Source: Stramenopiles sp. TOSAG23-6
Taxonomy: Eukaryota > Sar
Length of the DNA stretch: 64,000 nucleotides
Assembly (NCBI GenBank): GCA_900128565.1
Contig: LT635913.1
Coordinates: 1-64,000, forward strand
Direction: 5' to 3'
The position numbers were made by a program, and so were the translations under genes. This document shows, in pieces, positions 1 to 64,000 of this stretch (the first letter of the stretch is position 1; the number at the start of each line of letters is the position of its first letter). The notes under the pieces are model-generated. The model saw nothing but the letters and a program-made list of their open reading frames with translations, did no database searches and was not told where the DNA came from.

Positions 1-101
1 TGTATTTTGGAAAAATATTTCAAAAAAAAAAACTAAAATTTGTTAGGTACAAAATTCCGTACGAAAAATAAATTCGAAATTGAAAAAAAAATAAAACATA
101 C
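1..101 (-). mobile_element. Introner-type intron, 3' end just outside the window
   Basis: On the minus strand this starts GTATGTTTTA directly after the ALDH-like exon. It carries a near-palindromic core, the branch-point-like TACCTAAC, and an end reading CCAAAATACA at position 1. Related copies end one base later (ACAT), so the window edge falls almost exactly at the intron's 3' end. It closely matches the copy at 61074-61164. An open reading frame runs into it but is low-complexity and unlike the exon, so it is treated as non-coding. Confidence 0.75.
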
Positions 102-968
102 ATGTATCGATTTTATGCGACTTGCTACAGTACGAGAGCAAGTAAAGTACATTGGTGATTTACTAGATGCGACAGAAAACATTCGAGACTTTTCTGATAG
201 ATCAGCTGATATAAACGTGATCATCCCTTGATCTATATTATGTTTTTCAAATAGGGAAACGAGCATTTGGAACCAGCGGAACATGTGTTGTCCTGTATTT
301 TCACGGGATAAAACAACAACAGGTACACCTAACTCAACATTTCGTAGAACTTTCCGAAAGAGATCTAAGAAATTAGAAAAGTTTGAAACACATCCAATAT
401 AAGCAGCTGAGCGATTGATATTTATGGCTCCTGAAAATTCGTGCTCCAAAAGTTGGTCCCCCAAACGCTGTTCCACAATATTTGCTTGTGCAGATTCTTC
501 AATTTCAGTAAGCCCATCTTGTTTCAAATAGTCCATCGCCTGGTTTCCAACAAGAAATCCACCATGATTGGCAAATATTTCAGCTTCGACTGAGCGCACT
601 TCATTACGGTAATCTATTTTTGGTGGAACATATGTCAACATATGTTCAATCACTGCGTCGACTTCACCAGAAGTAGCCATTATACTATTACCATTTTCTC
701 GATTAAAGGCATCAACCGTATGGATTTTTTCACCACTCTTAAGTGAATCTCCTTTTAGAATAGTTACAATTGGATCTTCATACCATGTTTTGGCGTCAAA
801 AGAGTCTAGATATGATAGAGATTCAACACGTAAAGCTGTGGTATCATAATCAGGAATTCCTTCTCGTTTAAAGCATTTATCAAAATCGGTCGAAGCAAAG
901 TTATACGAGCGGGCATGAAAAGTTTGCCAGAACTGACGACGAACTAATGATTTATACCTAGCGAGCAT
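102..968 (-). CDS. Aldehyde dehydrogenase superfamily-like protein, 5' exon (partial)
   Basis: This is the first exon (289 codons) of a gene that continues beyond the left edge of the window. The N-terminus (MLARYKSLVRRQFWQTFHAR) is basic and aromatic, consistent with a mitochondrial presequence. From about residue 185 the sequence follows the ALDH pattern of a Rossmann-like cofactor region: NFSNFLDLFRKVL, then GVPVVVLSRENTGQHMFRW, then a helix and MITFISA. The catalytic Cys region is not in this exon. The exon ends in phase 0 at an introner. Assignment is by pattern only, and a diverged ALDH-like protein without activity is possible. The start at 968 is the first ATG of the frame and gives a sensible targeting signal. 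Confidence 0.55.
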
Positions 969-1434
969 TCTCTTCAGAGGACGACGAGATTTAATAATGT
1001 CGATTATATCTCGAAAGAACTTGTCGTCGTGTGTTTTCTTTTAATATTTAGCTTGCATTTGATTTAGAGCTTCTTTTCCTTCTTTTCTTTGATGGATTTT
1101 CGAATTCTGATCGATCGTAGGTTTTCGTGTTTTTTTCATAAGAATGAAGAAGAAGCGTTGGGCAACTTGAGTCGTTGAATATCCACTGAAAATGCTTCGA
1201 TGTAGCGATTTGTAATCGTCCAACATTTTGGTATTGGTGGAATTGTGGCAGTGTTTTGAAAAAGACAAAGCTACTTTGATATAAAAGATGAACGCATTTC
1301 GTAATTGGGAACAGAGAAGTCACGAAATTAAAGGAATCGACAAATGAAAATACCTTTCCTTAAAGGGATTTCACCAATATTTATTAGAATGAGACACAAT
1401 TACAAGAATTTTATTAATACATATAGCTTCTATT
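969..1434. other. Intergenic region with a doubtful small ORF
   Basis: This separates the starts of two unlike minus-strand genes. On the minus strand two overlapping frames stay open between 1041 and 1323. One gives a basic peptide of about 61 residues from an internal Met (MLDDYKSLHRSIFSG...) ending QMQAKY. It could be a small mitochondrial LYR-like protein, but no diagnostic motif is present and the competing frame is equally long. I do not call a gene here. Confidence 0.3.
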
Positions 1435-1845
1435 TCATAAAATCTTGCTCGTTTCAACTTTTTCAGCAGCATTTACCTCTTCTACAGCTTGCCTGTAAGC
1501 ACTATTCAGTTTCTTTAATTGCTTTCTCAAAGCCATATTCTTTTCGAGTCTAACTTGGGTTGCGTATCTAGTTTCTTCGATACGACGTTTATCATTCGAT
1601 TCTTTCTGATTCCTTCGTTTCTTCATTCGCCGGAATCTACGACCTTTAGTTGGTGGAGCTTTGGCAACTCCACCGTTTTTCTCAAATTCTGAAAATGGAA
1701 AACCCCACTTTGGTTTTTCCAAACTTTCAAGTAACATACCGCTGTTTGATATGCTGCGATTTTGGATACTACAGATACGCACTAGGGAAGATTTGGCTAG
1801 TAAGCTACTACTACGTATTCTAAGCATTGAGATTACTGATGCCAT
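1435..1845 (-). CDS. Small basic mitochondrial protein of unknown function
   Basis: It encodes 136 residues from the ATG at 1845. The frame continues 17 codons upstream without a better start. The N-terminus (MASVISMLRIRSSSLLAKSS) is rich in Arg, Ser and hydrophobic residues and acid-free, as expected of a mitochondrial targeting peptide. A short conserved-looking block, KPKWGFPFSEFEKNGG, follows. The C-terminal half is a highly charged helix (KGRRFRRMKKRRNQKE...). Size, charge and targeting would suit a mitochondrial ribosomal or assembly protein, but I do not recognise the family. Confidence 0.55.
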   Translation of the reverse strand: MASVISMLRIRSSSLLAKSSLVRICSIQNRSISNSGMLLESLEKPKWGFPFSEFEKNGGVAKAPPTKGRRFRRMKKRRNQKESNDKRRIEETRYATQVRLEKNMALRKQLKKLNSAYRQAVEEVNAAEKVETSKIL

Positions 1846-2148
1846 TGTGTTGTTTTTGTCAATTATACCAACTACGTACTTTATATGAACTTCCAATGTC
1901 TGTCAACACGCCACATGCCGCTGCTATCGATTTTTTCCGGCCGTTTTTCGTGTTTTTTTATGCTGATCCGCTGACTACTCAGACTCAGCGTCTTGTGGTA
2001 AAATACAAACTTATACCAAGATTTCCTTTAAAACCTGGTAAATGCACTACTGCTTCATACATCACATTATATCGGCATATTAAAAATCGAACAGTTTAGC
2101 AATATATTAACTTTCAATAACTGATTATTATAAGAAAAGGGTTCCATA

Positions 2149-2961
2149 ATGATAGGTACTGAGACTAAAAGTTCAGCTTCGTCAGGTTGCCCAGTTGGCC
2201 ACGGCGAGATTTCAACGGGCCGTAGAAGTGATGGGGACTGCGACGCTGCTAGACTCACAGATAAAAGCCTACCTGTCAATCGTGAGCTCCCTCCAAATCA
2301 GCGACCATCAATTGGTCAACGCATACCTCTTTCCACAAATCGTTTGAATTCTCGAATTCCAAAGTCAGAAGACAGTGGGAACACATGGGTCTATCCCTCA
2401 GAGCAACAGTTTTACAACGCTATGAAGAGAAAGGGATACACCCCAGACGAACGCGATATGAATACAATTATCGCTGTCCATAATACAGTTAATGAGCGCA
2501 CATGGCAACAAATTTTGCGATGGGAATCAATGCACTGTAAAACCTGTAGTACCCCGAAATTACTCAGTTTTAAGGGTCGTCCAAAAGACTTGAGTTTGAA
2601 GGCTCGCTGGAGAAACTTTATTGGATACAAGTTACCATTTGATAGACATGACTGGGTAATTGATAGATGTGGCACTCCTGTTAGATATATAATTGACTAT
2701 TATAATGGAAAAGCTGATAGTGGTTCACTCTCTACTGCTGAAAATTTTACTGCAAAAACTTCTATGTTTATAGATTCTCGACCTGCTCTCGATTCCATCG
2801 GCGCAGTTTGGGATCGCTTTAGAAAGCCTATATATGAGCAATTTGGACTGATTAATGCGAAACCTGACCTAGCGACTATGACAGGAATTACACAACGCAA
2901 AAATAGTCCTAATGGTAAATCAAATGTTAGTTCTGATTCTGCTGGACGTTGTCCATATTGA
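2149..2961 (+). CDS. HCCS: Cytochrome c heme lyase (holocytochrome c synthase)
   Basis: This is a 270-residue holocytochrome c synthase, the System III enzyme that joins heme to apocytochrome c in the mitochondrial intermembrane space. Seen in the sequence: a Cys-Pro-Val motif near the N-terminus (C14-P-V), WVYPSEQQFYNAMKRKG, NERTWQQILRWE, LLSFKGRPKDLSLKARWR, and LPFDRHDWVIDRCG followed by VRYIIDYYNG. All are family signatures in the expected order. The length is typical of the family. The start at 2149 puts the CPV motif at residue 14. The stop is TGA, one of the cases showing TGA acts as a normal terminator in this genome. The N-terminal 80 residues are low-complexity. Confidence 0.95.
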   Translation: MIGTETKSSASSGCPVGHGEISTGRRSDGDCDAARLTDKSLPVNRELPPNQRPSIGQRIPLSTNRLNSRIPKSEDSGNTWVYPSEQQFYNAMKRKGYTPDERDMNTIIAVHNTVNERTWQQILRWESMHCKTCSTPKLLSFKGRPKDLSLKARWRNFIGYKLPFDRHDWVIDRCGTPVRYIIDYYNGKADSGSLSTAENFTAKTSMFIDSRPALDSIGAVWDRFRKPIYEQFGLINAKPDLATMTGITQRKNSPNGKSNVSSDSAGRCPY

Positions 2962-3487
2962 TGAAACATATTATACCAACCAAGTGAATACCTCTAGAGT
3001 AGGGTTAGGGTTACAAAAGGTACTTTCGTCCCCGGAAGGGTAATTCCAAAAATGACTTTAGAAACAAATATTTATATTTCAGTTTTCAATATATACTATA
3101 AAATCATACAGTGAATATTAGCAAGGTGTGTGCCACTCAAGACTTTTGAAATTTTTACGTACAAAATTTAGTACGGATTTCGAATTTCCTGAGTGACCTC
3201 GGATTATTTCTATTTTCAAAAGAATACTGCAATAAAAATAATATAAATAATGTCATAGATCTAAAGGATTTTTTATATACACACATTCTCTCAAAAAACC
3301 ATTCCCGTGTAAGGTGGTTTAATACTCTGAAGAACATAAATCCAAATAATCTATATAATTTATACATGACAACTCATCATCTTCCATAATCCAATTTATA
3401 CAGGGAAGAAAAACATTTTTTATCTTCCATAATCCAATATATACAGGGAAGAAAAACATTTTACGAAGTCTACTTACGATATGTTAG
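2962..3487. other. Intergenic region with telomere-like motif, degenerate introner-like hairpin and a tandem duplication
   Basis: No gene is evident. Positions 3000-3013 read as two TTAGGG-type units. Around 3130-3205 lies a sequence with the GTACAAAATTTAGTACGG core of the introner family, bounded by CACTCA and TGAGTG inverted ends. It may be a worn, non-intronic relative. A 42-43 bp unit beginning ATCTTCCATAATCCAA occurs twice in tandem at 3379-3462. Confidence 0.6.
3379..3462. repeat. Tandem duplication, two copies of about 42 bp
   Basis: Two consecutive copies of a unit starting ATCTTCCATAATCCAA and ending GAAGAAAAACATTTT differ at about one internal position. They lie just past the stop of the minus-strand gene at 3488-5224, probably in its 3' UTR. 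Confidence 0.9.
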
Positions 3488-5224
3488 TTAACTCTCCGTT
3501 GACAACTTTACAACATGGCCGACAATAGGAGCAGAAGTAGTGCCATTTACGTGCACGGTGGGAACAACAGTGGGAACAACGTTTTTAATGTGCACCAATG
3601 ACTGTGGTGGACCACTATCATTCGCCACTAATTTATATTCATCCGGTGTCAGTTTACGACCTTGAGCAAGTTTCACAAGAACTGGTTTTACTGCTGAACG
3701 AGCATTTCCTTTATCTCTTCTTTGTTTACTTGGTGTTTTCTTTTTAGGGGTGGGCTTTACATCCTTCTGTAGTGACTTCTTAAATCTTCGTGCCATTAAG
3801 CACTCCTTTTCTTTTGAATAATCACGGAGACATCCTTGTCCTTTACATGATCTAGAGCGAGGTTTTGCATCTTCCTTTCCAATGCTGTCAGTATCGAACC
3901 ACCTTGCCAAGCAAGGCTTATAATCCCGAATAAGTATAAATTTGTCACTTTTAGAGGCATCTGACCAATCAATTACACCAGGTTCAACAGGTGGTAAAGA
4001 GTCTGTTATTGGGTTGAAGTTTTGGGATACTGTACTTTTAAGGTGCCAATCTAGTTGAAGATGACAAGGCATTGGCATAAATTTTGGAAATTGAATACAT
4101 TGTTTCACATTTCTGCTGGTATCGTCAGAATAAATACCACTACGAAGCAAATACTTCAAGAATGATGAACGTCCATCAACCTTCATCCATCGGTTGAAGC
4201 AAAATAAATCATCCGCAGGTAAATATGCATTAAGAGCTTTCACAGCAGGATGTAAAGGATTATTTGAATCCATTCCAACATCTGATTTTAATATGTTGGT
4301 ACGCATATAATACTGAACAGTTCCATTGCCTGATTTTGATTTTGACTTCGTAGCTTTCGCTGGAATGACCGCTTTTGAAGCAACAACTGACTGGACGACG
4401 GCTGTAGAAGCTACCGCAGTCTTAATAATGGCGGGAACCACAGCAGGAACTACAGCAGGAACCACAGCAGGGACAACTGGTTTAGTTAAAGCGGATTTAA
4501 CAACAACACTTGCTACAGCAGCCTTTGGTGAGCGTTTTTTCTTCTTTGAAGTTTTTGACCAGCGTACATTTTCAATGATCCAATCACGACCTTCTTCAGT
4601 TACAGCCATTTTGATTGGACGTTCACCCCATTCAGGGTTTCGTGGGGTAAGTACATAGCCCACTCGGTTTTTTGCAAAGTCTTTTGTCTTCTGACATGTT
4701 GCTCCAGGTCTAACTGCATCACCGGTAAAACTACCTTCAGTAAAGTCTTCCCTTGAGAAAGCAATACCCTCATCACGTACAGCTTCTGCCACCTTCTTGC
4801 AAAGCACCTTTTGTTTCTGAGCTTGGTGAAGAACAGTGGTTAGTTCTTGGTGTCCTTCAGTGACAACAGTCGTAACTTTAGTACCTCCATCACTACCCCG
4901 AAGCACAACAAGTAATCCATTTGCAGTTAAACCTACAACAGAAGTCGTACCTTTATAAAGTTCACTTGCAATTTGAGATTGAACAGAATTGTTCTCGATA
5001 GATCTTTGTAAAGTTGCAGCTTTTCGAGCTTTTTTTGCGTGGTCGTTAATAATCATTGAAGGTTCCTCGGAGCGTGGGCGTTTCATCGGAGAATGAGGTT
5101 TCGAATCTTCTGCTAATAACGCAACCGATTCCATAATATTTGGATTCATCATTTCCTTTGGCATAATATTAACACGTTGCAGCTCGTGGTGCATTATTGG
5201 TTGTACATTCATTCCGTTATTCAT
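3488..5224 (-). CDS. Unknown, probably nuclear, basic protein with VVPA repeats
   Basis: It encodes 578 residues and I do not recognise the family. A basic, NLS-like stretch lies near residue 48 (MKRPRSEEP) and another near 65 (KKARKAA). Residues of roughly 130-220 form a compact segment (VLCKKVAEAVRDEGIAF ... RPIKMAVTEEGRDWIIENV) that could be a winged-helix-like fold. Then come KKKKRSPKAA and a tandem VVPA repeat (residues of about 250-266), encoded by a 12-15 bp DNA repeat near 4430-4475. The C-terminal half contains Cys- and Trp-rich patches and a Lys-rich segment. A nuclear role is inferred from composition only. The start at 5224 is the first ATG and overlaps nothing. Confidence 0.7.
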   Translation of the reverse strand: MNNGMNVQPIMHHELQRVNIMPKEMMNPNIMESVALLAEDSKPHSPMKRPRSEEPSMIINDHAKKARKAATLQRSIENNSVQSQIASELYKGTTSVVGLTANGLLVVLRGSDGGTKVTTVVTEGHQELTTVLHQAQKQKVLCKKVAEAVRDEGIAFSREDFTEGSFTGDAVRPGATCQKTKDFAKNRVGYVLTPRNPEWGERPIKMAVTEEGRDWIIENVRWSKTSKKKKRSPKAAVASVVVKSALTKPVVPAVVPAVVPAVVPAIIKTAVASTAVVQSVVASKAVIPAKATKSKSKSGNGTVQYYMRTNILKSDVGMDSNNPLHPAVKALNAYLPADDLFCFNRWMKVDGRSSFLKYLLRSGIYSDDTSRNVKQCIQFPKFMPMPCHLQLDWHLKSTVSQNFNPITDSLPPVEPGVIDWSDASKSDKFILIRDYKPCLARWFDTDSIGKEDAKPRSRSCKGQGCLRDYSKEKECLMARRFKKSLQKDVKPTPKKKTPSKQRRDKGNARSAVKPVLVKLAQGRKLTPDEYKLVANDSGPPQSLVHIKNVVPTVVPTVHVNGTTSAPIVGHVVKLSTES

Positions 5225-5557
5225 TTTGAGGAGGAATTATTTTCCTTGTTAATCAACAATATTTTCCCAGTTTCCCGCGCACGACACGAATTCGAAAGAC
5301 AATTGCGCGCACGAAAAATATTTTTGAGCGACCAAAATGACACGTGCGTCTGTGCGATACCCGGTACCTACTAATCTGCTACTAAAAATTTAATGCCGCG
5401 TACTATCTTGTAGAAGTAGAGAACTAGCAGTAGTAGGACCTATAGCTGGTGTGAAAAAAAACGCCTAGCCTGTAAAGATAACGAGCCGAGTAATTAGAAT
5501 TATTGTTTATCGCTCAATTACATACATAGCCTTATCTTTTATTTGGTGCCTTAAGAA
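5225..5557. promoter_or_regulatory. Divergent promoter region with TACCCGGTACC motif
   Basis: This is the shared upstream region of a minus-strand gene (start 5224) and a plus-strand gene (start 5558). It contains GATACCCGGTACC with the core at 5358-5368. That motif recurs between other genes in this window (8389, 10639, 25344, 31514). Short CTACTA/TAGTAG runs are also present. No function is proven. Confidence 0.4.
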
Positions 5558-6772
5558 ATGATTGGGTTACACTCGAGAGAAGTAGCCTCCCAATTTTTCT
5601 TTGGACGAGCCCTTCAGCATTTGGCAAAACGTAGTATGTGTAGTACCAGTATAGTCACTACACCGTGGCAGGTTTTGCCTGCTACAAAGTCAGTAATGCA
5701 GCTGGATGATCAAAACGTCTTGCGCCAGAAATACGTTCCTAACCGGCATTTTTCTGTGTATAATGATCCATGGGAAAATAAATGTCGTCTCTCCCAAACA
5801 AATATTCTTTCCAGGTACAGATTTTTCACCACAAAGTCAAGTGATAATACTGAAAACGTAAAAAATAAAAGTGTAGCTGTTTCAGGGATGAAACAAATGT
5901 GGAATAAATATGGATGGACTGCTGTTGGTGTGTATGCGAGCATTTATGTAACCGGACTAGGCGGTATATATTCAGCTATTGAGTACGGTGGAGTCGATAC
6001 ACAGCCAATTTTGACAAATATTACATATTATTTGACAAAGTTTGGACTTGATAGTCATTTACCTATGGACAAGTTGGATCATCGATCCGGCTCATTTGCT
6101 GCGGCATGGTTAATATTGAAAACAACGGAACCTCTTCGTTTTATAGCGACAGCCGCGGTGACACCCGCTGTGGCTCGTTGGATTACTCCAAAAGTAAAAG
6201 AAAAGGCACAAAATGAGTTAGTGAAACATAGAGACCGAAAAGCGAAAAAGGTAATCTTGAAGCAAGCTGATGCTAAAGAGACTGCCGCATTTATAGATGC
6301 AGCCAACAAGGCTACAGAACATGCTTTGCTGTCACTTTCCCACAGAAAATCTTCAAATCGTTCCCGTGTGAAAAATAATATTTCCCGTTGGAGTGGATTT
6401 ACAGCTCACTTTGATTCAATAAAAGTCCACGGCCGTAGAATAAAACAAGTGATTAAATACAAAACCCCAATAATTGGTTATCGTGCAAAAAACCGTCGTT
6501 GGAGAGCATCTCACTTGTCTAACATTTTGTCTTCGAATAATGGTCTTGCAACTAGTGTCACTTTTAAAAATGCAAAGAAATTCGGTTTCAAAAATGATCC
6601 ATTCCCACATATTGGCCATAGTATAAAAGGTTCGATCAGTAGAAATAGATACCCTGTTCAACAAGAGCATAGACGTAATTTCATCAAACGAAGAAGTGAA
6701 CAAAAGCGGATAAATCGAGCTTTGAAGTCAAAGAAACTTTTAGACGAAATGAATGAAATGAATAATCACTAA
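5558..6772 (+). CDS. FAM210-like (DUF1279) mitochondrial membrane protein
   Basis: It encodes 404 residues. A long, acid-poor N-terminus suits mitochondrial import. Residues of about 110-210 match the DUF1279/FAM210 domain: MKQMWNKYGWTAVGVYASIY, then a hydrophobic glycine-rich segment, a second hydrophobic segment (LRFIATAAVTPAVARW) and a charged helix beginning VKEKAQNEL. In animals FAM210A and FAM210B are mitochondrial inner-membrane proteins linked to translation and metabolism. The last 180 residues are strongly basic (many Arg-Lys pairs) and are not part of the usual family, so this is a lineage-specific extension. The final coding bases are partly duplicated just after the stop. Confidence 0.8.
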   Translation: MIGLHSREVASQFFFGRALQHLAKRSMCSTSIVTTPWQVLPATKSVMQLDDQNVLRQKYVPNRHFSVYNDPWENKCRLSQTNILSRYRFFTTKSSDNTENVKNKSVAVSGMKQMWNKYGWTAVGVYASIYVTGLGGIYSAIEYGGVDTQPILTNITYYLTKFGLDSHLPMDKLDHRSGSFAAAWLILKTTEPLRFIATAAVTPAVARWITPKVKEKAQNELVKHRDRKAKKVILKQADAKETAAFIDAANKATEHALLSLSHRKSSNRSRVKNNISRWSGFTAHFDSIKVHGRRIKQVIKYKTPIIGYRAKNRRWRASHLSNILSSNNGLATSVTFKNAKKFGFKNDPFPHIGHSIKGSISRNRYPVQQEHRRNFIKRRSEQKRINRALKSKKLLDEMNEMNNH

Positions 6773-6810
6773 GAAAAAGAAACTTTTAGACGAAATGAAT
6801 AATCACTAAG
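6731..6810. repeat. Partial duplication of the FAM210-like gene's last codons
   Basis: The sequence AAGAAACTTTTAGACGAAATG and the following AATAATCACTAAG, the end of the coding region, are repeated immediately downstream (about 6777-6810) with one 9-base unit missing. The second copy carries its own in-frame-looking end but is untranslated. This appears to be a recent local duplication. Confidence 0.85.
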
Positions 6811-6981
6811 AAATATACAGTGAAATGTACAATGAAACAAACAATTATTTGAAATGGCTTAACATTGGTGAATGCATTGATATGAAAGTGTTACTTAAAA
6901 TCAGTGTAAGATAATTCAAGATAATTCAAGATAATTCAGCTCTAATCATTTGTTTTATTCAATAAAGAGAATATAATGTAA

Positions 6982-8247
6982 TTAATAATCAACTAAACAT
7001 TCTCTAAATTGTCTATTAAGAGTTGCACTGTCAAGAAATCTACCAATAAAAATTATCTTGTTTAATTGTTCTATATTTTTACTCGTTGCATCTATTTCCT
7101 CGCTTACCGCATCGATATCAAAAAGTTCATGCACCGCTTGCAAAATATGTATACTTGTACTCCCTGAAACACTGAGAAAGCCTTTAGCACGAAATATTTC
7201 AGGTCTATTGTTGCTATTTGAATTATTATTTATATCATTTGTATCTATCCATTCGTCCTCCCATAAAATTTTCCCCAACCACATCTTCAACTTTTCTAGG
7301 TTAACAGAACCTTGGGCGGTGACAGTTATACTTCCAATATCACTAGTATGGTCACTATTAGACACAACGGTGCTATATTTATCGACGTCTCTTGATTTAG
7401 GTTTAGGACAAACAATATGAGACTTATCTTCGGATTTACACTCACCGCAACTTTGTTTACAATGAATTTCCCCAATATCTACAGCTTCTGTTGACAACTC
7501 AAACGATCTTTGGTTTAGAATATTATCAAGTTTAACTTTAGACTTTTCAGTCATATAAATAGAAGCTGTTGAGTTAATTCCTTGAATTCGTTCTACTGTT
7601 GATTGAAGCTTCTCTGGCTCTCTTTCAAATAAATCTTTCTTATTTAAAAGAACAACGTCGGCAAATGCAATTTGCATAGCTGCTTCATTGAGTTTACCAT
7701 GCGCCTGCTTTGTCACGTCGTCGAGATGTCGATGCACATTCTTGGCATCAACAAGAGTAATAATGGAGTCAAGATACATTCTACTCTCAAGCTCATCATC
7801 CAACCACAAAGACTTTGCTAAAGGACCTGGATTTGCAAGTCCAGTAGTTTCGATTAAAATGTAATCAAACTTGTGCCGACGCATTAATAAACGCTCTAGT
7901 GTTACAGCTAATTCATCACGCACAGAACAACATATACAACCGTTGTTCAACTCGAAGAATTCCTCGAAGACTTCACCGTCAGCACCATTTTTTGCAATAA
8001 GTGATTCAATTCCAATATCTTCTCCAAATTCGTTTTCAATTACAGCTATACGCTTTCCATGCTTAGCTGTTAGTATATGGTTTAACAGTGTAGTTTTCCC
8101 ACTTCCCAAAAACCCCGTAATAATAGTAATTGGGACTGGAGGATATTTTTTTATATCTTCAAGAGGGAGAGAACTCGAAGTCGTCACTTCCTCTTCCTCT
8201 TCATCTACATTACATACTAACTCTGGACACTCCTCATCAGACGACAT
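6982..8247 (-). CDS. ZNG1: Zinc-regulated GTPase metalloprotein activator (COG0523/CobW family)
   Basis: It encodes 421 residues. Walker A GFLGSGKTT lies at residues 45-53, the zinc-binding CICC at 104-107 (GCICCSVRDE), and a guanine-specificity motif LLNKKD at about 205. The C-terminal CobW domain includes FRAKGFLSVSGS. The N-terminal motif CPELV (residues 7-11) is what eukaryotic ZNG1 uses to bind the zinc finger of methionine aminopeptidase 1, to which it transfers zinc. This supports ZNG1 over other COG0523 members. An extra His/Cys-rich insert (HCKQSCGECKSEDKSHIVC) lies near residue 270 and may bind metal. An acidic stretch follows the N-terminal motif. Confidence 0.93.
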   Translation of the reverse strand: MSSDEECPELVCNVDEEEEEVTTSSSLPLEDIKKYPPVPITIITGFLGSGKTTLLNHILTAKHGKRIAVIENEFGEDIGIESLIAKNGADGEVFEEFFELNNGCICCSVRDELAVTLERLLMRRHKFDYILIETTGLANPGPLAKSLWLDDELESRMYLDSIITLVDAKNVHRHLDDVTKQAHGKLNEAAMQIAFADVVLLNKKDLFEREPEKLQSTVERIQGINSTASIYMTEKSKVKLDNILNQRSFELSTEAVDIGEIHCKQSCGECKSEDKSHIVCPKPKSRDVDKYSTVVSNSDHTSDIGSITVTAQGSVNLEKLKMWLGKILWEDEWIDTNDINNNSNSNNRPEIFRAKGFLSVSGSTSIHILQAVHELFDIDAVSEEIDATSKNIEQLNKIIFIGRFLDSATLNRQFRECLVDY

Positions 8248-8584
8248 TGCAACACAGTCGATATTTAAGTGAGAACTGTAGAGTGGAAACTTTAGCTGAT
8301 ATTGGAAATAGCTACAGCATAGCTACAGTAAGTTGGACTAGTAGCATTTTGTAAAATAGTAGACTGACTCTGGCCAAAAAAAATGCATTACCCGGTAACT
8401 TGTTTAAGAAAAAAAAAAAATAATTATACGAAAGGACATTACCATTTGGTACTACCTACAGCTACGCAATCTTAGTAACTTGACCACTCATTTTTTCAAT
8501 TCCGAAATAGTTTTGAATTTTGCCAGTGATAGTGATTTTTTTGTGTTTTAGCATTACACTTCTCTACAACACATAAATATTCAA
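8248..8584. promoter_or_regulatory. Divergent promoter region with TACCCGGTA motif
   Basis: This lies between the divergent starts at 8247 and 8585. It holds TACCCGGTAA at 8389-8398, repeated AGCTACAG units near 8310-8335 and an A-rich run at 8410-8422. I see no RNA gene. Confidence 0.4.
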
Positions 8585-9913
8585 ATGGCACCATCAAAGG
8601 AATGTGTTAAAACATCACTGAACGACTTATGTTTGTTGGATACATCCAGAAAAGGAGCTCGTGCAGCTGCTGGAGAAATGACTGAAAGAACAGGTTTGGG
8701 ATATGTTCTATGTTTAAACATTATTATATATTGCCAGAGAATAAATAATTTAGGAATATGTGAAGATGATTTGAAGTCTGTACCTGGAGTGGACAAAGAA
8801 AAACTTCTTAAGCTAAAGGATGCAGGTTATAACTTTGGGAAAAATGTTGTACTGAGAAAAAACTCTATTGGCCAAGGAGAAGTGATAAAAGGTCAAATTC
8901 CAACAGTACAAAGAGGAAAGATTTTATGCGAAAAGCTTAAAAGTGTTTTCTTTGGAAAATCTGTACCTCCAGAAGAAGCCTATGAACAAGAAATTGATAG
9001 ACTTGAAGTTTTAATCAAAAACTTACGTGATGAAAGCGAATTGTTTCAAAAAGAAAAAGTTTTGTTGAAAGGCCAAAATGCTTTATTAAAAAGGATTAGA
9101 AATACACAAAACGAATGCATCGCTGACTATAAAACAAAAGAAAAAGAATTACAAATGAGAATATCTGAACAAACGAAATGTATCACAAAACTTGCGAAGT
9201 ACAAGAAAAATGCAGAATCATCGTTGGTAGCATCTGCTAAAACACTGAAAGAATACAAGAAGAATTTAATCTTGAAAGAAGCTAACCCAAACACTCCTCC
9301 CGCCGAAGATAAAATCAAGTTACAAAACAATCGTATAGAACATGATATACATCACAGTAGTAAAACCTCGTTGTTGAAGCCATCGGAGATAAGTCCCTCC
9401 AGAACGTTTCAAACTGTGAAGCCATCGGAGATAAGTCCCTCCAGAACGTTTCAAAATATGTATTCTGTCTGTATCAAAAATTTGTCACCTAAAACGACAG
9501 AAGATGATATACGACACATGTTTGAATCCAAAGGAAAAATTATTAACATCAATATATGTGCGTCGAATCAGAAAGCACTCCAATGTTGGGCATATATTCA
9601 ATTTTCAACTGATAATGAGTGCAGAAAAGCTGTAGCATTGAATGGTGCATTTTTACTCAACTACAAAATTTATGTGTCAATTAGGCATGATGTGTATGTC
9701 GGTAACTTACCCCGTGAATGGGTAACAGAGGATCGTTTGCATTCTTTCTTTGCATTTGCTGGAAAAATCAGGAATATAAAAATTCGTGATACCAAAGGTA
9801 TTGGTATGAAAGCCTATGTTCAATTTTCATCTGCAGAAGAATGTTCAAATGCTCTTACAATGAATGGTGCGATGCTAATGGGTAATCATTTAAAAGTTTG
9901 TTTAACTAGATAA
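8585..9913 (+). CDS. Coiled-coil protein with two C-terminal RRM domains
   Basis: It encodes 442 residues. Two RNA-recognition motifs lie at the C-terminus. RRM1 (about 294-363) has RNP2 VCIKNLSPK and RNP1-like WAYIQFS. RRM2 (about 366-440) has VYVGNLPRE and MKAYVQFSS. The middle (about 130-230) is a charged coiled coil (EIDRLEVLIKNLRDE ...). The N-terminus has a possible helix-hairpin-helix (SVPGVDKEKLLKLKDAGY). A 14-residue unit KPSEISPSRTFQTV is repeated in tandem just before RRM1 through a 42-bp duplication at about 9375-9458. It is likely an RNA-binding protein. No orthologue is recognised. Confidence 0.8.
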   Translation: MAPSKECVKTSLNDLCLLDTSRKGARAAAGEMTERTGLGYVLCLNIIIYCQRINNLGICEDDLKSVPGVDKEKLLKLKDAGYNFGKNVVLRKNSIGQGEVIKGQIPTVQRGKILCEKLKSVFFGKSVPPEEAYEQEIDRLEVLIKNLRDESELFQKEKVLLKGQNALLKRIRNTQNECIADYKTKEKELQMRISEQTKCITKLAKYKKNAESSLVASAKTLKEYKKNLILKEANPNTPPAEDKIKLQNNRIEHDIHHSSKTSLLKPSEISPSRTFQTVKPSEISPSRTFQNMYSVCIKNLSPKTTEDDIRHMFESKGKIININICASNQKALQCWAYIQFSTDNECRKAVALNGAFLLNYKIYVSIRHDVYVGNLPREWVTEDRLHSFFAFAGKIRNIKIRDTKGIGMKAYVQFSSAEECSNALTMNGAMLMGNHLKVCLTR

Positions 9914-10020
9914 TAAAACTTATTTTTTTTGCAGTTTTGTATTTGTTTTTTGAATGAACCCAAACACTTGATGAGCTATTTTAACCTCTGGGAGACAGTA
10001 ATTTTTATAGTAATAGTTTT

Positions 10021-10494
10021 TTATTTATTTCTAAGCATCATGTTAACAATTTTATCTTTGCTATGATGAAGTTCTCCTACTTTCTTAAAACCATGGCGTC
10101 CATGAAATCTCATTGACCCAGGATTCGGTGGGCTCAAATTGACTTCTGCAACAACTGTCTTTTCTTCGGCTACATCAAAGACTTTTTCGTACAGTTGAGA
10201 GCCGATTTGCCGACCTCGGTGGTTCTGAGCGACAGCAATTCGATCAACATACAAAAAATCTTTATATTTTTCATTAAACCAAGCATAGTTGGGGCTTGTA
10301 TATTTTATTCCTGGAAGCATGCAAATTACAAAACCTAATAATTCGTTCTTATTAAAGGCGCCTATTGCAAATTCTGCAAGAAGAAGAAGATTAGCAATCT
10401 CAGCTTCAGTTGCTCCACCAGTACCAGGACGACCATCCTCATTTATTTGCCATATAGATGGTATATCGTTTGCTTGAAGCGCACGAAATTCCAT
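10021..10494 (-). CDS. GNAT-family N-acetyltransferase
   Basis: It encodes 157 residues, a complete single GNAT domain. Strand beta-4 reads FLYVDRIAVA and is followed by the acetyl-CoA pyrophosphate loop QNHRGRQIGSQLYE (Q-x2-G/R-x-G pattern). Then come VVAEVNLSPPNPGSMRFHGRHGF, the classic C-terminal 'N-x-x-x-x-F-y-x-x-x-GF' region, and KVGEL. The substrate is unknown. Similar short stand-alone GNATs include bacterial proteins annotated as acting on small molecules, so bacterial ancestry is possible but not shown. Confidence 0.85.
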   Translation of the reverse strand: MEFRALQANDIPSIWQINEDGRPGTGGATEAEIANLLLLAEFAIGAFNKNELLGFVICMLPGIKYTSPNYAWFNEKYKDFLYVDRIAVAQNHRGRQIGSQLYEKVFDVAEEKTVVAEVNLSPPNPGSMRFHGRHGFKKVGELHHSKDKIVNMMLRNK

Positions 10495-10823
10495 TGAACT
10501 ACTGTATACTGGAAAATAAATTTATTGGAAAGAGTTATTGTTTTAAAATAAACAATACTAAAANTATTGTCGGTTGATAATACTTCGTGGCCATGTTGTT
10601 GCCTGTCATTGATGACGTGGTCAAGATTCTTGGCTTGATACCCGGTAATTATACCAACGCGCGAAGTTCGAAGTTCGATACCGACAGTCGTCCGCTATAG
10701 TACGGAGGGAAACTCTTTCTAAAGTATTTAGTACATAGTGGATGTCATTAGGAAGAAAAGAATATACAGCTGATGATATATTAGGTCATATAAAACGAAA
10801 TTGTAAGGAAATTTGAAAAATAA
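10495..10823. promoter_or_regulatory. Divergent promoter region with TACCCGGTAA motif
   Basis: This lies between the divergent GNAT and MYST genes. It contains GATACCCGGTAATTA with the core at 10639-10648 and one ambiguous base (10564). A short repeat, GAAGTTCGAAGTTCGA, sits at about 10663-10678. No gene is evident. Confidence 0.4.
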
Positions 10824-12464
10824 ATGTCCGGAGCTCTTGATTACGGCAATGCCAATTTACGGCACGTCATTCAAAAAGATGAAGAAGATGCTGTTGCACT
10901 TGGAGGTTTTGAGAATACGACACTGAATATTGATGATTTTGTAATGTGTCAATGGCGTGATGGAACTTGGCGACATGCTGAAATTGTTGAAAAACACTTA
11001 CTTGAGGGGAAAAAACCTGAAAAAGGTAATGAAGACGTATGTTTCAAATACTATGTTCATTACATACAATTTAATCGCCGTTTAGATGAGTGGTTAGATT
11101 ACCCTCGAATACGACTTTGTAATACTTCTGAGGCTGATTTTGCAAGAGCACATAGTCACCAACAACATGGTGAAGACAAAAGTAGTACTAAAAAGAAAAA
11201 CAAGAAAGATAAGACTAAGGAAGGAACTGGAACTGGGGACACTGCAGATGCAAAACGTAAAAGAAAAAGTGTGAATGACACTCGGAAAAAAGGAAAGACT
11301 GGAACAGGTATCACAGGTGATGGGGCTTTACAATATATTGAAGAAGAACATGAAGGAATGGATGATGCAAGCATTCGTGAACATGAACTTGTAACGAAAG
11401 TAAAAAATGTTAATGTTTTACAGTTAGGTAGGCACCGTATGGAGACTTGGTATTTTTCTCCTTATCCGAGTGATATATTTGGTGGTAGTTCGTACATCGA
11501 AGTTTTATATTTATGTGAATTCTGTCTAACGTGGTTTACAGATCATAACCAATTTCGTAGACATACATCGAAATGTACTCACAAGCATCCACCGGGAGAT
11601 GAAATTTATAGGCATAACAAGGAGGATGAAAGAAGTGGTGGGAGTAATATTTCAATGTTTGAGCTAGACGGTGAAAAATCTACTCAGTATTGTCAAAATC
11701 TGTGTTATTTGGCAAAATTATTCCTCGATCATAAGACTTTATATTACGATGTTCAGCCTTTTCTATTTTACGTAATGTGTGAGCGAACAGAGTATGGGTA
11801 TCACCCAGTTGGTTTTTATTCAAAAGAAAAGTATTCAGAAACTGGATTTAACCTAGCTTGTATTCTTGCATTCCCCTGCTATCAGCGTCGTGGTTTCGGT
11901 AGATTTCTTATTCAATTTTCGTATGAATTAAGTAAAAAAGAAGGTCGTGTGGGATCACCAGAAAAACCGCTTTCAGATTTAGGTTTGTTGTCGTATAGAA
12001 GTTTTTGGTCGTATGAAATATGCATGGTTCTTCAAAAAGCTCTTGATAATCGAGATGGTAATGACACCGATACCGATAGTTTATCTCTTTCTTCCCGTAA
12101 AGGTAAGAGTAGAAGTAAACGAAATGATAAGAGAAAATCAAATAAATCTTCTGATGTTACAATGTCTATTATGGATATAGCAAAAGTTACTTCAATAAAG
12201 ACAGACGATGTTGTTACGACAATGCAATGGCTAGGGCTGATTAGATATGTGTATGGTAGAGGTGAACACGCCATTTGCGCTGATCCTATCATATTAAAAA
12301 AACAATGTTCTAAGATTATCCGTGGGCCTCAAGTTGACCCAAAGAAACTTCATTTTATGCCATATGACATGACGATACGTAAAGATAAGTGGTCCATTAA
12401 ACAGCAAGAAATCGAACTTGACGGCGATGCTAGTAGCTATGGTTATAGTGACAGGAATAGATAA
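10824..12464 (+). CDS. KAT5: MYST-family histone acetyltransferase (Esa1/Tip60 type)
   Basis: It encodes 546 residues. A chromo-barrel domain lies at about 36-97 ([21 protein letters not shown]) and a Lys-rich linker follows. The MYST domain runs from about 195. It contains the C2HC zinc finger C231, C234, H247 and C251, the autoacetylated-lysine position K304 ([10 protein letters not shown]), the catalytic-region Cys346 ([10 protein letters not shown]), the acetyl-CoA loop QRRGFGR at 354-360 and the general-base Glu in [10 protein letters not shown] (E380). Domain order matches Esa1/Tip60/MOF, the catalytic subunit of NuA4-type complexes that acetylate histones H4 and H2A. A Ser/Lys-rich insert of about 45 residues (near 410-445) interrupts the C-terminal part of the domain. 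Confidence 0.95.
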
Positions 12465-12537
12465 TTTCTTCATTAAAAAACAGTATTAAATATTTCAAGA
12501 TCTTTTATTTATATTACACAAAATTACGAATTTTTAT

Positions 12538-13710
12538 TCAAATCTCAACTTCGTCTGTCTTAATTATACTGACGACATTACTACTACCTTTCGGATCAAC
12601 TATTCTATATCCACGAGAGCGACATTCTGGACGCCATGTAAAACCTCTACCACTTGGATCAGCCAAACATCGTGGTCGTAAGGACTCTTTGGCATCAACT
12701 GTTGTATCCGCTACATTTAAAATAAGGATTTTTTCAGGATTCTTCGAGATATTTTCAGGTATAAAAATAATACTATCTGCCATCTGACTTTTTGCAGTAA
12801 TAGTAGGCGTATACTCCAAGACCTCCCCACTAGAACCTTGAATATCTATTTCTACATTGCTACAATTATCATCACTACTAACTCCTTTAGTACTCTTATT
12901 TGTGTTGGGGGGTAACAGTGTATGATATCCAAAGCTATGTAACTGATTTACTAAACTAGATGACTGACAAAGTTGAGCTACAATGTCTTTTGAATATCTT
13001 CTCATATTTTTACAAATAGCTCCAACTCCTGGTTTATAACGAGTTTCCCAGAGATTAGCTGTGGCCATATCAGATAGGTTTTTTCGCCATAGAATTAATT
13101 GGTCTTTACGATCAGAAGCTAGAAAAGAAAGTATTGAATCTAAAGTCGCCACTCTATCCGAAAGTAGTTGCTCATAACGAACGACTAAAACTGGAATACC
13201 TGAATTTAACCAGTAATTGTTGAATTTTTTCCACAGCTCCATTTCTTCAAGAACATGCTGACGCCAACGACATTCATGCACGGTGTAATCATCTTCATGG
13301 ATTCCCAAGTTATGAGACTTTGTAAGTAACATATTAAAATATGAGTCAATGGCATCAAAAGGGTTACGAATAAGCAAAACTGCACGTTTAGCTCGAACAG
13401 GCTTCCAACCTAGACGTTCAGGGAAATGAGTTTTGACTAACCAAGCCTTTTTACATACACCCTCTCCCGCAAAACCACAGTCAGAAAGCTGCATGCTCAA
13501 CGCACGCCTAGGGTCCATGTCGCTTCCCGTTGCTAGACCAGTGATTCTTTCTAGAAAGGAGCGAAGCATTGAATTTCCAGAGCGAGGGTAACTTGCTAAA
13601 GCAACGTTTCCACCAAAGTAATCAAGTTCACCACGACGTAAAAATCTACATGTATTCTTTGAATGTGTTTGTGACGTGCCCACCGTTTGCATATCGTCAA
13701 AGTTGCTCAT
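12538..13710 (-). CDS. Sulfotransferase-fold protein (WSCD-like)
   Basis: It encodes 390 residues. The 5'-phosphosulfate-binding loop is ALASYPRSGNSMLRSFLE (about 38-54). The 3'-phosphate-binding motif is VLLIRNPFDAIDSYFN (about 111-126). Between them is AWLVKTHFPER, as in PAPS-dependent sulfotransferases and WSCD proteins. Later WETRYKPGVGAICK resembles the GxxGxWK region. No signal peptide or transmembrane anchor is apparent, unlike Golgi members, unless a 5' exon is missing. The C-terminal 110 residues are variable and may be an unrelated tail (SRPRCLADPSGRGFTWRPEC). Substrate unknown. Confidence 0.8.
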   Translation of the reverse strand: MSNFDDMQTVGTSQTHSKNTCRFLRRGELDYFGGNVALASYPRSGNSMLRSFLERITGLATGSDMDPRRALSMQLSDCGFAGEGVCKKAWLVKTHFPERLGWKPVRAKRAVLLIRNPFDAIDSYFNMLLTKSHNLGIHEDDYTVHECRWRQHVLEEMELWKKFNNYWLNSGIPVLVVRYEQLLSDRVATLDSILSFLASDRKDQLILWRKNLSDMATANLWETRYKPGVGAICKNMRRYSKDIVAQLCQSSSLVNQLHSFGYHTLLPPNTNKSTKGVSSDDNCSNVEIDIQGSSGEVLEYTPTITAKSQMADSIIFIPENISKNPEKILILNVADTTVDAKESLRPRCLADPSGRGFTWRPECRSRGYRIVDPKGSSNVVSIIKTDEVEI

Positions 13711-14002
13711 CTCATTCTATTTTAATAACTATTTATATGTGGTGCGATACTAGCCAGTAAGCTTAAGTGGACGTTGACTTTCAAAAACGAACTGCCTCTT
13801 TTTGACTTTTTTTTATTTACCACAAACCAAACGTTATTTTTTTACCGTATATCGGTACCGTAGTACAAATCGAAATCAAATCGGCACAAACGCAGGCAAA
13901 CGCTTGCCACAAACAAGAAACAAGATATTATTCCAGTGGCTAGATTTCAGATTAAAAGATTCCGTACGATCTATATTGATTAAAGAAATACTGAAAGGAG
14001 TA

Positions 14003-14698
14003 ATGACAACATCTAGTACATCGCTCTTGCGAAAAAAGTCAAAGGCGAGTAAGGAAGTATCATTCTGGACAAAACCAAAAGTAGTTATACTCGTAGTCTT
14101 TCTTCTTGTAGCAATATGTTTTAGTATTTTAACTCCATTGGTCTTTCTACGGGGGGAAAATAAACGTAACCCTAATGCTACTCAAGAGGAAATAATAGCA
14201 ATGTTCTTGGAAATTCAAAAGCGTGAATTACCGCGCATTTTGAAGGAACTCAAAGATGAAAAGAAAAAAAAAACTCATTGGATATGGTGGGTTTTCCCAA
14301 ACCCGTTCCCAGGTTCAAGTGCAGGAAATTATTCTTTAAAGACTAAATCCTTTTATGTTGTAACCCGAAAAAGTGCAAAAGTATTATTAGGCAAAGCACC
14401 AGATATGTGGAAAGAAGTTCTTGAAGAAGTAGAAAAACTTGTGCATACCAAACAAAGTGTTAAAGCAGTTTTCCCATCGATTGATACGTATCACTTAGCC
14501 AGATTTATAGCTTTTTGGACAAAAAATAACAAACACTGGCAAAAATTTAAAGGTACCAACTTTAAGAAGGAAGGATCACCATTTATTCCTATAAGTACAG
14601 AGACACCTGATTGGATGCAAAATGCGATAGACACTCTCGTAAATTACTGGGATTTTAAAACGGAACTTAGCAAAATAGATATTCACAAAGGTATTTAA
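14003..14698 (+). CDS. Single-pass membrane protein, possibly DUF1810-like
   Basis: It encodes 231 residues from the ATG at 14003. The frame is open from 13802, but the upstream part looks non-coding. A strong hydrophobic segment (VVILVVFLLVAICFSILTPL, about residues 33-52) after a Lys/Arg-rich N-terminus predicts a type II signal anchor. The following domain includes RELPRILKELKDEKKKKTHW, then IWWVFPNPF, and a helical C-terminus. The 'A-L-x-E-L-x-x-x-K-K-x-H-W-x-W-x-x-F-P' pattern is reminiscent of DUF1810. This is a weak match made by eye. Confidence 0.6.
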   Translation: MTTSSTSLLRKKSKASKEVSFWTKPKVVILVVFLLVAICFSILTPLVFLRGENKRNPNATQEEIIAMFLEIQKRELPRILKELKDEKKKKTHWIWWVFPNPFPGSSAGNYSLKTKSFYVVTRKSAKVLLGKAPDMWKEVLEEVEKLVHTKQSVKAVFPSIDTYHLARFIAFWTKNNKHWQKFKGTNFKKEGSPFIPISTETPDWMQNAIDTLVNYWDFKTELSKIDIHKGI

Positions 14699-14823
14699 TA
14701 ATACGTTTCCTGTCTTATGACAAGTAGAAACATCTAGGAAATTATGAAACTCTTGAAGATGCTTCAAATTTCAGTAACATTAATACATAGTGTAGTACTT
14801 CCTAGTCTCTATTAATGTATATT

Positions 14824-15987
14824 TTATTTTTTATTTTTTTTCTTTGATTTTGGCTGAATTGTACGGCGTGCCATTGGACTGCTATCTTGCCTTCCTTGCT
14901 TGTATTTTACTGCAGATGTTCGCCAGGTCGGTTTACTGTTATTTGTCATTTTTTCATCATCTATGTCGTCCATTTCAGGATTTATGCGTCTGGTGATTTG
15001 CTTTACACTTTGTTTTTTTTTCTTTTTTTTTTTCTTAATCTTTTTATTTCGAAGCACTTTGTCGTATTTTGCTAAAGAGGTATCGTCCGTGCTCTTTATA
15101 AAGCCGTGTTTTAATAGTACAGCCTTTCGTCGAAAATCCATAACCGGCTCCAGGCGCTCACATATTCTTTTCCATGGTATTCCCATAACTCTACAGATAT
15201 GACCCGTAGACATAAATGTAGAATTTGTATCACCAGCATTCGAAACTCTGTTTTGAGGCTTTACCATTTTCTTCAGATCCTGAATGACGTCGTTCCAGAA
15301 AACGCCGCCAAGAATACGTTTTTTCATCTGTGCTTGAATAGAAAATACAGGAAAAAATACACTTCTATTGGCCATTACGAAGTTTAAAAATGCATGCTTA
15401 CCAATAGTTCCTTCCCACTGACGAAGCTTTTGAATGCAACCTTCTGTAAGGTTGTTCATATGCTTTACACCGTTGTATGCATGGAGCAGCATTTCAAAAG
15501 CCTGGAAGCCAGCTATTTGCCCGTGAGGAGGAATGGTGTCGTATATATCAAAAGCAAACATAATCATTCCGGTTTCATCTAAATTTGCACAGATATTCCA
15601 AGCTGCGACGGCAAATTCTCCAAAGTCTAACTCTCCTGAACCATCAGCATCCATTGCGTTGAAATACCTTCGTGTCAGAGGAGTTTGGAATGAAAAACCA
15701 AAGTACGAATAAAATTCGTCACATGACAATGTGCCGTCACCACTTGTATCAATTTCCTTAAATACTTTGTGCAATTTTGCTATACGGATATCAGTGAGTG
15801 CAAACTGTGGAAACACTTTTTTCCAATCCTGAAGTTGTTCGCAGTTTTCGATATATCCTACAAAAGGATACATTTGCCATGACTGCTTGCCCACCTTTCT
15901 TTGAACATATTTGGGAGCCGTTTTCGCGTAACAACGAACTGAGCAAGAACATACTCTCTGGATTAATTTCGATATGCTCTTGCCCAT
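14824..15987 (-). CDS. EF-hand protein with mitochondrial-type N-terminus
   Basis: It encodes 387 residues from the ATG at 15987. The N-terminus (MGKSISKLIQRVCSCSVRCY) is basic and could target mitochondria; a myristoylation-like MGKS start is an alternative. Two canonical calcium loops, DTSGDGTLSCDEF and DADGSGELDFGEF, lie near residues 85-130 with helices between, forming a pair of EF-hands. The rest is helical and unknown. A poly-Lys run near residue 330 comes from an A-rich tract (about 15010-15040), and the tail is very basic (RTIQPKSKKKNKK). The role is presumably calcium-responsive. Confidence 0.8.
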   Translation of the reverse strand: MGKSISKLIQRVCSCSVRCYAKTAPKYVQRKVGKQSWQMYPFVGYIENCEQLQDWKKVFPQFALTDIRIAKLHKVFKEIDTSGDGTLSCDEFYSYFGFSFQTPLTRRYFNAMDADGSGELDFGEFAVAAWNICANLDETGMIMFAFDIYDTIPPHGQIAGFQAFEMLLHAYNGVKHMNNLTEGCIQKLRQWEGTIGKHAFLNFVMANRSVFFPVFSIQAQMKKRILGGVFWNDVIQDLKKMVKPQNRVSNAGDTNSTFMSTGHICRVMGIPWKRICERLEPVMDFRRKAVLLKHGFIKSTDDTSLAKYDKVLRNKKIKKKKKKKKQSVKQITRRINPEMDDIDDEKMTNNSKPTWRTSAVKYKQGRQDSSPMARRTIQPKSKKKNKK

Positions 15988-16196
15988 TGAATTCAATTAT
16001 ACAACTATACTATAAATGTATCTAACATATTCACAGAAGATGGAACAACATAATATATGTGTAGCCTAGGTACATATATATAGCAGCATACCCTACGGCC
16101 CAACATGTGTAACTCCCATATCCATGGCCAACTCTAACAAATTGAAAACAAAAAAAAAGGAAAAAAAAAAAATTTACTTTCCAAATTATTTATTTA

Positions 16197-18101
16197 TTAC
16201 GACAAAGATGCTGACACTTCTGCATTTTGCAAGCAAAGCCACCTTGCACCCGTTTTGTTACAAGCAGTAACTTTGCTAGTAGAAGAATTCTGCACAATAG
16301 AAACTTCGCTAGGGTTAGCGCTATCTTTGTCACGAACATAGAGAGCCGACTCAAAAGCTTCATTTGGTGCAAATAACCAACATTGTCTACATTTTTGATT
16401 CTCAGCAGAATATAATGGACCAGGGATAAATGATATATATGGTGGGGGTCTACTTTCCTCAGCGCCATGACTAAAGTCAAATTTGAGAATATGACGACGA
16501 TGCCATCTGGGAAATAATTGTCTCATCAATGAGGTATCATCAGCTCCTACAATTTGATCATCATTGTTATTCTTATCATTATTTTCTTGTTTTAAAGACT
16601 GAACAAGATTATTTGTATGATCTCTCATCTGGTCATTAGACAAGACAACAATACGCGGGGAACCTAATAATGCAATTAACATCCAGTACAAGTCATCACA
16701 TGAATCAAATGGAGTTGCGCAGATTTCACCACGGTTTTCCCAATCATTAATTATTTGACGATCCATTTCTGTTATTGTAGTTCCATCTTGGCCATATATT
16801 GAGTGATTGGGTATAACATCTGCTAAATAACGCAAGGGTAATACAATCAACAATTCATTTTTTTTACCTGTCACATTGTTTCTGCGAAGTTCTTTCACTG
16901 CGATATTGATTTGTTGAAACGAAAATCGTCCTCCGTCCCAATTTTGATTTTTGTACGCTACATTTGCTCCATCTATAACATGAGTAATATCTGGTAGACC
17001 TCTTTCTTTCCTCGCAATAAGCCACTGATGTAAGTCTGATAATTTTTTTGGTTGAAGTTTGAAAGAAATCGGAAGAATTTTTGCTAGTCTTTTTTCTTCT
17101 TGTTGAGCTTCGTTTGATTTATGAACTTTCGTTAATGAAGTACGCTTCAAATGTGTCCTAGATTCGTCAATTTTTGCTATTTGGATAAGACCTGAAACTA
17201 ATTGTTGACGATTTTCATCTGAAAGATTTAAATGAATTGCTTTAGGCAGCGTTCCAAAACATTTCTTTACAACTTCAATATTTTCATTATTCGAAGGAAT
17301 GAGTTCCCCTTCGTTGCTTATTGTACCCCACAATGCCAATCTATTCATAATAGTAAAAGACGTCTTAATAGATTGAAGAGTTTCATCACATAAACTGTCC
17401 CAGCGTTTAGTCATTTCAGAGAGTACAGAGTCGATTTTAGTATATTCTGGTGGACAACAACGAGCATATGCACCAATTAATAGAGCTTCAACTTCTTGCG
17501 CAGTGCTTACATTAAATCCAGCAAAACCACCAAGATGTTTCATTTTCTCCCGTAAATCAAGAGCACTATTTATATTCCCATTATAACAATATCCCTTGTA
17601 AAGGCTGACACATACACGTACTGATATTGACTTACCCGAAGCTGTAAGTTGATTATACAACGTTTCTGCTCGAGAGAGTTTACCTATAGCAATAAATGCG
17701 CGCATTACAACAGAGTAAAAACGTTCTGTCATTTCAACATCATTTTGGCAAGCATGAGTATATACACGTTCTAATAACGTTTCATGAAGCAAAGTAGCTT
17801 CGTTGGCTTTATCACAAGCCGTTTTAGTTTTTATTGCCCATTTTGCTTTGCTAGGTATACTTCGTAAAATTATACTAAGAATTAGAAAATATACATTATC
17901 CGGTATTACTGGAGCATCAGATTTCCCCACTACATCCTTCGTCTCAATGGCAGCTGGCTTATGGCATTTTTTTCTAACGTAAATGGAGGGATCTGAGCAC
18001 AACTTTTCGAAGAGAGCTGCCGCCCCTACTACATCACACTTTCGAGCTAAAGTATTTAGCTCGTTTAAGATTGAGTTTTGCTTGCGCTTCCTTTTCGGCA
18101 T
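16197..18101 (-). CDS. PRORP: Protein-only RNase P (PRORP)
   Basis: It encodes 634 residues. It removes 5' leaders from precursor tRNAs without an RNA subunit. The N-terminal half is helical with PPR-like pairs (about 110-215, e.g. FYSVVMRAFIAIGKLSRAETLYNQL... and VSLYKGYCYNGNINSALDL). The C-terminal NYN nuclease has THVIDGANVAYKNQNWDGG (D377), SCDDLYW (D469/D470) and VLSNDQMRDH (D490, D494), the four metal-binding aspartates. The split zinc site is visible as CRQC (571-574) and a late Cys in ARWLCLQ. The start MPKRKRKQNS resembles a nuclear localisation signal and no mitochondrial presequence is seen, so this copy may act in the nucleus. Confidence 0.95.
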   Translation of the reverse strand: MPKRKRKQNSILNELNTLARKCDVVGAAALFEKLCSDPSIYVRKKCHKPAAIETKDVVGKSDAPVIPDNVYFLILSIILRSIPSKAKWAIKTKTACDKANEATLLHETLLERVYTHACQNDVEMTERFYSVVMRAFIAIGKLSRAETLYNQLTASGKSISVRVCVSLYKGYCYNGNINSALDLREKMKHLGGFAGFNVSTAQEVEALLIGAYARCCPPEYTKIDSVLSEMTKRWDSLCDETLQSIKTSFTIMNRLALWGTISNEGELIPSNNENIEVVKKCFGTLPKAIHLNLSDENRQQLVSGLIQIAKIDESRTHLKRTSLTKVHKSNEAQQEEKRLAKILPISFKLQPKKLSDLHQWLIARKERGLPDITHVIDGANVAYKNQNWDGGRFSFQQINIAVKELRRNNVTGKKNELLIVLPLRYLADVIPNHSIYGQDGTTITEMDRQIINDWENRGEICATPFDSCDDLYWMLIALLGSPRIVVLSNDQMRDHTNNLVQSLKQENNDKNNNDDQIVGADDTSLMRQLFPRWHRRHILKFDFSHGAEESRPPPYISFIPGPLYSAENQKCRQCWLFAPNEAFESALYVRDKDSANPSEVSIVQNSSTSKVTACNKTGARWLCLQNAEVSASLS

Positions 18102-18547
18102 AGATATACTAATTCTATGTAACGTACAACTAGGTTAAATGTAATCGTGATCCAAATGAATCTGCCTTATGGAGTATAGTCAAGTATTTCGCGAAGCTAC
18201 CACTAAGTGTGTCGTTAGAGGTACTACCAGTAGTTAGCTACTACGTAGTGTGTAATAATTTTTTTCGATGTACTGAATCTTTTTTGATTTCGGAGTTATT
18301 GGATTTTTACGATATATTTATATAAAATACGTACCAATAATAAAAAAAATTGTAAAAAAAAATGTTGGGTATAAAATTTCGTAGGAAATTACTCCTTAAA
18401 AAAATCAATTTTGANAAAATACTCTGTAAACAATAGCTAATCATATCAATATATTTTCTCAGCTGAAAAATTAAAAAAATGGTAAAACACAAAAAGTTGA
18501 CTACTATTTTAAATTTATATGCTATCCTTAATGAGTTAATGAATAAA
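18102..18547. other. Intergenic region with an orphan introner-like element
   Basis: This lies between the PRORP start (18101) and the stop of the SANBR-like gene (18548). About 18320-18420 carries an introner-like core on the minus strand: CCTACGAAATTTTATACCCAAC and A/T-rich flanks, with one ambiguous base at 18415. No open exon surrounds it, so it is either in a 3' UTR or a dead copy. CTACTAC-type motifs occur at 18225-18250. Confidence 0.5.
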
Positions 18548-20545
18548 TCATAATTGCATACTTTTGACTTGTTTGATGATATGCGACATTCTGATTTCAT
18601 CAATATTTCGCTGAATGTCCATTTTCCATCCCCTAATCTTACTGGGATGTCCAACGCAGTTAGTAGGTAACACTGGAACCACAAAGGGTACACGTTTACC
18701 TGCTATCCCTAGTTTCACCATACTATTTCCATCATTTCTACTCGATGACAATTCTTTGGATTCTTCATTACCTTTATTATTTTGTGTAGCTACTACTTTA
18801 CACACATTTGGGTGTGTTTGATTACTTTGTTTCATATTTTTACTGGCATTTTGATTAATATTGACACAATTTTGCTGTTTAAAAAAATCTGGCCACATAA
18901 CATCGTTGTCAAACGTTTTCGCTGTACCGTCTTCAACAGAAACATTACTGTCATCATTACCACTATTCTTAGTATTTTGTTTTGTGTTACTTATTTCAGT
19001 GTTCTTTGCTTTATTTTGAAGTTTTGAAACTTTCCCTGACTTTTTTAATTTTTTTTGTGCTTTGGAGACTATGCTAGGAGTATTGATAGTTATACTTTTT
19101 CCTTCACCAGGAAAGTTTGTTTTGGTATCCTTAGTAAATACAAAGGGTTTTAGTATGAGACTTGATAAAGAGACAGCAACATTATAATTTTGTTTCTCTT
19201 TTTCAGTTTTAAGAATAATTTTATGGTTTCGTGCAGTACAACCTTGTTCTTTGTTTTCAATGACAAACCGTTGACATGGGCTATTGCAACACGGATATAT
19301 ACCTAAATGTTTACCTGAATTTTGAATTCTTGTATTGCTAGAGATACCATCATTTGTATGTTTTGTCGAGAAACTTTTAAAAATTGGTTTTTTAGGGTGA
19401 TATGTGCAGTTTCCAATTTCAGCTATTGGAATGCGGCATTTACAACGTGCACAGTACACACTTCTAGAGAAGCCCCATAATTTCCAGTATTGTTCCGAGT
19501 AGGATAAACCTGCTTTTTGCATTATATCTATTTCCATAGCAACCGTCCATCCTTCTATTGGGCTATGTTGAGATATTACATTACCACGAAATCCGATAGA
19601 TATTTTAGTTTTTTTACAAATTAACTGAGAGATTTCGCTGGAGAGATAAATTTTCTCACAAAATTTACATTTTTTTAATAAACCTGTATTTTCTATCCAA
19701 GCCCCTGCTGATGGCATTTGAGGTATATCAGACAATCTAGCATCTGAACCTATTCTATCAACTTTTTTTTTTTTTTTGTTTTCTATAGTAGAAAAACTTC
19801 TCAAGAGTTGTTTTCCTTTGTTTTCATTGAGCTTTGGGGATTCTGACTTTTTGGAACATGATTTATGTAATAGATCAAATAGAACATTTTGTTGAGTCGC
19901 AAAAGCTTCGATTTTTTTTTGGTAAAGTTTCGGAATGATTTTTCCTCGCTGGTCCTCTATAACACCTAATATATTGCTAGGTAATATTGTGGCTAATCTA
20001 CGACACAAATCAGAACTCAAACAATTTAAATCCAGAGGTAAATTTACAATTGCTTGCAAGTTATTGCCAACAAATTCAATACATTTTGTAACAAGATTGT
20101 CCATGCCCAGGAAATCTGATGAAATTAGTATTGACACGACAATGTTTGTGTTGAGCTTTGGTAAAGTATTAGTTTTATGTATATATTGAACTAACCATTC
20201 AAAAATAGTGACATCACAGTGTACAGAGATATCAATATCATCATATGCTCCAGTACCGTCGAGGTACTTTGAGAAATATTTCATTTCTTTGAGCAAAATG
20301 TCTTTTTTACATACAAAGTCTCTATTTATTTGTCTTGGCTCATCACAAACGTGAATCAAAATTGTTTCAACCTCTGTCTCATCTATTTTCACTATAGGTG
20401 CATCTGTCGTGTGCATACTTGTCTGCGGGAGTTCTTTTGTTGAAGAATTAGTATTAAGTTTAGTTTCCTGTTTTTCATTATCAACCCCTGACAGAATTTC
20501 TAGTATTGGTTCCTCTAGCACCCTATATTCTAAGCCAGGATACAT
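18548..20545 (-). CDS. SANBR-like (KIAA1841 family) BTB-domain protein
   Basis: It encodes 665 residues. The N-terminal part (about 60-215) closely follows the unusual BTB domain of animal SANBR/KIAA1841: ILIHVCDEPRQINRDFVCKK, then LLKEMKYFSKYL, DIDISVHCDVTIFEWLVQYI, NIVVSILISSDFLGMDNLV and LPLDLNCLSSDLCRRLA. A Cys-rich middle region (CKFCEKIYLSSE, YCARCKCRIP, YPCCNSPCQRF) suggests zinc binding. The tail is long and Lys/Asn-rich, ending near RGWKMDIQRNIDEIRMSHI. In mammals SANBR modulates class-switch recombination, and the protist role must be more general. A nuclear location is inferred. Confidence 0.82.
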   Translation of the reverse strand: MYPGLEYRVLEEPILEILSGVDNEKQETKLNTNSSTKELPQTSMHTTDAPIVKIDETEVETILIHVCDEPRQINRDFVCKKDILLKEMKYFSKYLDGTGAYDDIDISVHCDVTIFEWLVQYIHKTNTLPKLNTNIVVSILISSDFLGMDNLVTKCIEFVGNNLQAIVNLPLDLNCLSSDLCRRLATILPSNILGVIEDQRGKIIPKLYQKKIEAFATQQNVLFDLLHKSCSKKSESPKLNENKGKQLLRSFSTIENKKKKKVDRIGSDARLSDIPQMPSAGAWIENTGLLKKCKFCEKIYLSSEISQLICKKTKISIGFRGNVISQHSPIEGWTVAMEIDIMQKAGLSYSEQYWKLWGFSRSVYCARCKCRIPIAEIGNCTYHPKKPIFKSFSTKHTNDGISSNTRIQNSGKHLGIYPCCNSPCQRFVIENKEQGCTARNHKIILKTEKEKQNYNVAVSLSSLILKPFVFTKDTKTNFPGEGKSITINTPSIVSKAQKKLKKSGKVSKLQNKAKNTEISNTKQNTKNSGNDDSNVSVEDGTAKTFDNDVMWPDFFKQQNCVNINQNASKNMKQSNQTHPNVCKVVATQNNKGNEESKELSSSRNDGNSMVKLGIAGKRVPFVVPVLPTNCVGHPSKIRGWKMDIQRNIDEIRMSHIIKQVKSMQL

Positions 20546-21018
20546 TTGGAAATTCTCAATTAAACTTTGAAGATGTTCTTGTATCTATGAAGAGTTCATA
20601 ACGTTCACTGAAACGTTTGGTTAATATTTTTATTTTTGTCCTATACTATTTATTAGCTACTATAGAGTCATTTTATTAGAAAGAAGCTATACATCTTGAA
20701 CAGCTAGCCTAGAACATAGTATACATACTACTAAACTGATGATTGCTATTGTGTTCTAGACTTAGCTACTACTTACAACAGTAAAGTGTTACGATACAGT
20801 GTGTACACTTACTTCTACTATAACCGTATTGCAGGATATGATAGTAAGTTGTACGTAGTTATTAAGATATACAAACGGACACGACGGTTATAATAACGGT
20901 TTCAATAATTTTCCTTTATAGTATACTACCGGTTCCGTGGGTACTGTACTAGTCAAGAATGGAAGAAAATAAACGACGAAAACATTATAATACTGTAATC
21001 TGTAGAAATGCATAGTCA
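20546..21018. promoter_or_regulatory. Divergent intergenic region, no gene seen
   Basis: This is upstream of both flanking genes. It holds several TAGCTAC/CTACTA-type elements (about 20650-20830) and a CTACCGGTTCCG stretch near 20927. No RNA gene or ORF of note is present. Confidence 0.35.
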
Positions 21019-22215
21019 ATGAATCATTTCACTGAAGTATCTTTACATGTACCTTCAGCTCGGCATTCCGAAATTTTAAATACTTTGAAGTATAGTGCAA
21101 ATGATGGGTATGATTGGCTTTTTAAACCAACTGTAGATCTTTCTCGTTCTGCGAGATACAAAAACATTGAACATGATTTATCTGCGGCGTGTACATTAGA
21201 TCCTGTTGTATTACAGGAAATTCACTATCGTATGAGACGCAAGCAACGCTTTGTTTGTGAGAAGCGGTCACATAATCGATTACCTCGCAGACGAAAACAA
21301 AAGGAGAAGGTATCACTAAATGTGCGATCTAGTACTAGCGAGATCGACAGCGATAGAGGTACTATATTACAAAATGCTAATATCAACTTTGATACTGAAA
21401 TTTACACACCAAAGACACCATATACGTATAAACAGCTACGCATGCAAACTAATACTCGTCAAAAGTTACAAAACAACTTGTCCAAGTCCGGGACGTTACG
21501 AAATATTCATTATTATCATACAAATAGGTCAAAAGGTAAGCTCTTGTGTCCAAACCCTAAAGCTAACCTCAAAAACACACAAAGTTGGTTAAAGTCCACT
21601 GCAAAAGGGGCTTCGTTTTTGCAAATTGTAGATGGAAAACCATACATAAACGAATCTATAATACGAAATTTTAGGGATCCAACTACAGTTGTGAAGGGTA
21701 TTTTGCTTTTTGACAGTAATTCGAAATCAGAAGAGAATAGTGTCCAAAATACTTTTGATGAAGATAATTATGGAATTCAGCCTTACAATGGGATTGATAA
21801 TTCAAATAAAGTAATACCAGTTGATTTTTCATGTTTTACTGAACCTGAAAAACCAAAATTATTTGGTCGGTCGGAAAAAAACACAAAAGCTAAGAAAAGT
21901 AAGTCAAACAAACAAAACAAAAAAAAAACCCTTTCATCTTCTTCTACTGCCTTAGAACGGCAGCGAAATCGTGATGATAGACTAAGGTTTCGTGGCATAC
22001 GACGTCGAATCATTCCAAATAGAAAACCAAAACTGAATACTGTGGTTAATCCTGTGAGAAGCAAAGAAAGGAAAACAGAATGGAATTTTAAATCTGCTTC
22101 TGGTCATTTGATGAGTAAATATGCACAACATTTTGGGAGTGATCGTTATTCTGAGCTAGGTGCAAATTTTTCAGAAGATCTTCGACAAAGGTGGGAAATT
22201 AGTGACGGTAAATAA
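21019..22215 (+). CDS. Unknown basic protein
   Basis: It encodes 398 residues and I do not recognise the family. The N-terminal 80 residues are best structured (VSLHVPSARHSEILNTLKYS..., VVLQEIHYRMRRKQRFVCEK). Two very basic stretches follow (NRLPRRRKQKEK; KNTKAKKSKSNKQNKKKT) and an RLRFRGIRRRIIPNRKPK block. The last 40 residues (SGHLMSKYAQHFGSDRYSEL) look helical and conserved. Composition suggests a nuclear or nucleolar protein. Confidence 0.65.
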   Translation: MNHFTEVSLHVPSARHSEILNTLKYSANDGYDWLFKPTVDLSRSARYKNIEHDLSAACTLDPVVLQEIHYRMRRKQRFVCEKRSHNRLPRRRKQKEKVSLNVRSSTSEIDSDRGTILQNANINFDTEIYTPKTPYTYKQLRMQTNTRQKLQNNLSKSGTLRNIHYYHTNRSKGKLLCPNPKANLKNTQSWLKSTAKGASFLQIVDGKPYINESIIRNFRDPTTVVKGILLFDSNSKSEENSVQNTFDEDNYGIQPYNGIDNSNKVIPVDFSCFTEPEKPKLFGRSEKNTKAKKSKSNKQNKKKTLSSSSTALERQRNRDDRLRFRGIRRRIIPNRKPKLNTVVNPVRSKERKTEWNFKSASGHLMSKYAQHFGSDRYSELGANFSEDLRQRWEISDGK

Positions 22216-22390
22216 ATATCAATATGTATAAAGAAAATGTTTGTGAAAATAGCTTAAANACAAATAAACAAATTTNATTCTTGAATGTTTTCGATTTTTA
22301 TATTGAAATTATAAATCTACACACAACAAACCACTTCCAATACAAAATATATAATGCATTCAATCCCTTTGAAAATATTGCTTTTTTTTT

Positions 22391-23839
22391 TCACTTTGAG
22401 ATACCACGAATGTAGTTTTTTGTTACCTTGGTTTCAAAGTCTCCATCATCATATAGAATATCATATGTATTATCATTATTTTTTTGTATAATAGTACCGA
22501 CAAAAAAACCATACTTGCCTTTATCAAAAGCTGCTTCTACCCGCTGTTGTACAGCAAATTCATCTTTACCTAACTTTCTGTTATTTCCAGATTTATTTTG
22601 TTGCTTTCTAGTATTTCTAGTATTTCTAGTATTTCTAGTATTTCTAGTATTTGTAGAATTTGTTTTGCCAATTAGTTTTCTACCTGTACTATCTTTGGAA
22701 TTATTATTACTAAGGACAGACTGTGCTTCCATATTTTTTTGAGAAGCTAACTCATTATTATCCTTAAGTTTACCACTATCATTAGCAAGATGCAAAGGTA
22801 TAACTACTAAATCTTTGGCACGCTTCGCGACATGTTCAGTGATAGACTTATCATGAGGAATCAAAAGCACCCAACCATGTTGAGCACCACTTACAGTTGC
22901 AGTCATACCTAAGTGCCTCCCGCCTGTAATCAATACACAGGAGTGCAACCATTTTTCTGTAGAAATAGTTGACAACAGCGGAAATTTAGATGTATTTACT
23001 AACTCATTTTTAATAGCACTTTGATGATTCCCGACTTTCCTACTACTTCCATGATCTCTTCTATTTTTTAAAATTTTGTTTGCTGTAGTGTTTGTACTAA
23101 TTTTCATAGTTATTTTATGATCAACATCAGTAGTCGTTCTGGTATATCTGCAAGGTCTCAACGCCGTTTTTCGTCTTTTTGGAGGTATCCGTTTACATTT
23201 ACGTTTACTCTGGGCAATATTTTTAGAATGAATAGCGGCTTTCATCCTTTCACTATTTTTAGACGATTTATTTCTTGTTGTGAATTCACTTTCAGTGCTA
23301 CGCCCATTATGGTTTGGGGGAAAGGTTTCAGATTTATGTTTACGTTTTTTTGAACTGAAAGGAACCACTGAAGATCGTATGACAAAGTTATCATATACAT
23401 CGATATCAATCTGTATATTCTTTGTCTTTTTACTAAGATGAACTTCGTTGAGTGGAGTGTCCAAAGGTTTATGTCCTATTCTATTGATTCTCCGACGAAT
23501 GTCTTTTGGAGCTACGTTAGTGTCAACACCACCGTCACTAAAGGCAAGATGATAAGTTCCATCCGACTCGTTGTATCCCATTACTTGGGCATTATACCAA
23601 TCTGGGTATGCTGAATCTTTCCCGGAACACCAAAGAGCCTCCACATTTTCAAGACGAGAAAAAACACCATCACGATTTAAGTTTTTGGGAGAAGCAAAAC
23701 CAGAAAAGTTTGTTGCTTGTCTTTCTCCAATGATAGATTTCTTCTCTCGGTCAAAATAATATTCAGAGCATTCCCCATTCTCCTTTAATTTCTCAAGTCT
23801 TTGAAGTGCAAGAAGCTTTTTTGTAAGACTCATTGACAT
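22391..23839 (-). CDS. Tudor/KOW-domain protein, probable chromatin reader
   Basis: It encodes 482 residues. A Tudor-like domain lies at about 50-110 (ENVEALWCSGKDSAYPDWYN, then AQVMGYNESDGTYHLAFSDG). A second Tudor-like domain forms the C-terminus (QQRVEAAFDKGKYGFFVGTI, then YDILYDDGDFETKV). A KOW-like segment at about 295-350 contains VLITGGRHLGMTATVSGAQ. The linkers are basic. A run of TRN repeats (TRNTRNTRNTRNTRNTRK) arises from a 9-bp DNA repeat (TATTTCTAG on the plus strand) at about 22608-22652. Tudor pairs usually bind methylated Lys or Arg. The identity of this gene is not known. Confidence 0.7.
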   Translation of the reverse strand: MSMSLTKKLLALQRLEKLKENGECSEYYFDREKKSIIGERQATNFSGFASPKNLNRDGVFSRLENVEALWCSGKDSAYPDWYNAQVMGYNESDGTYHLAFSDGGVDTNVAPKDIRRRINRIGHKPLDTPLNEVHLSKKTKNIQIDIDVYDNFVIRSSVVPFSSKKRKHKSETFPPNHNGRSTESEFTTRNKSSKNSERMKAAIHSKNIAQSKRKCKRIPPKRRKTALRPCRYTRTTTDVDHKITMKISTNTTANKILKNRRDHGSSRKVGNHQSAIKNELVNTSKFPLLSTISTEKWLHSCVLITGGRHLGMTATVSGAQHGWVLLIPHDKSITEHVAKRAKDLVVIPLHLANDSGKLKDNNELASQKNMEAQSVLSNNNSKDSTGRKLIGKTNSTNTRNTRNTRNTRNTRKQQNKSGNNRKLGKDEFAVQQRVEAAFDKGKYGFFVGTIIQKNNDNTYDILYDDGDFETKVTKNYIRGISK

Positions 23840-24090
23840 AATATTATTATTGTTACGGGTACCGTACGTATTATAGCGTATGGTACACTATGACCCTTCT
23901 TCTTCTTTCTTTTTTTGTTTTTTTGTCTTCAAACGATATTTTTCAATTCGTGTGGGATTTCGTGTCATCCAGTAGCGCTAACAAGGCTATCCTTGCTTGC
24001 ATCCAGCTGGAAATGAGTATTTATTCCGTGATAAATAAAAAAATGGAGTGTCGAGACTAAAAACATCTACAATTTAATTACATTTATTTA

Positions 24091-25131
24091 CTATACTTCA
24101 ACGGTAGTATTGTTATTCGATAGTGGCACTATAGATTCTGTTGTTGTCTCCCTCTGTTGCTTATCTTTAATTTCGAAATATTTTTTCTGTTGTTTATCTT
24201 TAATTTCAAAATACTTTTTCTGCTCTTTTAGTTTTCTTTGATATACAGATGACGTCATACTTCGTATTCGAGCTCCTCGTTGTTTCATAAACCGCATCAT
24301 GTTGAATCCTCCTTCAGTTTTAAAATTTGTCTTGTGAACTTTTGAGTAACCTATTGAGTTTCTGTTGACATCAATTTCCTCCTTTATATTACAGTATCTT
24401 TTTTTTTTTTTTTTTTTTTGATTTTCAGAAAAATATCGACATTTTGGTTTTTGCAAATAATGCAACGACAAAAAACATTTCTTTCGGAAAGCTTTTTTGC
24501 ACGAAATATCTTTAGATTCAGCTGCTGCACAATAAAGCCATCGTTTTCGTTTTAATGACTTCTGTTTATCGCTATTTAAAGTTATTTTGTTCATTACATT
24601 TGGATGAAGTACATCCGCGGCTTTTTTATTATAATGAATCGTAGAATTATTTTTTTTAGATGTGTCGTTTTGTACGGAACATTTTTCACGGCAGTTGAAA
24701 CTTTGTGCAAAATGTAAAGTAATAAAGTTACTGGATTTGAAAGTTTTATCACACGCAGGACATTTAAACAGGTTTGTTACACTTGAACGTTTTACTCGAA
24801 TACCATTAAAGTTTGCCCATGTTTCTTTCTCACTAACAAGTAAAAGATTTGCCTCTTTGATCTGGTCGTTTAAAATACGGTTTGCGTGAGCTCGGCAGGT
24901 AATTGAATATTTTAGGTGAAGTGTCAACCAATCAGCTTTCTGAAAAGTTTCCTTACAGCTTACACAACGAAACATTCCATCCGATGAAGCTACAGTCTTA
25001 ACTGTTCCACAAATTGACATTCTGGTTCGCGCTAAGTGTCTTTTTAAGTCCACAGAAATACTTGTGTCGACGCTTTGTGTCTTAAATATCTCATAATTAA
25101 TAGAAGGTGCATCAAAGCAAAACAAACACAT
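24091..25131 (-). CDS. Zinc-finger protein with CCHC-like fingers
   Basis: It encodes 346 residues. Two clear zinc-finger-like units have C-x2-C-x12-H-x6-C spacing: CVSCKETFQKADWLTLHLK... and CPACDKTFKSSNFITLHFA.... A third, degenerate unit is CKKAFRKKCFLSLHYLQKP. The final ligand is Cys where classical C2H2 fingers have His. A poly-Lys run (near 220) comes from an A-rich tract at 24402-24419. An 11-residue unit KKYFEIKDKQQ is tandemly duplicated near the C-terminus by a 33-bp DNA duplication (about 24155-24222). Nucleic-acid binding is likely. Confidence 0.7.
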   Translation of the reverse strand: MCLFCFDAPSINYEIFKTQSVDTSISVDLKRHLARTRMSICGTVKTVASSDGMFRCVSCKETFQKADWLTLHLKYSITCRAHANRILNDQIKEANLLLVSEKETWANFNGIRVKRSSVTNLFKCPACDKTFKSSNFITLHFAQSFNCREKCSVQNDTSKKNNSTIHYNKKAADVLHPNVMNKITLNSDKQKSLKRKRWLYCAAAESKDISCKKAFRKKCFLSLHYLQKPKCRYFSENQKKKKKKRYCNIKEEIDVNRNSIGYSKVHKTNFKTEGGFNMMRFMKQRGARIRSMTSSVYQRKLKEQKKYFEIKDKQQKKYFEIKDKQQRETTTESIVPLSNNNTTVEV

Positions 25132-25486
25132 ATTTCTACACGCAACTCAATATAGAAAAAGGTTTCCAAGATTACTAGACTGTACAAATTTTGACACACC
25201 TATAGAATTTAGCATTGGTAGGACAATTTTGTTTCTATATCTGCATTTAGACATATCAAGGTTTTTTACACCTGTAGAGTTCCTTTCCTTTGGTAGAGCA
25301 CAAAAGAGACAATTTTGAAATTTGTCGTAACTGTCATACTGGGTACCCGGTACCAACAAGTTCAGTTGACCCACCCACAAAACTGACATGATGTCACACC
25401 AAACAAGCTTACTACTACAACTTTTGATTTACAGCATTTGTATATGAAAGTCCTTATTGTAATACATTAATTTATTACAGTAGGAA
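25132..25486. promoter_or_regulatory. Divergent intergenic region with TACCCGGTACC motif
   Basis: The motif core lies at 25344-25354. An 80-codon minus-strand frame (25147-25389) crosses it and includes CLFCALPKERN, but it has no family signature, ends in a stop before the next gene, and its codons cover the shared motif. I treat the region as non-coding. A 5' exon of the zinc-finger gene cannot be ruled out. Confidence 0.4.
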
Positions 25487-26476
25487 ATGCTTCGTACGTT
25501 TCTAAATGGGATATCACACAAATCAATTCCAAAGAGATCACATGCTTTGCGCACCTTTTCAGTTGCAGCGATAGAACCTAAAAGTAGTTCATCCGTAAGG
25601 CAAAAACCGCGACGTTATATTAAATACTGGGGTTCCGTCGGTAAGCGTGGTCCAAATGCAAAGTCTAGTCAATCAGGGATATCCAAAGGGAAAGGTGACA
25701 CATCAAGAAGGCAGAGGATTGCTGGAAAAGAAATCCATGAAACTTTGAAACAATATAGCAAATCTAAAGAATATTTTGGCCAGTCATTTTCTTTAGACCA
25801 TCTTGAGCAGAAGTTTAGACCAGCACAATACACGCTTCAACAGAAGAATGTCGCATCAAGGTTACCTGGTCAAGGTTGCACTTTTTTAGGATCATTCACA
25901 TCACTCGAACAATTACCGACTATTACAAACGACTTATCCTGGGTAGCTTTTGTGGGTCGATCAAACGCAGGTAAATCTAGTTTACTTCGTGCGCTGCTAC
26001 GCGATAAAAAAATTGTTAGAACCTCCAAGACACCTGGACACACCCAACATATGAACTTTTTCAGACTTGGGCGAAATATGGTCGAAGGGTTATGTTTAGT
26101 GGATTTACCGGGGTATGGTTTTGCCAGAGCCCCTGGAAAAATCCGTAGTGCCTTTCAATCGTTGGTCAATGTTTTTGTTCAAGGTGATAAAGTATCTCAG
26201 TTAAAAAGAACAATGGTGCTGATAGATAGCCGTCGTGGTGTAATGCCGGTCGATATTGAAATTCTAAAAAGTCTAGAAAAATCAAAAATGAAATACGAAA
26301 TTGTTTTAACAAAAACAGATAAGTTAAACAAAACATCTTTACATATAGTACAAAGAAAGACACTATCGCAGTTACTTTTAAATTATCCTAACTGTATTTG
26401 TGTTCATAGTGTGAGTTCTAAATATGGTGACGGGGTGGGATGGTTGCGCAATGGAATATCAGCAGCTGTACAATAA
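25487..26476 (+). CDS. EngB/YihA-type organellar GTPase (GTPBP8-like)
   Basis: It encodes 329 residues. The GTPase domain runs from about 150 to the end: G1 GRSNAGKSS (157-165), switch I TSKTPGHTQHMNFFRL, G3 DLPGYGFA (206-213), G4 TKTD and G5-like SVSS. This is the TrmE-Era-EngA-YihA subfamily member that helps assemble the large ribosomal subunit. The 150-residue N-terminal extension with a basic, Ser-rich start (MLRTFLNGISHKSIPKRSHA) indicates import into the mitochondrion, or a plastid if there is one. In opisthokonts the mitochondrial homologues are GTPBP8 and Mrx8. Confidence 0.92.
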   Translation: MLRTFLNGISHKSIPKRSHALRTFSVAAIEPKSSSSVRQKPRRYIKYWGSVGKRGPNAKSSQSGISKGKGDTSRRQRIAGKEIHETLKQYSKSKEYFGQSFSLDHLEQKFRPAQYTLQQKNVASRLPGQGCTFLGSFTSLEQLPTITNDLSWVAFVGRSNAGKSSLLRALLRDKKIVRTSKTPGHTQHMNFFRLGRNMVEGLCLVDLPGYGFARAPGKIRSAFQSLVNVFVQGDKVSQLKRTMVLIDSRRGVMPVDIEILKSLEKSKMKYEIVLTKTDKLNKTSLHIVQRKTLSQLLLNYPNCICVHSVSSKYGDGVGWLRNGISAAVQ

Positions 26477-26563
26477 TTGAATCAAAACAACATATGCGTA
26501 AATCTATCGAATTTTACTTCTAAAAATATATAAAATAAAAAAATGTTCACACCTAAAATAACT

Positions 26564-28408
26564 TTACAACGTAAGATCATATACTATTGCTGGTCTTCTC
26601 TGTCCACACATCGTACAATGAGAAAGTGTACCTTTATTGTGAAACGTACACATGATACATGACCAGCTTCCACGTGGTAGTTCACACAGAGGATTAGAGC
26701 AAACAGTCACAGAATTTGGGTTTTGTTTTTCACAATACCATGCTTCTTTGCCATCTTTTGACTTTTTTGAATTTCCACATAACCAATAACCACGTTGTAA
26801 TTTGCATAACTTACACACTTTCCGTTGTGCTTGATTTTTCGTCGAACATGAAGTACATTGCCATCCTGCAAAGAACTCCTGCATTGGTGAAGGGGGGATA
26901 TTTGAAGTTTTTTTGCAATTTATTTCACTTGGTTTTGATGACAAAGGTTTAGAAATGACTTGTGACTTTTTTTTTCCATCTATTGAATTTATTTTAGATT
27001 GACCTTCTTTTAAGTTAATTTTATGAGGTGTATCCAAATTACTTGCATCTTTTTCGTTTTCAAAGGCATCTTCAAACTTATCCAGGTCATCTAAAGTGAC
27101 AAGATCAATATCTTGTTTAGTTTTTAATGAAGAACATTCGCCTTTTACTTTGATTTCTTCTTTAGTTTTTAATGAAGAAAGTCCGCCTTTTACTTTGATA
27201 GATATTCTCTTTGCATCCCCATAAATAACTTGAAAATGTTGATTTGAGGAGGAAGTTTCATTTACACGAGTCGAAAGAGTCGATTTTGAACATTTCTTTT
27301 TGGAATCATTCAGAGTCTTGCAAAGAATATCTTTGGCAGAACCTAGTAGATCATCATCATCCTCAATGGCAAAAGATAATTTTGAAGTATTCTTTGGTAC
27401 GTCTTTTGATAAAACATTTAAAAGTTTTCTTTTTTTTAAAGGTGATTTTAAACATGTTTCATTATCTGTTTTAGTTTTACATTTTTCGTCACTCATTTCC
27501 GTTTTAGAGTAACTACGTTTTTGGCGACTTGATATAGGCGAATTGCATGATTTTGACACTCTATCCAGGACTGGTTTCTCTATTTTATTTGATATAAAAT
27601 TTGATTTTCTATCGTCTTTATTTGATATAAAATTTGATTTTCTATCGTCTGTGTCTGTTCCAATTAGTATCTGAAGAATATATGGCATGGATTTTTTATT
27701 ACTTTCCTCAATAGACTTTGGGAAAGATTTAAATGACAAGCCATGTGCTTTACGAACACTTCGTATAATGCTTGTATCAAATCGAACTATTTTCATCAGA
27801 AGAGTAACAGTAGCAGACACTTCTAAAGAAAAACTATCGGTTTCGTCATCATCCACGTGAGCAGTAAATTTTTTCAAACAAATGAAAATTTGTTCAAGCA
27901 TTCGATTTTGATATTCATTAGAAAATGGTACACATAGCAAAGGTTGTACTTCTAAAAGTCGAATGAACAATTTAAGTTTTTGAAAAGTACAGACAATACG
28001 CAAATGGTCCTCTTTTTCTAGTGTTTCAAGCACTGCATCTTCAGATGCGTTGAGAGTTTCAAGTACTATACAGATATTTTTTTGGACCTCATCTGGAGGT
28101 AACTTAATTTTTTGTAATGCTATTATTTTAGAAAGTAAAGAAAATATCTCACTAGAACGACGCACAAGCCTCACTCTTCGGTCAAGTTCGTCAAATAATA
28201 TAAATAATAACTCCGGCGGAAAACCCTCCATCATTAAACCTGATTGCAAACACAATGAACAATATTTTACGACACGCGAAGATGAATTTTCAGTATTGTT
28301 TCCGTCCTCATTTTCATTATCTTGTTCCTCTTCAATTAAGTCCTCCACTTTGCGAAAAAGTTGGTCAGTAACGTCGGGGTAGTAAAGACAGCGGGGCTGT
28401 TCAACCAT
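26564..28408 (-). CDS. Protein with C-terminal RanBP2-type zinc fingers and helical N-terminus
   Basis: It encodes 614 residues. The C-terminus (about 500-610) has RanBP2-type fingers: WQCTSCSTKNQAQRKVCKLC, a middle Cys-containing unit (YWLCGNSKKSKDGKEAWYC...), and WSCIMCTFHNKGTLSHCTMC followed by GQRRP. Such fingers bind ubiquitin, Ran or single-stranded RNA. The N-terminal 230 residues are helical, with possible ARM/HEAT-like packing, and resemble nothing I recognise. The linker carries two internal duplications. DDRKSNFISNK occurs twice (33-bp DNA repeat at about 27587-27653). A Lys-Val-Lys-Gly...SLKTK unit also occurs twice (about 27113-27205). Confidence 0.75.
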   Translation of the reverse strand: MVEQPRCLYYPDVTDQLFRKVEDLIEEEQDNENEDGNNTENSSSRVVKYCSLCLQSGLMMEGFPPELLFILFDELDRRVRLVRRSSEIFSLLSKIIALQKIKLPPDEVQKNICIVLETLNASEDAVLETLEKEDHLRIVCTFQKLKLFIRLLEVQPLLCVPFSNEYQNRMLEQIFICLKKFTAHVDDDETDSFSLEVSATVTLLMKIVRFDTSIIRSVRKAHGLSFKSFPKSIEESNKKSMPYILQILIGTDTDDRKSNFISNKDDRKSNFISNKIEKPVLDRVSKSCNSPISSRQKRSYSKTEMSDEKCKTKTDNETCLKSPLKKRKLLNVLSKDVPKNTSKLSFAIEDDDDLLGSAKDILCKTLNDSKKKCSKSTLSTRVNETSSSNQHFQVIYGDAKRISIKVKGGLSSLKTKEEIKVKGECSSLKTKQDIDLVTLDDLDKFEDAFENEKDASNLDTPHKINLKEGQSKINSIDGKKKSQVISKPLSSKPSEINCKKTSNIPPSPMQEFFAGWQCTSCSTKNQAQRKVCKLCKLQRGYWLCGNSKKSKDGKEAWYCEKQNPNSVTVCSNPLCELPRGSWSCIMCTFHNKGTLSHCTMCGQRRPAIVYDLTL

Positions 28409-28804
28409 TATTTTAGAAGTCAGTTATTTGCAGCCTGGTAAATACATTTTACTCGATTTACAAACACTTTAACGATTTCGATATGATGTTTGGTATTCGT
28501 TGACAAAGCATAAAATATGTGATATTAATGATACAAAGACATTCAATTCGATAATACAACAACAAAGCTTCTCTCTGTATTATACTATTATTATCAAATC
28601 AATAATAGAGGAGTGAATGAGTCTCTTCGAATTCTTCGCGCAAAAAAAAAAGTCAAAAAATTGAAAAATGATTGGTCAAAAACAAAAAATTGAAACGGCG
28701 TTATGGATTTTCATCTTGCATACTACTACTACTACAAGTAGAGCTCTGACTAGCTATATTAGTAGTACAGTTTTTCTTTTGAATATAACCATCAATTTTT
28801 CAGA
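28409..28804. promoter_or_regulatory. Divergent intergenic region, no gene seen
   Basis: This is upstream of both flanking genes. It includes an A-rich run at 28643-28652 and a CTACTACTACTACAAGTAG stretch at about 28724-28742. It reads CTTTTGAATATAACC...TTTTTCAG immediately before the downstream ATG, which could be a 3' splice site of a leader intron. Confidence 0.35.
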
Positions 28805-29311
28805 ATGACACTCACTGAAGGAAATATCATTGAAGCTAAAACTGTATTCACAATGTTTTCTGAAGACGAAGATATTCTACCAAGAGAAAAACTTAAAGAT
28901 GTGATGCTGAGTCTGGGCTATGTTGTCAACGCAGAAGATATGCTACATCTAAATTTAGCTAATACAATAAGTGGTTTTACTTTTAGAGATGTTCTGGATA
29001 TTCTTAACGATTTCCACCATCCTTCAGCAAAACAAATCATGGAAGGTTTCAAGTCAGCACATAATAAGAAGAATTTTATGTTAGCTGATGAAGTTTACAA
29101 AGTGTATACTAACATAGGTGATTCAATATCTTCAAAGTCATTGAAAGTGTTCTTAAATACTGCAAATATGCAGAAGGATGGAACCATTGAATTCAAAGAT
29201 GTGGTACATGATATGTTAGAATATCAGGCGGAAAAGACAGCCAAACAGGAATGGCTTGATGCAATGCTCTCTGTCACAAACAGAAGGATTGCGACAAAAG
29301 GTTCATTATAA
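28805..29311 (+). CDS. Degenerate calmodulin-like EF-hand protein
   Basis: It encodes 168 residues. Overall layout is that of calmodulin or myosin light chain: paired helices with FTMFSEDEDILPREKLKDVM, LSLGYVVNAEDM, GFTFRDVLDIL, KNFMLADEVYKVYTNIGD and QKDGTIEFKDVVHDML. The loops have lost most calcium ligands, and only the last (KDGTIEFKD) is near-canonical. It is probably a non-calcium-binding light chain or regulatory subunit. The partner is unknown. Confidence 0.7.
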   Translation: MTLTEGNIIEAKTVFTMFSEDEDILPREKLKDVMLSLGYVVNAEDMLHLNLANTISGFTFRDVLDILNDFHHPSAKQIMEGFKSAHNKKNFMLADEVYKVYTNIGDSISSKSLKVFLNTANMQKDGTIEFKDVVHDMLEYQAEKTAKQEWLDAMLSVTNRRIATKGSL

Positions 29312-29352
29312 AAAAAATATATAAAAAGTAATATAATACTACTAGATATTCT

Positions 29353-30510
29353 TTATTTCCTAGGTAATCCGAAAAATATTCGTGCATTACGCGCAGTGAT
29401 ATTAGCCACGTCTACAGGTGCAAGATCATCACACGACAAACATTGCGACAAACAAGAAGCTACGTGTGGCAACGAAGTTGGTACATTTGGATATGTTTTA
29501 TTTTCAGCTTTTTCTTGACCTTTTCTACATTTTTTAAATCCTAAATATGGTGAATCTGTTTCAATCATTATACGATCCAGTAATGTAGACCATTTAAATC
29601 CACCATTTGCATCTCTTTCGTTTGCACGACTCCAACAGGCAAGCTTTTTAATTGTTTCACATAAGGCTTTTCCCCGTGTTTTGTTACATAAAACTCCGCT
29701 AAACGAAACATAAAAACCACGTTCCAAATAATACTTCAATTCTGATAGGGTTCCAGTAAAGCAGTGAATAATAATAGGTGGTAATCCTAATTGATCATCT
29801 GATAGTTTCTGGGATATCTTTTCTTGTGTATCCAGCACTTTACAAAAGTCGTCGAATGCAAGTCGCTCATGAAGGAAAAGTGGAATATTTAGCTTGCATG
29901 CCAAAGCTACCTGTTTTTCAAAACACCATATTTGGTCTTGACAAGGTGGAAATCCGTCACTGTAATCTAGTCCACACTCACCAATTGCTACAATACTTTT
30001 GAGATCATTGTTAACTTTCTGATCGTTATACAAACGTTTTAGTGTGTCTGCGAAGTCACTGTCTTTTTGTAAGTGCTTCGAATTGTATGGGTGTACACCT
30101 AAAGTGGCGAATATTTTCCCCGGGTATTCGTTTGCTAGTTTTATACATTGTTTACTTTCTTCGATTGTTGAACCTGGAACTATAAACTCCGAAATGCCAC
30201 ATTTTGCAGAAGCTGTTATTAAAGCAGGCATATCCGAAGCTAAATCTTTGTGAGTAAAGTTACAATCCACATCTACCATTTGAGGTATTGGCTCCTCCTT
30301 CAGAGATATTCCAAGAATTTCTCGAGTAAGAGAAGTAAAATCATACAACTTTTTAGATTTAACCCTTTCCATTTTCTGTCTATTATTATTTTCATTTTGC
30401 TTGTAACGTCCAGCAGTGCTACTGTATAGTTCTACAGCTAACCTTAACTCATCATAAACGCTAGCGTACAGGCGCGTTGAAGAACTTGGTCGCAGAATTG
30501 CTTGGAACAT
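29353..30510 (-). CDS. TatD-family metal-dependent DNase
   Basis: It encodes 385 residues from the ATG at 30510; the frame is open for 17 codons upstream without an ATG. Family motifs are in order: VDVDCNFTHKDLA (the N-terminal metal region, of the TatD/TATDN1 'D-x-x-x-N-x-T' type rather than HxH), LGVHPYNSK, AIGECGLDYSDG (Glu ligand), PLFLHERLAFDDF (His), IIHCFTGTLSELKYYLERGF (His) and IETDSPYLGFKK (Asp). TatD enzymes are magnesium-dependent 3'-5' nucleases linked to DNA repair or degradation. The N-terminal 70 residues (MFQAILRPSSSTRLYASVY) may be an organelle-targeting extension. Confidence 0.9.
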   Translation of the reverse strand: MFQAILRPSSSTRLYASVYDELRLAVELYSSTAGRYKQNENNNRQKMERVKSKKLYDFTSLTREILGISLKEEPIPQMVDVDCNFTHKDLASDMPALITASAKCGISEFIVPGSTIEESKQCIKLANEYPGKIFATLGVHPYNSKHLQKDSDFADTLKRLYNDQKVNNDLKSIVAIGECGLDYSDGFPPCQDQIWCFEKQVALACKLNIPLFLHERLAFDDFCKVLDTQEKISQKLSDDQLGLPPIIIHCFTGTLSELKYYLERGFYVSFSGVLCNKTRGKALCETIKKLACWSRANERDANGGFKWSTLLDRIMIETDSPYLGFKKCRKGQEKAENKTYPNVPTSLPHVASCLSQCLSCDDLAPVDVANITARNARIFFGLPRK

Positions 30511-30873
30511 TGTACTAAAATAAAATAAATGATCTATTTTTGCATATCTGATTAAATACAATCATCTATATGGACTTAAAAATGCTTACTTTCTTTGTTT
30601 TCTTTCAAAAATCCTCTCGTGTGACTTCTTTTTGCAGTGCGCTTCGAACCCTGCTTTTCGTCGGTCGTCAATTTAACGGTCAGCATATACGCGTACAGAA
30701 ATTATAATTAAAAGAACTGTAAGACTAAAAAAAAATTAAAATTTTCCCCTGATTAAATCTTAAATAACTAAATGAAACATTTTGTATTGTTTTTATTCAT
30801 TCGATCAATATCTTGAATCATTCAATCTAAAATAATAATAATGAACCACTGATATTAAACTTATTCAAGAAGA
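30511..30873. other. Intergenic region, no gene seen
   Basis: This lies between the TatD start and the stop of the MLF gene. It is A/T-rich with a short ATTCAATC/ATTCATTC run near 30790-30825. A TTCGAACCC string at about 30641 looked tRNA-like but cannot form a T arm. No other feature is seen. Confidence 0.3.
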
Positions 30874-31398
30874 CTATTTCTCCCTAAGACGTAAATTATC
30901 TCTTGAATCTCTTGAACCAGAATCTCTGATTGAGGCCACATTTCTAGCTTTGTTTTGCCATATTTCATCAAATGTTGCGCGTTTATCTTCTGGGATGTTT
31001 TCGGTTCTCTCCTCTTTCTCAATTTCTCCATTCATATTACGCCTCTGACTCATTATTCTTCTTTGGTCACCGATTCCTCTTGTTAACCTCATACCGTCTT
31101 CTCCAGTCCGTGAATCACGAAACATTTCTCGACTTTCTGTGATCCCAGATGGACCATGTCGTGTATGGTGAGATGATCGCTCTACCACAACAGGTTTCCC
31201 TCCATTTGTACTTGATGAAGAGTAATAAGAAGTTGAAGACATCGTAGAGCTGGAGTTTGGACCAACAAGATCATTGCCAAACATACTTCCCTGAAATAAT
31301 GATCTCCCACCTAGAGACCCCCTCGCACCAAACATATCATCTGACCCATTAAAAAATGGATCGTCATCAAAAATATCTCTGCCAAAGTCACCAGACAT
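30874..31398 (-). CDS. Myeloid leukemia factor (MLF) family protein
   Basis: It encodes 174 residues from the ATG at 31398. The N-terminus is Gly/Ser/Phe/Asp-rich (MSGDFGRDIFDDDPFFNGSD). The conserved MLF core follows: HHTRHGPSGITESREMFRDS, RTGEDGMRLTRGIGDQRRIM, SQRRNMNGEIEKEERTENI and FDEIWQNKA. MLF proteins are nucleo-cytoplasmic 14-3-3-binding adaptors in animals. In ciliates and Giardia they have been linked to cilia and stress granules. The size is shorter than human MLF1, mainly in the N-terminus. Confidence 0.9.
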   Translation of the reverse strand: MSGDFGRDIFDDDPFFNGSDDMFGARGSLGGRSLFQGSMFGNDLVGPNSSSTMSSTSYYSSSSTNGGKPVVVERSSHHTRHGPSGITESREMFRDSRTGEDGMRLTRGIGDQRRIMSQRRNMNGEIEKEERTENIPEDKRATFDEIWQNKARNVASIRDSGSRDSRDNLRLREK

Positions 31399-31710
31399 CA
31401 ACGTGTTGTAATCAGAGTCGCAAAAGATTTTTATATGATTTGTATCTTGTGTGTGTGTGTATTCGTAACTTATCCATAAAAATCATCTCGGAATTCCGTC
31501 AAGACCCCGTCGATACCCGGTACCTGTCTCGCGACCAGATTTCGTGGACACTAATGAGGTTGGTGTATTCAAATGGAAGCAAGGAAAACCATTTATTATT
31601 GATGGTGGACATGGATATGATTGGGCAAGGGAAGATGAAAAATATTAATTTGTGAAATAAAATATGTTTAAAACACTTTATCGCAGTTTATTCTTTATTG
31701 CATATAATTG
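31399..31710. promoter_or_regulatory. Intergenic region with TACCCGGTACC motif
   Basis: This is upstream of the MLF gene and downstream of the acyltransferase gene. It contains a short GT run (TGTGTGTGTGTGT, about 31449-31461) and GATACCCGGTACC with the core at 31514-31524. Plus-strand frames here are short and overlap neighbours. Confidence 0.4.
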
Positions 31711-33620
31711 TTACCTACGTTTCTTTGTATCAGATGGTGGACATGGTGAATTACCACCATATGAATCTACAAGGCCAACAGGCATAAAATTTGGTAAAAG
31801 ACCAGTTGGTGTACCAGTACTGCTACCTCTGCGTCTACTAGGAGTTAGACGAGGAGAACTGATTTGAGGTAAATCTTTGTATTCTGGAATAGTTTTTGAT
31901 GCGTCTGCTTGAAAAATTTTCTCAAGTTTTTTCAGATCAAAAGAAATATCTTTTAATACAATACCATCACTGCAAACGCCACACGCAGTAAGTGGATTCC
32001 AAATTTCATTACTTTTACGATCACCATCCCCACGCATTTGACGTCTTCTTTCAAGTTGTGCTTTTTTTAGTTGAATTTTATACTCGGCAGTGATTAATTT
32101 CCACACTTTATAGGTTGCATCACTTACACCAGTTCCAAGATATGATGCCATTCGTAATTGCATATTATTTGCATATATCAAAGAATTCTCTTTTTCTTTT
32201 TTCGTAGGATACTTTATTATGAAAAAATATTTTTTTTTGTAAAATTTGTTAGGTACGGAATTTTCTATGAAAAAAAAAAATAATAATAATAAAAGCATAC
32301 ATGAACCGGAAGGATTTTCACTTCCATTCTTTGGACAAATTGACAACATGATCGCCATATTAGATCCAGAAGTTCACAACCACCAACCTCTCTACCAGTA
32401 TAACAAGGATTGAAATTACTGTATGGCATTTTGAAAGCTATTAATTGGACAGGTTCCCCCGCAGCAAACGCTCCTCCATTAAATCGAAACAAAGCTGCTT
32501 GGTTGTCACAGGTACCTTCGGGGAATATCATTAATTGTGGAGCATCATCCGATTTGTCTGTTGCACGAGCTTTTATATCTTGTAATGTTTTTGATTTCGA
32601 TTTTGGATCCCATCTATCTACAAGTAGTGCGTCTAAGACCCTACAAATTCCACTAAATAAAGGAAGACGGGTATTTTCTATTGCCGAAACGAAAGATGGA
32701 AAGGATAACGCTGACACCACAAGTATTTCTACTGCTCCGATATGGTTGGGTATAAGCAGTTTGCACTTTTTTGGATCGCAAAATTTTCCTTCAATCACAA
32801 CACGATGGTAACCTAAAAAACTGAGTGCTGCAAAGACAATCATCCGAACGGGACCAAAAAGCCAAAAGTTTCTCCAACGTTTACTTGGAAAAATCGCTGC
32901 CACATTCATGAGACATACACCAATAGTAATAGCAAAAGCAAACATGACAAAGCGAAATAGAGCAAAACCAGTTACTGTAAATATTATTGTTTTGTATAAT
33001 TCATATCCTTTCAGGGGTGTAGTATATTCAGTAGCTATTGCTTTGGAAACTCGTGGAATTTTATCCAGTGGTGTCGGTTTCTGTGGCCAGTTCCAGCCAC
33101 TTCTTGGCAACCCTAACATGTATCGCAAATTTTCCACCATAAACAGAAACACATGTGTCATTAAAAGTAGTTCTATATATATTAGAAGATATGATCGCCA
33201 ACCTACACCTTGAGGAAAATATTTAGACTCTACTATACCTAATTTCATTGTATGAAAGCCTGTAATTAACTTCGTTGAGGGAAAGCCTGTTACAGCATTC
33301 GCAGCATACTCTCCAAATGCATGCCAAGCTGCCCAAGTGCTCAATGTCATACCCTCAAATTCTTCCAGAGATATTTGGCCATCTTTATCTTTATCAAGTG
33401 AGTCAAAGAGACCTCGAATAGCTGACTCAACTTTACCTTCAACAGATTCAAACACTCTTTCTTTCAACATTTCTGCATCTTCCAGCATATTTATAGCTGC
33501 ATTATTGAAATCCTCCAACTCCAATGAATCCAATGAGTCTGAGCCATCCCATATCGGAAGATACCTGACTAAATTTAGAAGATAAACCAATGCAAGAGCA
33601 AAAACGAGGCGCTCGATCAT
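31711..33620 (-). CDS. LPCAT-like lysophospholipid acyltransferase with EF-hand (two exons)
   Basis: Exons are 32301-33620 and 31711-32211. The protein is 606 residues from the ATG at 33620. An ATG at 33728 adds 36 residues encoded by a GA-rich repeat and seems less likely. An EF-hand (DSLDKDKDGQISLEEFEGM) lies near residue 75. Two or more hydrophobic segments lie around 160-260. The PlsC domain has NHIGAVEIL (the HX4D motif, here HX4E), LFSGICRVLDALLVDR, LMIFPEGTCDNQ (EGT) and VQLIAFKMPY. The splice restores KILPVH-YPTKKEKENSLIYANN, matching the 'LPVYxPSxEEKxDPxLYANN' region of LPCAT and LPEAT enzymes that reacylate lysophospholipids in the ER. The intron is a member of the introner family. 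Confidence 0.9.
32212..32300 (-). mobile_element. Introner-type intron of the acyltransferase gene, GT...AG
   Basis: It is 89 bp long, in sense orientation. It starts GTATGCTTTT, has GTACCTAACAAA and ends CATAATAAAG. Removal restores the LPVH-YPTKKEKEN junction in frame (phase 0). Its last ten bases align with CACAATACAT of other copies, so AG here occupies the position of AT there. Confidence 0.85.
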
Positions 33621-33661
33621 TGTACTTGAATCTTCGGCTCGAGAGAAAGCTCTGGGACTTC

Positions 33662-33720
33662 CGAGACTCGAGAGAGCGAGAGAGAGCGAGAGGCGAGAGA
33701 GAGTGAGAGAGCGAGAGATA
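33662..33720. repeat. Purine-rich GAGA/GAGC simple repeat
   Basis: This is an interrupted run of GAGAGC/GAGAGA units on the plus strand just upstream of the acyltransferase start. If the upstream ATG (33728) were used, it would encode a Leu/Ser/Arg repeat. Confidence 0.85.
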
Positions 33721-33730
33721 CCATTCAAAA

Positions 33731-33744
33731 AACCCTAACCCTAG
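33731..33744. repeat. Telomere-like CCCTAA motif
   Basis: AACCCTAACCCTAG equals two TTAGGG units on the minus strand and shares TAGGGTTAGGGTT with 3000-3013. It lies between the divergent acyltransferase and MOCS3 genes. It may be a short interstitial telomere repeat or a promoter telo-box. Confidence 0.6.
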
Positions 33745-33881
33745 TAAATATATAACAAATCAAAAACACAAAATTTAATTTTGAGAATTTTTTGACACAA
33801 CACTATTGATCCGCTATTTTATTATTACGGGTTTTTGGGAAGTGGGAATTCTGCTTTTGCACTTGAATACATTCATCCAAA

Positions 33882-35159
33882 ATGGTAAAACGCTCTGACA
33901 CCGAAAGATATAGCCGGCAGCTTCTTCTACCCGAATATGGTCCGAAAGCTCAGGAACAAGTAATGAAGAAATCAGTTCTAATTGTTGGTGCTGGAGGCCT
34001 AGGTTGTCCCCTTGCTCTATATCTAGCAGGTGCTGGAGTAAAACACTTGGGTATAGTAGACGATGACGTTGTTGAACGTGGAAACTTACATAGGCAAATA
34101 GCACATACTGATGAAGGTGCTGTCAATCGTACGAGAAAGGTCGAATCGTTGATTGCTTCAGTGCGGGCTTTGAATCCTAGCATCAAGTGTACAGCAATAA
34201 TTGAACGTTTCAACTCTGACAACGCTCAGCGAATTATTAACGGATATACAGTTGTTGCCGATTGCACTGATAATGTTACAGCAAGATACTTTATCAATGA
34301 TGCATGTGTAATGAATCAAATCCCACTTGTCTCTGGTGCAGCTGTGGCATTTGATGGACAATTATCTGTTTATAACTATGATGGCGGTCCTTGTTATCGA
34401 TGTGTCAATCCGCTTCCTCCAAGTCAAGGTGCAGCTGGTAGTTGCTCTAGTAATGGAGTTCTGGGCCCCGTACCAGGTGTAATAGGTACACTAATGGCAA
34501 TAGAAGTATTAAAGATAATTGGAAAGTTTGGAGATCCTTTACGTCAGAAGTTGTGTATTTTTGATGGATTTTCCGGGAGATTTCGCACAATAAAATTACC
34601 AAAGAGGTGTGAAAACTGTGCTGTTTGTAGTAAACGTGGTATAAGATCTATGTCAGAATCAAAGTCATGGGCTGATAAAGTTGGTATTGGAAATGCTGGT
34701 GGGTGCGAAGCATTACAAATTGGTCATGTGATGAATAGAATAACAAACGAAGCATCTTTGCCAAATACGAACAAAGTATCCTGTGAAGAATTTAGTAAAA
34801 AGTACAACAATTTGATTCATGAATATGTACTTATTGATGTTCGTGTGCGTTCTCAATTTGCTATTTGTAGACTTGATGATTCGCTAAATATTCCTCTTAC
34901 TGAACTCAAGAATAATTTGGATAAAATTCGTGTGATACAGCAATCAAAAGAAAAAACAGTATTTAAAACAAATTTGCAAAATCAACAGAATCAAAGGCTG
35001 ATACCAATATTTATTATTTGTCGCCGTGGAATCAATAGTCAGCTAGGAGCACGTATACTCATTAATAATGGTTTTGAAAAGTTCGGTCCTGTTTATCATA
35101 TTATTGGGGGACTTCTCTCTTGGGCTGAAGAGGTAGACAATTTGTTTCCTATATATTAA
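33882..35159 (+). CDS. MOCS3: MOCS3/Uba4: E1-like adenylyltransferase-rhodanese
   Basis: It encodes 425 residues. The protein adenylates and thiocarboxylates Urm1 and MOCS2A for tRNA thiolation and molybdopterin synthesis. The N-terminal MoeB/ThiF domain starts RYSRQLLLPEYG, has the nucleotide loop VGAGGLGCP (35-43), VADCTDNVTARYFIND, and zinc cysteines CYRC (171, 174) and CENCAVC (243-249). The C-terminal rhodanese domain has YVLIDVRVRSQF and the active loop CRRGINSQ with Cys380. Domain order and length match eukaryotic MOCS3, indicating a cytosolic enzyme. It is divergent from the acyltransferase gene, with about 260 bp between the starts. Confidence 0.95.
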   Translation: MVKRSDTERYSRQLLLPEYGPKAQEQVMKKSVLIVGAGGLGCPLALYLAGAGVKHLGIVDDDVVERGNLHRQIAHTDEGAVNRTRKVESLIASVRALNPSIKCTAIIERFNSDNAQRIINGYTVVADCTDNVTARYFINDACVMNQIPLVSGAAVAFDGQLSVYNYDGGPCYRCVNPLPPSQGAAGSCSSNGVLGPVPGVIGTLMAIEVLKIIGKFGDPLRQKLCIFDGFSGRFRTIKLPKRCENCAVCSKRGIRSMSESKSWADKVGIGNAGGCEALQIGHVMNRITNEASLPNTNKVSCEEFSKKYNNLIHEYVLIDVRVRSQFAICRLDDSLNIPLTELKNNLDKIRVIQQSKEKTVFKTNLQNQQNQRLIPIFIICRRGINSQLGARILINNGFEKFGPVYHIIGGLLSWAEEVDNLFPIY

Positions 35160-35191
35160 AATGTGATTAATTTTCGTTATTTATAAAAAGT

Positions 35192-35776
35192 TTATTCGTC
35201 AAACATTGATACCATTTCTTGGTCACTGATCTGAAGAATACGATATTTACAATATAATTTTGCAAAATGTTGAGCTAGAATATGTTTACAATAAAAATTT
35301 GGAGGGGTGCTAGAGGCTCTTCGAGAAAAATCAGGACAACTGCAGTAACGATGCAAGCATATGTAAGGTCGAATCGCGCTACCTTGAATTCTAACTAAGC
35401 GGCGACCGCTAGGCATTGCCTGTATAACTTCAACTTTGTCACTGTCTGCGATAAGGACAGCTTTGCTTATTAAATCTGGTGTCAACAGAAACGTCAGAGA
35501 GCGTAAAAGATCTGACATAATATGCGGAGACGAGCTTAAAATCAGTTGCCGTTTTTGTGCAATGACAGATAAGCCATTCTCATCAAGCATATTATCTACA
35601 CTACATACCATTGAATTTCCATTCCTCGACTGATGGTTAACATCACTTGGTTCAACTGGGTGCACGCTTTTCTTCACATCAACAAGCGTTTTTTGTAACG
35701 CAGCTTCAGCTGTAGAAAAAGCCATCGCAACATAATCGCGCGGTAAAAGTGCACTACTGCAAACGCTTATATCCAT
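35192..35776 (-). CDS. ZSWIM7: SWIM zinc-finger protein (ZSWIM7/SWS1-like)
   Basis: It encodes 194 residues. The C-terminal SWIM motif (CxCx(n)CxH) is visible as YCSCPDFSRRASSTPPNFYC followed by KHILAQHFAKLY. Upstream, AIRPYICLHRYC leads into it. A stand-alone SWIM protein of this size, with a helical N-terminus and no transposase or kinase domain, matches SWS1/ZSWIM7, a partner of Rad51 paralogues in homologous recombination. The N-terminal half is poorly conserved, so the family is sure and the orthology probable. Confidence 0.8.
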   Translation of the reverse strand: MDISVCSSALLPRDYVAMAFSTAEAALQKTLVDVKKSVHPVEPSDVNHQSRNGNSMVCSVDNMLDENGLSVIAQKRQLILSSSPHIMSDLLRSLTFLLTPDLISKAVLIADSDKVEVIQAMPSGRRLVRIQGSAIRPYICLHRYCSCPDFSRRASSTPPNFYCKHILAQHFAKLYCKYRILQISDQEMVSMFDE

Positions 35777-36098
35777 ATACGCATAGATGATAGTCTGGCC
35801 TCTAGTTGATCATATCTTATTATATCGGCATCGTCTCTCCGTATTTCCAGGGAGAATGGCTACGTATCATGTGAAAAATGTCATCATAAAAAAGAACAAC
35901 ACGAATAGTACGGGTACACCTACAAATCGTGTGATGGATGATGACGTCAACTTTTTTTGTTTTTTATCCGTTTTTTCGTGCGTTTCAAGATTTTTTTTAA
36001 TTGGATATTGGTTTGCTTTTTGCACGCATATATTACATTTTGTGTGGACATCTGCTTCCACCAAGCAAACCATTGTTGTATCATTAGATAGTATTAGA

Positions 36099-38024
36099 AT
36101 GGCAGATGTGTCAGAAACATTTGAGCAGTTTTTATGTATTAATCGTCGACAATATCGTATTTTGAAAAAAATTGGAGACGGTGCATTTTCGGTAGTTTAC
36201 TTAGTCCAGGCTGACGGCGCTTCTCGCAAACTTGTTGCCAAGGTTGTAAACACGGTTCGGCCTGATGTAGCTGCACTTGTCCGGAAAGAAGTTTCTATAA
36301 TGAAGCGTGTTGATCATCGTAACATCGTAAAATTTGGAGGATTTGAACAGACCAGTAGACGCGCAATAATTTTAATGGAATTCTGTAAAGGTGGTGATTT
36401 ATGGGCTTGTTTAAGGAGACGGCGTGGAACGAGTCTTTCTGAAAAGGCTATTTTACAGGTAATGAAAGGGGCTTGCCTATCTGTATCAGTTTTACATGGA
36501 CGATCTCCTCCAATATCCCATTGGGATATTAAAATGGATAATTTTTTGCAAGGTGATGAGCATGCGATAAAGCTATGTGATTTCGGCTCATGTCAAGAAC
36601 CTGGGATTGTACCACTTATGACTAAGAAACAGCGTAATAGAGCGAAAGAACTTATTGAACAGTATACATCTCCAGTATATAGAGCACCAGAACAATGTGA
36701 TTTTTTTGGTCATTCAAACCTAACTCCAAAAGTGGATATATGGGCCATTGGCTGCGTTTTATACTGTCTCGCTTTTCAGTTCCATCCATTTCGTGACGCT
36801 GGTGTTTTAGGCATCTTATCTGGCAATTGGGAGTATCCCAAGGAAAGAGGCAAATATTTTTCCCCGGTAATAAAGATACTTCTTGATCGTTGTTTAGAAA
36901 AAGATCCAATAAAGCGAGCTGATATATTTGAAATTGTAGAACGAATCGAATCAGCACTAGGTGGAAAAAAATATGTCGAAAGAAAAAAGAAAAATACTAA
37001 AGAAGAAGAAGAAGTTGTGTTGAATGTAGCACATTCAAAGCGGGAAGCCAAAGAAAAAAAAAGTGCAAAAAAAGAAGCATTGCGAAAACGACGCGATAGA
37101 AAAGAACGAGCAGCTCTTGTAAAGGCAGCTGCTGCAAATGCCACACTCCCTGCGAAAAGAAATAAACACAAATCAAAATCTTCAATAGTAAAAAACAAAA
37201 ATAGTGCGTATACAGAAGCTCTGTGGGATGATGATGCATGGGGTATTACAACTGATAATAATACTACTAATGATGATAATGATGCATGGGGTATTACAAC
37301 TGATAATAATACTACTAATGATGATGATGCATGGGGTATTACAACTGATAATAATACTACTAATAGTACGAATGATGATGCTGATGATGCATGGGGTATT
37401 ACAACTGATAATACTACTACTGATGATAATGATACTGATGTATGGGGTAGTGTTGTCGATAACGCTGCGTTCACAAAATCTAAACCCTCTAGCTTTTACA
37501 CGTCATTAGAACATCGTGCTGAGGAAAATTCATCTGAATCTTCAGATTCTGACAAAATATCAAATAGATTAAATGATGATACTAGTGTCGATGATATATT
37601 TGTTCCAGTGTCTTACAATGAAGAATATGACAACCTCTTTGGTGACGAGGATAATCAACCAAGTATGCCAGTATCAAATGGGGTGGATAATAATGGACAT
37701 GTTAAAAATTTTCAATCGTTAAACCCAAATCCAACAGGTACGACGTTATTTGATGAAGCAATGGCAGTTACCAAAAAAACTACAACTAAAATGAATTTGC
37801 CACATTCGAGCAACGCAACAAAAATTGATGCTGCATTTGGTAGTATAAGCTTGCAGAGTACGAATAAGTATGATAGTTATAACCCTTTTTCGAACGATGC
37901 TATTTTGAATGGAAATCAGTATCACTCAAATAAACCACAAAATGTGTACCAACAACAGCAGCGACCACGAAATACAGCAGGATATTTTAATACCAAAACT
38001 CGTCATAATGATTCGTTTCGTTAA
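36099..38024 (+). CDS. NAK-family serine/threonine kinase (AAK1/GAK/Ark1-like)
   Basis: It encodes 641 residues from the ATG at 36099. The frame is open from 35787, but that part resembles leader sequence. The kinase domain (about 15-290) has glycine loop GDGAFSVVYLV, catalytic Lys in KLVAKVVN, SHWDIKMDNFL, CDFGS (DFG) and SPVYRAPEQCD. DFGS and the 'YRAPE' region fit the Numb-associated kinase family, which phosphorylates clathrin adaptors. HRD is replaced by HWD. The tail has a Lys/Arg/Glu-rich helix, then repeats of DDAWGITTDNNTTN (about 37230-37450), then DIFVPV and NPF-like motifs. Acidic DxW/NPF motifs suit endocytic partners, but this is inference. Confidence 0.88.
   Translation: MADVSETFEQFLCINRRQYRILKKIGDGAFSVVYLVQADGASRKLVAKVVNTVRPDVAALVRKEVSIMKRVDHRNIVKFGGFEQTSRRAIILMEFCKGGDLWACLRRRRGTSLSEKAILQVMKGACLSVSVLHGRSPPISHWDIKMDNFLQGDEHAIKLCDFGSCQEPGIVPLMTKKQRNRAKELIEQYTSPVYRAPEQCDFFGHSNLTPKVDIWAIGCVLYCLAFQFHPFRDAGVLGILSGNWEYPKERGKYFSPVIKILLDRCLEKDPIKRADIFEIVERIESALGGKKYVERKKKNTKEEEEVVLNVAHSKREAKEKKSAKKEALRKRRDRKERAALVKAAAANATLPAKRNKHKSKSSIVKNKNSAYTEALWDDDAWGITTDNNTTNDDNDAWGITTDNNTTNDDDAWGITTDNNTTNSTNDDADDAWGITTDNTTTDDNDTDVWGSVVDNAAFTKSKPSSFYTSLEHRAEENSSESSDSDKISNRLNDDTSVDDIFVPVSYNEEYDNLFGDEDNQPSMPVSNGVDNNGHVKNFQSLNPNPTGTTLFDEAMAVTKKTTTKMNLPHSSNATKIDAAFGSISLQSTNKYDSYNPFSNDAILNGNQYHSNKPQNVYQQQQRPRNTAGYFNTKTRHNDSFR
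37228..37447. repeat. Coding minisatellite, DDAWGITTDN units
   Basis: Five units of roughly 42-60 bp each contain GATGCATGGGGTATTACAAC or a close variant (the last reads GATGTATGGGG) and AT/GA-rich spacers, within the kinase tail. Spacer lengths vary in multiples of three, keeping the frame. Confidence 0.9.
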
Positions 38025-38149
38025 ATAAAATAAAAATGTATATCTTTCGTCACTGAAAATTTATATACAATTAATTTATACACTCCGTCGTTTTTTTCAC
38101 ACTAAAATTTGTTATAATATTTATAATTACGCAAAATAAAGTTTCGTAT

Positions 38150-38215
38150 TCATCAGTCTCAGAACCCCCAGTGGCTATGTAGATTATTAGCCTTGTCCAT
38201 AGGTTCGTCAATGGC
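38150..38215 (-). other. Candidate SECIS-like hairpin in the GPx 3' UTR
   Basis: On the minus strand, 45-110 bases after the GPx stop, TTGAC-GAACC can pair with GGTTC-TGAG. GAACC/GGTTC form the stem, and UGA opposite GA gives the tandem G.A arrangement of a SECIS core. An unpaired AA lies in ACAAGG above it. The upper stem is imperfect. This is a hand-found candidate. Confidence 0.3.
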
Positions 38216-38258
38216 GGTACATTTTGTTTATTATTTTCACAAGTTTCGAAGAAGAAGT

Positions 38259-38726
38259 CTAGGCAAGCCAAGAGTGCATCTTATTGTCCAAATAAGCAGA
38301 TGTTATCTTCTGAGGGAATCTCTCGAGTACTTGACCGTTGCGACCAACAACGAACTTTGTAAAGTTCCACTCGATAGGTTCTGAGAATTTTCCAGAGCGT
38401 AGGAACTGATATACATCCTGAGTAAACTTACCATTGACATCAGCTTTCTCAAATAGGGAAGATGCTGGCAAGCCATACTTTTCAACATAAAAAGCTCTTA
38501 CTTCTTCGGGTGTCCCAGGTTCTTCATCACAAAACTGGTTACAAGGAAAGAATAATACGTCGAGGCCCTTGTCTGCATATTTCTTTCCAAGAGCTATAAG
38601 ACCTGGAACGTCACTGATATCTCACAAACTTGCAACATTTACAATCAGAACGACCTTACCACTAAATTGAGTGAAGGACACTTCTTGGCCTGAATTGTTT
38701 CTTGCGCAAAGGTCTGTAAACGACAT
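38259..38726 (-). CDS. Glutathione peroxidase, probable selenoprotein (in-frame TGA)
   Basis: It encodes 155 residues if TGA at 38622-38624 is read as selenocysteine (codon 35). Before it the frame reads KVVLIVNVASL, and after it DISDVPGLIALGKKYADKG. The TGA therefore falls exactly where the peroxidatic Sec or Cys sits in glutathione peroxidases (NVASxU/C). The rest is intact: VLFFPCNQFCDEEPG (catalytic Gln), KADVNGK, and EWNFTKFVVG (catalytic Trp and Asn). There is no other stop or frameshift from ATG to TAG. The short form without an oligomerisation loop resembles GPX4 or plant-type GPx. It reduces hydroperoxides. A pseudogene is the alternative, but only this codon is affected. Confidence 0.85.
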
Positions 38727-39066
38727 GATATTCAACTATTCTAGTGACAAAATGCGATGTACCCCCTACAAACGATTTCAATACAAAAACGACAAACTAT
38801 AATGACTAGCGAGTCTTTCTTAAAGTTTCTTTGCTTTTCTGTGTCGTTTGCAACGTAATAGAAGCGTCTGACTACCAGGTACCTACTGTATATGTGTTGA
38901 CACCAAATGCCCCCCCGTGGGAGTCTCAAAATTAATTATATTAACAGGTTTTTTATATAAATGGTAATTTATTTAGTAAAGCATAATCATGTAAATCATC
39001 TGCTCACAGAATACAAAGAATCGTAGTACTTATAATTCATCAAACTTGACCCAAAATTTTCATTTT
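38727..39066. other. Intergenic region, no gene seen
   Basis: This is upstream of the GPx gene and downstream of the DUF1475 gene. It contains CCAGGTACCTACTG near 38875 and a C run (CCCCCC, about 38910). No feature with support was found. Confidence 0.3.
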
Positions 39067-39438
39067 TCAGTCTTTCCTGATGGACTCTACTCGAACTAAC
39101 TGAAGTGTGCCTTGCGTCCATAATCTCGAAAAGGCATACGCACAAGCAAAAGGTGAGCCAAGTAAACAAATTACAACAACCCACGCGAAACCAACAACTA
39201 AAGAATCCTCACTTGCGAGAATAATCAAAGATAAAGGAAATACCGCACCATAGTAGTCAACACAAGTCATGACTAGCCACGACTGTAGCCATTCTTTATT
39301 TTCCAATTGAAAAGGAAACAAAGGCTGCTTCACATATGTTACTATGAGAGCGGATAAACATGCAGCCCCAGCAACCGCTGCAATGAGCAATTGAAATCGA
39401 GGAAAGGCCCGCATTTGTAAACTATGATCCTTTGACAT
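39067..39438 (-). CDS. DUF1475-like small membrane protein
   Basis: It encodes 123 residues. Three hydrophobic segments are visible: LLIAAVAGAACLSALIVTYV, LVMTCVDYYGAVFPLSLIIL and FAWVVVICLLGSPFACAYAF. The pattern 'W-x6-T-x-V-D-x-Y ... W-x6-LLGSxxxCxY' resembles DUF1475, a family of small membrane proteins known mainly from plants and algae. Function unknown. Confidence 0.65.
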   Translation of the reverse strand: MSKDHSLQMRAFPRFQLLIAAVAGAACLSALIVTYVKQPLFPFQLENKEWLQSWLVMTCVDYYGAVFPLSLIILASEDSLVVGFAWVVVICLLGSPFACAYAFSRLWTQGTLQLVRVESIRKD

Positions 39439-39667
39439 GTTGATTATCCAATTAGTCTAATTATTATATCGTTTCAAATTTCTTTGTCTCTTTAGTTGGA
39501 ACACAACAGCTAATAACATGGGGAATTCCATCGGGGGTTTTCATTTCTCGGCGAAACACAAGATTTTTTTCGATTTTTTTTGCCTTTTGGCGAAAAACGC
39601 GACCGGTATAGTATCCTGTTCCAGTATCTTCTCACTAAATCTTTCGTTTTCATTTCAACAAAAGTAA

Positions 39668-42047
39668 ATGTCGTGTCCTATTCATGCTGTTCGAAACATG
39701 AAAATTTCACCAGGTACATGCCCCATGCATACGAATAAAACTGCCAATATGGCTGGAGACTGGTGGCCAAATCAACTCAATCTAACTCCTCTGAAAAGTC
39801 GGAAAGCGTCCAAACCTCAATCATCAACGTTTAACTACGCTAAAGAGTTTGCAAGTATTAACCTTCCAGAGTTAAAGGAAGACATATTTAAGCTCATGAA
39901 AACCTCTCAAAGTTGGTGGCCTGCTGATTATGGACATTATGGTCCATTCTTTGTACGTATGTCGTGGCACAGCGCTGGTACTTACCGAGTATTTGACGGG
40001 CGTGGTGGAGGTGGAACAGGTATGCTTAGATTTGCCCCGCTTAACTCTTGTAAGTAATATTTTTTGTGTAGTTTTCTCCTTAATGTATCATTTTTCCATT
40101 ACACTTATTTCTCTGCTCATTATCTTTATTATATCATCATAAAATATATGGCCGGATAATGGAAATTTGGACAAAGCTAGGAGATTATTATGGCCAATCA
40201 AAAAAAAGTATGGTCGCAAATTATCTTGGGCTGACCTAATGATTCTAACTGGAAATTGTGCTATGGAATCAATGGGATTTAAAACATTTGGTTTTGGTGG
40301 TGGCAGAGAAGACGTGTATGAACCTGAATCTGAAGTGTATTGGGGTGCGGAAAGAACTTGGCTCTCTGCTGAAAGAGGTGGGTTAGGTGATGCCCTTCAT
40401 AAACCTCTAGGAGCTGTACAAATGGGTTTAATTTATGTCAACCCTGAAGGTCCAAATGGAGTTCCAAACCCTCTTCAATCTGCCGAAGATATCCGTACTA
40501 CATTTGGTAGAATGGCGATGAATGATGTAGAAACTGTGGCTTTAATTGCTGGAGGTCATACGTTTGGTAAGGCTCATGGGGCAGCTGATCCTGGTGTTCA
40601 TGTTGGACCTGAACCAGAAGGTGCTTCAATTGAAGAGCAAGGTACAGGTTGGAAAAATTCTTTTCAAACTGGTTCAGGTAAGGATGCAATTACGTCTGGT
40701 CTCGAAGGAGCTTGGACAGCAAATCCGATACAATGGGACAATGGCTACTTTGAAAATTTGTTTGGTTATGAGTGGGAATTAAGTGAATCTCCTGCTGGTG
40801 CCAAACAGTGGGTGCCAAAAGACAAGAGCGAAGCGACAATGAATAAAGTCCCTGATGCTCATGTGAAAGAAAAACGTCACCCTCCAATAATGTTTACAAC
40901 TGATCTTGCACTCATTATGGATCCAAAATATAAGGTTATTTCGAAACGTTTTCACGATAACCCGGAGGAGTTTCAGTTAGCTTTTGCCAAGGCTTGGTAT
41001 AAACTAACGCATCGAGATTTGGGACCAGTAAATCGTCTTGTCTCCGCTATTGGTGGAAATGTTCCTGAAGCACAACTTTGGCAAGATCCAATACCAATGT
41101 CTAATTCTGTTATTGGTGACTCCGAAATTCAAGAACTCAGAACTGCTGTACAATCTATGTTAAGCGGTGGATCTCTTTCCGTTTCACAATTGGTGAAGAT
41201 TGCTTGGGGTTCTGCGAGTTCTTTCCGACATACAGATTTTCGTGGAGGTGGTAATGGTGCTCGGATTCGTCTCGCTCCTCAAAAGAATTGGGAAGCAAAT
41301 GATCCAGATGAGTTGCAGTCAGTTCTTGAAGTTCTTGAAAATGTACAGAATGATTTCAATAACAGTCATGCTACGAATCCTGTATCTATCGCAGATCTAA
41401 TTGTTCTTGCTGGAAGTGTTGCAATTGAGAATGCAGCGAAGAAGGCAGGTCATGAAATGGTAGTACCATTTCGTCCGGGTCGAGGAGATGCAACCCAGGA
41501 AATGACTGATGTTGAGTCATTTTCTTATTTAGAACCGACTGCTGATGGTTTTCGTAACTATTTGGGACCAGAAGCAAAACAAGGCGAAGCTACACCAGAA
41601 GCTCAACTTGTGGATATGGCACACTTGTTGACGTTGTCAGCTGCTGAAATGACAGTATTGGTTGGTGGTATGAGAAGTCTTGGTGCAAATTCAGGAGGTT
41701 CAAATGTTGGTATTTTAACTGATAATCCAGGGATTTTGTCAAATGATTTTTTCGTTAATTTGCTCAACATGGGAGTTCAATGGGGAAAAGATCCAGAAAA
41801 TCCTGATGCTGCAGTTGCAAAACAAGCTGGACAAGTTGACCCATACCGGGGTACCTACATTGGCCGAGATAGAGAATCTGGAAAGATACGTTGGAGAGCC
41901 AGTCGAGTTGACCTTATATTTGGTTCTCATTCTGAACTAAGATCATTTTCAGAGTATTATGCTTGTGATGATTCCAACAAAGTTTTTGTTGAAGATTTTG
42001 TAAAGGCATGGGTAAAAGTGATGGAATTAGACAGATTTGATGTATGA
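39668..42047 (+). CDS. katG: Catalase-peroxidase KatG (two exons)
   Basis: Exons are 39668-40049 and 40150-42047; the protein is 759 residues. It decomposes hydrogen peroxide. The distal triad R97-W100-H101 lies in [13 protein letters not shown], the Met-Tyr-Trp adduct is completed by Y223 (YVNPEGPNG) and M249 (FGRMAMND), and the proximal heme ligand is H264 ([11 protein letters not shown]). The second, non-heme half is present with full length. The N-terminus has DWWPNQLNL as in bacterial enzymes, with no evident organelle signal. KatG is bacterial in origin and patchy in eukaryotes, so horizontal transfer is likely. The intron splits the conserved APLNSW-PDN, and its 3' end cannot be AG. 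Confidence 0.96.
40050..40149 (+). other. KatG intron with a non-AG 3' end
   Basis: It is 100 bp long and begins GTAAGTAATA. The conserved [20 protein letters not shown] places exon 2 at TGG-CCG, so the intron ends ...AAAATATAT (GT...AT). Sliding by one base gives TG...TA or TA...TG. No placement gives AG. It lacks the introner core, so it is a different intron. Confidence 0.9.
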
Positions 42048-42329
42048 AGAAACCATATTGAAATTGTAGGAGACAAGTTCCTCTCTTCATTTACTACCGT
42101 GTTACATATTTGCTCTACCGTGATACATATTTTTTTTAGGTAGGATAAGACAGGAGTTAATAATTGTATATATGAGAATGATTTAAAAAAAAAAAAAAGT
42201 TAACTAATATGTGTATTTTATATATTCAAGAATCGTGAAAGATTCACTGATTAAAAATTAACTGTTTTATGTTGTTTGAATTGCAAAAGATCCACGATGT
42301 ATCTTCATTGTAATATTCTCTTTCCGGCA

Positions 42330-43436
42330 TCATATTTGGGCTCTGTCAGAAAAACTTTCTTCGTGCTTCAGTGTGGTCAGTTGTTCCCTCAAACCTTTAA
42401 TAGACTTGATTGCTTCGGCGAGGACGTCAGCTTTGTTCCATTTTGTTTTCTTTTGCAAATACTCATTTTGTAAATCTTCAAGTAAGACATCTGTAAGTTC
42501 ATCAAAGCGATCATTCATCGCTTGACGCCGTCGTTTTTCCCGATTATTTTTACGCTCACGGCGGACAGGACCATTGGGACCATTAACAAATTCACAGTCG
42601 TCATCGTCAATTTCAGGAGATATTCGAACGTACCCAGCTGGTCGCCACGCTCTTGAAGCAACATGCTTACCCAATCCTTTAGACGTTCTCGATGTCTTTT
42701 CAGCTTTGGATTTCAGATTTGTTTTTTTTCCTACAATTTTTTGGAGGGAGTGCTTATTCTTAAACTTTGTCGTTTGCCTCCTCCCCTGAGTTTTCGTTTT
42801 TCTGTTTTTTTTCGTCGTCGAATTGTTAATATTCATTATAGCACAAACCATTTCTTCATCAATAGGTCGAGTATATAAATCATTAAGAGATACAGGATTG
42901 GGTTGATAACGATTATTTCCAGAAGCCATATAGACTCCAGACGAAGATGATGGGGTAGTCTGTAAGTCAACAATTCCTCCAGGACCAAAAGAACGCGGTG
43001 TTCTCGGCATTCCACCCATCAATGCGCCGTATGGCATACCCATATCCAATAAACCAGATCCTTTCAACTCTGCATCAAGTTGTGGAAGCTGGTGGTTATG
43101 ATGAGAATTCATACTATGTACGTTAGACTGAGGCACTACGGCATCATTAAGAAGAGAACTTCCAGCCAGTGGATTAAGCACACCCCAGTTTTCGTCTGCA
43201 ATCAATGAGTCATTCGGAACACCAAGCATTTCACCATTGGGACCGCAGAAACCTTCACGCATTAAATCAGAGTTTGAAAGAAAGTCTACAGATCCAATAG
43301 ATTGAATAGAGTCATGTCGATTCCGCTTCATTGGCAGTCCGCTGTCTGGCAAACTTCCCATTGCATCCAACGAGCGCTTGCGTATCGGCATACGTCCCAA
43401 CGGTAATGGCGCAAGGGCCCCACATTTTGTTCCCAT
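42330..43436 (-). CDS. bHLH transcription factor
   Basis: It encodes 368 residues from the ATG at 43436. The frame is open to 43709, but that start would lie 8 bases from the next gene. The C-terminus has a basic helix-loop-helix: RRERKNNREKRRRQAMNDRF, then DELTDVLLEDLQNEY, a loop with KTKWNKADVLAEAIKSIKGL, and REQLTTL. The basic region has the E-box-reading Glu and Arg (NNREKRRR). The preceding segment is basic and nuclear-type, and the N-terminal 200 residues are low-complexity with Gly/Ser/Met. It is a probable DNA-binding dimer. Targets are not known. Confidence 0.85.
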   Translation of the reverse strand: MGTKCGALAPLPLGRMPIRKRSLDAMGSLPDSGLPMKRNRHDSIQSIGSVDFLSNSDLMREGFCGPNGEMLGVPNDSLIADENWGVLNPLAGSSLLNDAVVPQSNVHSMNSHHNHQLPQLDAELKGSGLLDMGMPYGALMGGMPRTPRSFGPGGIVDLQTTPSSSSGVYMASGNNRYQPNPVSLNDLYTRPIDEEMVCAIMNINNSTTKKNRKTKTQGRRQTTKFKNKHSLQKIVGKKTNLKSKAEKTSRTSKGLGKHVASRAWRPAGYVRISPEIDDDDCEFVNGPNGPVRRERKNNREKRRRQAMNDRFDELTDVLLEDLQNEYLQKKTKWNKADVLAEAIKSIKGLREQLTTLKHEESFSDRAQI

Positions 43437-43717
43437 CAAACGGCTTGAAATTGGTTGTATGGTTTCCTCGCTCAAATCAATGCTCCTGAATTCAAAAACA
43501 AACGAGTTGTAGAGTTTGCGTCCTCGAACCAGACTTGGTAGAGCACAAAGTATTCGAAAAGAAGGAGAAAAAAGTGTTGTGCTGGCTCTTCTGTGACGAC
43601 ACGTGGCAAACTTTCGACACAAACCTGCTCGACAAAAAAAACTTTTTGTGTGACATTGGTCATTGTTTTGATCTCTCAATATTTCATTGAAAAAAACATA
43701 TAGAATCATTCAACATT

Positions 43718-44398
43718 ATGATGCGTTGTGGTACATGGTGTCTTCAAAGAACTTTTTCACAATATCGGCATGTTTCAACACATTCCAATAGCAACCAAAC
43801 TGTTTGGCAAGCTCTTGTAACTCGAAGAACTATTGGTGATTTTGATACGACTCGCAAGGTACCGAATGAAACTGTACAAAAAGCTGTAGAAGCTGCAATA
43901 CACGCTCCAAATCATAAACTAACCGAACCTTGGCGAATGGTTTCTCTTGGGCCGAAAGCTTCCGGGAAACTTGCAGAATTGTGTGGAGCACATGTAGAAA
44001 AAATCAAAGGAGAGCGTGCAGGAAAAAGAAAAACCGAGAAATGGAAAGCTGTCCCTAACTGGATGGTTTTCCTGTCTAAAAATCAAACAATCACTCCAAC
44101 ACATACACACAACACAACTGAACCTACAGAAATGACATATACACAGATAGAGGATTATGCAGCTACTTGCTGTGCATTGCATAATTTTACACTAGCACTG
44201 CATGAGTCTGGTGTTGTTAGTAAGTGGAGTAGTGGAAGTATTACTCGTCAGCAGGTATTTCGTGATTTAATTGAAGCAAATAATGACGAGATAATTGTAG
44301 GTTTAGTAATGTTTGGATATCCTGACGCTAAAAAAAAGAAGAAAAAGCCACCTCTAAAACGAAGGGGTATATTAGAATGTTTATATTCCGTACCATAA
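43718..44398 (+). CDS. Nitroreductase-family oxidoreductase
   Basis: It encodes 226 residues. FMN-binding signatures include LVTRRTIGDFD near residue 35, AAIHAPNHKLTEPWRMVSLG (the 'AP-x4-qPWrf' block), an E-D-Y/CCAxxNFTLALHESG helix and IVGLVMFGYPDA near the end. The N-terminus (MMRCGTWCLQRTFSQYRHVS) could be a mitochondrial targeting peptide. The substrate is unknown. A Lys run (KKKKKKPP) near the C-terminus is encoded by an A-rich tract. Confidence 0.88.
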   Translation: MMRCGTWCLQRTFSQYRHVSTHSNSNQTVWQALVTRRTIGDFDTTRKVPNETVQKAVEAAIHAPNHKLTEPWRMVSLGPKASGKLAELCGAHVEKIKGERAGKRKTEKWKAVPNWMVFLSKNQTITPTHTHNTTEPTEMTYTQIEDYAATCCALHNFTLALHESGVVSKWSSGSITRQQVFRDLIEANNDEIIVGLVMFGYPDAKKKKKKPPLKRRGILECLYSVP

Positions 44399-44435
44399 TT
44401 AAAAGTTTCCATAGTATATATATTATCAGCATTTC

Positions 44436-45456
44436 TCATAAAATTGTCTCTGTTCTTTTTTTAGTACTACTTTGAACAATTTCTGCAACGCCACCCAAAT
44501 ATGGTTGGACAGCAAGAGTCCAATTACATGATCCAGAGACTGACGTCGATCCAATTTTTATATCATTCTTAAAGAATATTACCTTGATATTATCGTTGCA
44601 CACATTTTTGTGATTTTTTTGATTTTTTTGATTTGTTTTATTTTCATTTGCAACAATTTTTACTCCAATGGTGTCACCCTCCGTATATACGTTTTCATTT
44701 ACGCTGTTTTTTTCATCAACACCAAAAGACGTTTCTTTCCTATTATTCATCAATACTCCGCGTGAGTGCCAAACAATAGCATTTGGTGTTCTACCCAAAC
44801 TTTTGAATGGTGCTTTCATGCTGTTTTTTGCAATTCCTATTAAAATGTGTATAGTACTTGAATTATAATATTAATAAATAAGAGTATAACTATGACGGAT
44901 AATATTATATTTTTCAGTGCAAAATGTAGAAAATACCAGCAAAACCACCAACACCATTTTTGATTACTTTGACCTCCCAATAGCATTGAGGTTTTTCTTT
45001 ATTATACACTGCCAGACATGCACCATAGCCTGCTTGGCGAGTAGTCGCCACAACCGTTCCCATAGGAGAGATATCGAGATGTTGGTGATGTCTTCCCCAT
45101 ATACAACTCTGCAAATCGCGCTCATTTTTGTTTTGCTCTATATCTGAGAAAAGTTGCTGTGTCCAAAGCGGTACTCGTAATTCAGATATTTTTCTCGGCG
45201 TTTTTGTAATGCGTTTCACCGGTATTTTAGTGCCGTCCACTGCGATACCTCTAACCCGACGCGACCTTCGTTTTGGTAGAGGTGCAGTATTCTCTGTTTG
45301 TTTCTTTTGTTTATGAGTCAGTGTTCGCTTTTTTGGTTTACCGATTACAGCTGTATTTTTATTCGGGTCTAATCCAAGACTCCGTAAAACTGCTTCATTC
45401 TTTTTTATGTTTTCAAGGCGCCTTATTTCATAATTTGATAGTGTTTGCATTGTCAT
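44436..45456 (-). CDS. SPRY-domain protein (two exons)
   Basis: Exons are 44937-45456 and 44436-44836; the protein is 306 residues. Splicing gives GVGGFAG-IAKNSMKAPFKS, in the middle of a SPRY domain (PQCYWEVKVIKNGVGGFAG; AIVWHSRGVLMNN; EGDTIGVKI; ...). The N-terminus has YEIRRLENIKKNEAVLRSLG and later KRRSRRVRG, the same pair of motifs found at the start of WDR76-type proteins. A nuclear protein is likely. A Lys/Asn insert (NENKTNQKNQKNHKN) interrupts the SPRY domain. Confidence 0.8.
44837..44936 (-). other. Canonical GT...AG intron in the SPRY gene
   Basis: It is 100 bp, from GTATTTTCTAC to ...CATTTTAATAG. The SPRY frame is restored exactly (GCT G / GA ATT). It has no introner core. It shows that ordinary spliceosomal introns coexist with the odd ones. 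Confidence 0.88.
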
Positions 45457-45713
45457 ACTATGTCAAATTGCCCTTTGGGATTCATTGATTCATTATAATA
45501 AATCGACAAGTCTCGCTCCTTTAGGATTAAGTTTTTGATGTTCGAATTTCCAAGGATTTTTGAAAATTTTGACCCGCGCTCTTTTTTTGACCACGTGTCA
45601 CGGGTGTCAGTTTTTTTTTCGTTTTTTTTAAACCACTCAAATTTTTTTGTCCTTCGTGAACACAACCAACAAATTGTATTAAATATCGCCTTCGTGTGAT
45701 ATTAATTTTCAAA

Positions 45714-48299
45714 ATGTATCGTTTTCGACAATATAGTTTGTCTCATATTCGGCATGATAGAGTTTTATCGCGTATTATGCCATATAAGGCTTTTTCTTCT
45801 ATATCTGATGTCTTTGAATCTTTAGAATACACAACAGCACCAGAGAATGACGAAGCTGCCCGAGCTTGGCTGGCTAGTCATGATCATACATTCGGAATGT
45901 TCATAAATAATAAATGGCATAAACCCGAAAATCGTGAAATGTGTTCATCATTTTGTCCTGCGACTGGCGAAAAAATAGCAGATACTTTCCAAGCAAATAG
46001 TGACGATGTAGATGCTGCGGTTTCAGCGGCACGGGAGAGCCAAGTTAGTTGGGCAGCACTCCCTCCACATGCGCGATCACGTCATATGTATTCCATCACC
46101 CGGCATTTGCAAAAGCACCAGCGATTATTAGCCATCATTGAAAGTCTTGATAATGGGAAAACTATTAGAGAGACACGAGATGTTGATATTCCTTTGGCAA
46201 TTCGTCACTTTTATTCTCATGCAGGTTGGGCACAAGTCATGGATCGTGAATTAGCTGATCAGAAACCCCTCGGCGTCGTTGGACAAATTATTCCTTGGAA
46301 TTTTCCGTTTTTGATGCTCGCTTGGAAAATTGCCCCAGCAATAGCAATGGGTAATACGGTTGTTCTAAAGCCTGCCCCATCAACAAGATTAAGTGCATTT
46401 CTTTTTGCAGAAATTTGTGTTGAGGCTGGAATTCCCCCAGGTGTAATTAATGTTGTATCTGGTGATAATGAAATGGCTACACATCTTGCAGCACACCCTG
46501 ATTTAGATAAGCTAGCATTTACTGGATCAACAGGTGTTGGAAAATATCTTCGAGAAATAACAGCTGGTACTGGACGAAAGTTGTCTTTAGAACTTGGAGG
46601 GAAAAGTCCAATCATAGTATATGATTCATGTGATGTAGACAGTGCTATTGAAGGACTTGTTAATGGTATATGGTTCAATCAAGGTCAAGTATGTTGTGCG
46701 GCGTCGCGGTTATTAGTCCAAGAAAGTATTGCTGATACATTTCTAAAAAAGTTAAAACAAAGAATGAAAAAACTTCGTCTGGGAATGTCGTTGGATAAAT
46801 CTGTTGATATGGGACCTTTAATTAATGATACACAAAAAGCTAGGGTTCAAGCATTTATTGATATTGGTAAAGACGAAGGTTGTGACATCTTTCAGACAGA
46901 GTATCCATCAGAATTAAATGATCAAGGAAGCTTCTTCCCACCGACACTTGTGACTAATGTACAGCCAACATCATCATTAGTTCAAAATGAAATATTTGGG
47001 CCTGTATTAGTGACACAATCTTTTAGAACTCCAGAAGAAGCAATTGCACTTGCAAATAATACTAAATATGGTCTATCTGCTGGTGTCTGGACGGAAAACA
47101 TTGGTTTAGCAATGGAAGCAGCAATGTCAATCAAAGCAGGTGTGGTTTGGATAAATTGTCATAATTTATTTGATGCAGCTGCAGGTTTCGGTGGATTCAA
47201 AGAATCTGGATTTGGACGAGAAGGTGGAAAAGAAGGGTTGTATCAGTACACTCGTCCTGTGTGGGAAACTCAGGAGGTTGATGGTGTTTATAAGGCAAAA
47301 GAAATTCCTACAGCTTGGAAAGATAATGAAAAATCTTGGGGTCGAGCAGCAAATGCGAATCCTATAGAATTTCCAAATTCTCTTGGTATTCATCTGAAAC
47401 AAATTGATTTACCCTCATCAAAGACATTTGATAGAATGAATCTTTTGCCTACTATTGATAGAACACCAAAAATGTACATTGGAGGGAAACAAAAACGTCC
47501 AGATGGATGCTATGTAAAACCAATTTATTCATTTGATGGACATTTATTAGATCAAGTAGGTGAAGGAAATCGTAAAGATATTCGAAATGCAGTAGAAGCA
47601 GCACGAAATGCTAAACCAGGTTGGGGTAAAAGAGCTGCGCATAATCGTGCACAAATACTATATTATATTGCAGAAAATTTAAATATTCGTCGAGAAGAAT
47701 TTGGGGAACGTATTGCGCATATGACTGGTGAAACGCGAAGTGAAGGTATTAGAGAAGTAGATGCTGCAATAGATAGATTATTCACGTATGGTGCATATGC
47801 AGATAAATATGGGGGTAATGTTCAAGAAACTACTTTGTATGGATTAACAGTGTCTATCAATGAACCTGTAGGTGTAATTGGTATTATTTGTCCTGATAAA
47901 CAACCATTATTAAGCTTTGTTTCACTCGTAGCACCTGCTGTTGTTAGAGGTAATACTGTTGTTGCTGTACCCAGTCAAAAGTGTCCTTTAGCAGCTACTG
48001 ATTTATATCAAGTATTTGATACATCAGATCTACCTGGTGGTGTTGTCAACATTGTAACAGGAGAGACAGACCCATTAGCTAAAACATTAGTGGAACATCA
48101 ACATGTCGATGCAATATGGTATCATGGAAGTGCGGAAGGGTCATACCATGTGGAACGTTTATCCTCGGGTAATATGAAGAGAACTGTTGTTAATTATGGA
48201 CGAGATAGAGACTGGTTCGATGAAAAACAAGGTGCGGGTGAATCTTTTCTAATGGATTCAACTGAAGTGAAGACAATTTGGGTTCCAATGGGAGAATAA
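45714..48299 (+). CDS. ALDH16A1: Aldehyde dehydrogenase family 16 (two ALDH domains)
   Basis: It encodes 861 residues from the ATG at 45714; the frame is open from 45696 without an ATG. The first ALDH domain (about 50-530) is complete: IPWNFPFLMLAWKIAPAIAM, LAFTGSTGVGKYL, LELGGKSPIIV (general-base Glu) and NQGQVCCAASRLLVQ (nucleophilic Cys). A second ALDH-like domain (about 590-855) has the cofactor fold (IGIICPDKQPLLSFVSLVAP; VVRGNTVVAVPSQ) but lacks the Cys motif. This double arrangement defines ALDH16. The N-terminus (MYRFRQYSLSHIRHDRVLSR) suggests mitochondrial import. The substrate is unknown. Confidence 0.93.
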   Translation: MYRFRQYSLSHIRHDRVLSRIMPYKAFSSISDVFESLEYTTAPENDEAARAWLASHDHTFGMFINNKWHKPENREMCSSFCPATGEKIADTFQANSDDVDAAVSAARESQVSWAALPPHARSRHMYSITRHLQKHQRLLAIIESLDNGKTIRETRDVDIPLAIRHFYSHAGWAQVMDRELADQKPLGVVGQIIPWNFPFLMLAWKIAPAIAMGNTVVLKPAPSTRLSAFLFAEICVEAGIPPGVINVVSGDNEMATHLAAHPDLDKLAFTGSTGVGKYLREITAGTGRKLSLELGGKSPIIVYDSCDVDSAIEGLVNGIWFNQGQVCCAASRLLVQESIADTFLKKLKQRMKKLRLGMSLDKSVDMGPLINDTQKARVQAFIDIGKDEGCDIFQTEYPSELNDQGSFFPPTLVTNVQPTSSLVQNEIFGPVLVTQSFRTPEEAIALANNTKYGLSAGVWTENIGLAMEAAMSIKAGVVWINCHNLFDAAAGFGGFKESGFGREGGKEGLYQYTRPVWETQEVDGVYKAKEIPTAWKDNEKSWGRAANANPIEFPNSLGIHLKQIDLPSSKTFDRMNLLPTIDRTPKMYIGGKQKRPDGCYVKPIYSFDGHLLDQVGEGNRKDIRNAVEAARNAKPGWGKRAAHNRAQILYYIAENLNIRREEFGERIAHMTGETRSEGIREVDAAIDRLFTYGAYADKYGGNVQETTLYGLTVSINEPVGVIGIICPDKQPLLSFVSLVAPAVVRGNTVVAVPSQKCPLAATDLYQVFDTSDLPGGVVNIVTGETDPLAKTLVEHQHVDAIWYHGSAEGSYHVERLSSGNMKRTVVNYGRDRDWFDEKQGAGESFLMDSTEVKTIWVPMGE

Positions 48300-48475
48300 A
48301 ACTTTACTTTTTTCTTTATTTACATCTTAAAGTAAGAGATTTTTATGTAAGAAAAAAATACGTAGAGATTTTGTCTTTTCAATAAATTATGAATACAAAT
48401 AGAAAATATTCGAAAATATTCGAAAATATTGATTCAAAAGTTTTATTTCTTTTAAAAATATTGAGAAACCACTTG

Positions 48476-50086
48476 CTACTTTTTGACTGAACTTTGCTTA
48501 TTCGTTCGGAAAACAGTATCTAGATTTTTCTTTCCAGCGGGCGTCAAATTGGGATATATACACATTCTCATTTGTTCTTGAAATACTTTCTTTTGATCGT
48601 CCGTCAACAATGGATACAGACTAGTCCTCTGCTTCCTGAAGTATTCATTCACACGTCTTCTGCTGAAAAGAAATCCACGATTTTTGCTGTTCAAATCTGA
48701 CAGCTTGGAGTACATTACTTTCATTCTTTTCGAATCTGCAGTGATTCTTTCGTTCAGCTTTTTCAATTTTGTTGCTTCTTGATCCAGCATCAATTTCATT
48801 TCTAATCTCGCTTTTTTTTGGTGATACGCTAACTTTGACTTCATATCTTTATTCTTTTCGTTAATGATATTAAAGAGACATGAATTAAGAATTTTCATAC
48901 GCGAATCATTATTACCGCTATATCCATTATTATTATTATTATTACCATTTGATATTTGTGAAATTCGGCGTTTCTTATTGCTTCCATTAGAATTCTTCTT
49001 GGTTTCACTCATTAAAAAGGCAAGCACACCTTCAATATCATTCTTTAAATTAAATTTCTTTGAACGTCCTGAATAATATGGCGCAGTTGCCAAATGTTTA
49101 CTTATTCCTTCTATACATCTTTCTTGTAATGAAGCTAAAACATTATTCGGCTTTTTCTTACCTTGAAGAATCCATTCATTTCCAGCTTGAGGATATCTAA
49201 ATACGCAGTTTAGCATTTTTAATGCTGTGCCACAATCCAATGATGGCATCATAGTAGGATTTGCAACTCTACTGATAAATTCTGCATTGACCTCTTCATT
49301 ATGTAAATTTCTAGAACAATACTCAGAAACTACACGACAAATAGCATAGGATTTTCCTGAATAATAAACTTTCCAATATTTTTTATCATTAGCATATTGT
49401 TCAATAATTTTCCAGATCTCAAGAAATAATGGAACAGAGAACTTGCAAATTAAATTTATTGGCGCTTCGAGTTCTTTCATCTCGTAAGTCACATAACGCG
49501 CACAGCCTGGCGCCGTCGTTGTCGTCGACAACGACAAGCAACGAAATTCTAATAAAGATTGTGCAGTTTTTTTTAGTGCTACTGCTAAAAGCTTTTCTAA
49601 GGAATAAACACAGGCTTCTTTCACATATACAACTGCGTTATACTCGGTACAAATATCTTTTTCCATAAATGCAGTGGTTGCTTTATCAAGCTCACGGCAT
49701 CTAAGATATTGAGCAAGATAAAACAAAGGAACCACGTTTTCTGTTGTTGCCTTAAATGTACCATGATAAACAAAATTAAGAAGAGAAGGAAATGCGGTGA
49801 CAGCTGATTGTTTCATAACCAGTTTGCTTTCATTTCTCCGATTTTCAGAAAACGAATCATTTTTTAATAACGTCGAAAAATACTCTAGTCGACGCGCCCC
49901 TCCTGCAATAACGTTTTGGTGACAATGATATGATGTGCCAATATCATCACTCCCTTCAGTTTCGACTATAATTGTCCAGTTTGAAAAGCAATCAGATTCA
50001 TCCGTGTGCCAAGTAAGCATAAGCTTTTCTTCAGGAGGATCATCAAAATGGGTGAATCCTCCAAAATCATTTGATTCATTTGACAT
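48476..50086 (-). CDS. BTB/POZ-domain protein
   Basis: It encodes 536 residues. The BTB domain (about 25-145) has WTIIVETEGSDDIGTSYHCH, then VIAGGARRLEYFSTLLKN, ESKLVMKQSAVTAFPSLLNF and VYHGTFKATTENVVPLFYLA. This resembles protist BTB proteins that begin 'D W x I x V ... Y x V H k x x L a x G p R k S x Y F'. The middle is helical (BACK-like). The C-terminal 200 residues are a coiled coil rich in Lys/Arg with an Asn run (GNNNNNNGYSGNN). Possibly a Cullin-3 adaptor, by analogy only. Confidence 0.78.
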   Translation of the reverse strand: MSNESNDFGGFTHFDDPPEEKLMLTWHTDESDCFSNWTIIVETEGSDDIGTSYHCHQNVIAGGARRLEYFSTLLKNDSFSENRRNESKLVMKQSAVTAFPSLLNFVYHGTFKATTENVVPLFYLAQYLRCRELDKATTAFMEKDICTEYNAVVYVKEACVYSLEKLLAVALKKTAQSLLEFRCLSLSTTTTAPGCARYVTYEMKELEAPINLICKFSVPLFLEIWKIIEQYANDKKYWKVYYSGKSYAICRVVSEYCSRNLHNEEVNAEFISRVANPTMMPSLDCGTALKMLNCVFRYPQAGNEWILQGKKKPNNVLASLQERCIEGISKHLATAPYYSGRSKKFNLKNDIEGVLAFLMSETKKNSNGSNKKRRISQISNGNNNNNNGYSGNNDSRMKILNSCLFNIINEKNKDMKSKLAYHQKKARLEMKLMLDQEATKLKKLNERITADSKRMKVMYSKLSDLNSKNRGFLFSRRRVNEYFRKQRTSLYPLLTDDQKKVFQEQMRMCIYPNLTPAGKKNLDTVFRTNKQSSVKK

Positions 50087-50700
50087 TTTCTTTTAAATAA
50101 TTGCGTGTAAGAAGAACGTAAAGAAGTGTAACCGGTAATGTTTAGCTATTGTACTAAGAGAATCTTATCCTTGATCTGATGATTGACCGAATCAGATTCT
50201 TTCAAATGAAACTGAATTGAAAAAAACCTCCGATCAAGAAAGTTCTCAGTCCATTTAGGAAATTTTAGATAACAACAAACAACAACTGTAGTATCTTTAC
50301 AATTATCTAAAACGTTTCAGCGAACGTTATTCAACGATTACTTAGTTCATTGTTCACTTACATCAATTATATTTCCTACAAATTCACGATTATCTTACTC
50401 AAACGGGTGAGACACTAAAGAGAAACCATCTCGGGCTTACAGTCCTCGGTAGGTCAACGCCCAAGAAGGCTCGGACGCAGGCCAATTATTACAAGACAAA
50501 ACAAGAACACTCCAGTAGTTTCATCTTCTGGAAGAGTTACCCGTAGTCAATCTAAATCCACTACTATAAAGCGTGCTCGGGTTGATTCACCTGTATTGAA
50601 TATACGAAATACTCGGAGAAGAAAAAGTAAAAAACAAAAGCAACGGCCTAGTTCAGCTTCAGCAACGTCGAAGACTAAAAAAAGATCAAAACGGGCAGAT
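50087..50700. promoter_or_regulatory. Divergent region upstream of the WDR26-like gene, possible 5' exon
   Basis: From about 50416 the frame of the downstream gene is open and encodes a plausible Arg/Ser-rich sequence (RPRRLGRRPIITRQ...), but it has no ATG before 50701. A CTTACAG precedes it near 50440, so a spliced leader exon or a non-ATG start is possible. The rest is A/T-rich with no gene. Confidence 0.4.
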
Positions 50701-52911
50701 ATGAAAAATGGAAAAGAAACTTCTGAAGCCTCTACATCTACAAAAATCAAAATGAAAAAGTTTCAAAGTAAATCAAATATTGTGTCCAGCGATGGGTACT
50801 TGACAGTTTCACCTTCAAATTCTTCTACTGGAAATTCGTCAGCTGATCATGTAGAATTTAAAGTGCAAGCACCTGAACTCATTCGTATAGTCCTCCAAGG
50901 CTTGTCGGAGTTAGGCTATTACAAAACTGCGGAAACTCTCTCTAACGAGTCAGGTGTAACAATTCACTCTGAACAAATGGCGCTATTTCGTAGAAGTATT
51001 TTAGACGGGGATTGGACTCTTTGTTTAGAATTGATACCTCATTTAAAATTTTCTCAAACTTCTCAGTCTTCTCAAACCTCACAAATTGAGTTGGCTCGTT
51101 TTTTTATATTAAGAGAAAAGTATCTTGAACTTTTAGAACAAAAGAAAACCACAGAAGCCATCAAATGCCTTCGAACAGAACTGTCTGAGAGTTCATTACA
51201 TAATTCCTCTAAACAAAATTCTGCTGTTCAGGACAACAATGCAGCAATTAGATTTGGTGACCAAAGTTGTTCTCAAATGTTTGATAGTTGTCAATCATCA
51301 ACTGTATTGAACAGCTCAAGATTAAAAACCCTATCCCCTTTGGTTTTGTGTAGTACTAAAAAGGATTTATTGCTCAAGGCCAAATGGGCAGGTACAGAAG
51401 GCGGGTCTCGTATACATTTATTAAACAAATTCAATACTATATTGCAGCATTCAACCTTAGTACCAGAAAGTCGTCTTCGTACATTACTAGGTCAATCATT
51501 ACAAAATCAAATTGGAAAATCGTTATACCGTAGACCGAGGCATCAGCCATATTCCCTTTTGAATAATAACAAATGCATGCCACCTAAATTACCTACACGG
51601 GCTGTGTGTGTTTTAGAGGAGCATAATAATGAAGTTTGGCATATAGAGTTTTCAAAAGATAGCAACAAAATGTGTTCATCATCGAAAGATGGTACGACTA
51701 TAATCTGGGATACAAGAGCTATTAAAAACGATCAATTTACTAAAGGATTTTTGCCTGTTCCTATACTTCATAAGCTAAAGCCTCACGAGACAAAAGATAT
51801 ACCAGTGATGTTTTCAACATGGAGCCCAGACGATTTACTGATTGTGACTTGTCATGGAGATGGAAGCGTCTATCTTTGGGATGCGCTATCAGGTGATACT
51901 CGGTATAAATTAGTCGGTCATACATCTGCTGTAATATCAGCAGCTTGGCTTCCTGACGGGAAAAGTTTAGTCACAGGTGGAATTGATAAAAAAATTATAC
52001 TATGGGAAATAACGGAAAATATTCCTTCACCTCAAAATGATGTTACTATTAATATCATGAGTAATACACCTAATGGTACAACAAATGAAACAACAAATGA
52101 AACAACAAATGATACAACAAATGATACAACAAATGATACAACAAATGAAACAACAAATGAAACAACAAATGAAACAACAAATGGTACAACAAATGGTACA
52201 ACAAATGAAACAACAAATGATACAACAAATGATACAACAAATGATACAACAAATGATACAACAAATGATACAACTGATGGTAATATTACAGATACATCAC
52301 AGAGTTCAAGTTCATCATTTGATACTGAGTTAGCAGATGTTGGAGAGTTGGTTGAAGGGACAGAAAATATACCAAGTTCAAGCAACATAAGAATAATTTC
52401 TCCAACATACTTGTGGTTAGGTGTTCAAGTGAATGACATTGTTTTAAATCATTCTGGGACTTCTGTGATAGTAGCAGGTTGCAATAATCAGGTGTATATG
52501 TATAATTTAGTAAACCGCCAGAAAAAATCTGAAAGTTTTATAAAGGAAAGTGGGTCCGTCATGTCAATGAAATTGACTGATGATGGTCGTTATCTTTTGT
52601 TAGCTATTGCAAATAAAGATATACAAGTTTGGGATATACAAAAGCGCAAGTATGTACTAAACTTTAAGGGTCCTCGCTTAGGCCGGTATGTCATTCATTT
52701 TGCACTGGGTGGTGAAGGACAGTGCTTACTAGCATCTGGTAGTGAAGATTCTCAAATTTATTTATGGTATCGAATTACGGGTACTCCTCTTTCAGTGTTA
52801 TCTGGACATGCAGCAACGGTGAATTGTGTGTCATGGGCAACAGTGGATTCAGGAAAATCACCTATATTAGCTAGTTGCAGTGATGATCATACCGTTCGCA
52901 TTTGGCGATGA
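50701..52911 (+). CDS. WDR26: WDR26/Gid7-like LisH-CTLH-WD40 protein
   Basis: It encodes 736 residues from the first ATG, and the open frame extends upstream. LisH-CTLH lies near 55-150 (LIRIVLQGLSELGYYKTAET, then ALFRRSILDGDWTLCLELIP). At least six WD40 repeats follow: VWHIEFSKDSNKMCSSSKDG, IIWDTR, YLWDAL, VISAAWLPDGKSLVTGG, IILWEI, IQVWDI, IYLWYR and VRIWR at the end. This layout matches WDR26/Gid7, a subunit of the CTLH/GID E3 ubiquitin ligase. A run of NETT/NDTT/NGTT repeats is inserted between WD repeats. The stop is TGA. Confidence 0.9.
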   Translation: MKNGKETSEASTSTKIKMKKFQSKSNIVSSDGYLTVSPSNSSTGNSSADHVEFKVQAPELIRIVLQGLSELGYYKTAETLSNESGVTIHSEQMALFRRSILDGDWTLCLELIPHLKFSQTSQSSQTSQIELARFFILREKYLELLEQKKTTEAIKCLRTELSESSLHNSSKQNSAVQDNNAAIRFGDQSCSQMFDSCQSSTVLNSSRLKTLSPLVLCSTKKDLLLKAKWAGTEGGSRIHLLNKFNTILQHSTLVPESRLRTLLGQSLQNQIGKSLYRRPRHQPYSLLNNNKCMPPKLPTRAVCVLEEHNNEVWHIEFSKDSNKMCSSSKDGTTIIWDTRAIKNDQFTKGFLPVPILHKLKPHETKDIPVMFSTWSPDDLLIVTCHGDGSVYLWDALSGDTRYKLVGHTSAVISAAWLPDGKSLVTGGIDKKIILWEITENIPSPQNDVTINIMSNTPNGTTNETTNETTNDTTNDTTNDTTNETTNETTNETTNGTTNGTTNETTNDTTNDTTNDTTNDTTNDTTDGNITDTSQSSSSSFDTELADVGELVEGTENIPSSSNIRIISPTYLWLGVQVNDIVLNHSGTSVIVAGCNNQVYMYNLVNRQKKSESFIKESGSVMSMKLTDDGRYLLLAIANKDIQVWDIQKRKYVLNFKGPRLGRYVIHFALGGEGQCLLASGSEDSQIYLWYRITGTPLSVLSGHAATVNCVSWATVDSGKSPILASCSDDHTVRIWR
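52075..52276. repeat. 12-bp coding tandem array in the WDR26-like gene
   Basis: About 17 copies of ACAACAAATGAA, with GAT or GGT in place of GAA in some, encode Thr-Thr-Asn-(Glu/Asp/Gly). Copies of one type are clustered, as expected from recent slippage. The array lies in a loop between WD40 repeats. Confidence 0.93.
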
Positions 52912-53025
52912 GATTTTTAAGTGTTTATGTTCAATATTGAAAAATTAAAAAAAAAATTCATAAATATTATTTTGAATCAACTACTATTTACTAACATTTA
53001 TATTTCCAGGTTAAAATTTACATTA

Positions 53026-53745
53026 CTAAGAAACAGTTTCATTATTTTTTTCAGTGTTTTTTTCTACTTCTGTAACTATGTCACTTCCTTCAGTCTCTAC
53101 ATTTTCTCTCTTTGAAGACACAGTTTTCTTACCTCTGAAATCTTTAATTCTTGGAAATTGTGCAGACGCTACGGTATTACTGATGGTGTAACCAAATACA
53201 GTTGGCGTGTACGATATATCCAATTTAGGGGGTACATATTCGGGATATGACATAAGCAAGAAATGTGGGAAAGAGCAACCGAAATACGCTCCATCTACAT
53301 ACCTTGCTGCTACTGTCATTGGTGGAACAAACACATCCTGACATTTAGGACAGTATACCATAACCCTTTGTTCTCCAGGAATATCAGATAACCCCACGGG
53401 CAGGACAGGATAGTTATTACACAATATACGTGGACAATTGCCAAAATCCTCATTCTTAAACTTCTTAAACATAAGTTGCTGACCGTGCGTCGTCAATAGA
53501 AAACGAGCGTGTATACGACCGTAAAGGTCCATACACTCTTTACGACTCCATTCCTCTCGGTTCCAGTCATCTGAAGAAGAGTCTGAGTTTACATAATCGA
53601 GAATAATATTGAGGCACTCTGCAAAGTTATGTACTTCAAGGGAAAGTCCATATAGGTTAAAACGACTCTCGATAAAAGAACGATCTACTTGACAGAAAAA
53701 ATCGTGGCCCTCCATAGAGCCAAACCACTGAATCCAGTCCGCCAT
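53026..53745 (-). CDS. CSNK2B: Casein kinase 2 regulatory (beta) subunit
   Basis: It encodes 239 residues. The start ...WIQWFGSMEGHDFFCQVDRS, FIESRFNLYGL and the acidic loop SDSSSDDWNREEW (54-66) lead to the zinc ribbon. That ribbon is C104/C109 (NCPRILC) and C132/C135 (YCPKCQDVF), followed by YVDGAYFGCSFPHFLLMSYP and KLDISYTPTVFGY. All are hallmark CK2 beta sequences. The subunit dimerises through the zinc ribbon and holds two catalytic subunits. The C-terminal tail is lineage-specific and Lys/Glu-rich. Confidence 0.96.
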   Translation of the reverse strand: MADWIQWFGSMEGHDFFCQVDRSFIESRFNLYGLSLEVHNFAECLNIILDYVNSDSSSDDWNREEWSRKECMDLYGRIHARFLLTTHGQQLMFKKFKNEDFGNCPRILCNNYPVLPVGLSDIPGEQRVMVYCPKCQDVFVPPMTVAARYVDGAYFGCSFPHFLLMSYPEYVPPKLDISYTPTVFGYTISNTVASAQFPRIKDFRGKKTVSSKRENVETEGSDIVTEVEKNTEKNNETVS

Positions 53746-54198
53746 TAGCCCAAAGAATAAATATACGTATACTGTACAAACGATTCAATACCTCACTGAT
53801 AAATATGGGCACAACACAGTGTGATAATAGCTTGCCTTAATCTCGATTAATATTATTATAAAAGGGTCCACCCTCTTTAGGTCTTGCCACACTCCTGATT
53901 ATTGTTCGATACTCCCGATATATAATATAAACCGCGATATAGTATCTCACCTCGAGAGCTCGCTCAAAAAAAATCGAATGTTTCAAACACGAAATATTTA
54001 GTATTATTGTACAAAAAAAAATTGAAGCTGACTCTCACAATCTAAATCGTTCTTCAATCAAGAATACTACGCGAATACGACTACGGTAGCTATTTTACTA
54101 GCCTACGTAGCTACAAGTACTAAATTCCTAGTTTAGTATTACAAAAGCGCTTGAAAGATCCTGTACAATTATCGAAATTATTCCTTGTAAAAGATAGA
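53746..54198. promoter_or_regulatory. Divergent intergenic region, no gene seen
   Basis: This lies between the CK2 beta and CDP-alcohol phosphatidyltransferase starts. TAGCTA/CTACGTAG motifs cluster at about 54085-54120. The downstream frame is open from 54151 but has no ATG before 54199. Confidence 0.35.
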
Positions 54199-55017
54199 AT
54201 GTTTTTAATGCGTTCTAGATATTTAGTGCATTGTATGCGTATTTCTACTCCATTTGCGCGTCGAAGGAATAGGTTATTTATATCATCCAGCAGCTATTTC
54301 GACCGCAATTTTAGTATTTTTCCGGATAATAAAAAAGAGAAAGATAATCTTTCTACAAAACAAGAGCATGACACTCTTGATCAAGAGAAGTTTTATACAA
54401 TGGGTCCATTACGCATTCGTGCTGTAAACGTGAACCTCCCAAATGCTCTGACAATAGCACGCATTCTTGCTTCACCTCCTTTATCTGTGTTATATTTACA
54501 AGGTTATTACAAGAGTGCCTTTTTTTTATTCATGTCTGCTGGTGCGTGCGATTTTTGGGATGGTTATCTAGCTAGAAAATGGAACCAACAAACTGTGTTG
54601 GGTGCTATGCTTGATCCAGTTTCCGATAAAATTCTAGTCGCAGCATTAGCCTTGCCTATGGCGTATGACGGTACTTTACCAATATGGCTTGTCACTTTAA
54701 TTATAGGACGTGACGTTGGTCTTGTTGCTGGTGGTTTCTGGCATCGCTTTCGAACAAAACAGCGTGATGAATTTCTATTTGATACAAAAAGAGTGAATTG
54801 GACTGTGGAACCAACATTTGTAAGTAAGTGTAATACAGCTGGTTTAATTGCACTTGTAAGTTTTGGCTTAACAAATAGTGCATTTTCTTTACCTGGTGAT
54901 TTTCTTATACAATGGATGTCGTATGGAGTAGGTTGTACTACTGCTTGGTCTGCTGTCGAGTATATTAATATGTTTGTAAAGAATGACGCTTTCAAAGATC
55001 GAAAGCGAGTCGATTAA
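54199..55017 (+). CDS. CRLS1: CDP-alcohol phosphatidyltransferase, probable mitochondrial cardiolipin synthase
   Basis: It encodes 272 residues from the ATG at 54199. The CDP-OH-P motif is complete: D118-x2-D121-G-x2-A-R-x8-G-x3-D139-x3-D143 (CDFWDGYLARKWNQQTVLG, then AMLDPVSDKIL). It is preceded by VNLPNALTIARILASPPLSV, typical of eukaryotic cardiolipin synthase. At least four hydrophobic segments are visible. The N-terminal 65 residues are Arg/Ser-rich and suit a mitochondrial presequence. The enzyme would join CDP-diacylglycerol to phosphatidylglycerol in the inner membrane. A phosphatidylglycerophosphate synthase is the main alternative. Confidence 0.88.
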   Translation: MFLMRSRYLVHCMRISTPFARRRNRLFISSSSYFDRNFSIFPDNKKEKDNLSTKQEHDTLDQEKFYTMGPLRIRAVNVNLPNALTIARILASPPLSVLYLQGYYKSAFFLFMSAGACDFWDGYLARKWNQQTVLGAMLDPVSDKILVAALALPMAYDGTLPIWLVTLIIGRDVGLVAGGFWHRFRTKQRDEFLFDTKRVNWTVEPTFVSKCNTAGLIALVSFGLTNSAFSLPGDFLIQWMSYGVGCTTAWSAVEYINMFVKNDAFKDRKRVD

Positions 55018-55078
55018 AATGATGAATTTAAATATAGTAAAATTTTGAGACTAGAAACGAAAAATAATTTTTAAAAAT

Positions 55079-57145
55079 TTATAAATTAATAGTCGTCAAC
55101 TCTGTGCCGTCATCGTCCATATCACACTGCGGTTCATCCATATTTCCATGAAGTCTGACATGAACATCATCAGTGTATAATATTTCCGAGTTTGGCATTT
55201 TATCCGAACTCTCTAAGGAATCACTTGGTCGGCCTAAAGGTACTAAATATGGAATGAGAAGTATTGGAAGTAATCTTGTTAAACTGCGGGTCAAAACAAG
55301 CAACTCAATATTATGAAATTCAGGAGCACGAACACCTCCAAAGACTTCCAATAGCCCAACTCCAACATATCCTCCAATGACAGAACCAAAATTTGAAAGG
55401 CCCATTGTCATTGCAAAAAGTGTTGCCTCCATTTTTGGTGGGCATAATTTTGCTGCTAGAATAAAAACTGGCATTGTATTAAATCGACTTATTAAAGGGG
55501 ATATAACTTCTTCGCCTAGCATGAAAGCTTTATCTGATATTCCAAGACTTTTGTTCCAACGTTGAACCCAAATAAGATCCATGTATTGTGAAAAAAAAAT
55601 GTTTTAGTATAAAAAATCCATAGGTACGAAATTTCATACCAACAAGAAAAAACAATTAAATTCATTTTTCAAAACGTACATGAGATTGACAAATACAAGT
55701 GCCAGTTGAGTCATTGCAAAGATTTTTCTGTATGGCCATGAACTAAAATATCTATTGTATAACGCCGTCCCAATGACAAAAAAAATATTTCCTAGAACGC
55801 CAAACCAGGAGTGAATAATGTGAAAAAATATTTTTTTTGTCAAGAAAAATGTTAGGTACAAAATTTTTATGGTAAAAAATGAATGAAAATTCAATTTTGA
55901 AACCATACATAATTTAGGTGAAAAACAGGGACGTTCTCCATAGACCCCATTACAATTTTCTGGGGTTTCTTTTGACCAGTAGTAGATAACTTCTGAATAT
56001 GGTTGCATTGCTCCTTGTAAGAAGATATAAATTGTTACTTGAGCTAATACAGGATTGATTTTAGATTCATAGTAATGTATAACGTAGCAAACAACTACAG
56101 CAATGAGTATACTAAATATACATATTACTGAATTATCAGATACAATAGAAGCAAAACCACCCTTTTCTGAAGAACATATTTTGTATAGTTTGATATTTGT
56201 TAGGTACAGAATTTGGTATAAAATTTAGGTAAAACATTCATGATGAAAACATACCATTGTCAAAGATATAGCACAAACAAATAAAGCCATTTTGATCATC
56301 ACGCCTTGTTTACCATTATTAATTGCATCTTTTAAAGGTTGAATATTTGAACATTTTCTATACGGAGGTTTGTCACGCTCTTCGGGTAGCCATCTTCGCC
56401 AAGCAGGAACCAGTACGGCTAGTGCTGGTATAACACATAAACCGAGAAGGACACGGCTACCAAACCATTCATAAAGAATTCCAGAAGAACAACCAGCAAA
56501 AATTTGACCAATTCCTAAAGACCCCCAGCATAACGTCTGCAAATCAGCGGCATATTTTGGGCGTTCACGACATCTTTTAGCGACAGATGCATCGATCATT
56601 ACATCAGGGGATGCGATGGAGTAATTAAACATAATCAATAATATTGTAACTATTGCAATGCCCAACCCAGGAGAAAAGGCAAATGATAGAGTTGAAAATA
56701 CTCCTGAAAATCCAGCTATACCAATATATGGAGACAGGTGAAGTCCTGAAATTGGAAGTGTATCACTCAATACACCATACATAGATTTAAGTTGCCATGG
56801 AATGTTCCCCACTCCTGACACAACCTGCATTCTATCGGAAGATAGTCCAAGCCCTTTGTGCATTGTTGATTCCGTATCAGAGAGCAGATACCGCATTGCG
56901 AAGAATCCCCAACCTTCACCAATTCCTTGGTTCACACCATACACAGCAACGACAGAAAGCACAAAATATAGACCGAATGTTCTCGTTAACCGGGAAAAAT
57001 ATTTGGCCAGCGTACAAGGAAAAAACATTACATAGTCCACGAATTCTGGATTAACAGGAAGTGTATGAAAGTCACGTATACTTGAATCCATACTTTGGTC
57101 TAAATCAAGGCTATCATCTGTCAATGGATCAAACTTTTGGTCCAT
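55079..57145 (-). CDS. BT1/FBT-family major facilitator (folate-biopterin transporter-like), four exons
   Basis: Exons are 56255-57145, 55909-56173, 55680-55812 and 55079-55580. The predicted protein is 596 residues from MDQKFDPLTD at 57145; the frame is also open to an ATG at 57361. Family signatures are VNQGIGEGWGFFAMRYLL, WQLKSMYGVLSDTLPI (the 'P W x i K p l y G l l S D' motif), and PDVMIDASVAKRCRERPKYAAD. After splicing, YGERPCFSPKL, SWFGVLGNIFFVIGTALYNR and NLMDLIWVQRWNKSLGISDK also appear. About 12 membrane helices are expected. Relatives carry folate, biopterin or S-adenosylmethionine, and the substrate here is unknown. All three introns are introners, with 3' ends inferred as GT, TC and AT. 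Confidence 0.88.
55581..55679 (-). mobile_element. Introner-type intron 3 of the BT1 gene, GT...AT
   Basis: It is 99 bp, starting GTACGTTTTG and ending CACAATACAT. Joining CTC-AT to G-GAT gives NLM-DLIWVQRWN in frame, matching the family. Junctions can slide by three bases left or one right, never to AG. Confidence 0.85.
55813..55908 (-). mobile_element. Introner-type intron 2 of the BT1 gene, 3' end inferred as TC
   Basis: It is 96 bp, starting GTATGGTTTC. Aligning its end (CACATTATTC) to the family end (CACAATACAT) keeps the frame (KL-Y-SWFGVLG). Using the next downstream AG would create a TGA stop. ATTAT flanks both sides and may be a target-site duplication. Confidence 0.65.
56174..56254 (-). 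mobile_element. Introner-type intron 1 of the BT1 gene, 3' end inferred as GT
   Basis: It is 81 bp, starting GTATGTTTTC, with GTACCTAACAAAT. Aligning CAAAATATGT with the family end keeps the frame (LTM-SSEKGGF). The tempting CAG seven bases later would shift the frame to an early stop. Confidence 0.65.
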
Positions 57146-57419
57146 TGAGTGTGCTGTATTGGCAGAGTTGATATAATTATAACTTAGGCATTTGAATGAT
57201 ATTAACAAGTCATAAAAAATAAAATTGACAGCATGCGCAAAAAAGTAATTATTCGTGTTTTTTTTTTCTGTTAGGACTTCGACTTGACTACTTCGGTCAA
57301 AGGTATTATATATTACCCAGCTAGGGTTATAGTGTCTCTCGAATTCTTGCTCTAAACACACTTCTCTTCACACACTTCTATACCTGTCGAAAAAATATTT
57401 ATCTTAATCTTTTTATATA

Positions 57420-58226
57420 ATGGGCAAACGTGACGAAAATTCTCTCACTAGTACGAAAGACTCGTCAAGCATGGAAGATTCTAATGGTCGTGCATTGAAG
57501 AAACAAAAGATGAGCAAAAGCGATGCGCCGCCCATCAAGGTAAAGGTCGATGCTCCTACGGCTTCACCTGGAATAGTGTCTTCGACGGTAAATACGGCAA
57601 CCCCCCCAATAACGCCCTCTAAAGTTACAGATGAGAACAATGAAGACAAAAACAAAGTAAATACAAATATAGATTCAACCAAACCTTCAACTGTATTATC
57701 CGAATCACAGTGTAAACTTGCGCAGTTCCAGGGTTGGTGGAAACTCGACGTTCAAGCGTCCGAAACTATGAAACCATACCTGGAAACGCTTGGTTTGAGC
57801 GCTACGGCTGTCAAAGCCGCATTAAAAACAGAAACAGAATTCCCATCATTTATTCAATTTAAAGTAACGCCGAAAGAAGTTACTATCAAGCGGAAGTCCA
57901 GACTAAGTAGGCCATCGGATGAAAAAGTAGGTATAAATTATAAGTTGGGTATGACAACCTCTTCAGAAACAAAATACGGACAAGTGATTTCAAATGCTAC
58001 AATTCTTAAAGGTGGTATTCTAAATGTATCTGAAACTAGAAAAGTAAATGGCGAAAAAATTAAATTAAGTAGTCAACGAAAGCTTTTGGAGACAAAAGGA
58101 AATACTTTTAACGTAATTGAACAAATAATTACACTTCATCATATCGGTAATAAAGTGACTGTTACTACAAAGAGAATTTGGCGTAGGCAAAGGAGAGACT
58201 CATCGAATATATTTGTCGCGAGTTAA
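57420..58226 (+). CDS. Calycin (FABP/lipocalin)-like protein with disordered N-terminus
   Basis: It encodes 268 residues. The first 100 are Ser/Thr/Lys-rich and disordered, with a bipartite basic patch (RALKKQKMSK). From about 104 the pattern FQGWWKLDVQASETMKPYLE, then TLGLSATAVKAALKT, resembles the start of fatty-acid-binding proteins ('G x W k L ... e n f x x y L k a l G v'). It is followed by about eight short beta strands (VTPKEVTIKRKSR, YKLGMTTSSETKYG, GILNVSETRKV, FNVIEQIITLHH, VTVTTKRIWRR). The ligand is unknown. The fold call is from pattern only. Confidence 0.65.
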   Translation: MGKRDENSLTSTKDSSSMEDSNGRALKKQKMSKSDAPPIKVKVDAPTASPGIVSSTVNTATPPITPSKVTDENNEDKNKVNTNIDSTKPSTVLSESQCKLAQFQGWWKLDVQASETMKPYLETLGLSATAVKAALKTETEFPSFIQFKVTPKEVTIKRKSRLSRPSDEKVGINYKLGMTTSSETKYGQVISNATILKGGILNVSETRKVNGEKIKLSSQRKLLETKGNTFNVIEQIITLHHIGNKVTVTTKRIWRRQRRDSSNIFVAS

Positions 58227-58353
58227 AATGTATCAATAGTTAGTATGTGGAGAAATTCCTTAAATATTTATTTAGTACTTTTATATAATTTACTACTAAA
58301 ATATAAATGAAAAAACATTTTTTTTTTACTTTTCATAGTTTTCAAAAGTTGTG

Positions 58354-59802
58354 TCATTTCATATCCGTTAGTATTCTATTTATATAATTCATCATTTTCC
58401 GAAGACTTCTGCGACTGGATTTTTTTCGCGGTTCAAGGTTATCTTCCAACTCATTTTTGATGAATTTTAGTTTTTTATTTAACCAATCTGTAGACGCACC
58501 ACGCCATTCCGAATGAGAAGAACAGTATAACAATAAACCTGAGTTTTTGTTATTTTTATAATTTTTCATGGTAGAGACAGTAGACGTTGACGCAGCTGCA
58601 TTCAAACAACCATTACAAAGTAAAACTAATGACCGACATAACTCACAACGACCTGTGTGTCTATCATAAGTTTCATTGGGAAACGCACAATATTCACATT
58701 TTCCAATTATAGTGGGTTTCTTCTGGATCTGTTGATGCCTTTTTCTCTTTTTTGTGGTATCAGATGAAATATTATCTACACAATCGTTTGATACTGGACG
58801 TGCAATACCACGCCCATCAAATGTGAAATTACTGCCGCGGAAAAGACCATGTTGCCATATTTCTTTTTCTTCGACACTTTCATCTTTTTCGTTGCATTCA
58901 TGTTGACAATTTTCTATTTTTTTTTGATTTTTTGTTTTTTTCTCACAGATTTTTTTATCCGTACCATTACCTTTTACACGATTACATGCGAATGATTCTA
59001 AATATCGATGAATTCCACCCTTAAGCTGAAACACATCTTCTACGCCGTGTCTTTTCATAAGAGCAGAGGCTGTCTCACAACGGATGCCACCTGTACAATA
59101 CATTGCTACTCTTTTATTCTTCAAGTTTAATTTAGAAGCATTTTCATCTAACCATTGAGGAAATGCAGCAAAATTTCGCGTGTTTGGTAAAATTACTTCT
59201 GCGCCTTTTGCCTTTGCGGTGTCCCCAACAGAAAAGTTACCTATACGCCATTCGTATGGATTTCTACAATCTATTACACATAATGGTTTTTTACTTGAAT
59301 TTGTGCCAAAATTCGTATCTAATGGTTGATGAAGATTTGTTTCATTAGAAAATTTGAAATCTCCTGTATCTAATAGAGAATGCCACTCTTGAGGGGACAA
59401 ATGAATACCGGCAGTGTTACTTTTCAAATCAATAGGGGTTTGCATTCCGAGAGAGCATATTTCTTTGACAACTCGACATCGTAACTTTTTACCCTCAAAA
59501 TGCACTGAAGCATCAGGTCCATCACTTTCACTGAGTTTCCAATCAATATTAGTTGATTCAAATAAGGACATATCTTCTGTTTGTCTCATGTACTCATATA
59601 TATTCGCTGAAGTTCCACCAACTGTACCATTTATACCCCGACGACTAATCCGAATACGCCCAGCTAAAGATAGTTTTGCACACAAAGCTGTCTGAGCTGA
59701 AGCAACTGCGGCAGGATCATTCACTTCCGTGTATAAATAATATAAACAAACTAGTCCATTTTTAATAGATTCATTTGTAATGTTCGAACAAGAACCTGTC
59801 AT
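58354..59802 (-). CDS. TSTD2: TSTD2/TrhO-like rhodanese
   Basis: It encodes 482 residues. The N-terminal domain has GRIRISRRGINGTVGGTSAN, then IDWKLSE and RCRVVKEICSLGM, as in the UPF0176/TrhO family. The rhodanese domain has VIDCRNPYEWRIGNF, then the active loop MYCTGGIRCETASALMKRHG and VFQLKGGIHRYLE. Bacterial TrhO makes 5-hydroxyuridine in tRNA. Eukaryotic TSTD2 homologues share the extra Cys-rich C-terminus, seen here as CEYCAFPNETYDRHTGRCEL, then CRSLVLLCNGC. That zinc-binding tail and a basic linker (TKKRKRHQQIQKK) support TSTD2. Confidence 0.88.
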   Translation of the reverse strand: MTGSCSNITNESIKNGLVCLYYLYTEVNDPAAVASAQTALCAKLSLAGRIRISRRGINGTVGGTSANIYEYMRQTEDMSLFESTNIDWKLSESDGPDASVHFEGKKLRCRVVKEICSLGMQTPIDLKSNTAGIHLSPQEWHSLLDTGDFKFSNETNLHQPLDTNFGTNSSKKPLCVIDCRNPYEWRIGNFSVGDTAKAKGAEVILPNTRNFAAFPQWLDENASKLNLKNKRVAMYCTGGIRCETASALMKRHGVEDVFQLKGGIHRYLESFACNRVKGNGTDKKICEKKTKNQKKIENCQHECNEKDESVEEKEIWQHGLFRGSNFTFDGRGIARPVSNDCVDNISSDTTKKRKRHQQIQKKPTIIGKCEYCAFPNETYDRHTGRCELCRSLVLLCNGCLNAAASTSTVSTMKNYKNNKNSGLLLYCSSHSEWRGASTDWLNKKLKFIKNELEDNLEPRKKSSRRSLRKMMNYINRILTDMK

Positions 59803-60164
59803 TACTAAAACTAATACGTAATAATTTAATAAAGTCCAAAGCTGCTTGCGTGTGAAAAATCTTCTTGATTGACTTGTCGTGCTGAATTCTTCTTCAGATG
59901 GCCTTCAGATGATTTGATTTTGATTTATTTCGTGTGTGTCAATAAAACGGTTAAATAACGGCTGGACAGTAGTATATATTATTGGCTACAGGGTACCCCT
60001 ACACTACTGCTGTAGTACACGTAGGCACCGCATTACTTCTACTACTGATACAAGAACTATTACAAAACGCACATTAAATTTACAATATATCTCTAGCTAA
60101 AACGCCCATATAGCATTAGATTGAGATTATTTTGCAGAAACTTTACGTTTGATATTTTACATAA
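59803..60164. promoter_or_regulatory. Divergent intergenic region, no gene seen
   Basis: This lies between the TSTD2-like and IFT25 starts. It contains GGGTACCCCTACACTACTGC (about 59991) and CTACTACTGATAC-type repeats up to 60055. No RNA gene is seen. Confidence 0.35.
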
Positions 60165-60719
60165 ATGTCAAAGTTTGGGTCACACACGAAAAACGCATTT
60201 CCTTTAGATACACCGTCTGTATTCTATGTCGTTGGTGCTACATCACACGATCCTCTACATCCTCCGGAATATGCCATGACAATGATACCAAATAATATAG
60301 GTACAAAGTCATCAGTATCAAAACAGAATACTATGAAAAAACAATCTCAAACAAGTGGGAAATTCTGGTCAACTACTGGTGGCTTTCCACAGGAAATTAT
60401 CTTAGAGACTGAGGAGTTATGCAAAGTGCACTCATTGAAACTTGCCACAACAGGTGCTGCTTACTTAACTATACGGTTATATCCTGAATCTCATAATTGT
60501 AATGAGGTAGCGATGAGTGTTGTCACTCTTGAGAAATCAGAGCCCTTCAATGTCGGATTCCCTCGTCTACAACGTAAAATAGTTCACTTTTCAGACCAAC
60601 CACCTTGCCGTAGAATTAAAATAGTAATAGAAAAAGTATACAATCAATTTGCGACATTGAGTGATGTACACGTAAATAGTTCACCAATTGAAAGTATAGA
60701 AGAAACAGGAGTAAAATAA
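60165..60719 (+). CDS. IFT25: Intraflagellar transport protein IFT25 (HSPB11-like)
   Basis: It encodes 184 residues. The jelly-roll (discoidin-like) fold is suggested by HDPLHPPEYAM, SGKFWSTTGGFPQEIILETE, HSLKLATTGAAYLTIRLYPE and RRIKIVIEKVYNQFATLSDV. The 'F W x T T G x F P Q E' block is diagnostic of IFT25/HSPB11. IFT25 pairs with IFT27 in the IFT-B complex that moves cargo in cilia. Its presence implies that the organism builds a flagellum at some stage. An insert of about 25 residues (GTKSSVSKQNTMKKQSQTS) lies in the first loop. Confidence 0.83.
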   Translation: MSKFGSHTKNAFPLDTPSVFYVVGATSHDPLHPPEYAMTMIPNNIGTKSSVSKQNTMKKQSQTSGKFWSTTGGFPQEIILETEELCKVHSLKLATTGAAYLTIRLYPESHNCNEVAMSVVTLEKSEPFNVGFPRLQRKIVHFSDQPPCRRIKIVIEKVYNQFATLSDVHVNSSPIESIEETGVK

Positions 60720-60737
60720 TAAAAGGAACTATCTTTT

Positions 60738-63700
60738 TTAATCATATTCTACTTTTTCACTTGTAATAGCCCTAAATTCACAATAAAAACACTTATTCAG
60801 TAAAATAGCACAGTTTTTCCGATGCTTGAAGTGTTTCGTATTACTACCACACACGCTTGTTACTCCGTTGTACTTACCAAGTTGCTTCACTTGGGTATTT
60901 TCTGTTATTCGTCACTATATTTTGCCTCGCGGATTCCATGATGTTAAGCTGTTGTTTTTCCAGAGTTATCTTGCGAATCCGAGCAGCTGCTGTACTGCCA
61001 TCCCTATTTTGTTTCATTCCGCATATAGAACAACCTTTACTAGGTAAAATATGGGAAGGATTAATAAAGGTACATGTATTTTGGAAAAATATTTCAAAAA
61101 CAAAAAACTTGTTAGGTACAAAATTTCGTACGAAAAATAAATTCTAAAAAAAAATAAAACATACATGTGTTACATTTCCATGGTGCATTTTGTTTTTCTG
61201 TATTATCACTATGCCAAACACTTGTTGCGCTTTTCTTCTTCGGTATACTTTTCCATGATTTTATGGAGATGTTGGAAAGATTTGCATTATTTTCATCATT
61301 TAGATGACTTTGATATTGAAAATTCGAGGTTTGAAAATGTTCACTACTTCTGATATAATTTTCCATCATAGACGATTTTTCATTAGCTTGTATTGTAGAG
61401 GGATGACGACTATTATTAGAATTGAACGTATTCATGCCAGATGATTCGAAATTATTACTTGTTTTTTTTTGGATCGAATGACGCGGGAAACTGCACAATT
61501 CACATTTTGTTGCATCACGATTAAAATTCTCATATGTACACATTTTACAAACCCAATCGGAGGAGGTAGAAGAAAAGGAAACCATGGAGTTACATCTCCC
61601 ATCAATTATATCTAATTCTGAATCATCATCGCGTGTATACGCTGCTTGTACTTGCTGTAATTGTTCTTCTGCGGCCGCCGCTAATGCTTTCAATTTTCTT
61701 GTTTCATCGTCAGCTTTCTTTGCGGCTATGCGATTTTCATATTCAATGCGTTCTTGTTCAATACGACGTTCTTGTTCAATACGACGTTCTTGTTCAATAC
61801 GACGTTCTTCTTCAATGCGACGTTCTTCTTCAATACGACGTTCTTCTTCAATACGACGTTCNAGTTCAAGACGCTCTTGTTCAATACGTTGTTCAATACG
61901 TTGTTGTTCAAGACGTTTCTGTTCAATATTCTGAGATAACACAAAGTCCAAAGTCTCGTTTGCAACATCTGCACATTCGCGACAAGCTGCATTAGCACAA
62001 ATAACAGCAGTATAAGCAGCAGATGCCGCGTTGACACAAAAGGTCTCATTATCAAGAGAATTTGTATTATCAAACTCATTAGCAGCATTGATCATTTGCA
62101 GAGTTCCATTTTTAAATTGGTAAGATTTTGAAGGAGTAATCATCAAAGAATTATTGGCATCATTTACTGCAGCATATTGATCATCATGAAAAGTATTGAT
62201 TACTTCATTCTGTTTAAATATATTTGTATCATCTTTCAATTCTTGTTTCGATCCTTCCAGTGAAACTGTAGCTTTATCTTGTGGTTGTCTTGTAATAATA
62301 TTTGATTCAACGGCTGTTGATTTCCATACATTTTTACTATATGTAGCAGCCTTCGGCAAAGTAGTTGCTTTCTTTCTCCATGAATCTATTTCTGATCGTC
62401 CTACGGTTTGTTCTATAGGGTTTCTTGGAAAGTATGTATTGTGAAAAAATATTTCAAAAAAAAATGTTAGGTATAAAATTTCGTACCAAAAAAAAACTAG
62501 ATTTGAAATTCATGATGGAAATGTACATAGCGGTTTAGAAATTCTTGCAGTTGTACTAGAATGTTTCTCTCGTTGGCTAGGACGTTTGGAAGATATAGGT
62601 GGATAATTTACATTGTTGACTCCATTCGTGTATTTCGTGTATTTTTTTTTTGTTGTTGATGTTGTACTGATTGAAGTTGTTGACGATGAGGCAGAGTTTA
62701 TATCGTTCACTTTCGCTCGAGGGACCAAATTTGATTGAGATACAGTATTAGAAGTTGCTGATGTCACAGGTACATCTGGATTCCTTTGAAGAATTTCACA
62801 CACCATTTCAATAGCACGAATGCATGTATTGTGAAAAATATTTTTTTTTAGTTACAAAAATCGTTAGGTACAAAATTTGGTACGAAAACAAAAATCAGGT
62901 AGAAAAGGGATGATGGAAATGTACATGCATTAGATGATGGTCCTTTGACAACAAGTTCATTAAGACCTTTGTACATTGGTTTTGATGACTCTTGTACAGC
63001 TAGAGAAGTACCTGCATTGTAAAAAAAATAGAAATTAGAAATTCGTTAGGTACAAAATTTTCTAGTAAAAAAAATTAAATCTAAAATTCATAATTAAAGA
63101 GTACCAGTCTCTCGCATAATACGTTTGATGTTGCAACCTGAGGTACCTATTACAGTACCACGCTCTCTTGCAGTAAGTGAATGAAATGGTATGTAGGAAG
63201 CAAACCTTTGCAAAAATTCTGTGGCTTTTGTATGAGCGGCTTGAACTGCCGTGTCTGTACCCGTTATTGTAGCGATGAAAGTTTTCCGGTCAATTGAATA
63301 AGTTGCACCTGTTTCATCTTGAATTCGTTGTATTGTCGCACCTCCAGGACCAATGAATTTAAGCATTTTTTCAAGTGAGCCAAATTCAAACGTTTTCTGT
63401 GAAGATGACATTGGGCGGGGTTTCTTTTGAGATTGTGAGTTTCGTTTGACTGGAGCAACAACAGTTTTTAATGGTACCTTACGAGCTCGTGTGTATGAAG
63501 GAAGGACTCCACTCTTCCCCCAGGCACTCCGCACTATTCTAGGCTTAGGATGAGATTGATTTGACAAGCCACCATCATCTATATTTGATGTTGTGATGGA
63601 TTTGACTGAATCGATGTTAGATCTACAATAAGGACAACTAGCTGCCTGTTTCTTTGCTAGAAAGGTCTGACGCCAGCTAGATAAACACCCATCGCAGAAT

Positions 63701-63933
63701 TGATGACGGCACGGTCCTATTTCCACATCAACCAGATTAACCGTACAAACAATACATATGCCTTCAGAATCACTCTCCATACAACTGTTAATTTTATCAT
63801 CATCCAGATATGGCTTTATTGCAGAAGAATTGAACTGAGGTGGTAAGTGATTATTGTCAGATATGCCTTCAACTTCAAGATTCATAGATGTGAACTTTCG
63901 TCTGAAAGACAAAGGCTCAGAAAAAGTGCTCAT
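60738..63933 (-). CDS. RING-KH-KH-RanBP2 zinc-finger protein with coiled coil (six exons)
   Basis: Exons are 63105-63933, 62925-63011, 62527-62823, 61165-62433, 60878-61073 and 60738-60771, for 903 residues. RING C3HC4 has C60, C63, C75, H77, C80, C83, C100 and C103. KH1 lies near 185-243 (IGPGG), and KH2 from 256 (IGTSGCNIKRIMRETG) continues across two introns to KGPSSNACIRAIEMVCEIL. A Glu/Arg/Gln coiled coil with ERRIEE repeats follows. Then come two RanBP2 fingers: WVCKMCTYENFNRDATKCEL and, across an intron, WKCNTCTFINPSHILPSKGC, then SIC. RING plus KH suggests an RNA-binding E3 ligase. If the last, canonical intron is not used, the protein ends at 60874 instead. One ambiguous base is at 61862. 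Confidence 0.88.
60772..60877 (-). other. Probable canonical intron near the 3' end of the RING-KH gene
   Basis: It is 106 bp, from GTAAGTACAAC to ...GTGAATTTAG. Splicing joins ACT-TG to G-GCT-ATT and adds 11 codons (AITSEKVEYD end). Without splicing the TAA inside GGTAAG would end the protein at once. Both are possible. Confidence 0.6.
61074..61164 (-). mobile_element. Introner-type intron of the RING-KH gene, GT...AT
   Basis: It is 91 bp, starting GTATGTTTTA, with CGTACGAAATTTTGTACC then TAAC, and ending CAAAATACAT. It splits a RanBP2 finger. Only this removal gives WKCNTC-TFIN with the second Cys pair at the right spacing. The junction can slide by seven positions (ACATGTA at both ends), and none gives AG. 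Confidence 0.92.
61745..61880. repeat. 18-bp coding repeat (ERRIEE/ERRIEQ units)
   Basis: Tandem 18-bp units resemble TTCAATACGACGTTCTTG on the plus strand. They encode a Glu/Arg/Ile coiled-coil heptad-like repeat and include one undetermined base. Confidence 0.9.
62434..62526 (-). mobile_element. Introner-type intron of the RING-KH gene, GT...AT
   Basis: It is 93 bp, starting GTACATTTCC, with TTATACCTAACA, and ending CACAATACAT. The frame is kept (SKPL-YFPRN). The next AG (CCAAG) would give an immediate TAA stop. Confidence 0.85.
62824..62924 (-). mobile_element. Introner-type intron of the RING-KH gene, GT...AT
   Basis: It is 101 bp, starting GTACATTTCC and ending CACAATACAT. It splits KH2 and removal gives GPSSNA-CIRAIEMVCEIL in frame. 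ATGCAT occurs on both sides, a possible target-site duplication. No AG exists at the junction. Confidence 0.88.
63012..63104 (-). mobile_element. Introner-type intron of the RING-KH gene, GT...AG
   Basis: It is 93 bp, starting GTACTCTTTA, with GTACCTAACGAA, and ending TACAATGCAG. It splits KH2 (RETG-TSLAV). GTACT follows both the 5' exon and the intron, so a 5-bp duplication flanks the element. Here the last two bases are AG at the place where sister copies have AT. Confidence 0.9.
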
Positions 63934-64000
63934 GATCTTTTGAATACGCTAAGGTAATGTTGTATGTTTTCTTTGTGATGGAAATAAATCAATTTAATGA
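63934..64000. other. Upstream region of the RING-KH gene
   Basis: This is a short A/T-rich sequence before the ATG at 63933. It has no further feature. Confidence 0.3.

What the first reader, a model, noticed from the sequence alone, without database searches (positions are those of the whole stretch)
1..63104. A family of short repeated introns (introners) with a shared core and variable, often non-AG 3' ends
Nine copies (1-101, 32212-32300, 55581-55679, 55813-55908, 56174-56254, 61074-61164, 62434-62526, 62824-62924, 63012-63104) share a GTAYRTTTT-like start, a near-palindromic core around TACGAAATTTTGTA, TACCTAAC and an end like CACAATACAT. Aligned at that end, the terminal dinucleotides read AT in most copies, AG in two, and by inference GT and TC in two more. 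Reading frames and domains support each junction. The 3' splice site therefore seems to be set by position or structure and not by AG. Non-canonical introners are established in Amoebophrya; whether this family is known I cannot tell.
Basis: partly seen in the sequence, partly recalled or inferred. Interest (0 to 1): 0.92.

Follow-up and report, generated by a model that had tools for sequence, protein, structure and literature searches.

The report
Jumping introns without AG endings
The genes of an uncultured marine microbe carry thousands of copies of a short mobile element that appears to be cut out of RNA as an intron at a fixed place whatever its last two letters, where nearly all known introns end in AG; RNA data are still needed to prove it.

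Summary
The repeat family is real. All nine window copies fit one profile, and the core 14-mer occurs 1,018 times in the held 8-Mb genome against 0 for its reversed control. The host is most likely a MAST-3 marine stramenopile single-cell assembly.

I resolved both ends of 137 copies in 317 kb. Flanking coding sequence has the same strand in 128 of 133 copies (104 of 105 clear cases). Removing GTAYGTTTT...TTTTTYAMAATAC plus two nucleotides keeps the reading frame in 81 of 85 informative copies (78 of 82 not ending in AG). Alternative AG sites fall in frame at about chance. Homologues fit 12 of 13 aligned junctions, with ends AT, GT, AC and TC.

The last two nucleotides copy the last two of the upstream exon well above chance, so the element looks like a DNA transposon with 2-bp target duplications whose splicing restores the gene exactly.

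A small test showed no ordinary GT-AG intron class.

This is a new variant of introner. No RNA evidence was available, so splicing is inferred.

The parts
1..101 (-). Introner copy cut by the contig start; 3' end off the contig; donor GTATGT 96-101, branch-like TACCTAAC 42-49
32212..32300 (-). Introner in an EF-hand/acyltransferase gene; ends AAAG, i.e. AG at the +2 position
   Evidence: (ORF 14)
55581..55679 (-). Introner in BT1 transporter gene, ends AT; junction within the M of VNLMDLIWVQRWN, matches homologues
55813..55908 (-). Introner in BT1 gene, ends TC, no AG anywhere inside; junction within the Y of RPCFSPKLYSWF, matches homologues without a gap
56162..56254 (-).
61074..61164 (-). 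Introner in the KH/RING gene, ends AT
62434..62526 (-). Introner in the KH/RING gene, ends AT
62824..62924 (-). Introner in the second KH domain, ends AT
63012..63104 (-). Introner in the second KH domain, ends AG
55079..57145 (-). BT1-family transporter gene (596-aa reading frame after removal of three introners)
60901..63948 (-). KH + RING gene; removal of four introners leaves one 890-aa open frame (stretch tested; gene ends not determined)

Best explanation
This is a family of about 97-nt introners: non-autonomous, DNA-transposon-like elements that act as spliceosomal introns. On insertion the element duplicates two base pairs of target (AT preferred). It brings its own donor (GTAYGTTTT), T-rich stretches, an extended branch site (AAATTTYGTACCTAAC) and a 3' motif (TTTTTYAMAATAC). 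The splicing machinery cuts before the GT and two nucleotides after the AATAC motif, where the second target copy lies, so the last dinucleotide can be AT, GT, TT, AC, AA, GC, TC or AG. Removing element plus one target copy restores the gene exactly. Shown by computation: family, strand bias, frame, exact junctions against homologues, 2-nt duplication. Inferred: that removal is RNA splicing by the spliceosome, and that the AATAC motif, and not a fixed distance or a fold, marks the site.
For: 1,018 exact core matches, reversed control 0. Sense to coding flanks in 128 of 133, 104 of 105 clear cases; frame kept in 81 of 85 informative copies, 78 of 82 non-AG, binomial p 9e-34 against 1/3. Alternative AG sites near random in frame: first downstream AG 31 in frame, 24 and 25 out; any alternative AG 34, 36, 36; and 57 of the 82 have no AG between branch motif and end. 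Junctions without a gap at the site: urocanase 3, SHMT 2, PP1 1, ABCC 1, BT1 2 of 3; aspartic protease 3 (ends AT, GT, AC), the last with a gap two residues away shared by 3 of 7 homologues. Pfam domains span junctions in 6 of 8 further spliced proteins given, of 50. Duplication: 89 of 137 match at the 2-nt register (shuffled mean 64.1, maximum 75); among copies whose upstream pair is not AT 16 of 54 (shuffled mean 3.5, maximum 9). Donor and 3' motif highly conserved. Where upstream and downstream pairs differ, keeping the upstream pair gives 0 stops in 30; the other two cuts give 2 each.
Against: No transcript was seen: the listed hits of the three protein searches (lists capped) held no near-identical RNA-derived product. 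One of 13 homologue-checked junctions (56254) does not fit and looks like an ordinary AG end. Four of 85 frames disagree; at least one (L033) looks like a boundary miscall. The downstream pair is AT more often than the upstream pair (103 against 83 of 137), so AT itself may be favoured. Codon scores barely prefer the GT...NN cut over the shifted one (17 against 13 of 30). No autonomous partner was shown.
Confidence: 0.83

Rival explanations
1. Ordinary GT-AG introns: the spliceosome skips the repeat's end and uses an AG downstream (or upstream) of it.
For: Probably true for one copy, 56162-56254. The published gene model P0001 used this end there.
Against: Alternative AGs are in frame about as often as out of frame. 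In BT1 the published model loses 15 residues, including the conserved RPCFSP, and carries intron translation at the third junction; 12 of 13 junctions fit the +2 site.
Confidence: 0.05
2. DNA elimination: the elements are cut out of DNA like ciliate internal eliminated sequences, and the sequenced DNA still holds them.
For: Terminal repeats, short target duplication and exact restoration fit precise DNA excision.
Against: Elements lie sense to the gene in 104 of 105 clear cases and carry a donor, a CTAAC branch-like site and T-rich tracts, none of which DNA excision needs.
Confidence: 0.04
3. The cut lies two bases to the left: AT-AC-like introns (NN|GTAYG...AATAC), perhaps with a minor-type spliceosome or a self-splicing mechanism.
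For: Where the pairs match (89 of 137) GT...AT and AT...AC give the same RNA. Of 30 copies with unequal pairs, 13 have better codon scores with the shifted cut, 17 worse.
Against: In those 30 copies this cut makes 2 in-frame stops against 0. The donor consensus GTAYGT and branch CTAAC look U2-type and not like the U12 donor ATATCC (consensus sequences recalled).
Confidence: 0.08
4. Structure-defined splicing as proposed for Amoebophrya: a hairpin joins the ends and sets the cut.
For: The terminal repeats can pair (GTAT with ATAC) and the core is near-palindromic (seen).
Against: Consensus fold energy 0 on 127 copies (the alignment is gappy, 240 columns); core pairs form no more often than with shuffled partners in 134 copies; mean fold z of 40 sampled copies only -0.77.
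Confidence: 0.08

Closest known systems
Introners of Gozashti et al. 2022 (PMC9860276; passages seen)
   Same: Short repeated introns, some of DNA-transposon type with target duplications and terminal repeats, many copies, marine protists; several families take a splice site from the target duplication.
   Different: In the passages seen the sites are GT, GC or GA donors with AG acceptors. Here the duplicated target pair sits at the acceptor position but need not be AG. The duplication is 2 bp, against the 3-9 bp cited there.
Amoebophrya non-canonical introns / introner elements (PMC7789003; passages and section 11 seen)
   Same: Repeated non-GT-AG introns with inverted and direct repeats in a marine protist, supported by RNA-seq.
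   Different: Those vary at both ends, have 3-5-nt direct repeats, 8-20-nt inverted repeats and hairpins, and hundreds to thousands of families. Here the donor is mostly GT, one family was studied, the repeat is 2 nt and no hairpin is supported. The hosts are unrelated.
Fritillaria AG/AC and AG/AT introns (PMC13326754; abstract, passages and section 21 seen)
   Same: RNA-supported introns ending AT or AC; a YAY triplet often precedes the donor and almost always ends the intron, much like AT|GTAYG...YAT| here.
   Different: The donor is AG there and GT here; the host is a chordate; that paper links the ends to duplicated U2AF, untested here.
U12-type AT-AC introns (recalled)
   Same: A shift of the cut by two bases would give AT...AC.
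   Different: Donor GTAYGTTTT, branch about 40 nt from the end, donor consensus not ATATCC; the shifted cut makes stops in 2 of 30.

Membership tests
Introner (DNA-transposon type) | Many similar introns at different positions in unrelated genes | tested here: met
   137 resolved copies; 94 junctions in 50 spliced reading frames of the earlier, smaller set
Introner (DNA-transposon type) | Sense orientation and frame restored on removal | tested here: met
   128 of 133 sense; 81 of 85 in frame
Introner (DNA-transposon type) | Target-site duplication | tested here: met
   2-nt register, 16 of 54 non-AT sites against shuffled mean 3.5, maximum 9
Introner (DNA-transposon type) | Terminal inverted repeats | tested here: inconclusive
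   GTAYGTTTT against the reverse complement of CAAAATAC: short, imperfect; seen by eye in the consensus, no statistic made
Introner (DNA-transposon type) | AG acceptor, own or from target | tested here: not met
   AG at the site in 3 of 81 frame-consistent copies
Introner (DNA-transposon type) | Spliced from RNA | not testable with these tools
   no RNA of this species at hand; listed protein hits held no RNA-derived near-identical product
Amoebophrya-type introner element | Hairpin-forming inverted repeats of 8-20 nt and 3-5-nt direct repeats | tested here: not met
   no consensus fold; matches at 3-6 nt at about the shuffled level, 1, 0, 0 and 1 of 116
U12-type AT-AC intron | AT donor and AC acceptor at the +2 reading | tested here: not met
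   GT donor in 112 of 137, AT in 18; acceptor pair AC in 5 of 137

The most novel reading that the evidence does not exclude
In this lineage the spliceosome no longer needs AG: introners are nearly the only introns left, and the 3' cut is placed 2 nt past a transposon-end motif, so a transposon insertion at almost any dinucleotide is at once a working intron.
Probability: 0.4. Interest if true: 0.92.

Novelty: new variant of a known kind. Interest (0 to 1): 0.8.

Why it matters
AG is one of the most constant marks of an intron end, and most known introners keep it. A family that is spliced whatever its last two letters would show how transposons can invade genes without a cost at the insertion site, and would give a natural test of what the spliceosome really reads at the 3' end. 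It also has a practical side: the published model of BT1 is wrong at 2 of its 3 introners, so gene counts and claims of gene decay in MAST-3 assemblies may need another look.

Tried and rejected
Rejected: AG alternatives, hairpin-set splicing, shifted cut (small numbers), DNA-excision reading.

Led nowhere: snRNA searches U1, U6, U2, U5 found nothing, and their controls rang nowhere, or for U2 below the cut-off in two archaea, so they say nothing. DDE_Tnp_4: none. DDE_3: one intact 432-aa transposase at C298, but its flanks do not carry the element's two ends. Four structure-library searches gave no match at the cut-offs I set (1e-9, 1e-8, 1e-62, 1e-66). The viral-contig scan found none. Ordinary GT-AG introns bridging reading-frame pairs: 4 of 23 pairs against 4, 4, 6, 8 and 9 for five control motifs. 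First-base/last-base coupling: copies starting with A end in C in 3 of 18 against 4 of 112 for G (p = 0.055); by genome patterns 2 of 12 against 5 of 233, duplicate matches included: a hint only. A search for ISL2EU with 2-bp duplications returned no paper.

Dropped rows: 187 anchors became 137 copies after end scoring, removal of duplicates and of copies at locus ends; 4 more lay too near a locus end for frames, leaving 133, and 48 of those lacked clear coding signal on both sides, leaving 85. Loci L001, L002 and L006-L008 were left out as overlapping or duplicate, and L042 came later. Of the nine window copies, three are not in the 137: 1-101 (no end), 56174 and 63012 (not resolved by the end scoring). 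Most regions were picked because they hold core matches, so copy density there is not representative. Neighbouring copies within 120 nt were removed by the same rule before frames were scored, a slight circularity. In the register test a second peak (69 of 137, register -4) comes from the AT inside the conserved AATAC motif. My note says P0001 is mis-spliced at all three introners; the alignment shows two of three.
Full report
What was checked. The genome that holds the window (8.03 Mb, 408 contigs; the window is contig 371) has 527 + 491 exact copies of the core 14-mer and none of its reversed control. In the fetched sample 67 exact cores go with 137 end-resolved copies, 49 of which hold the exact core, so roughly 2,000-2,900 copies are expected in the held contigs, duplicate contigs included; this is an estimate from a sample chosen for core matches.

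Which organism. The spliced BT1 protein matches a EukProt entry named GSMAST32.ASY1.ANO1.2681.1 at 567 of 598 aligned positions, differing only at the junctions. I read the label as MAST-3; Seeleuthner et al. 2018 (PMC5778133, passages seen) describe two MAST-3 composite single-cell assemblies, 3A and 3F, and I cannot tell which this is. Inverted-duplicate contigs (for example C2) fit whole-genome amplification (inference).

The element. In 317 kb of fetched sequence 137 copies had both ends resolved: median intron length 97 nt, donor GTAYGTTTT (first two letters GT in 112, AT in 18, GC in 4, others 3), branch-like TACCTAAC exact in 112, branch A to end 40.4 nt (s.d. 5.9, range 20-61), 3' motif TTTTTYAMAATAC, then two nucleotides. 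Best-match identity between copies has median 0.82 and maximum 0.93, so the copies are not all recent.

Strand and frame. Codon-usage scoring of 120 nt on each side puts 128 of 133 copies sense to the gene, 104 of 105 when the difference is clear. Of 85 copies with clear frames on both sides, 81 keep frame when GT to AATAC+2 is removed; with stricter scores 29 of 29, with looser ones 100 of 108. A smaller first set gave 69 of 72. Ends of the 81: AT 65, TT 4, GT 3, AC 3, AG 3, AA 2, GC 1. If copies used some other site with random frame, two thirds would be out of frame, so 4 of 85 suggests that about 7% may do so (inference).

AG does not predict the site. Among the 82 non-AG copies, the first AG within 60 nt downstream falls in the three frame classes 31 (in frame), 25 and 24; the first AG inside, after the branch, 7 (in frame), 7 and 11, with none inside in 57; any alternative AG 34 (in frame), 36 and 36.

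Exact junctions. Urocanase aligns to 6uek without a gap at its three junctions, one inside GPFRWVCTS. SHMT aligns to 7e13 at both junctions, PP1 to 2o8a, and ABCC to 9li5 at the first junction; the second was cut from the output. The aspartic protease has ends AT and GT without a gap; the AC-ended junction has a one-column gap two residues away, shared with 3 of 7 homologues. BT1 against 15 other proteins (one of them the published model of the same gene): the AT and TC junctions fit, the third does not. That makes 12 of 13. Pfam domains span junctions in 6 of 8 further spliced proteins, including a KH domain crossed by two introners of the window (AG and AT; this KH stretch alone is weaker than the 1e-10 cut-off, the whole protein passes) and a DHHC domain crossed by a TT-ended one; in the other two proteins the best stretch does not reach the junction. 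The window's KH/RING gene becomes one 890-aa open frame when four introners are removed.

The exception. This copy probably became a normal GT-AG intron.

Transposon signs. The last two intron nucleotides equal the last two exon nucleotides in 89 of 137 (shuffled mean 64.1, maximum 75 of 2,000 shuffles). Where the upstream pair is not AT the match is 16 of 54 against a mean of 3.5 and maximum of 9. Longer matches, 3 to 6 nt, are at about the shuffled level in the first set of 116. In 30 frame-consistent copies with unequal pairs, keeping the upstream pair makes no stop, while the two shifted cuts make two each; codon scores favour it only 17 to 13. This leans to GT...NN. The downstream pair is AT more often (103 of 137) than the upstream pair (83), so AT may also be favoured.

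What it is not. No consensus structure or covariation was found. The strand bias argues against DNA-level excision. Ordinary GT-AG introns joining reading-frame pairs were no more common than control motifs (4 of 23 pairs against 4-9); small numbers.

Print. Searches of the held library: introner with Amoebophrya (5 papers), with target duplication terms (19, 3 papers), with MAST-3 (32, none), MAST and intron (33, 3 papers), single-amplified stramenopile (38, none), MAST-3 non-canonical intron (39, none), splice acceptor (74, best 15 of 419 listed) and a mixed set (80, best 15 of 538 listed). None of the listed titles or the passages that I read describes this family. The MAST genome papers PMC8163842 and PMC12614181 do not contain the word intron in the main text (passages seen). 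Gozashti et al. 2022 screened 520 annotated Tara assemblies, and I could not see its supplements, so this family may have been touched there through models with AG ends. Non-AG acceptors have RNA support in Fritillaria (section 21 seen) and Amoebophrya (passages). So the kind is known; this GT...NN form with a 2-bp target copy at the acceptor, in a stramenopile, appears new.

Noticed in passing
window 55581-63104 against 1-55000; L017 (C13:1-3400); L019 (C18:26400-28000): Introners are strongly clustered: seven in 7.5 kb of the window against one clear and one weak copy (plus the contig-end copy) in the first 55 kb; similar clusters on C13 and C18.
   Followed up: no
L010:7483-7676: Two introners sit back to back; the second begins at the terminal pair of the first, and removing both leaves an open frame with a TBC domain across the site.
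   Followed up: partly
L042 (C298:5500-8300): The only DDE_3 (IS630/Tc1-mariner type) match found in the held genome, 432-aa open frame; a stretch near L042:205-228 on the minus strand resembles the introner 3' end by eye, no matching other end seen.
   Followed up: partly
window 55079-57145 against P0001: The published EukProt model of the BT1 gene is wrong at two of its three introners: 15 residues lost at one, intron translated at another.
   Followed up: yes
literature, PMC5778133: MAST-3A dynein heavy chains were reported as undergoing advanced pseudogenization; unrecognised non-AG introners could mimic this if that assembly carries them.
   Followed up: no
contigs C8, C11, C12, C15, C23, window 1-101: Several contig ends fall inside an introner, so the repeat seems to break the assembly.
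   Followed up: no
window 61731-61928: 18-bp tandem repeat coding a Glu/Arg-rich stretch in the KH/RING gene.
   Followed up: no
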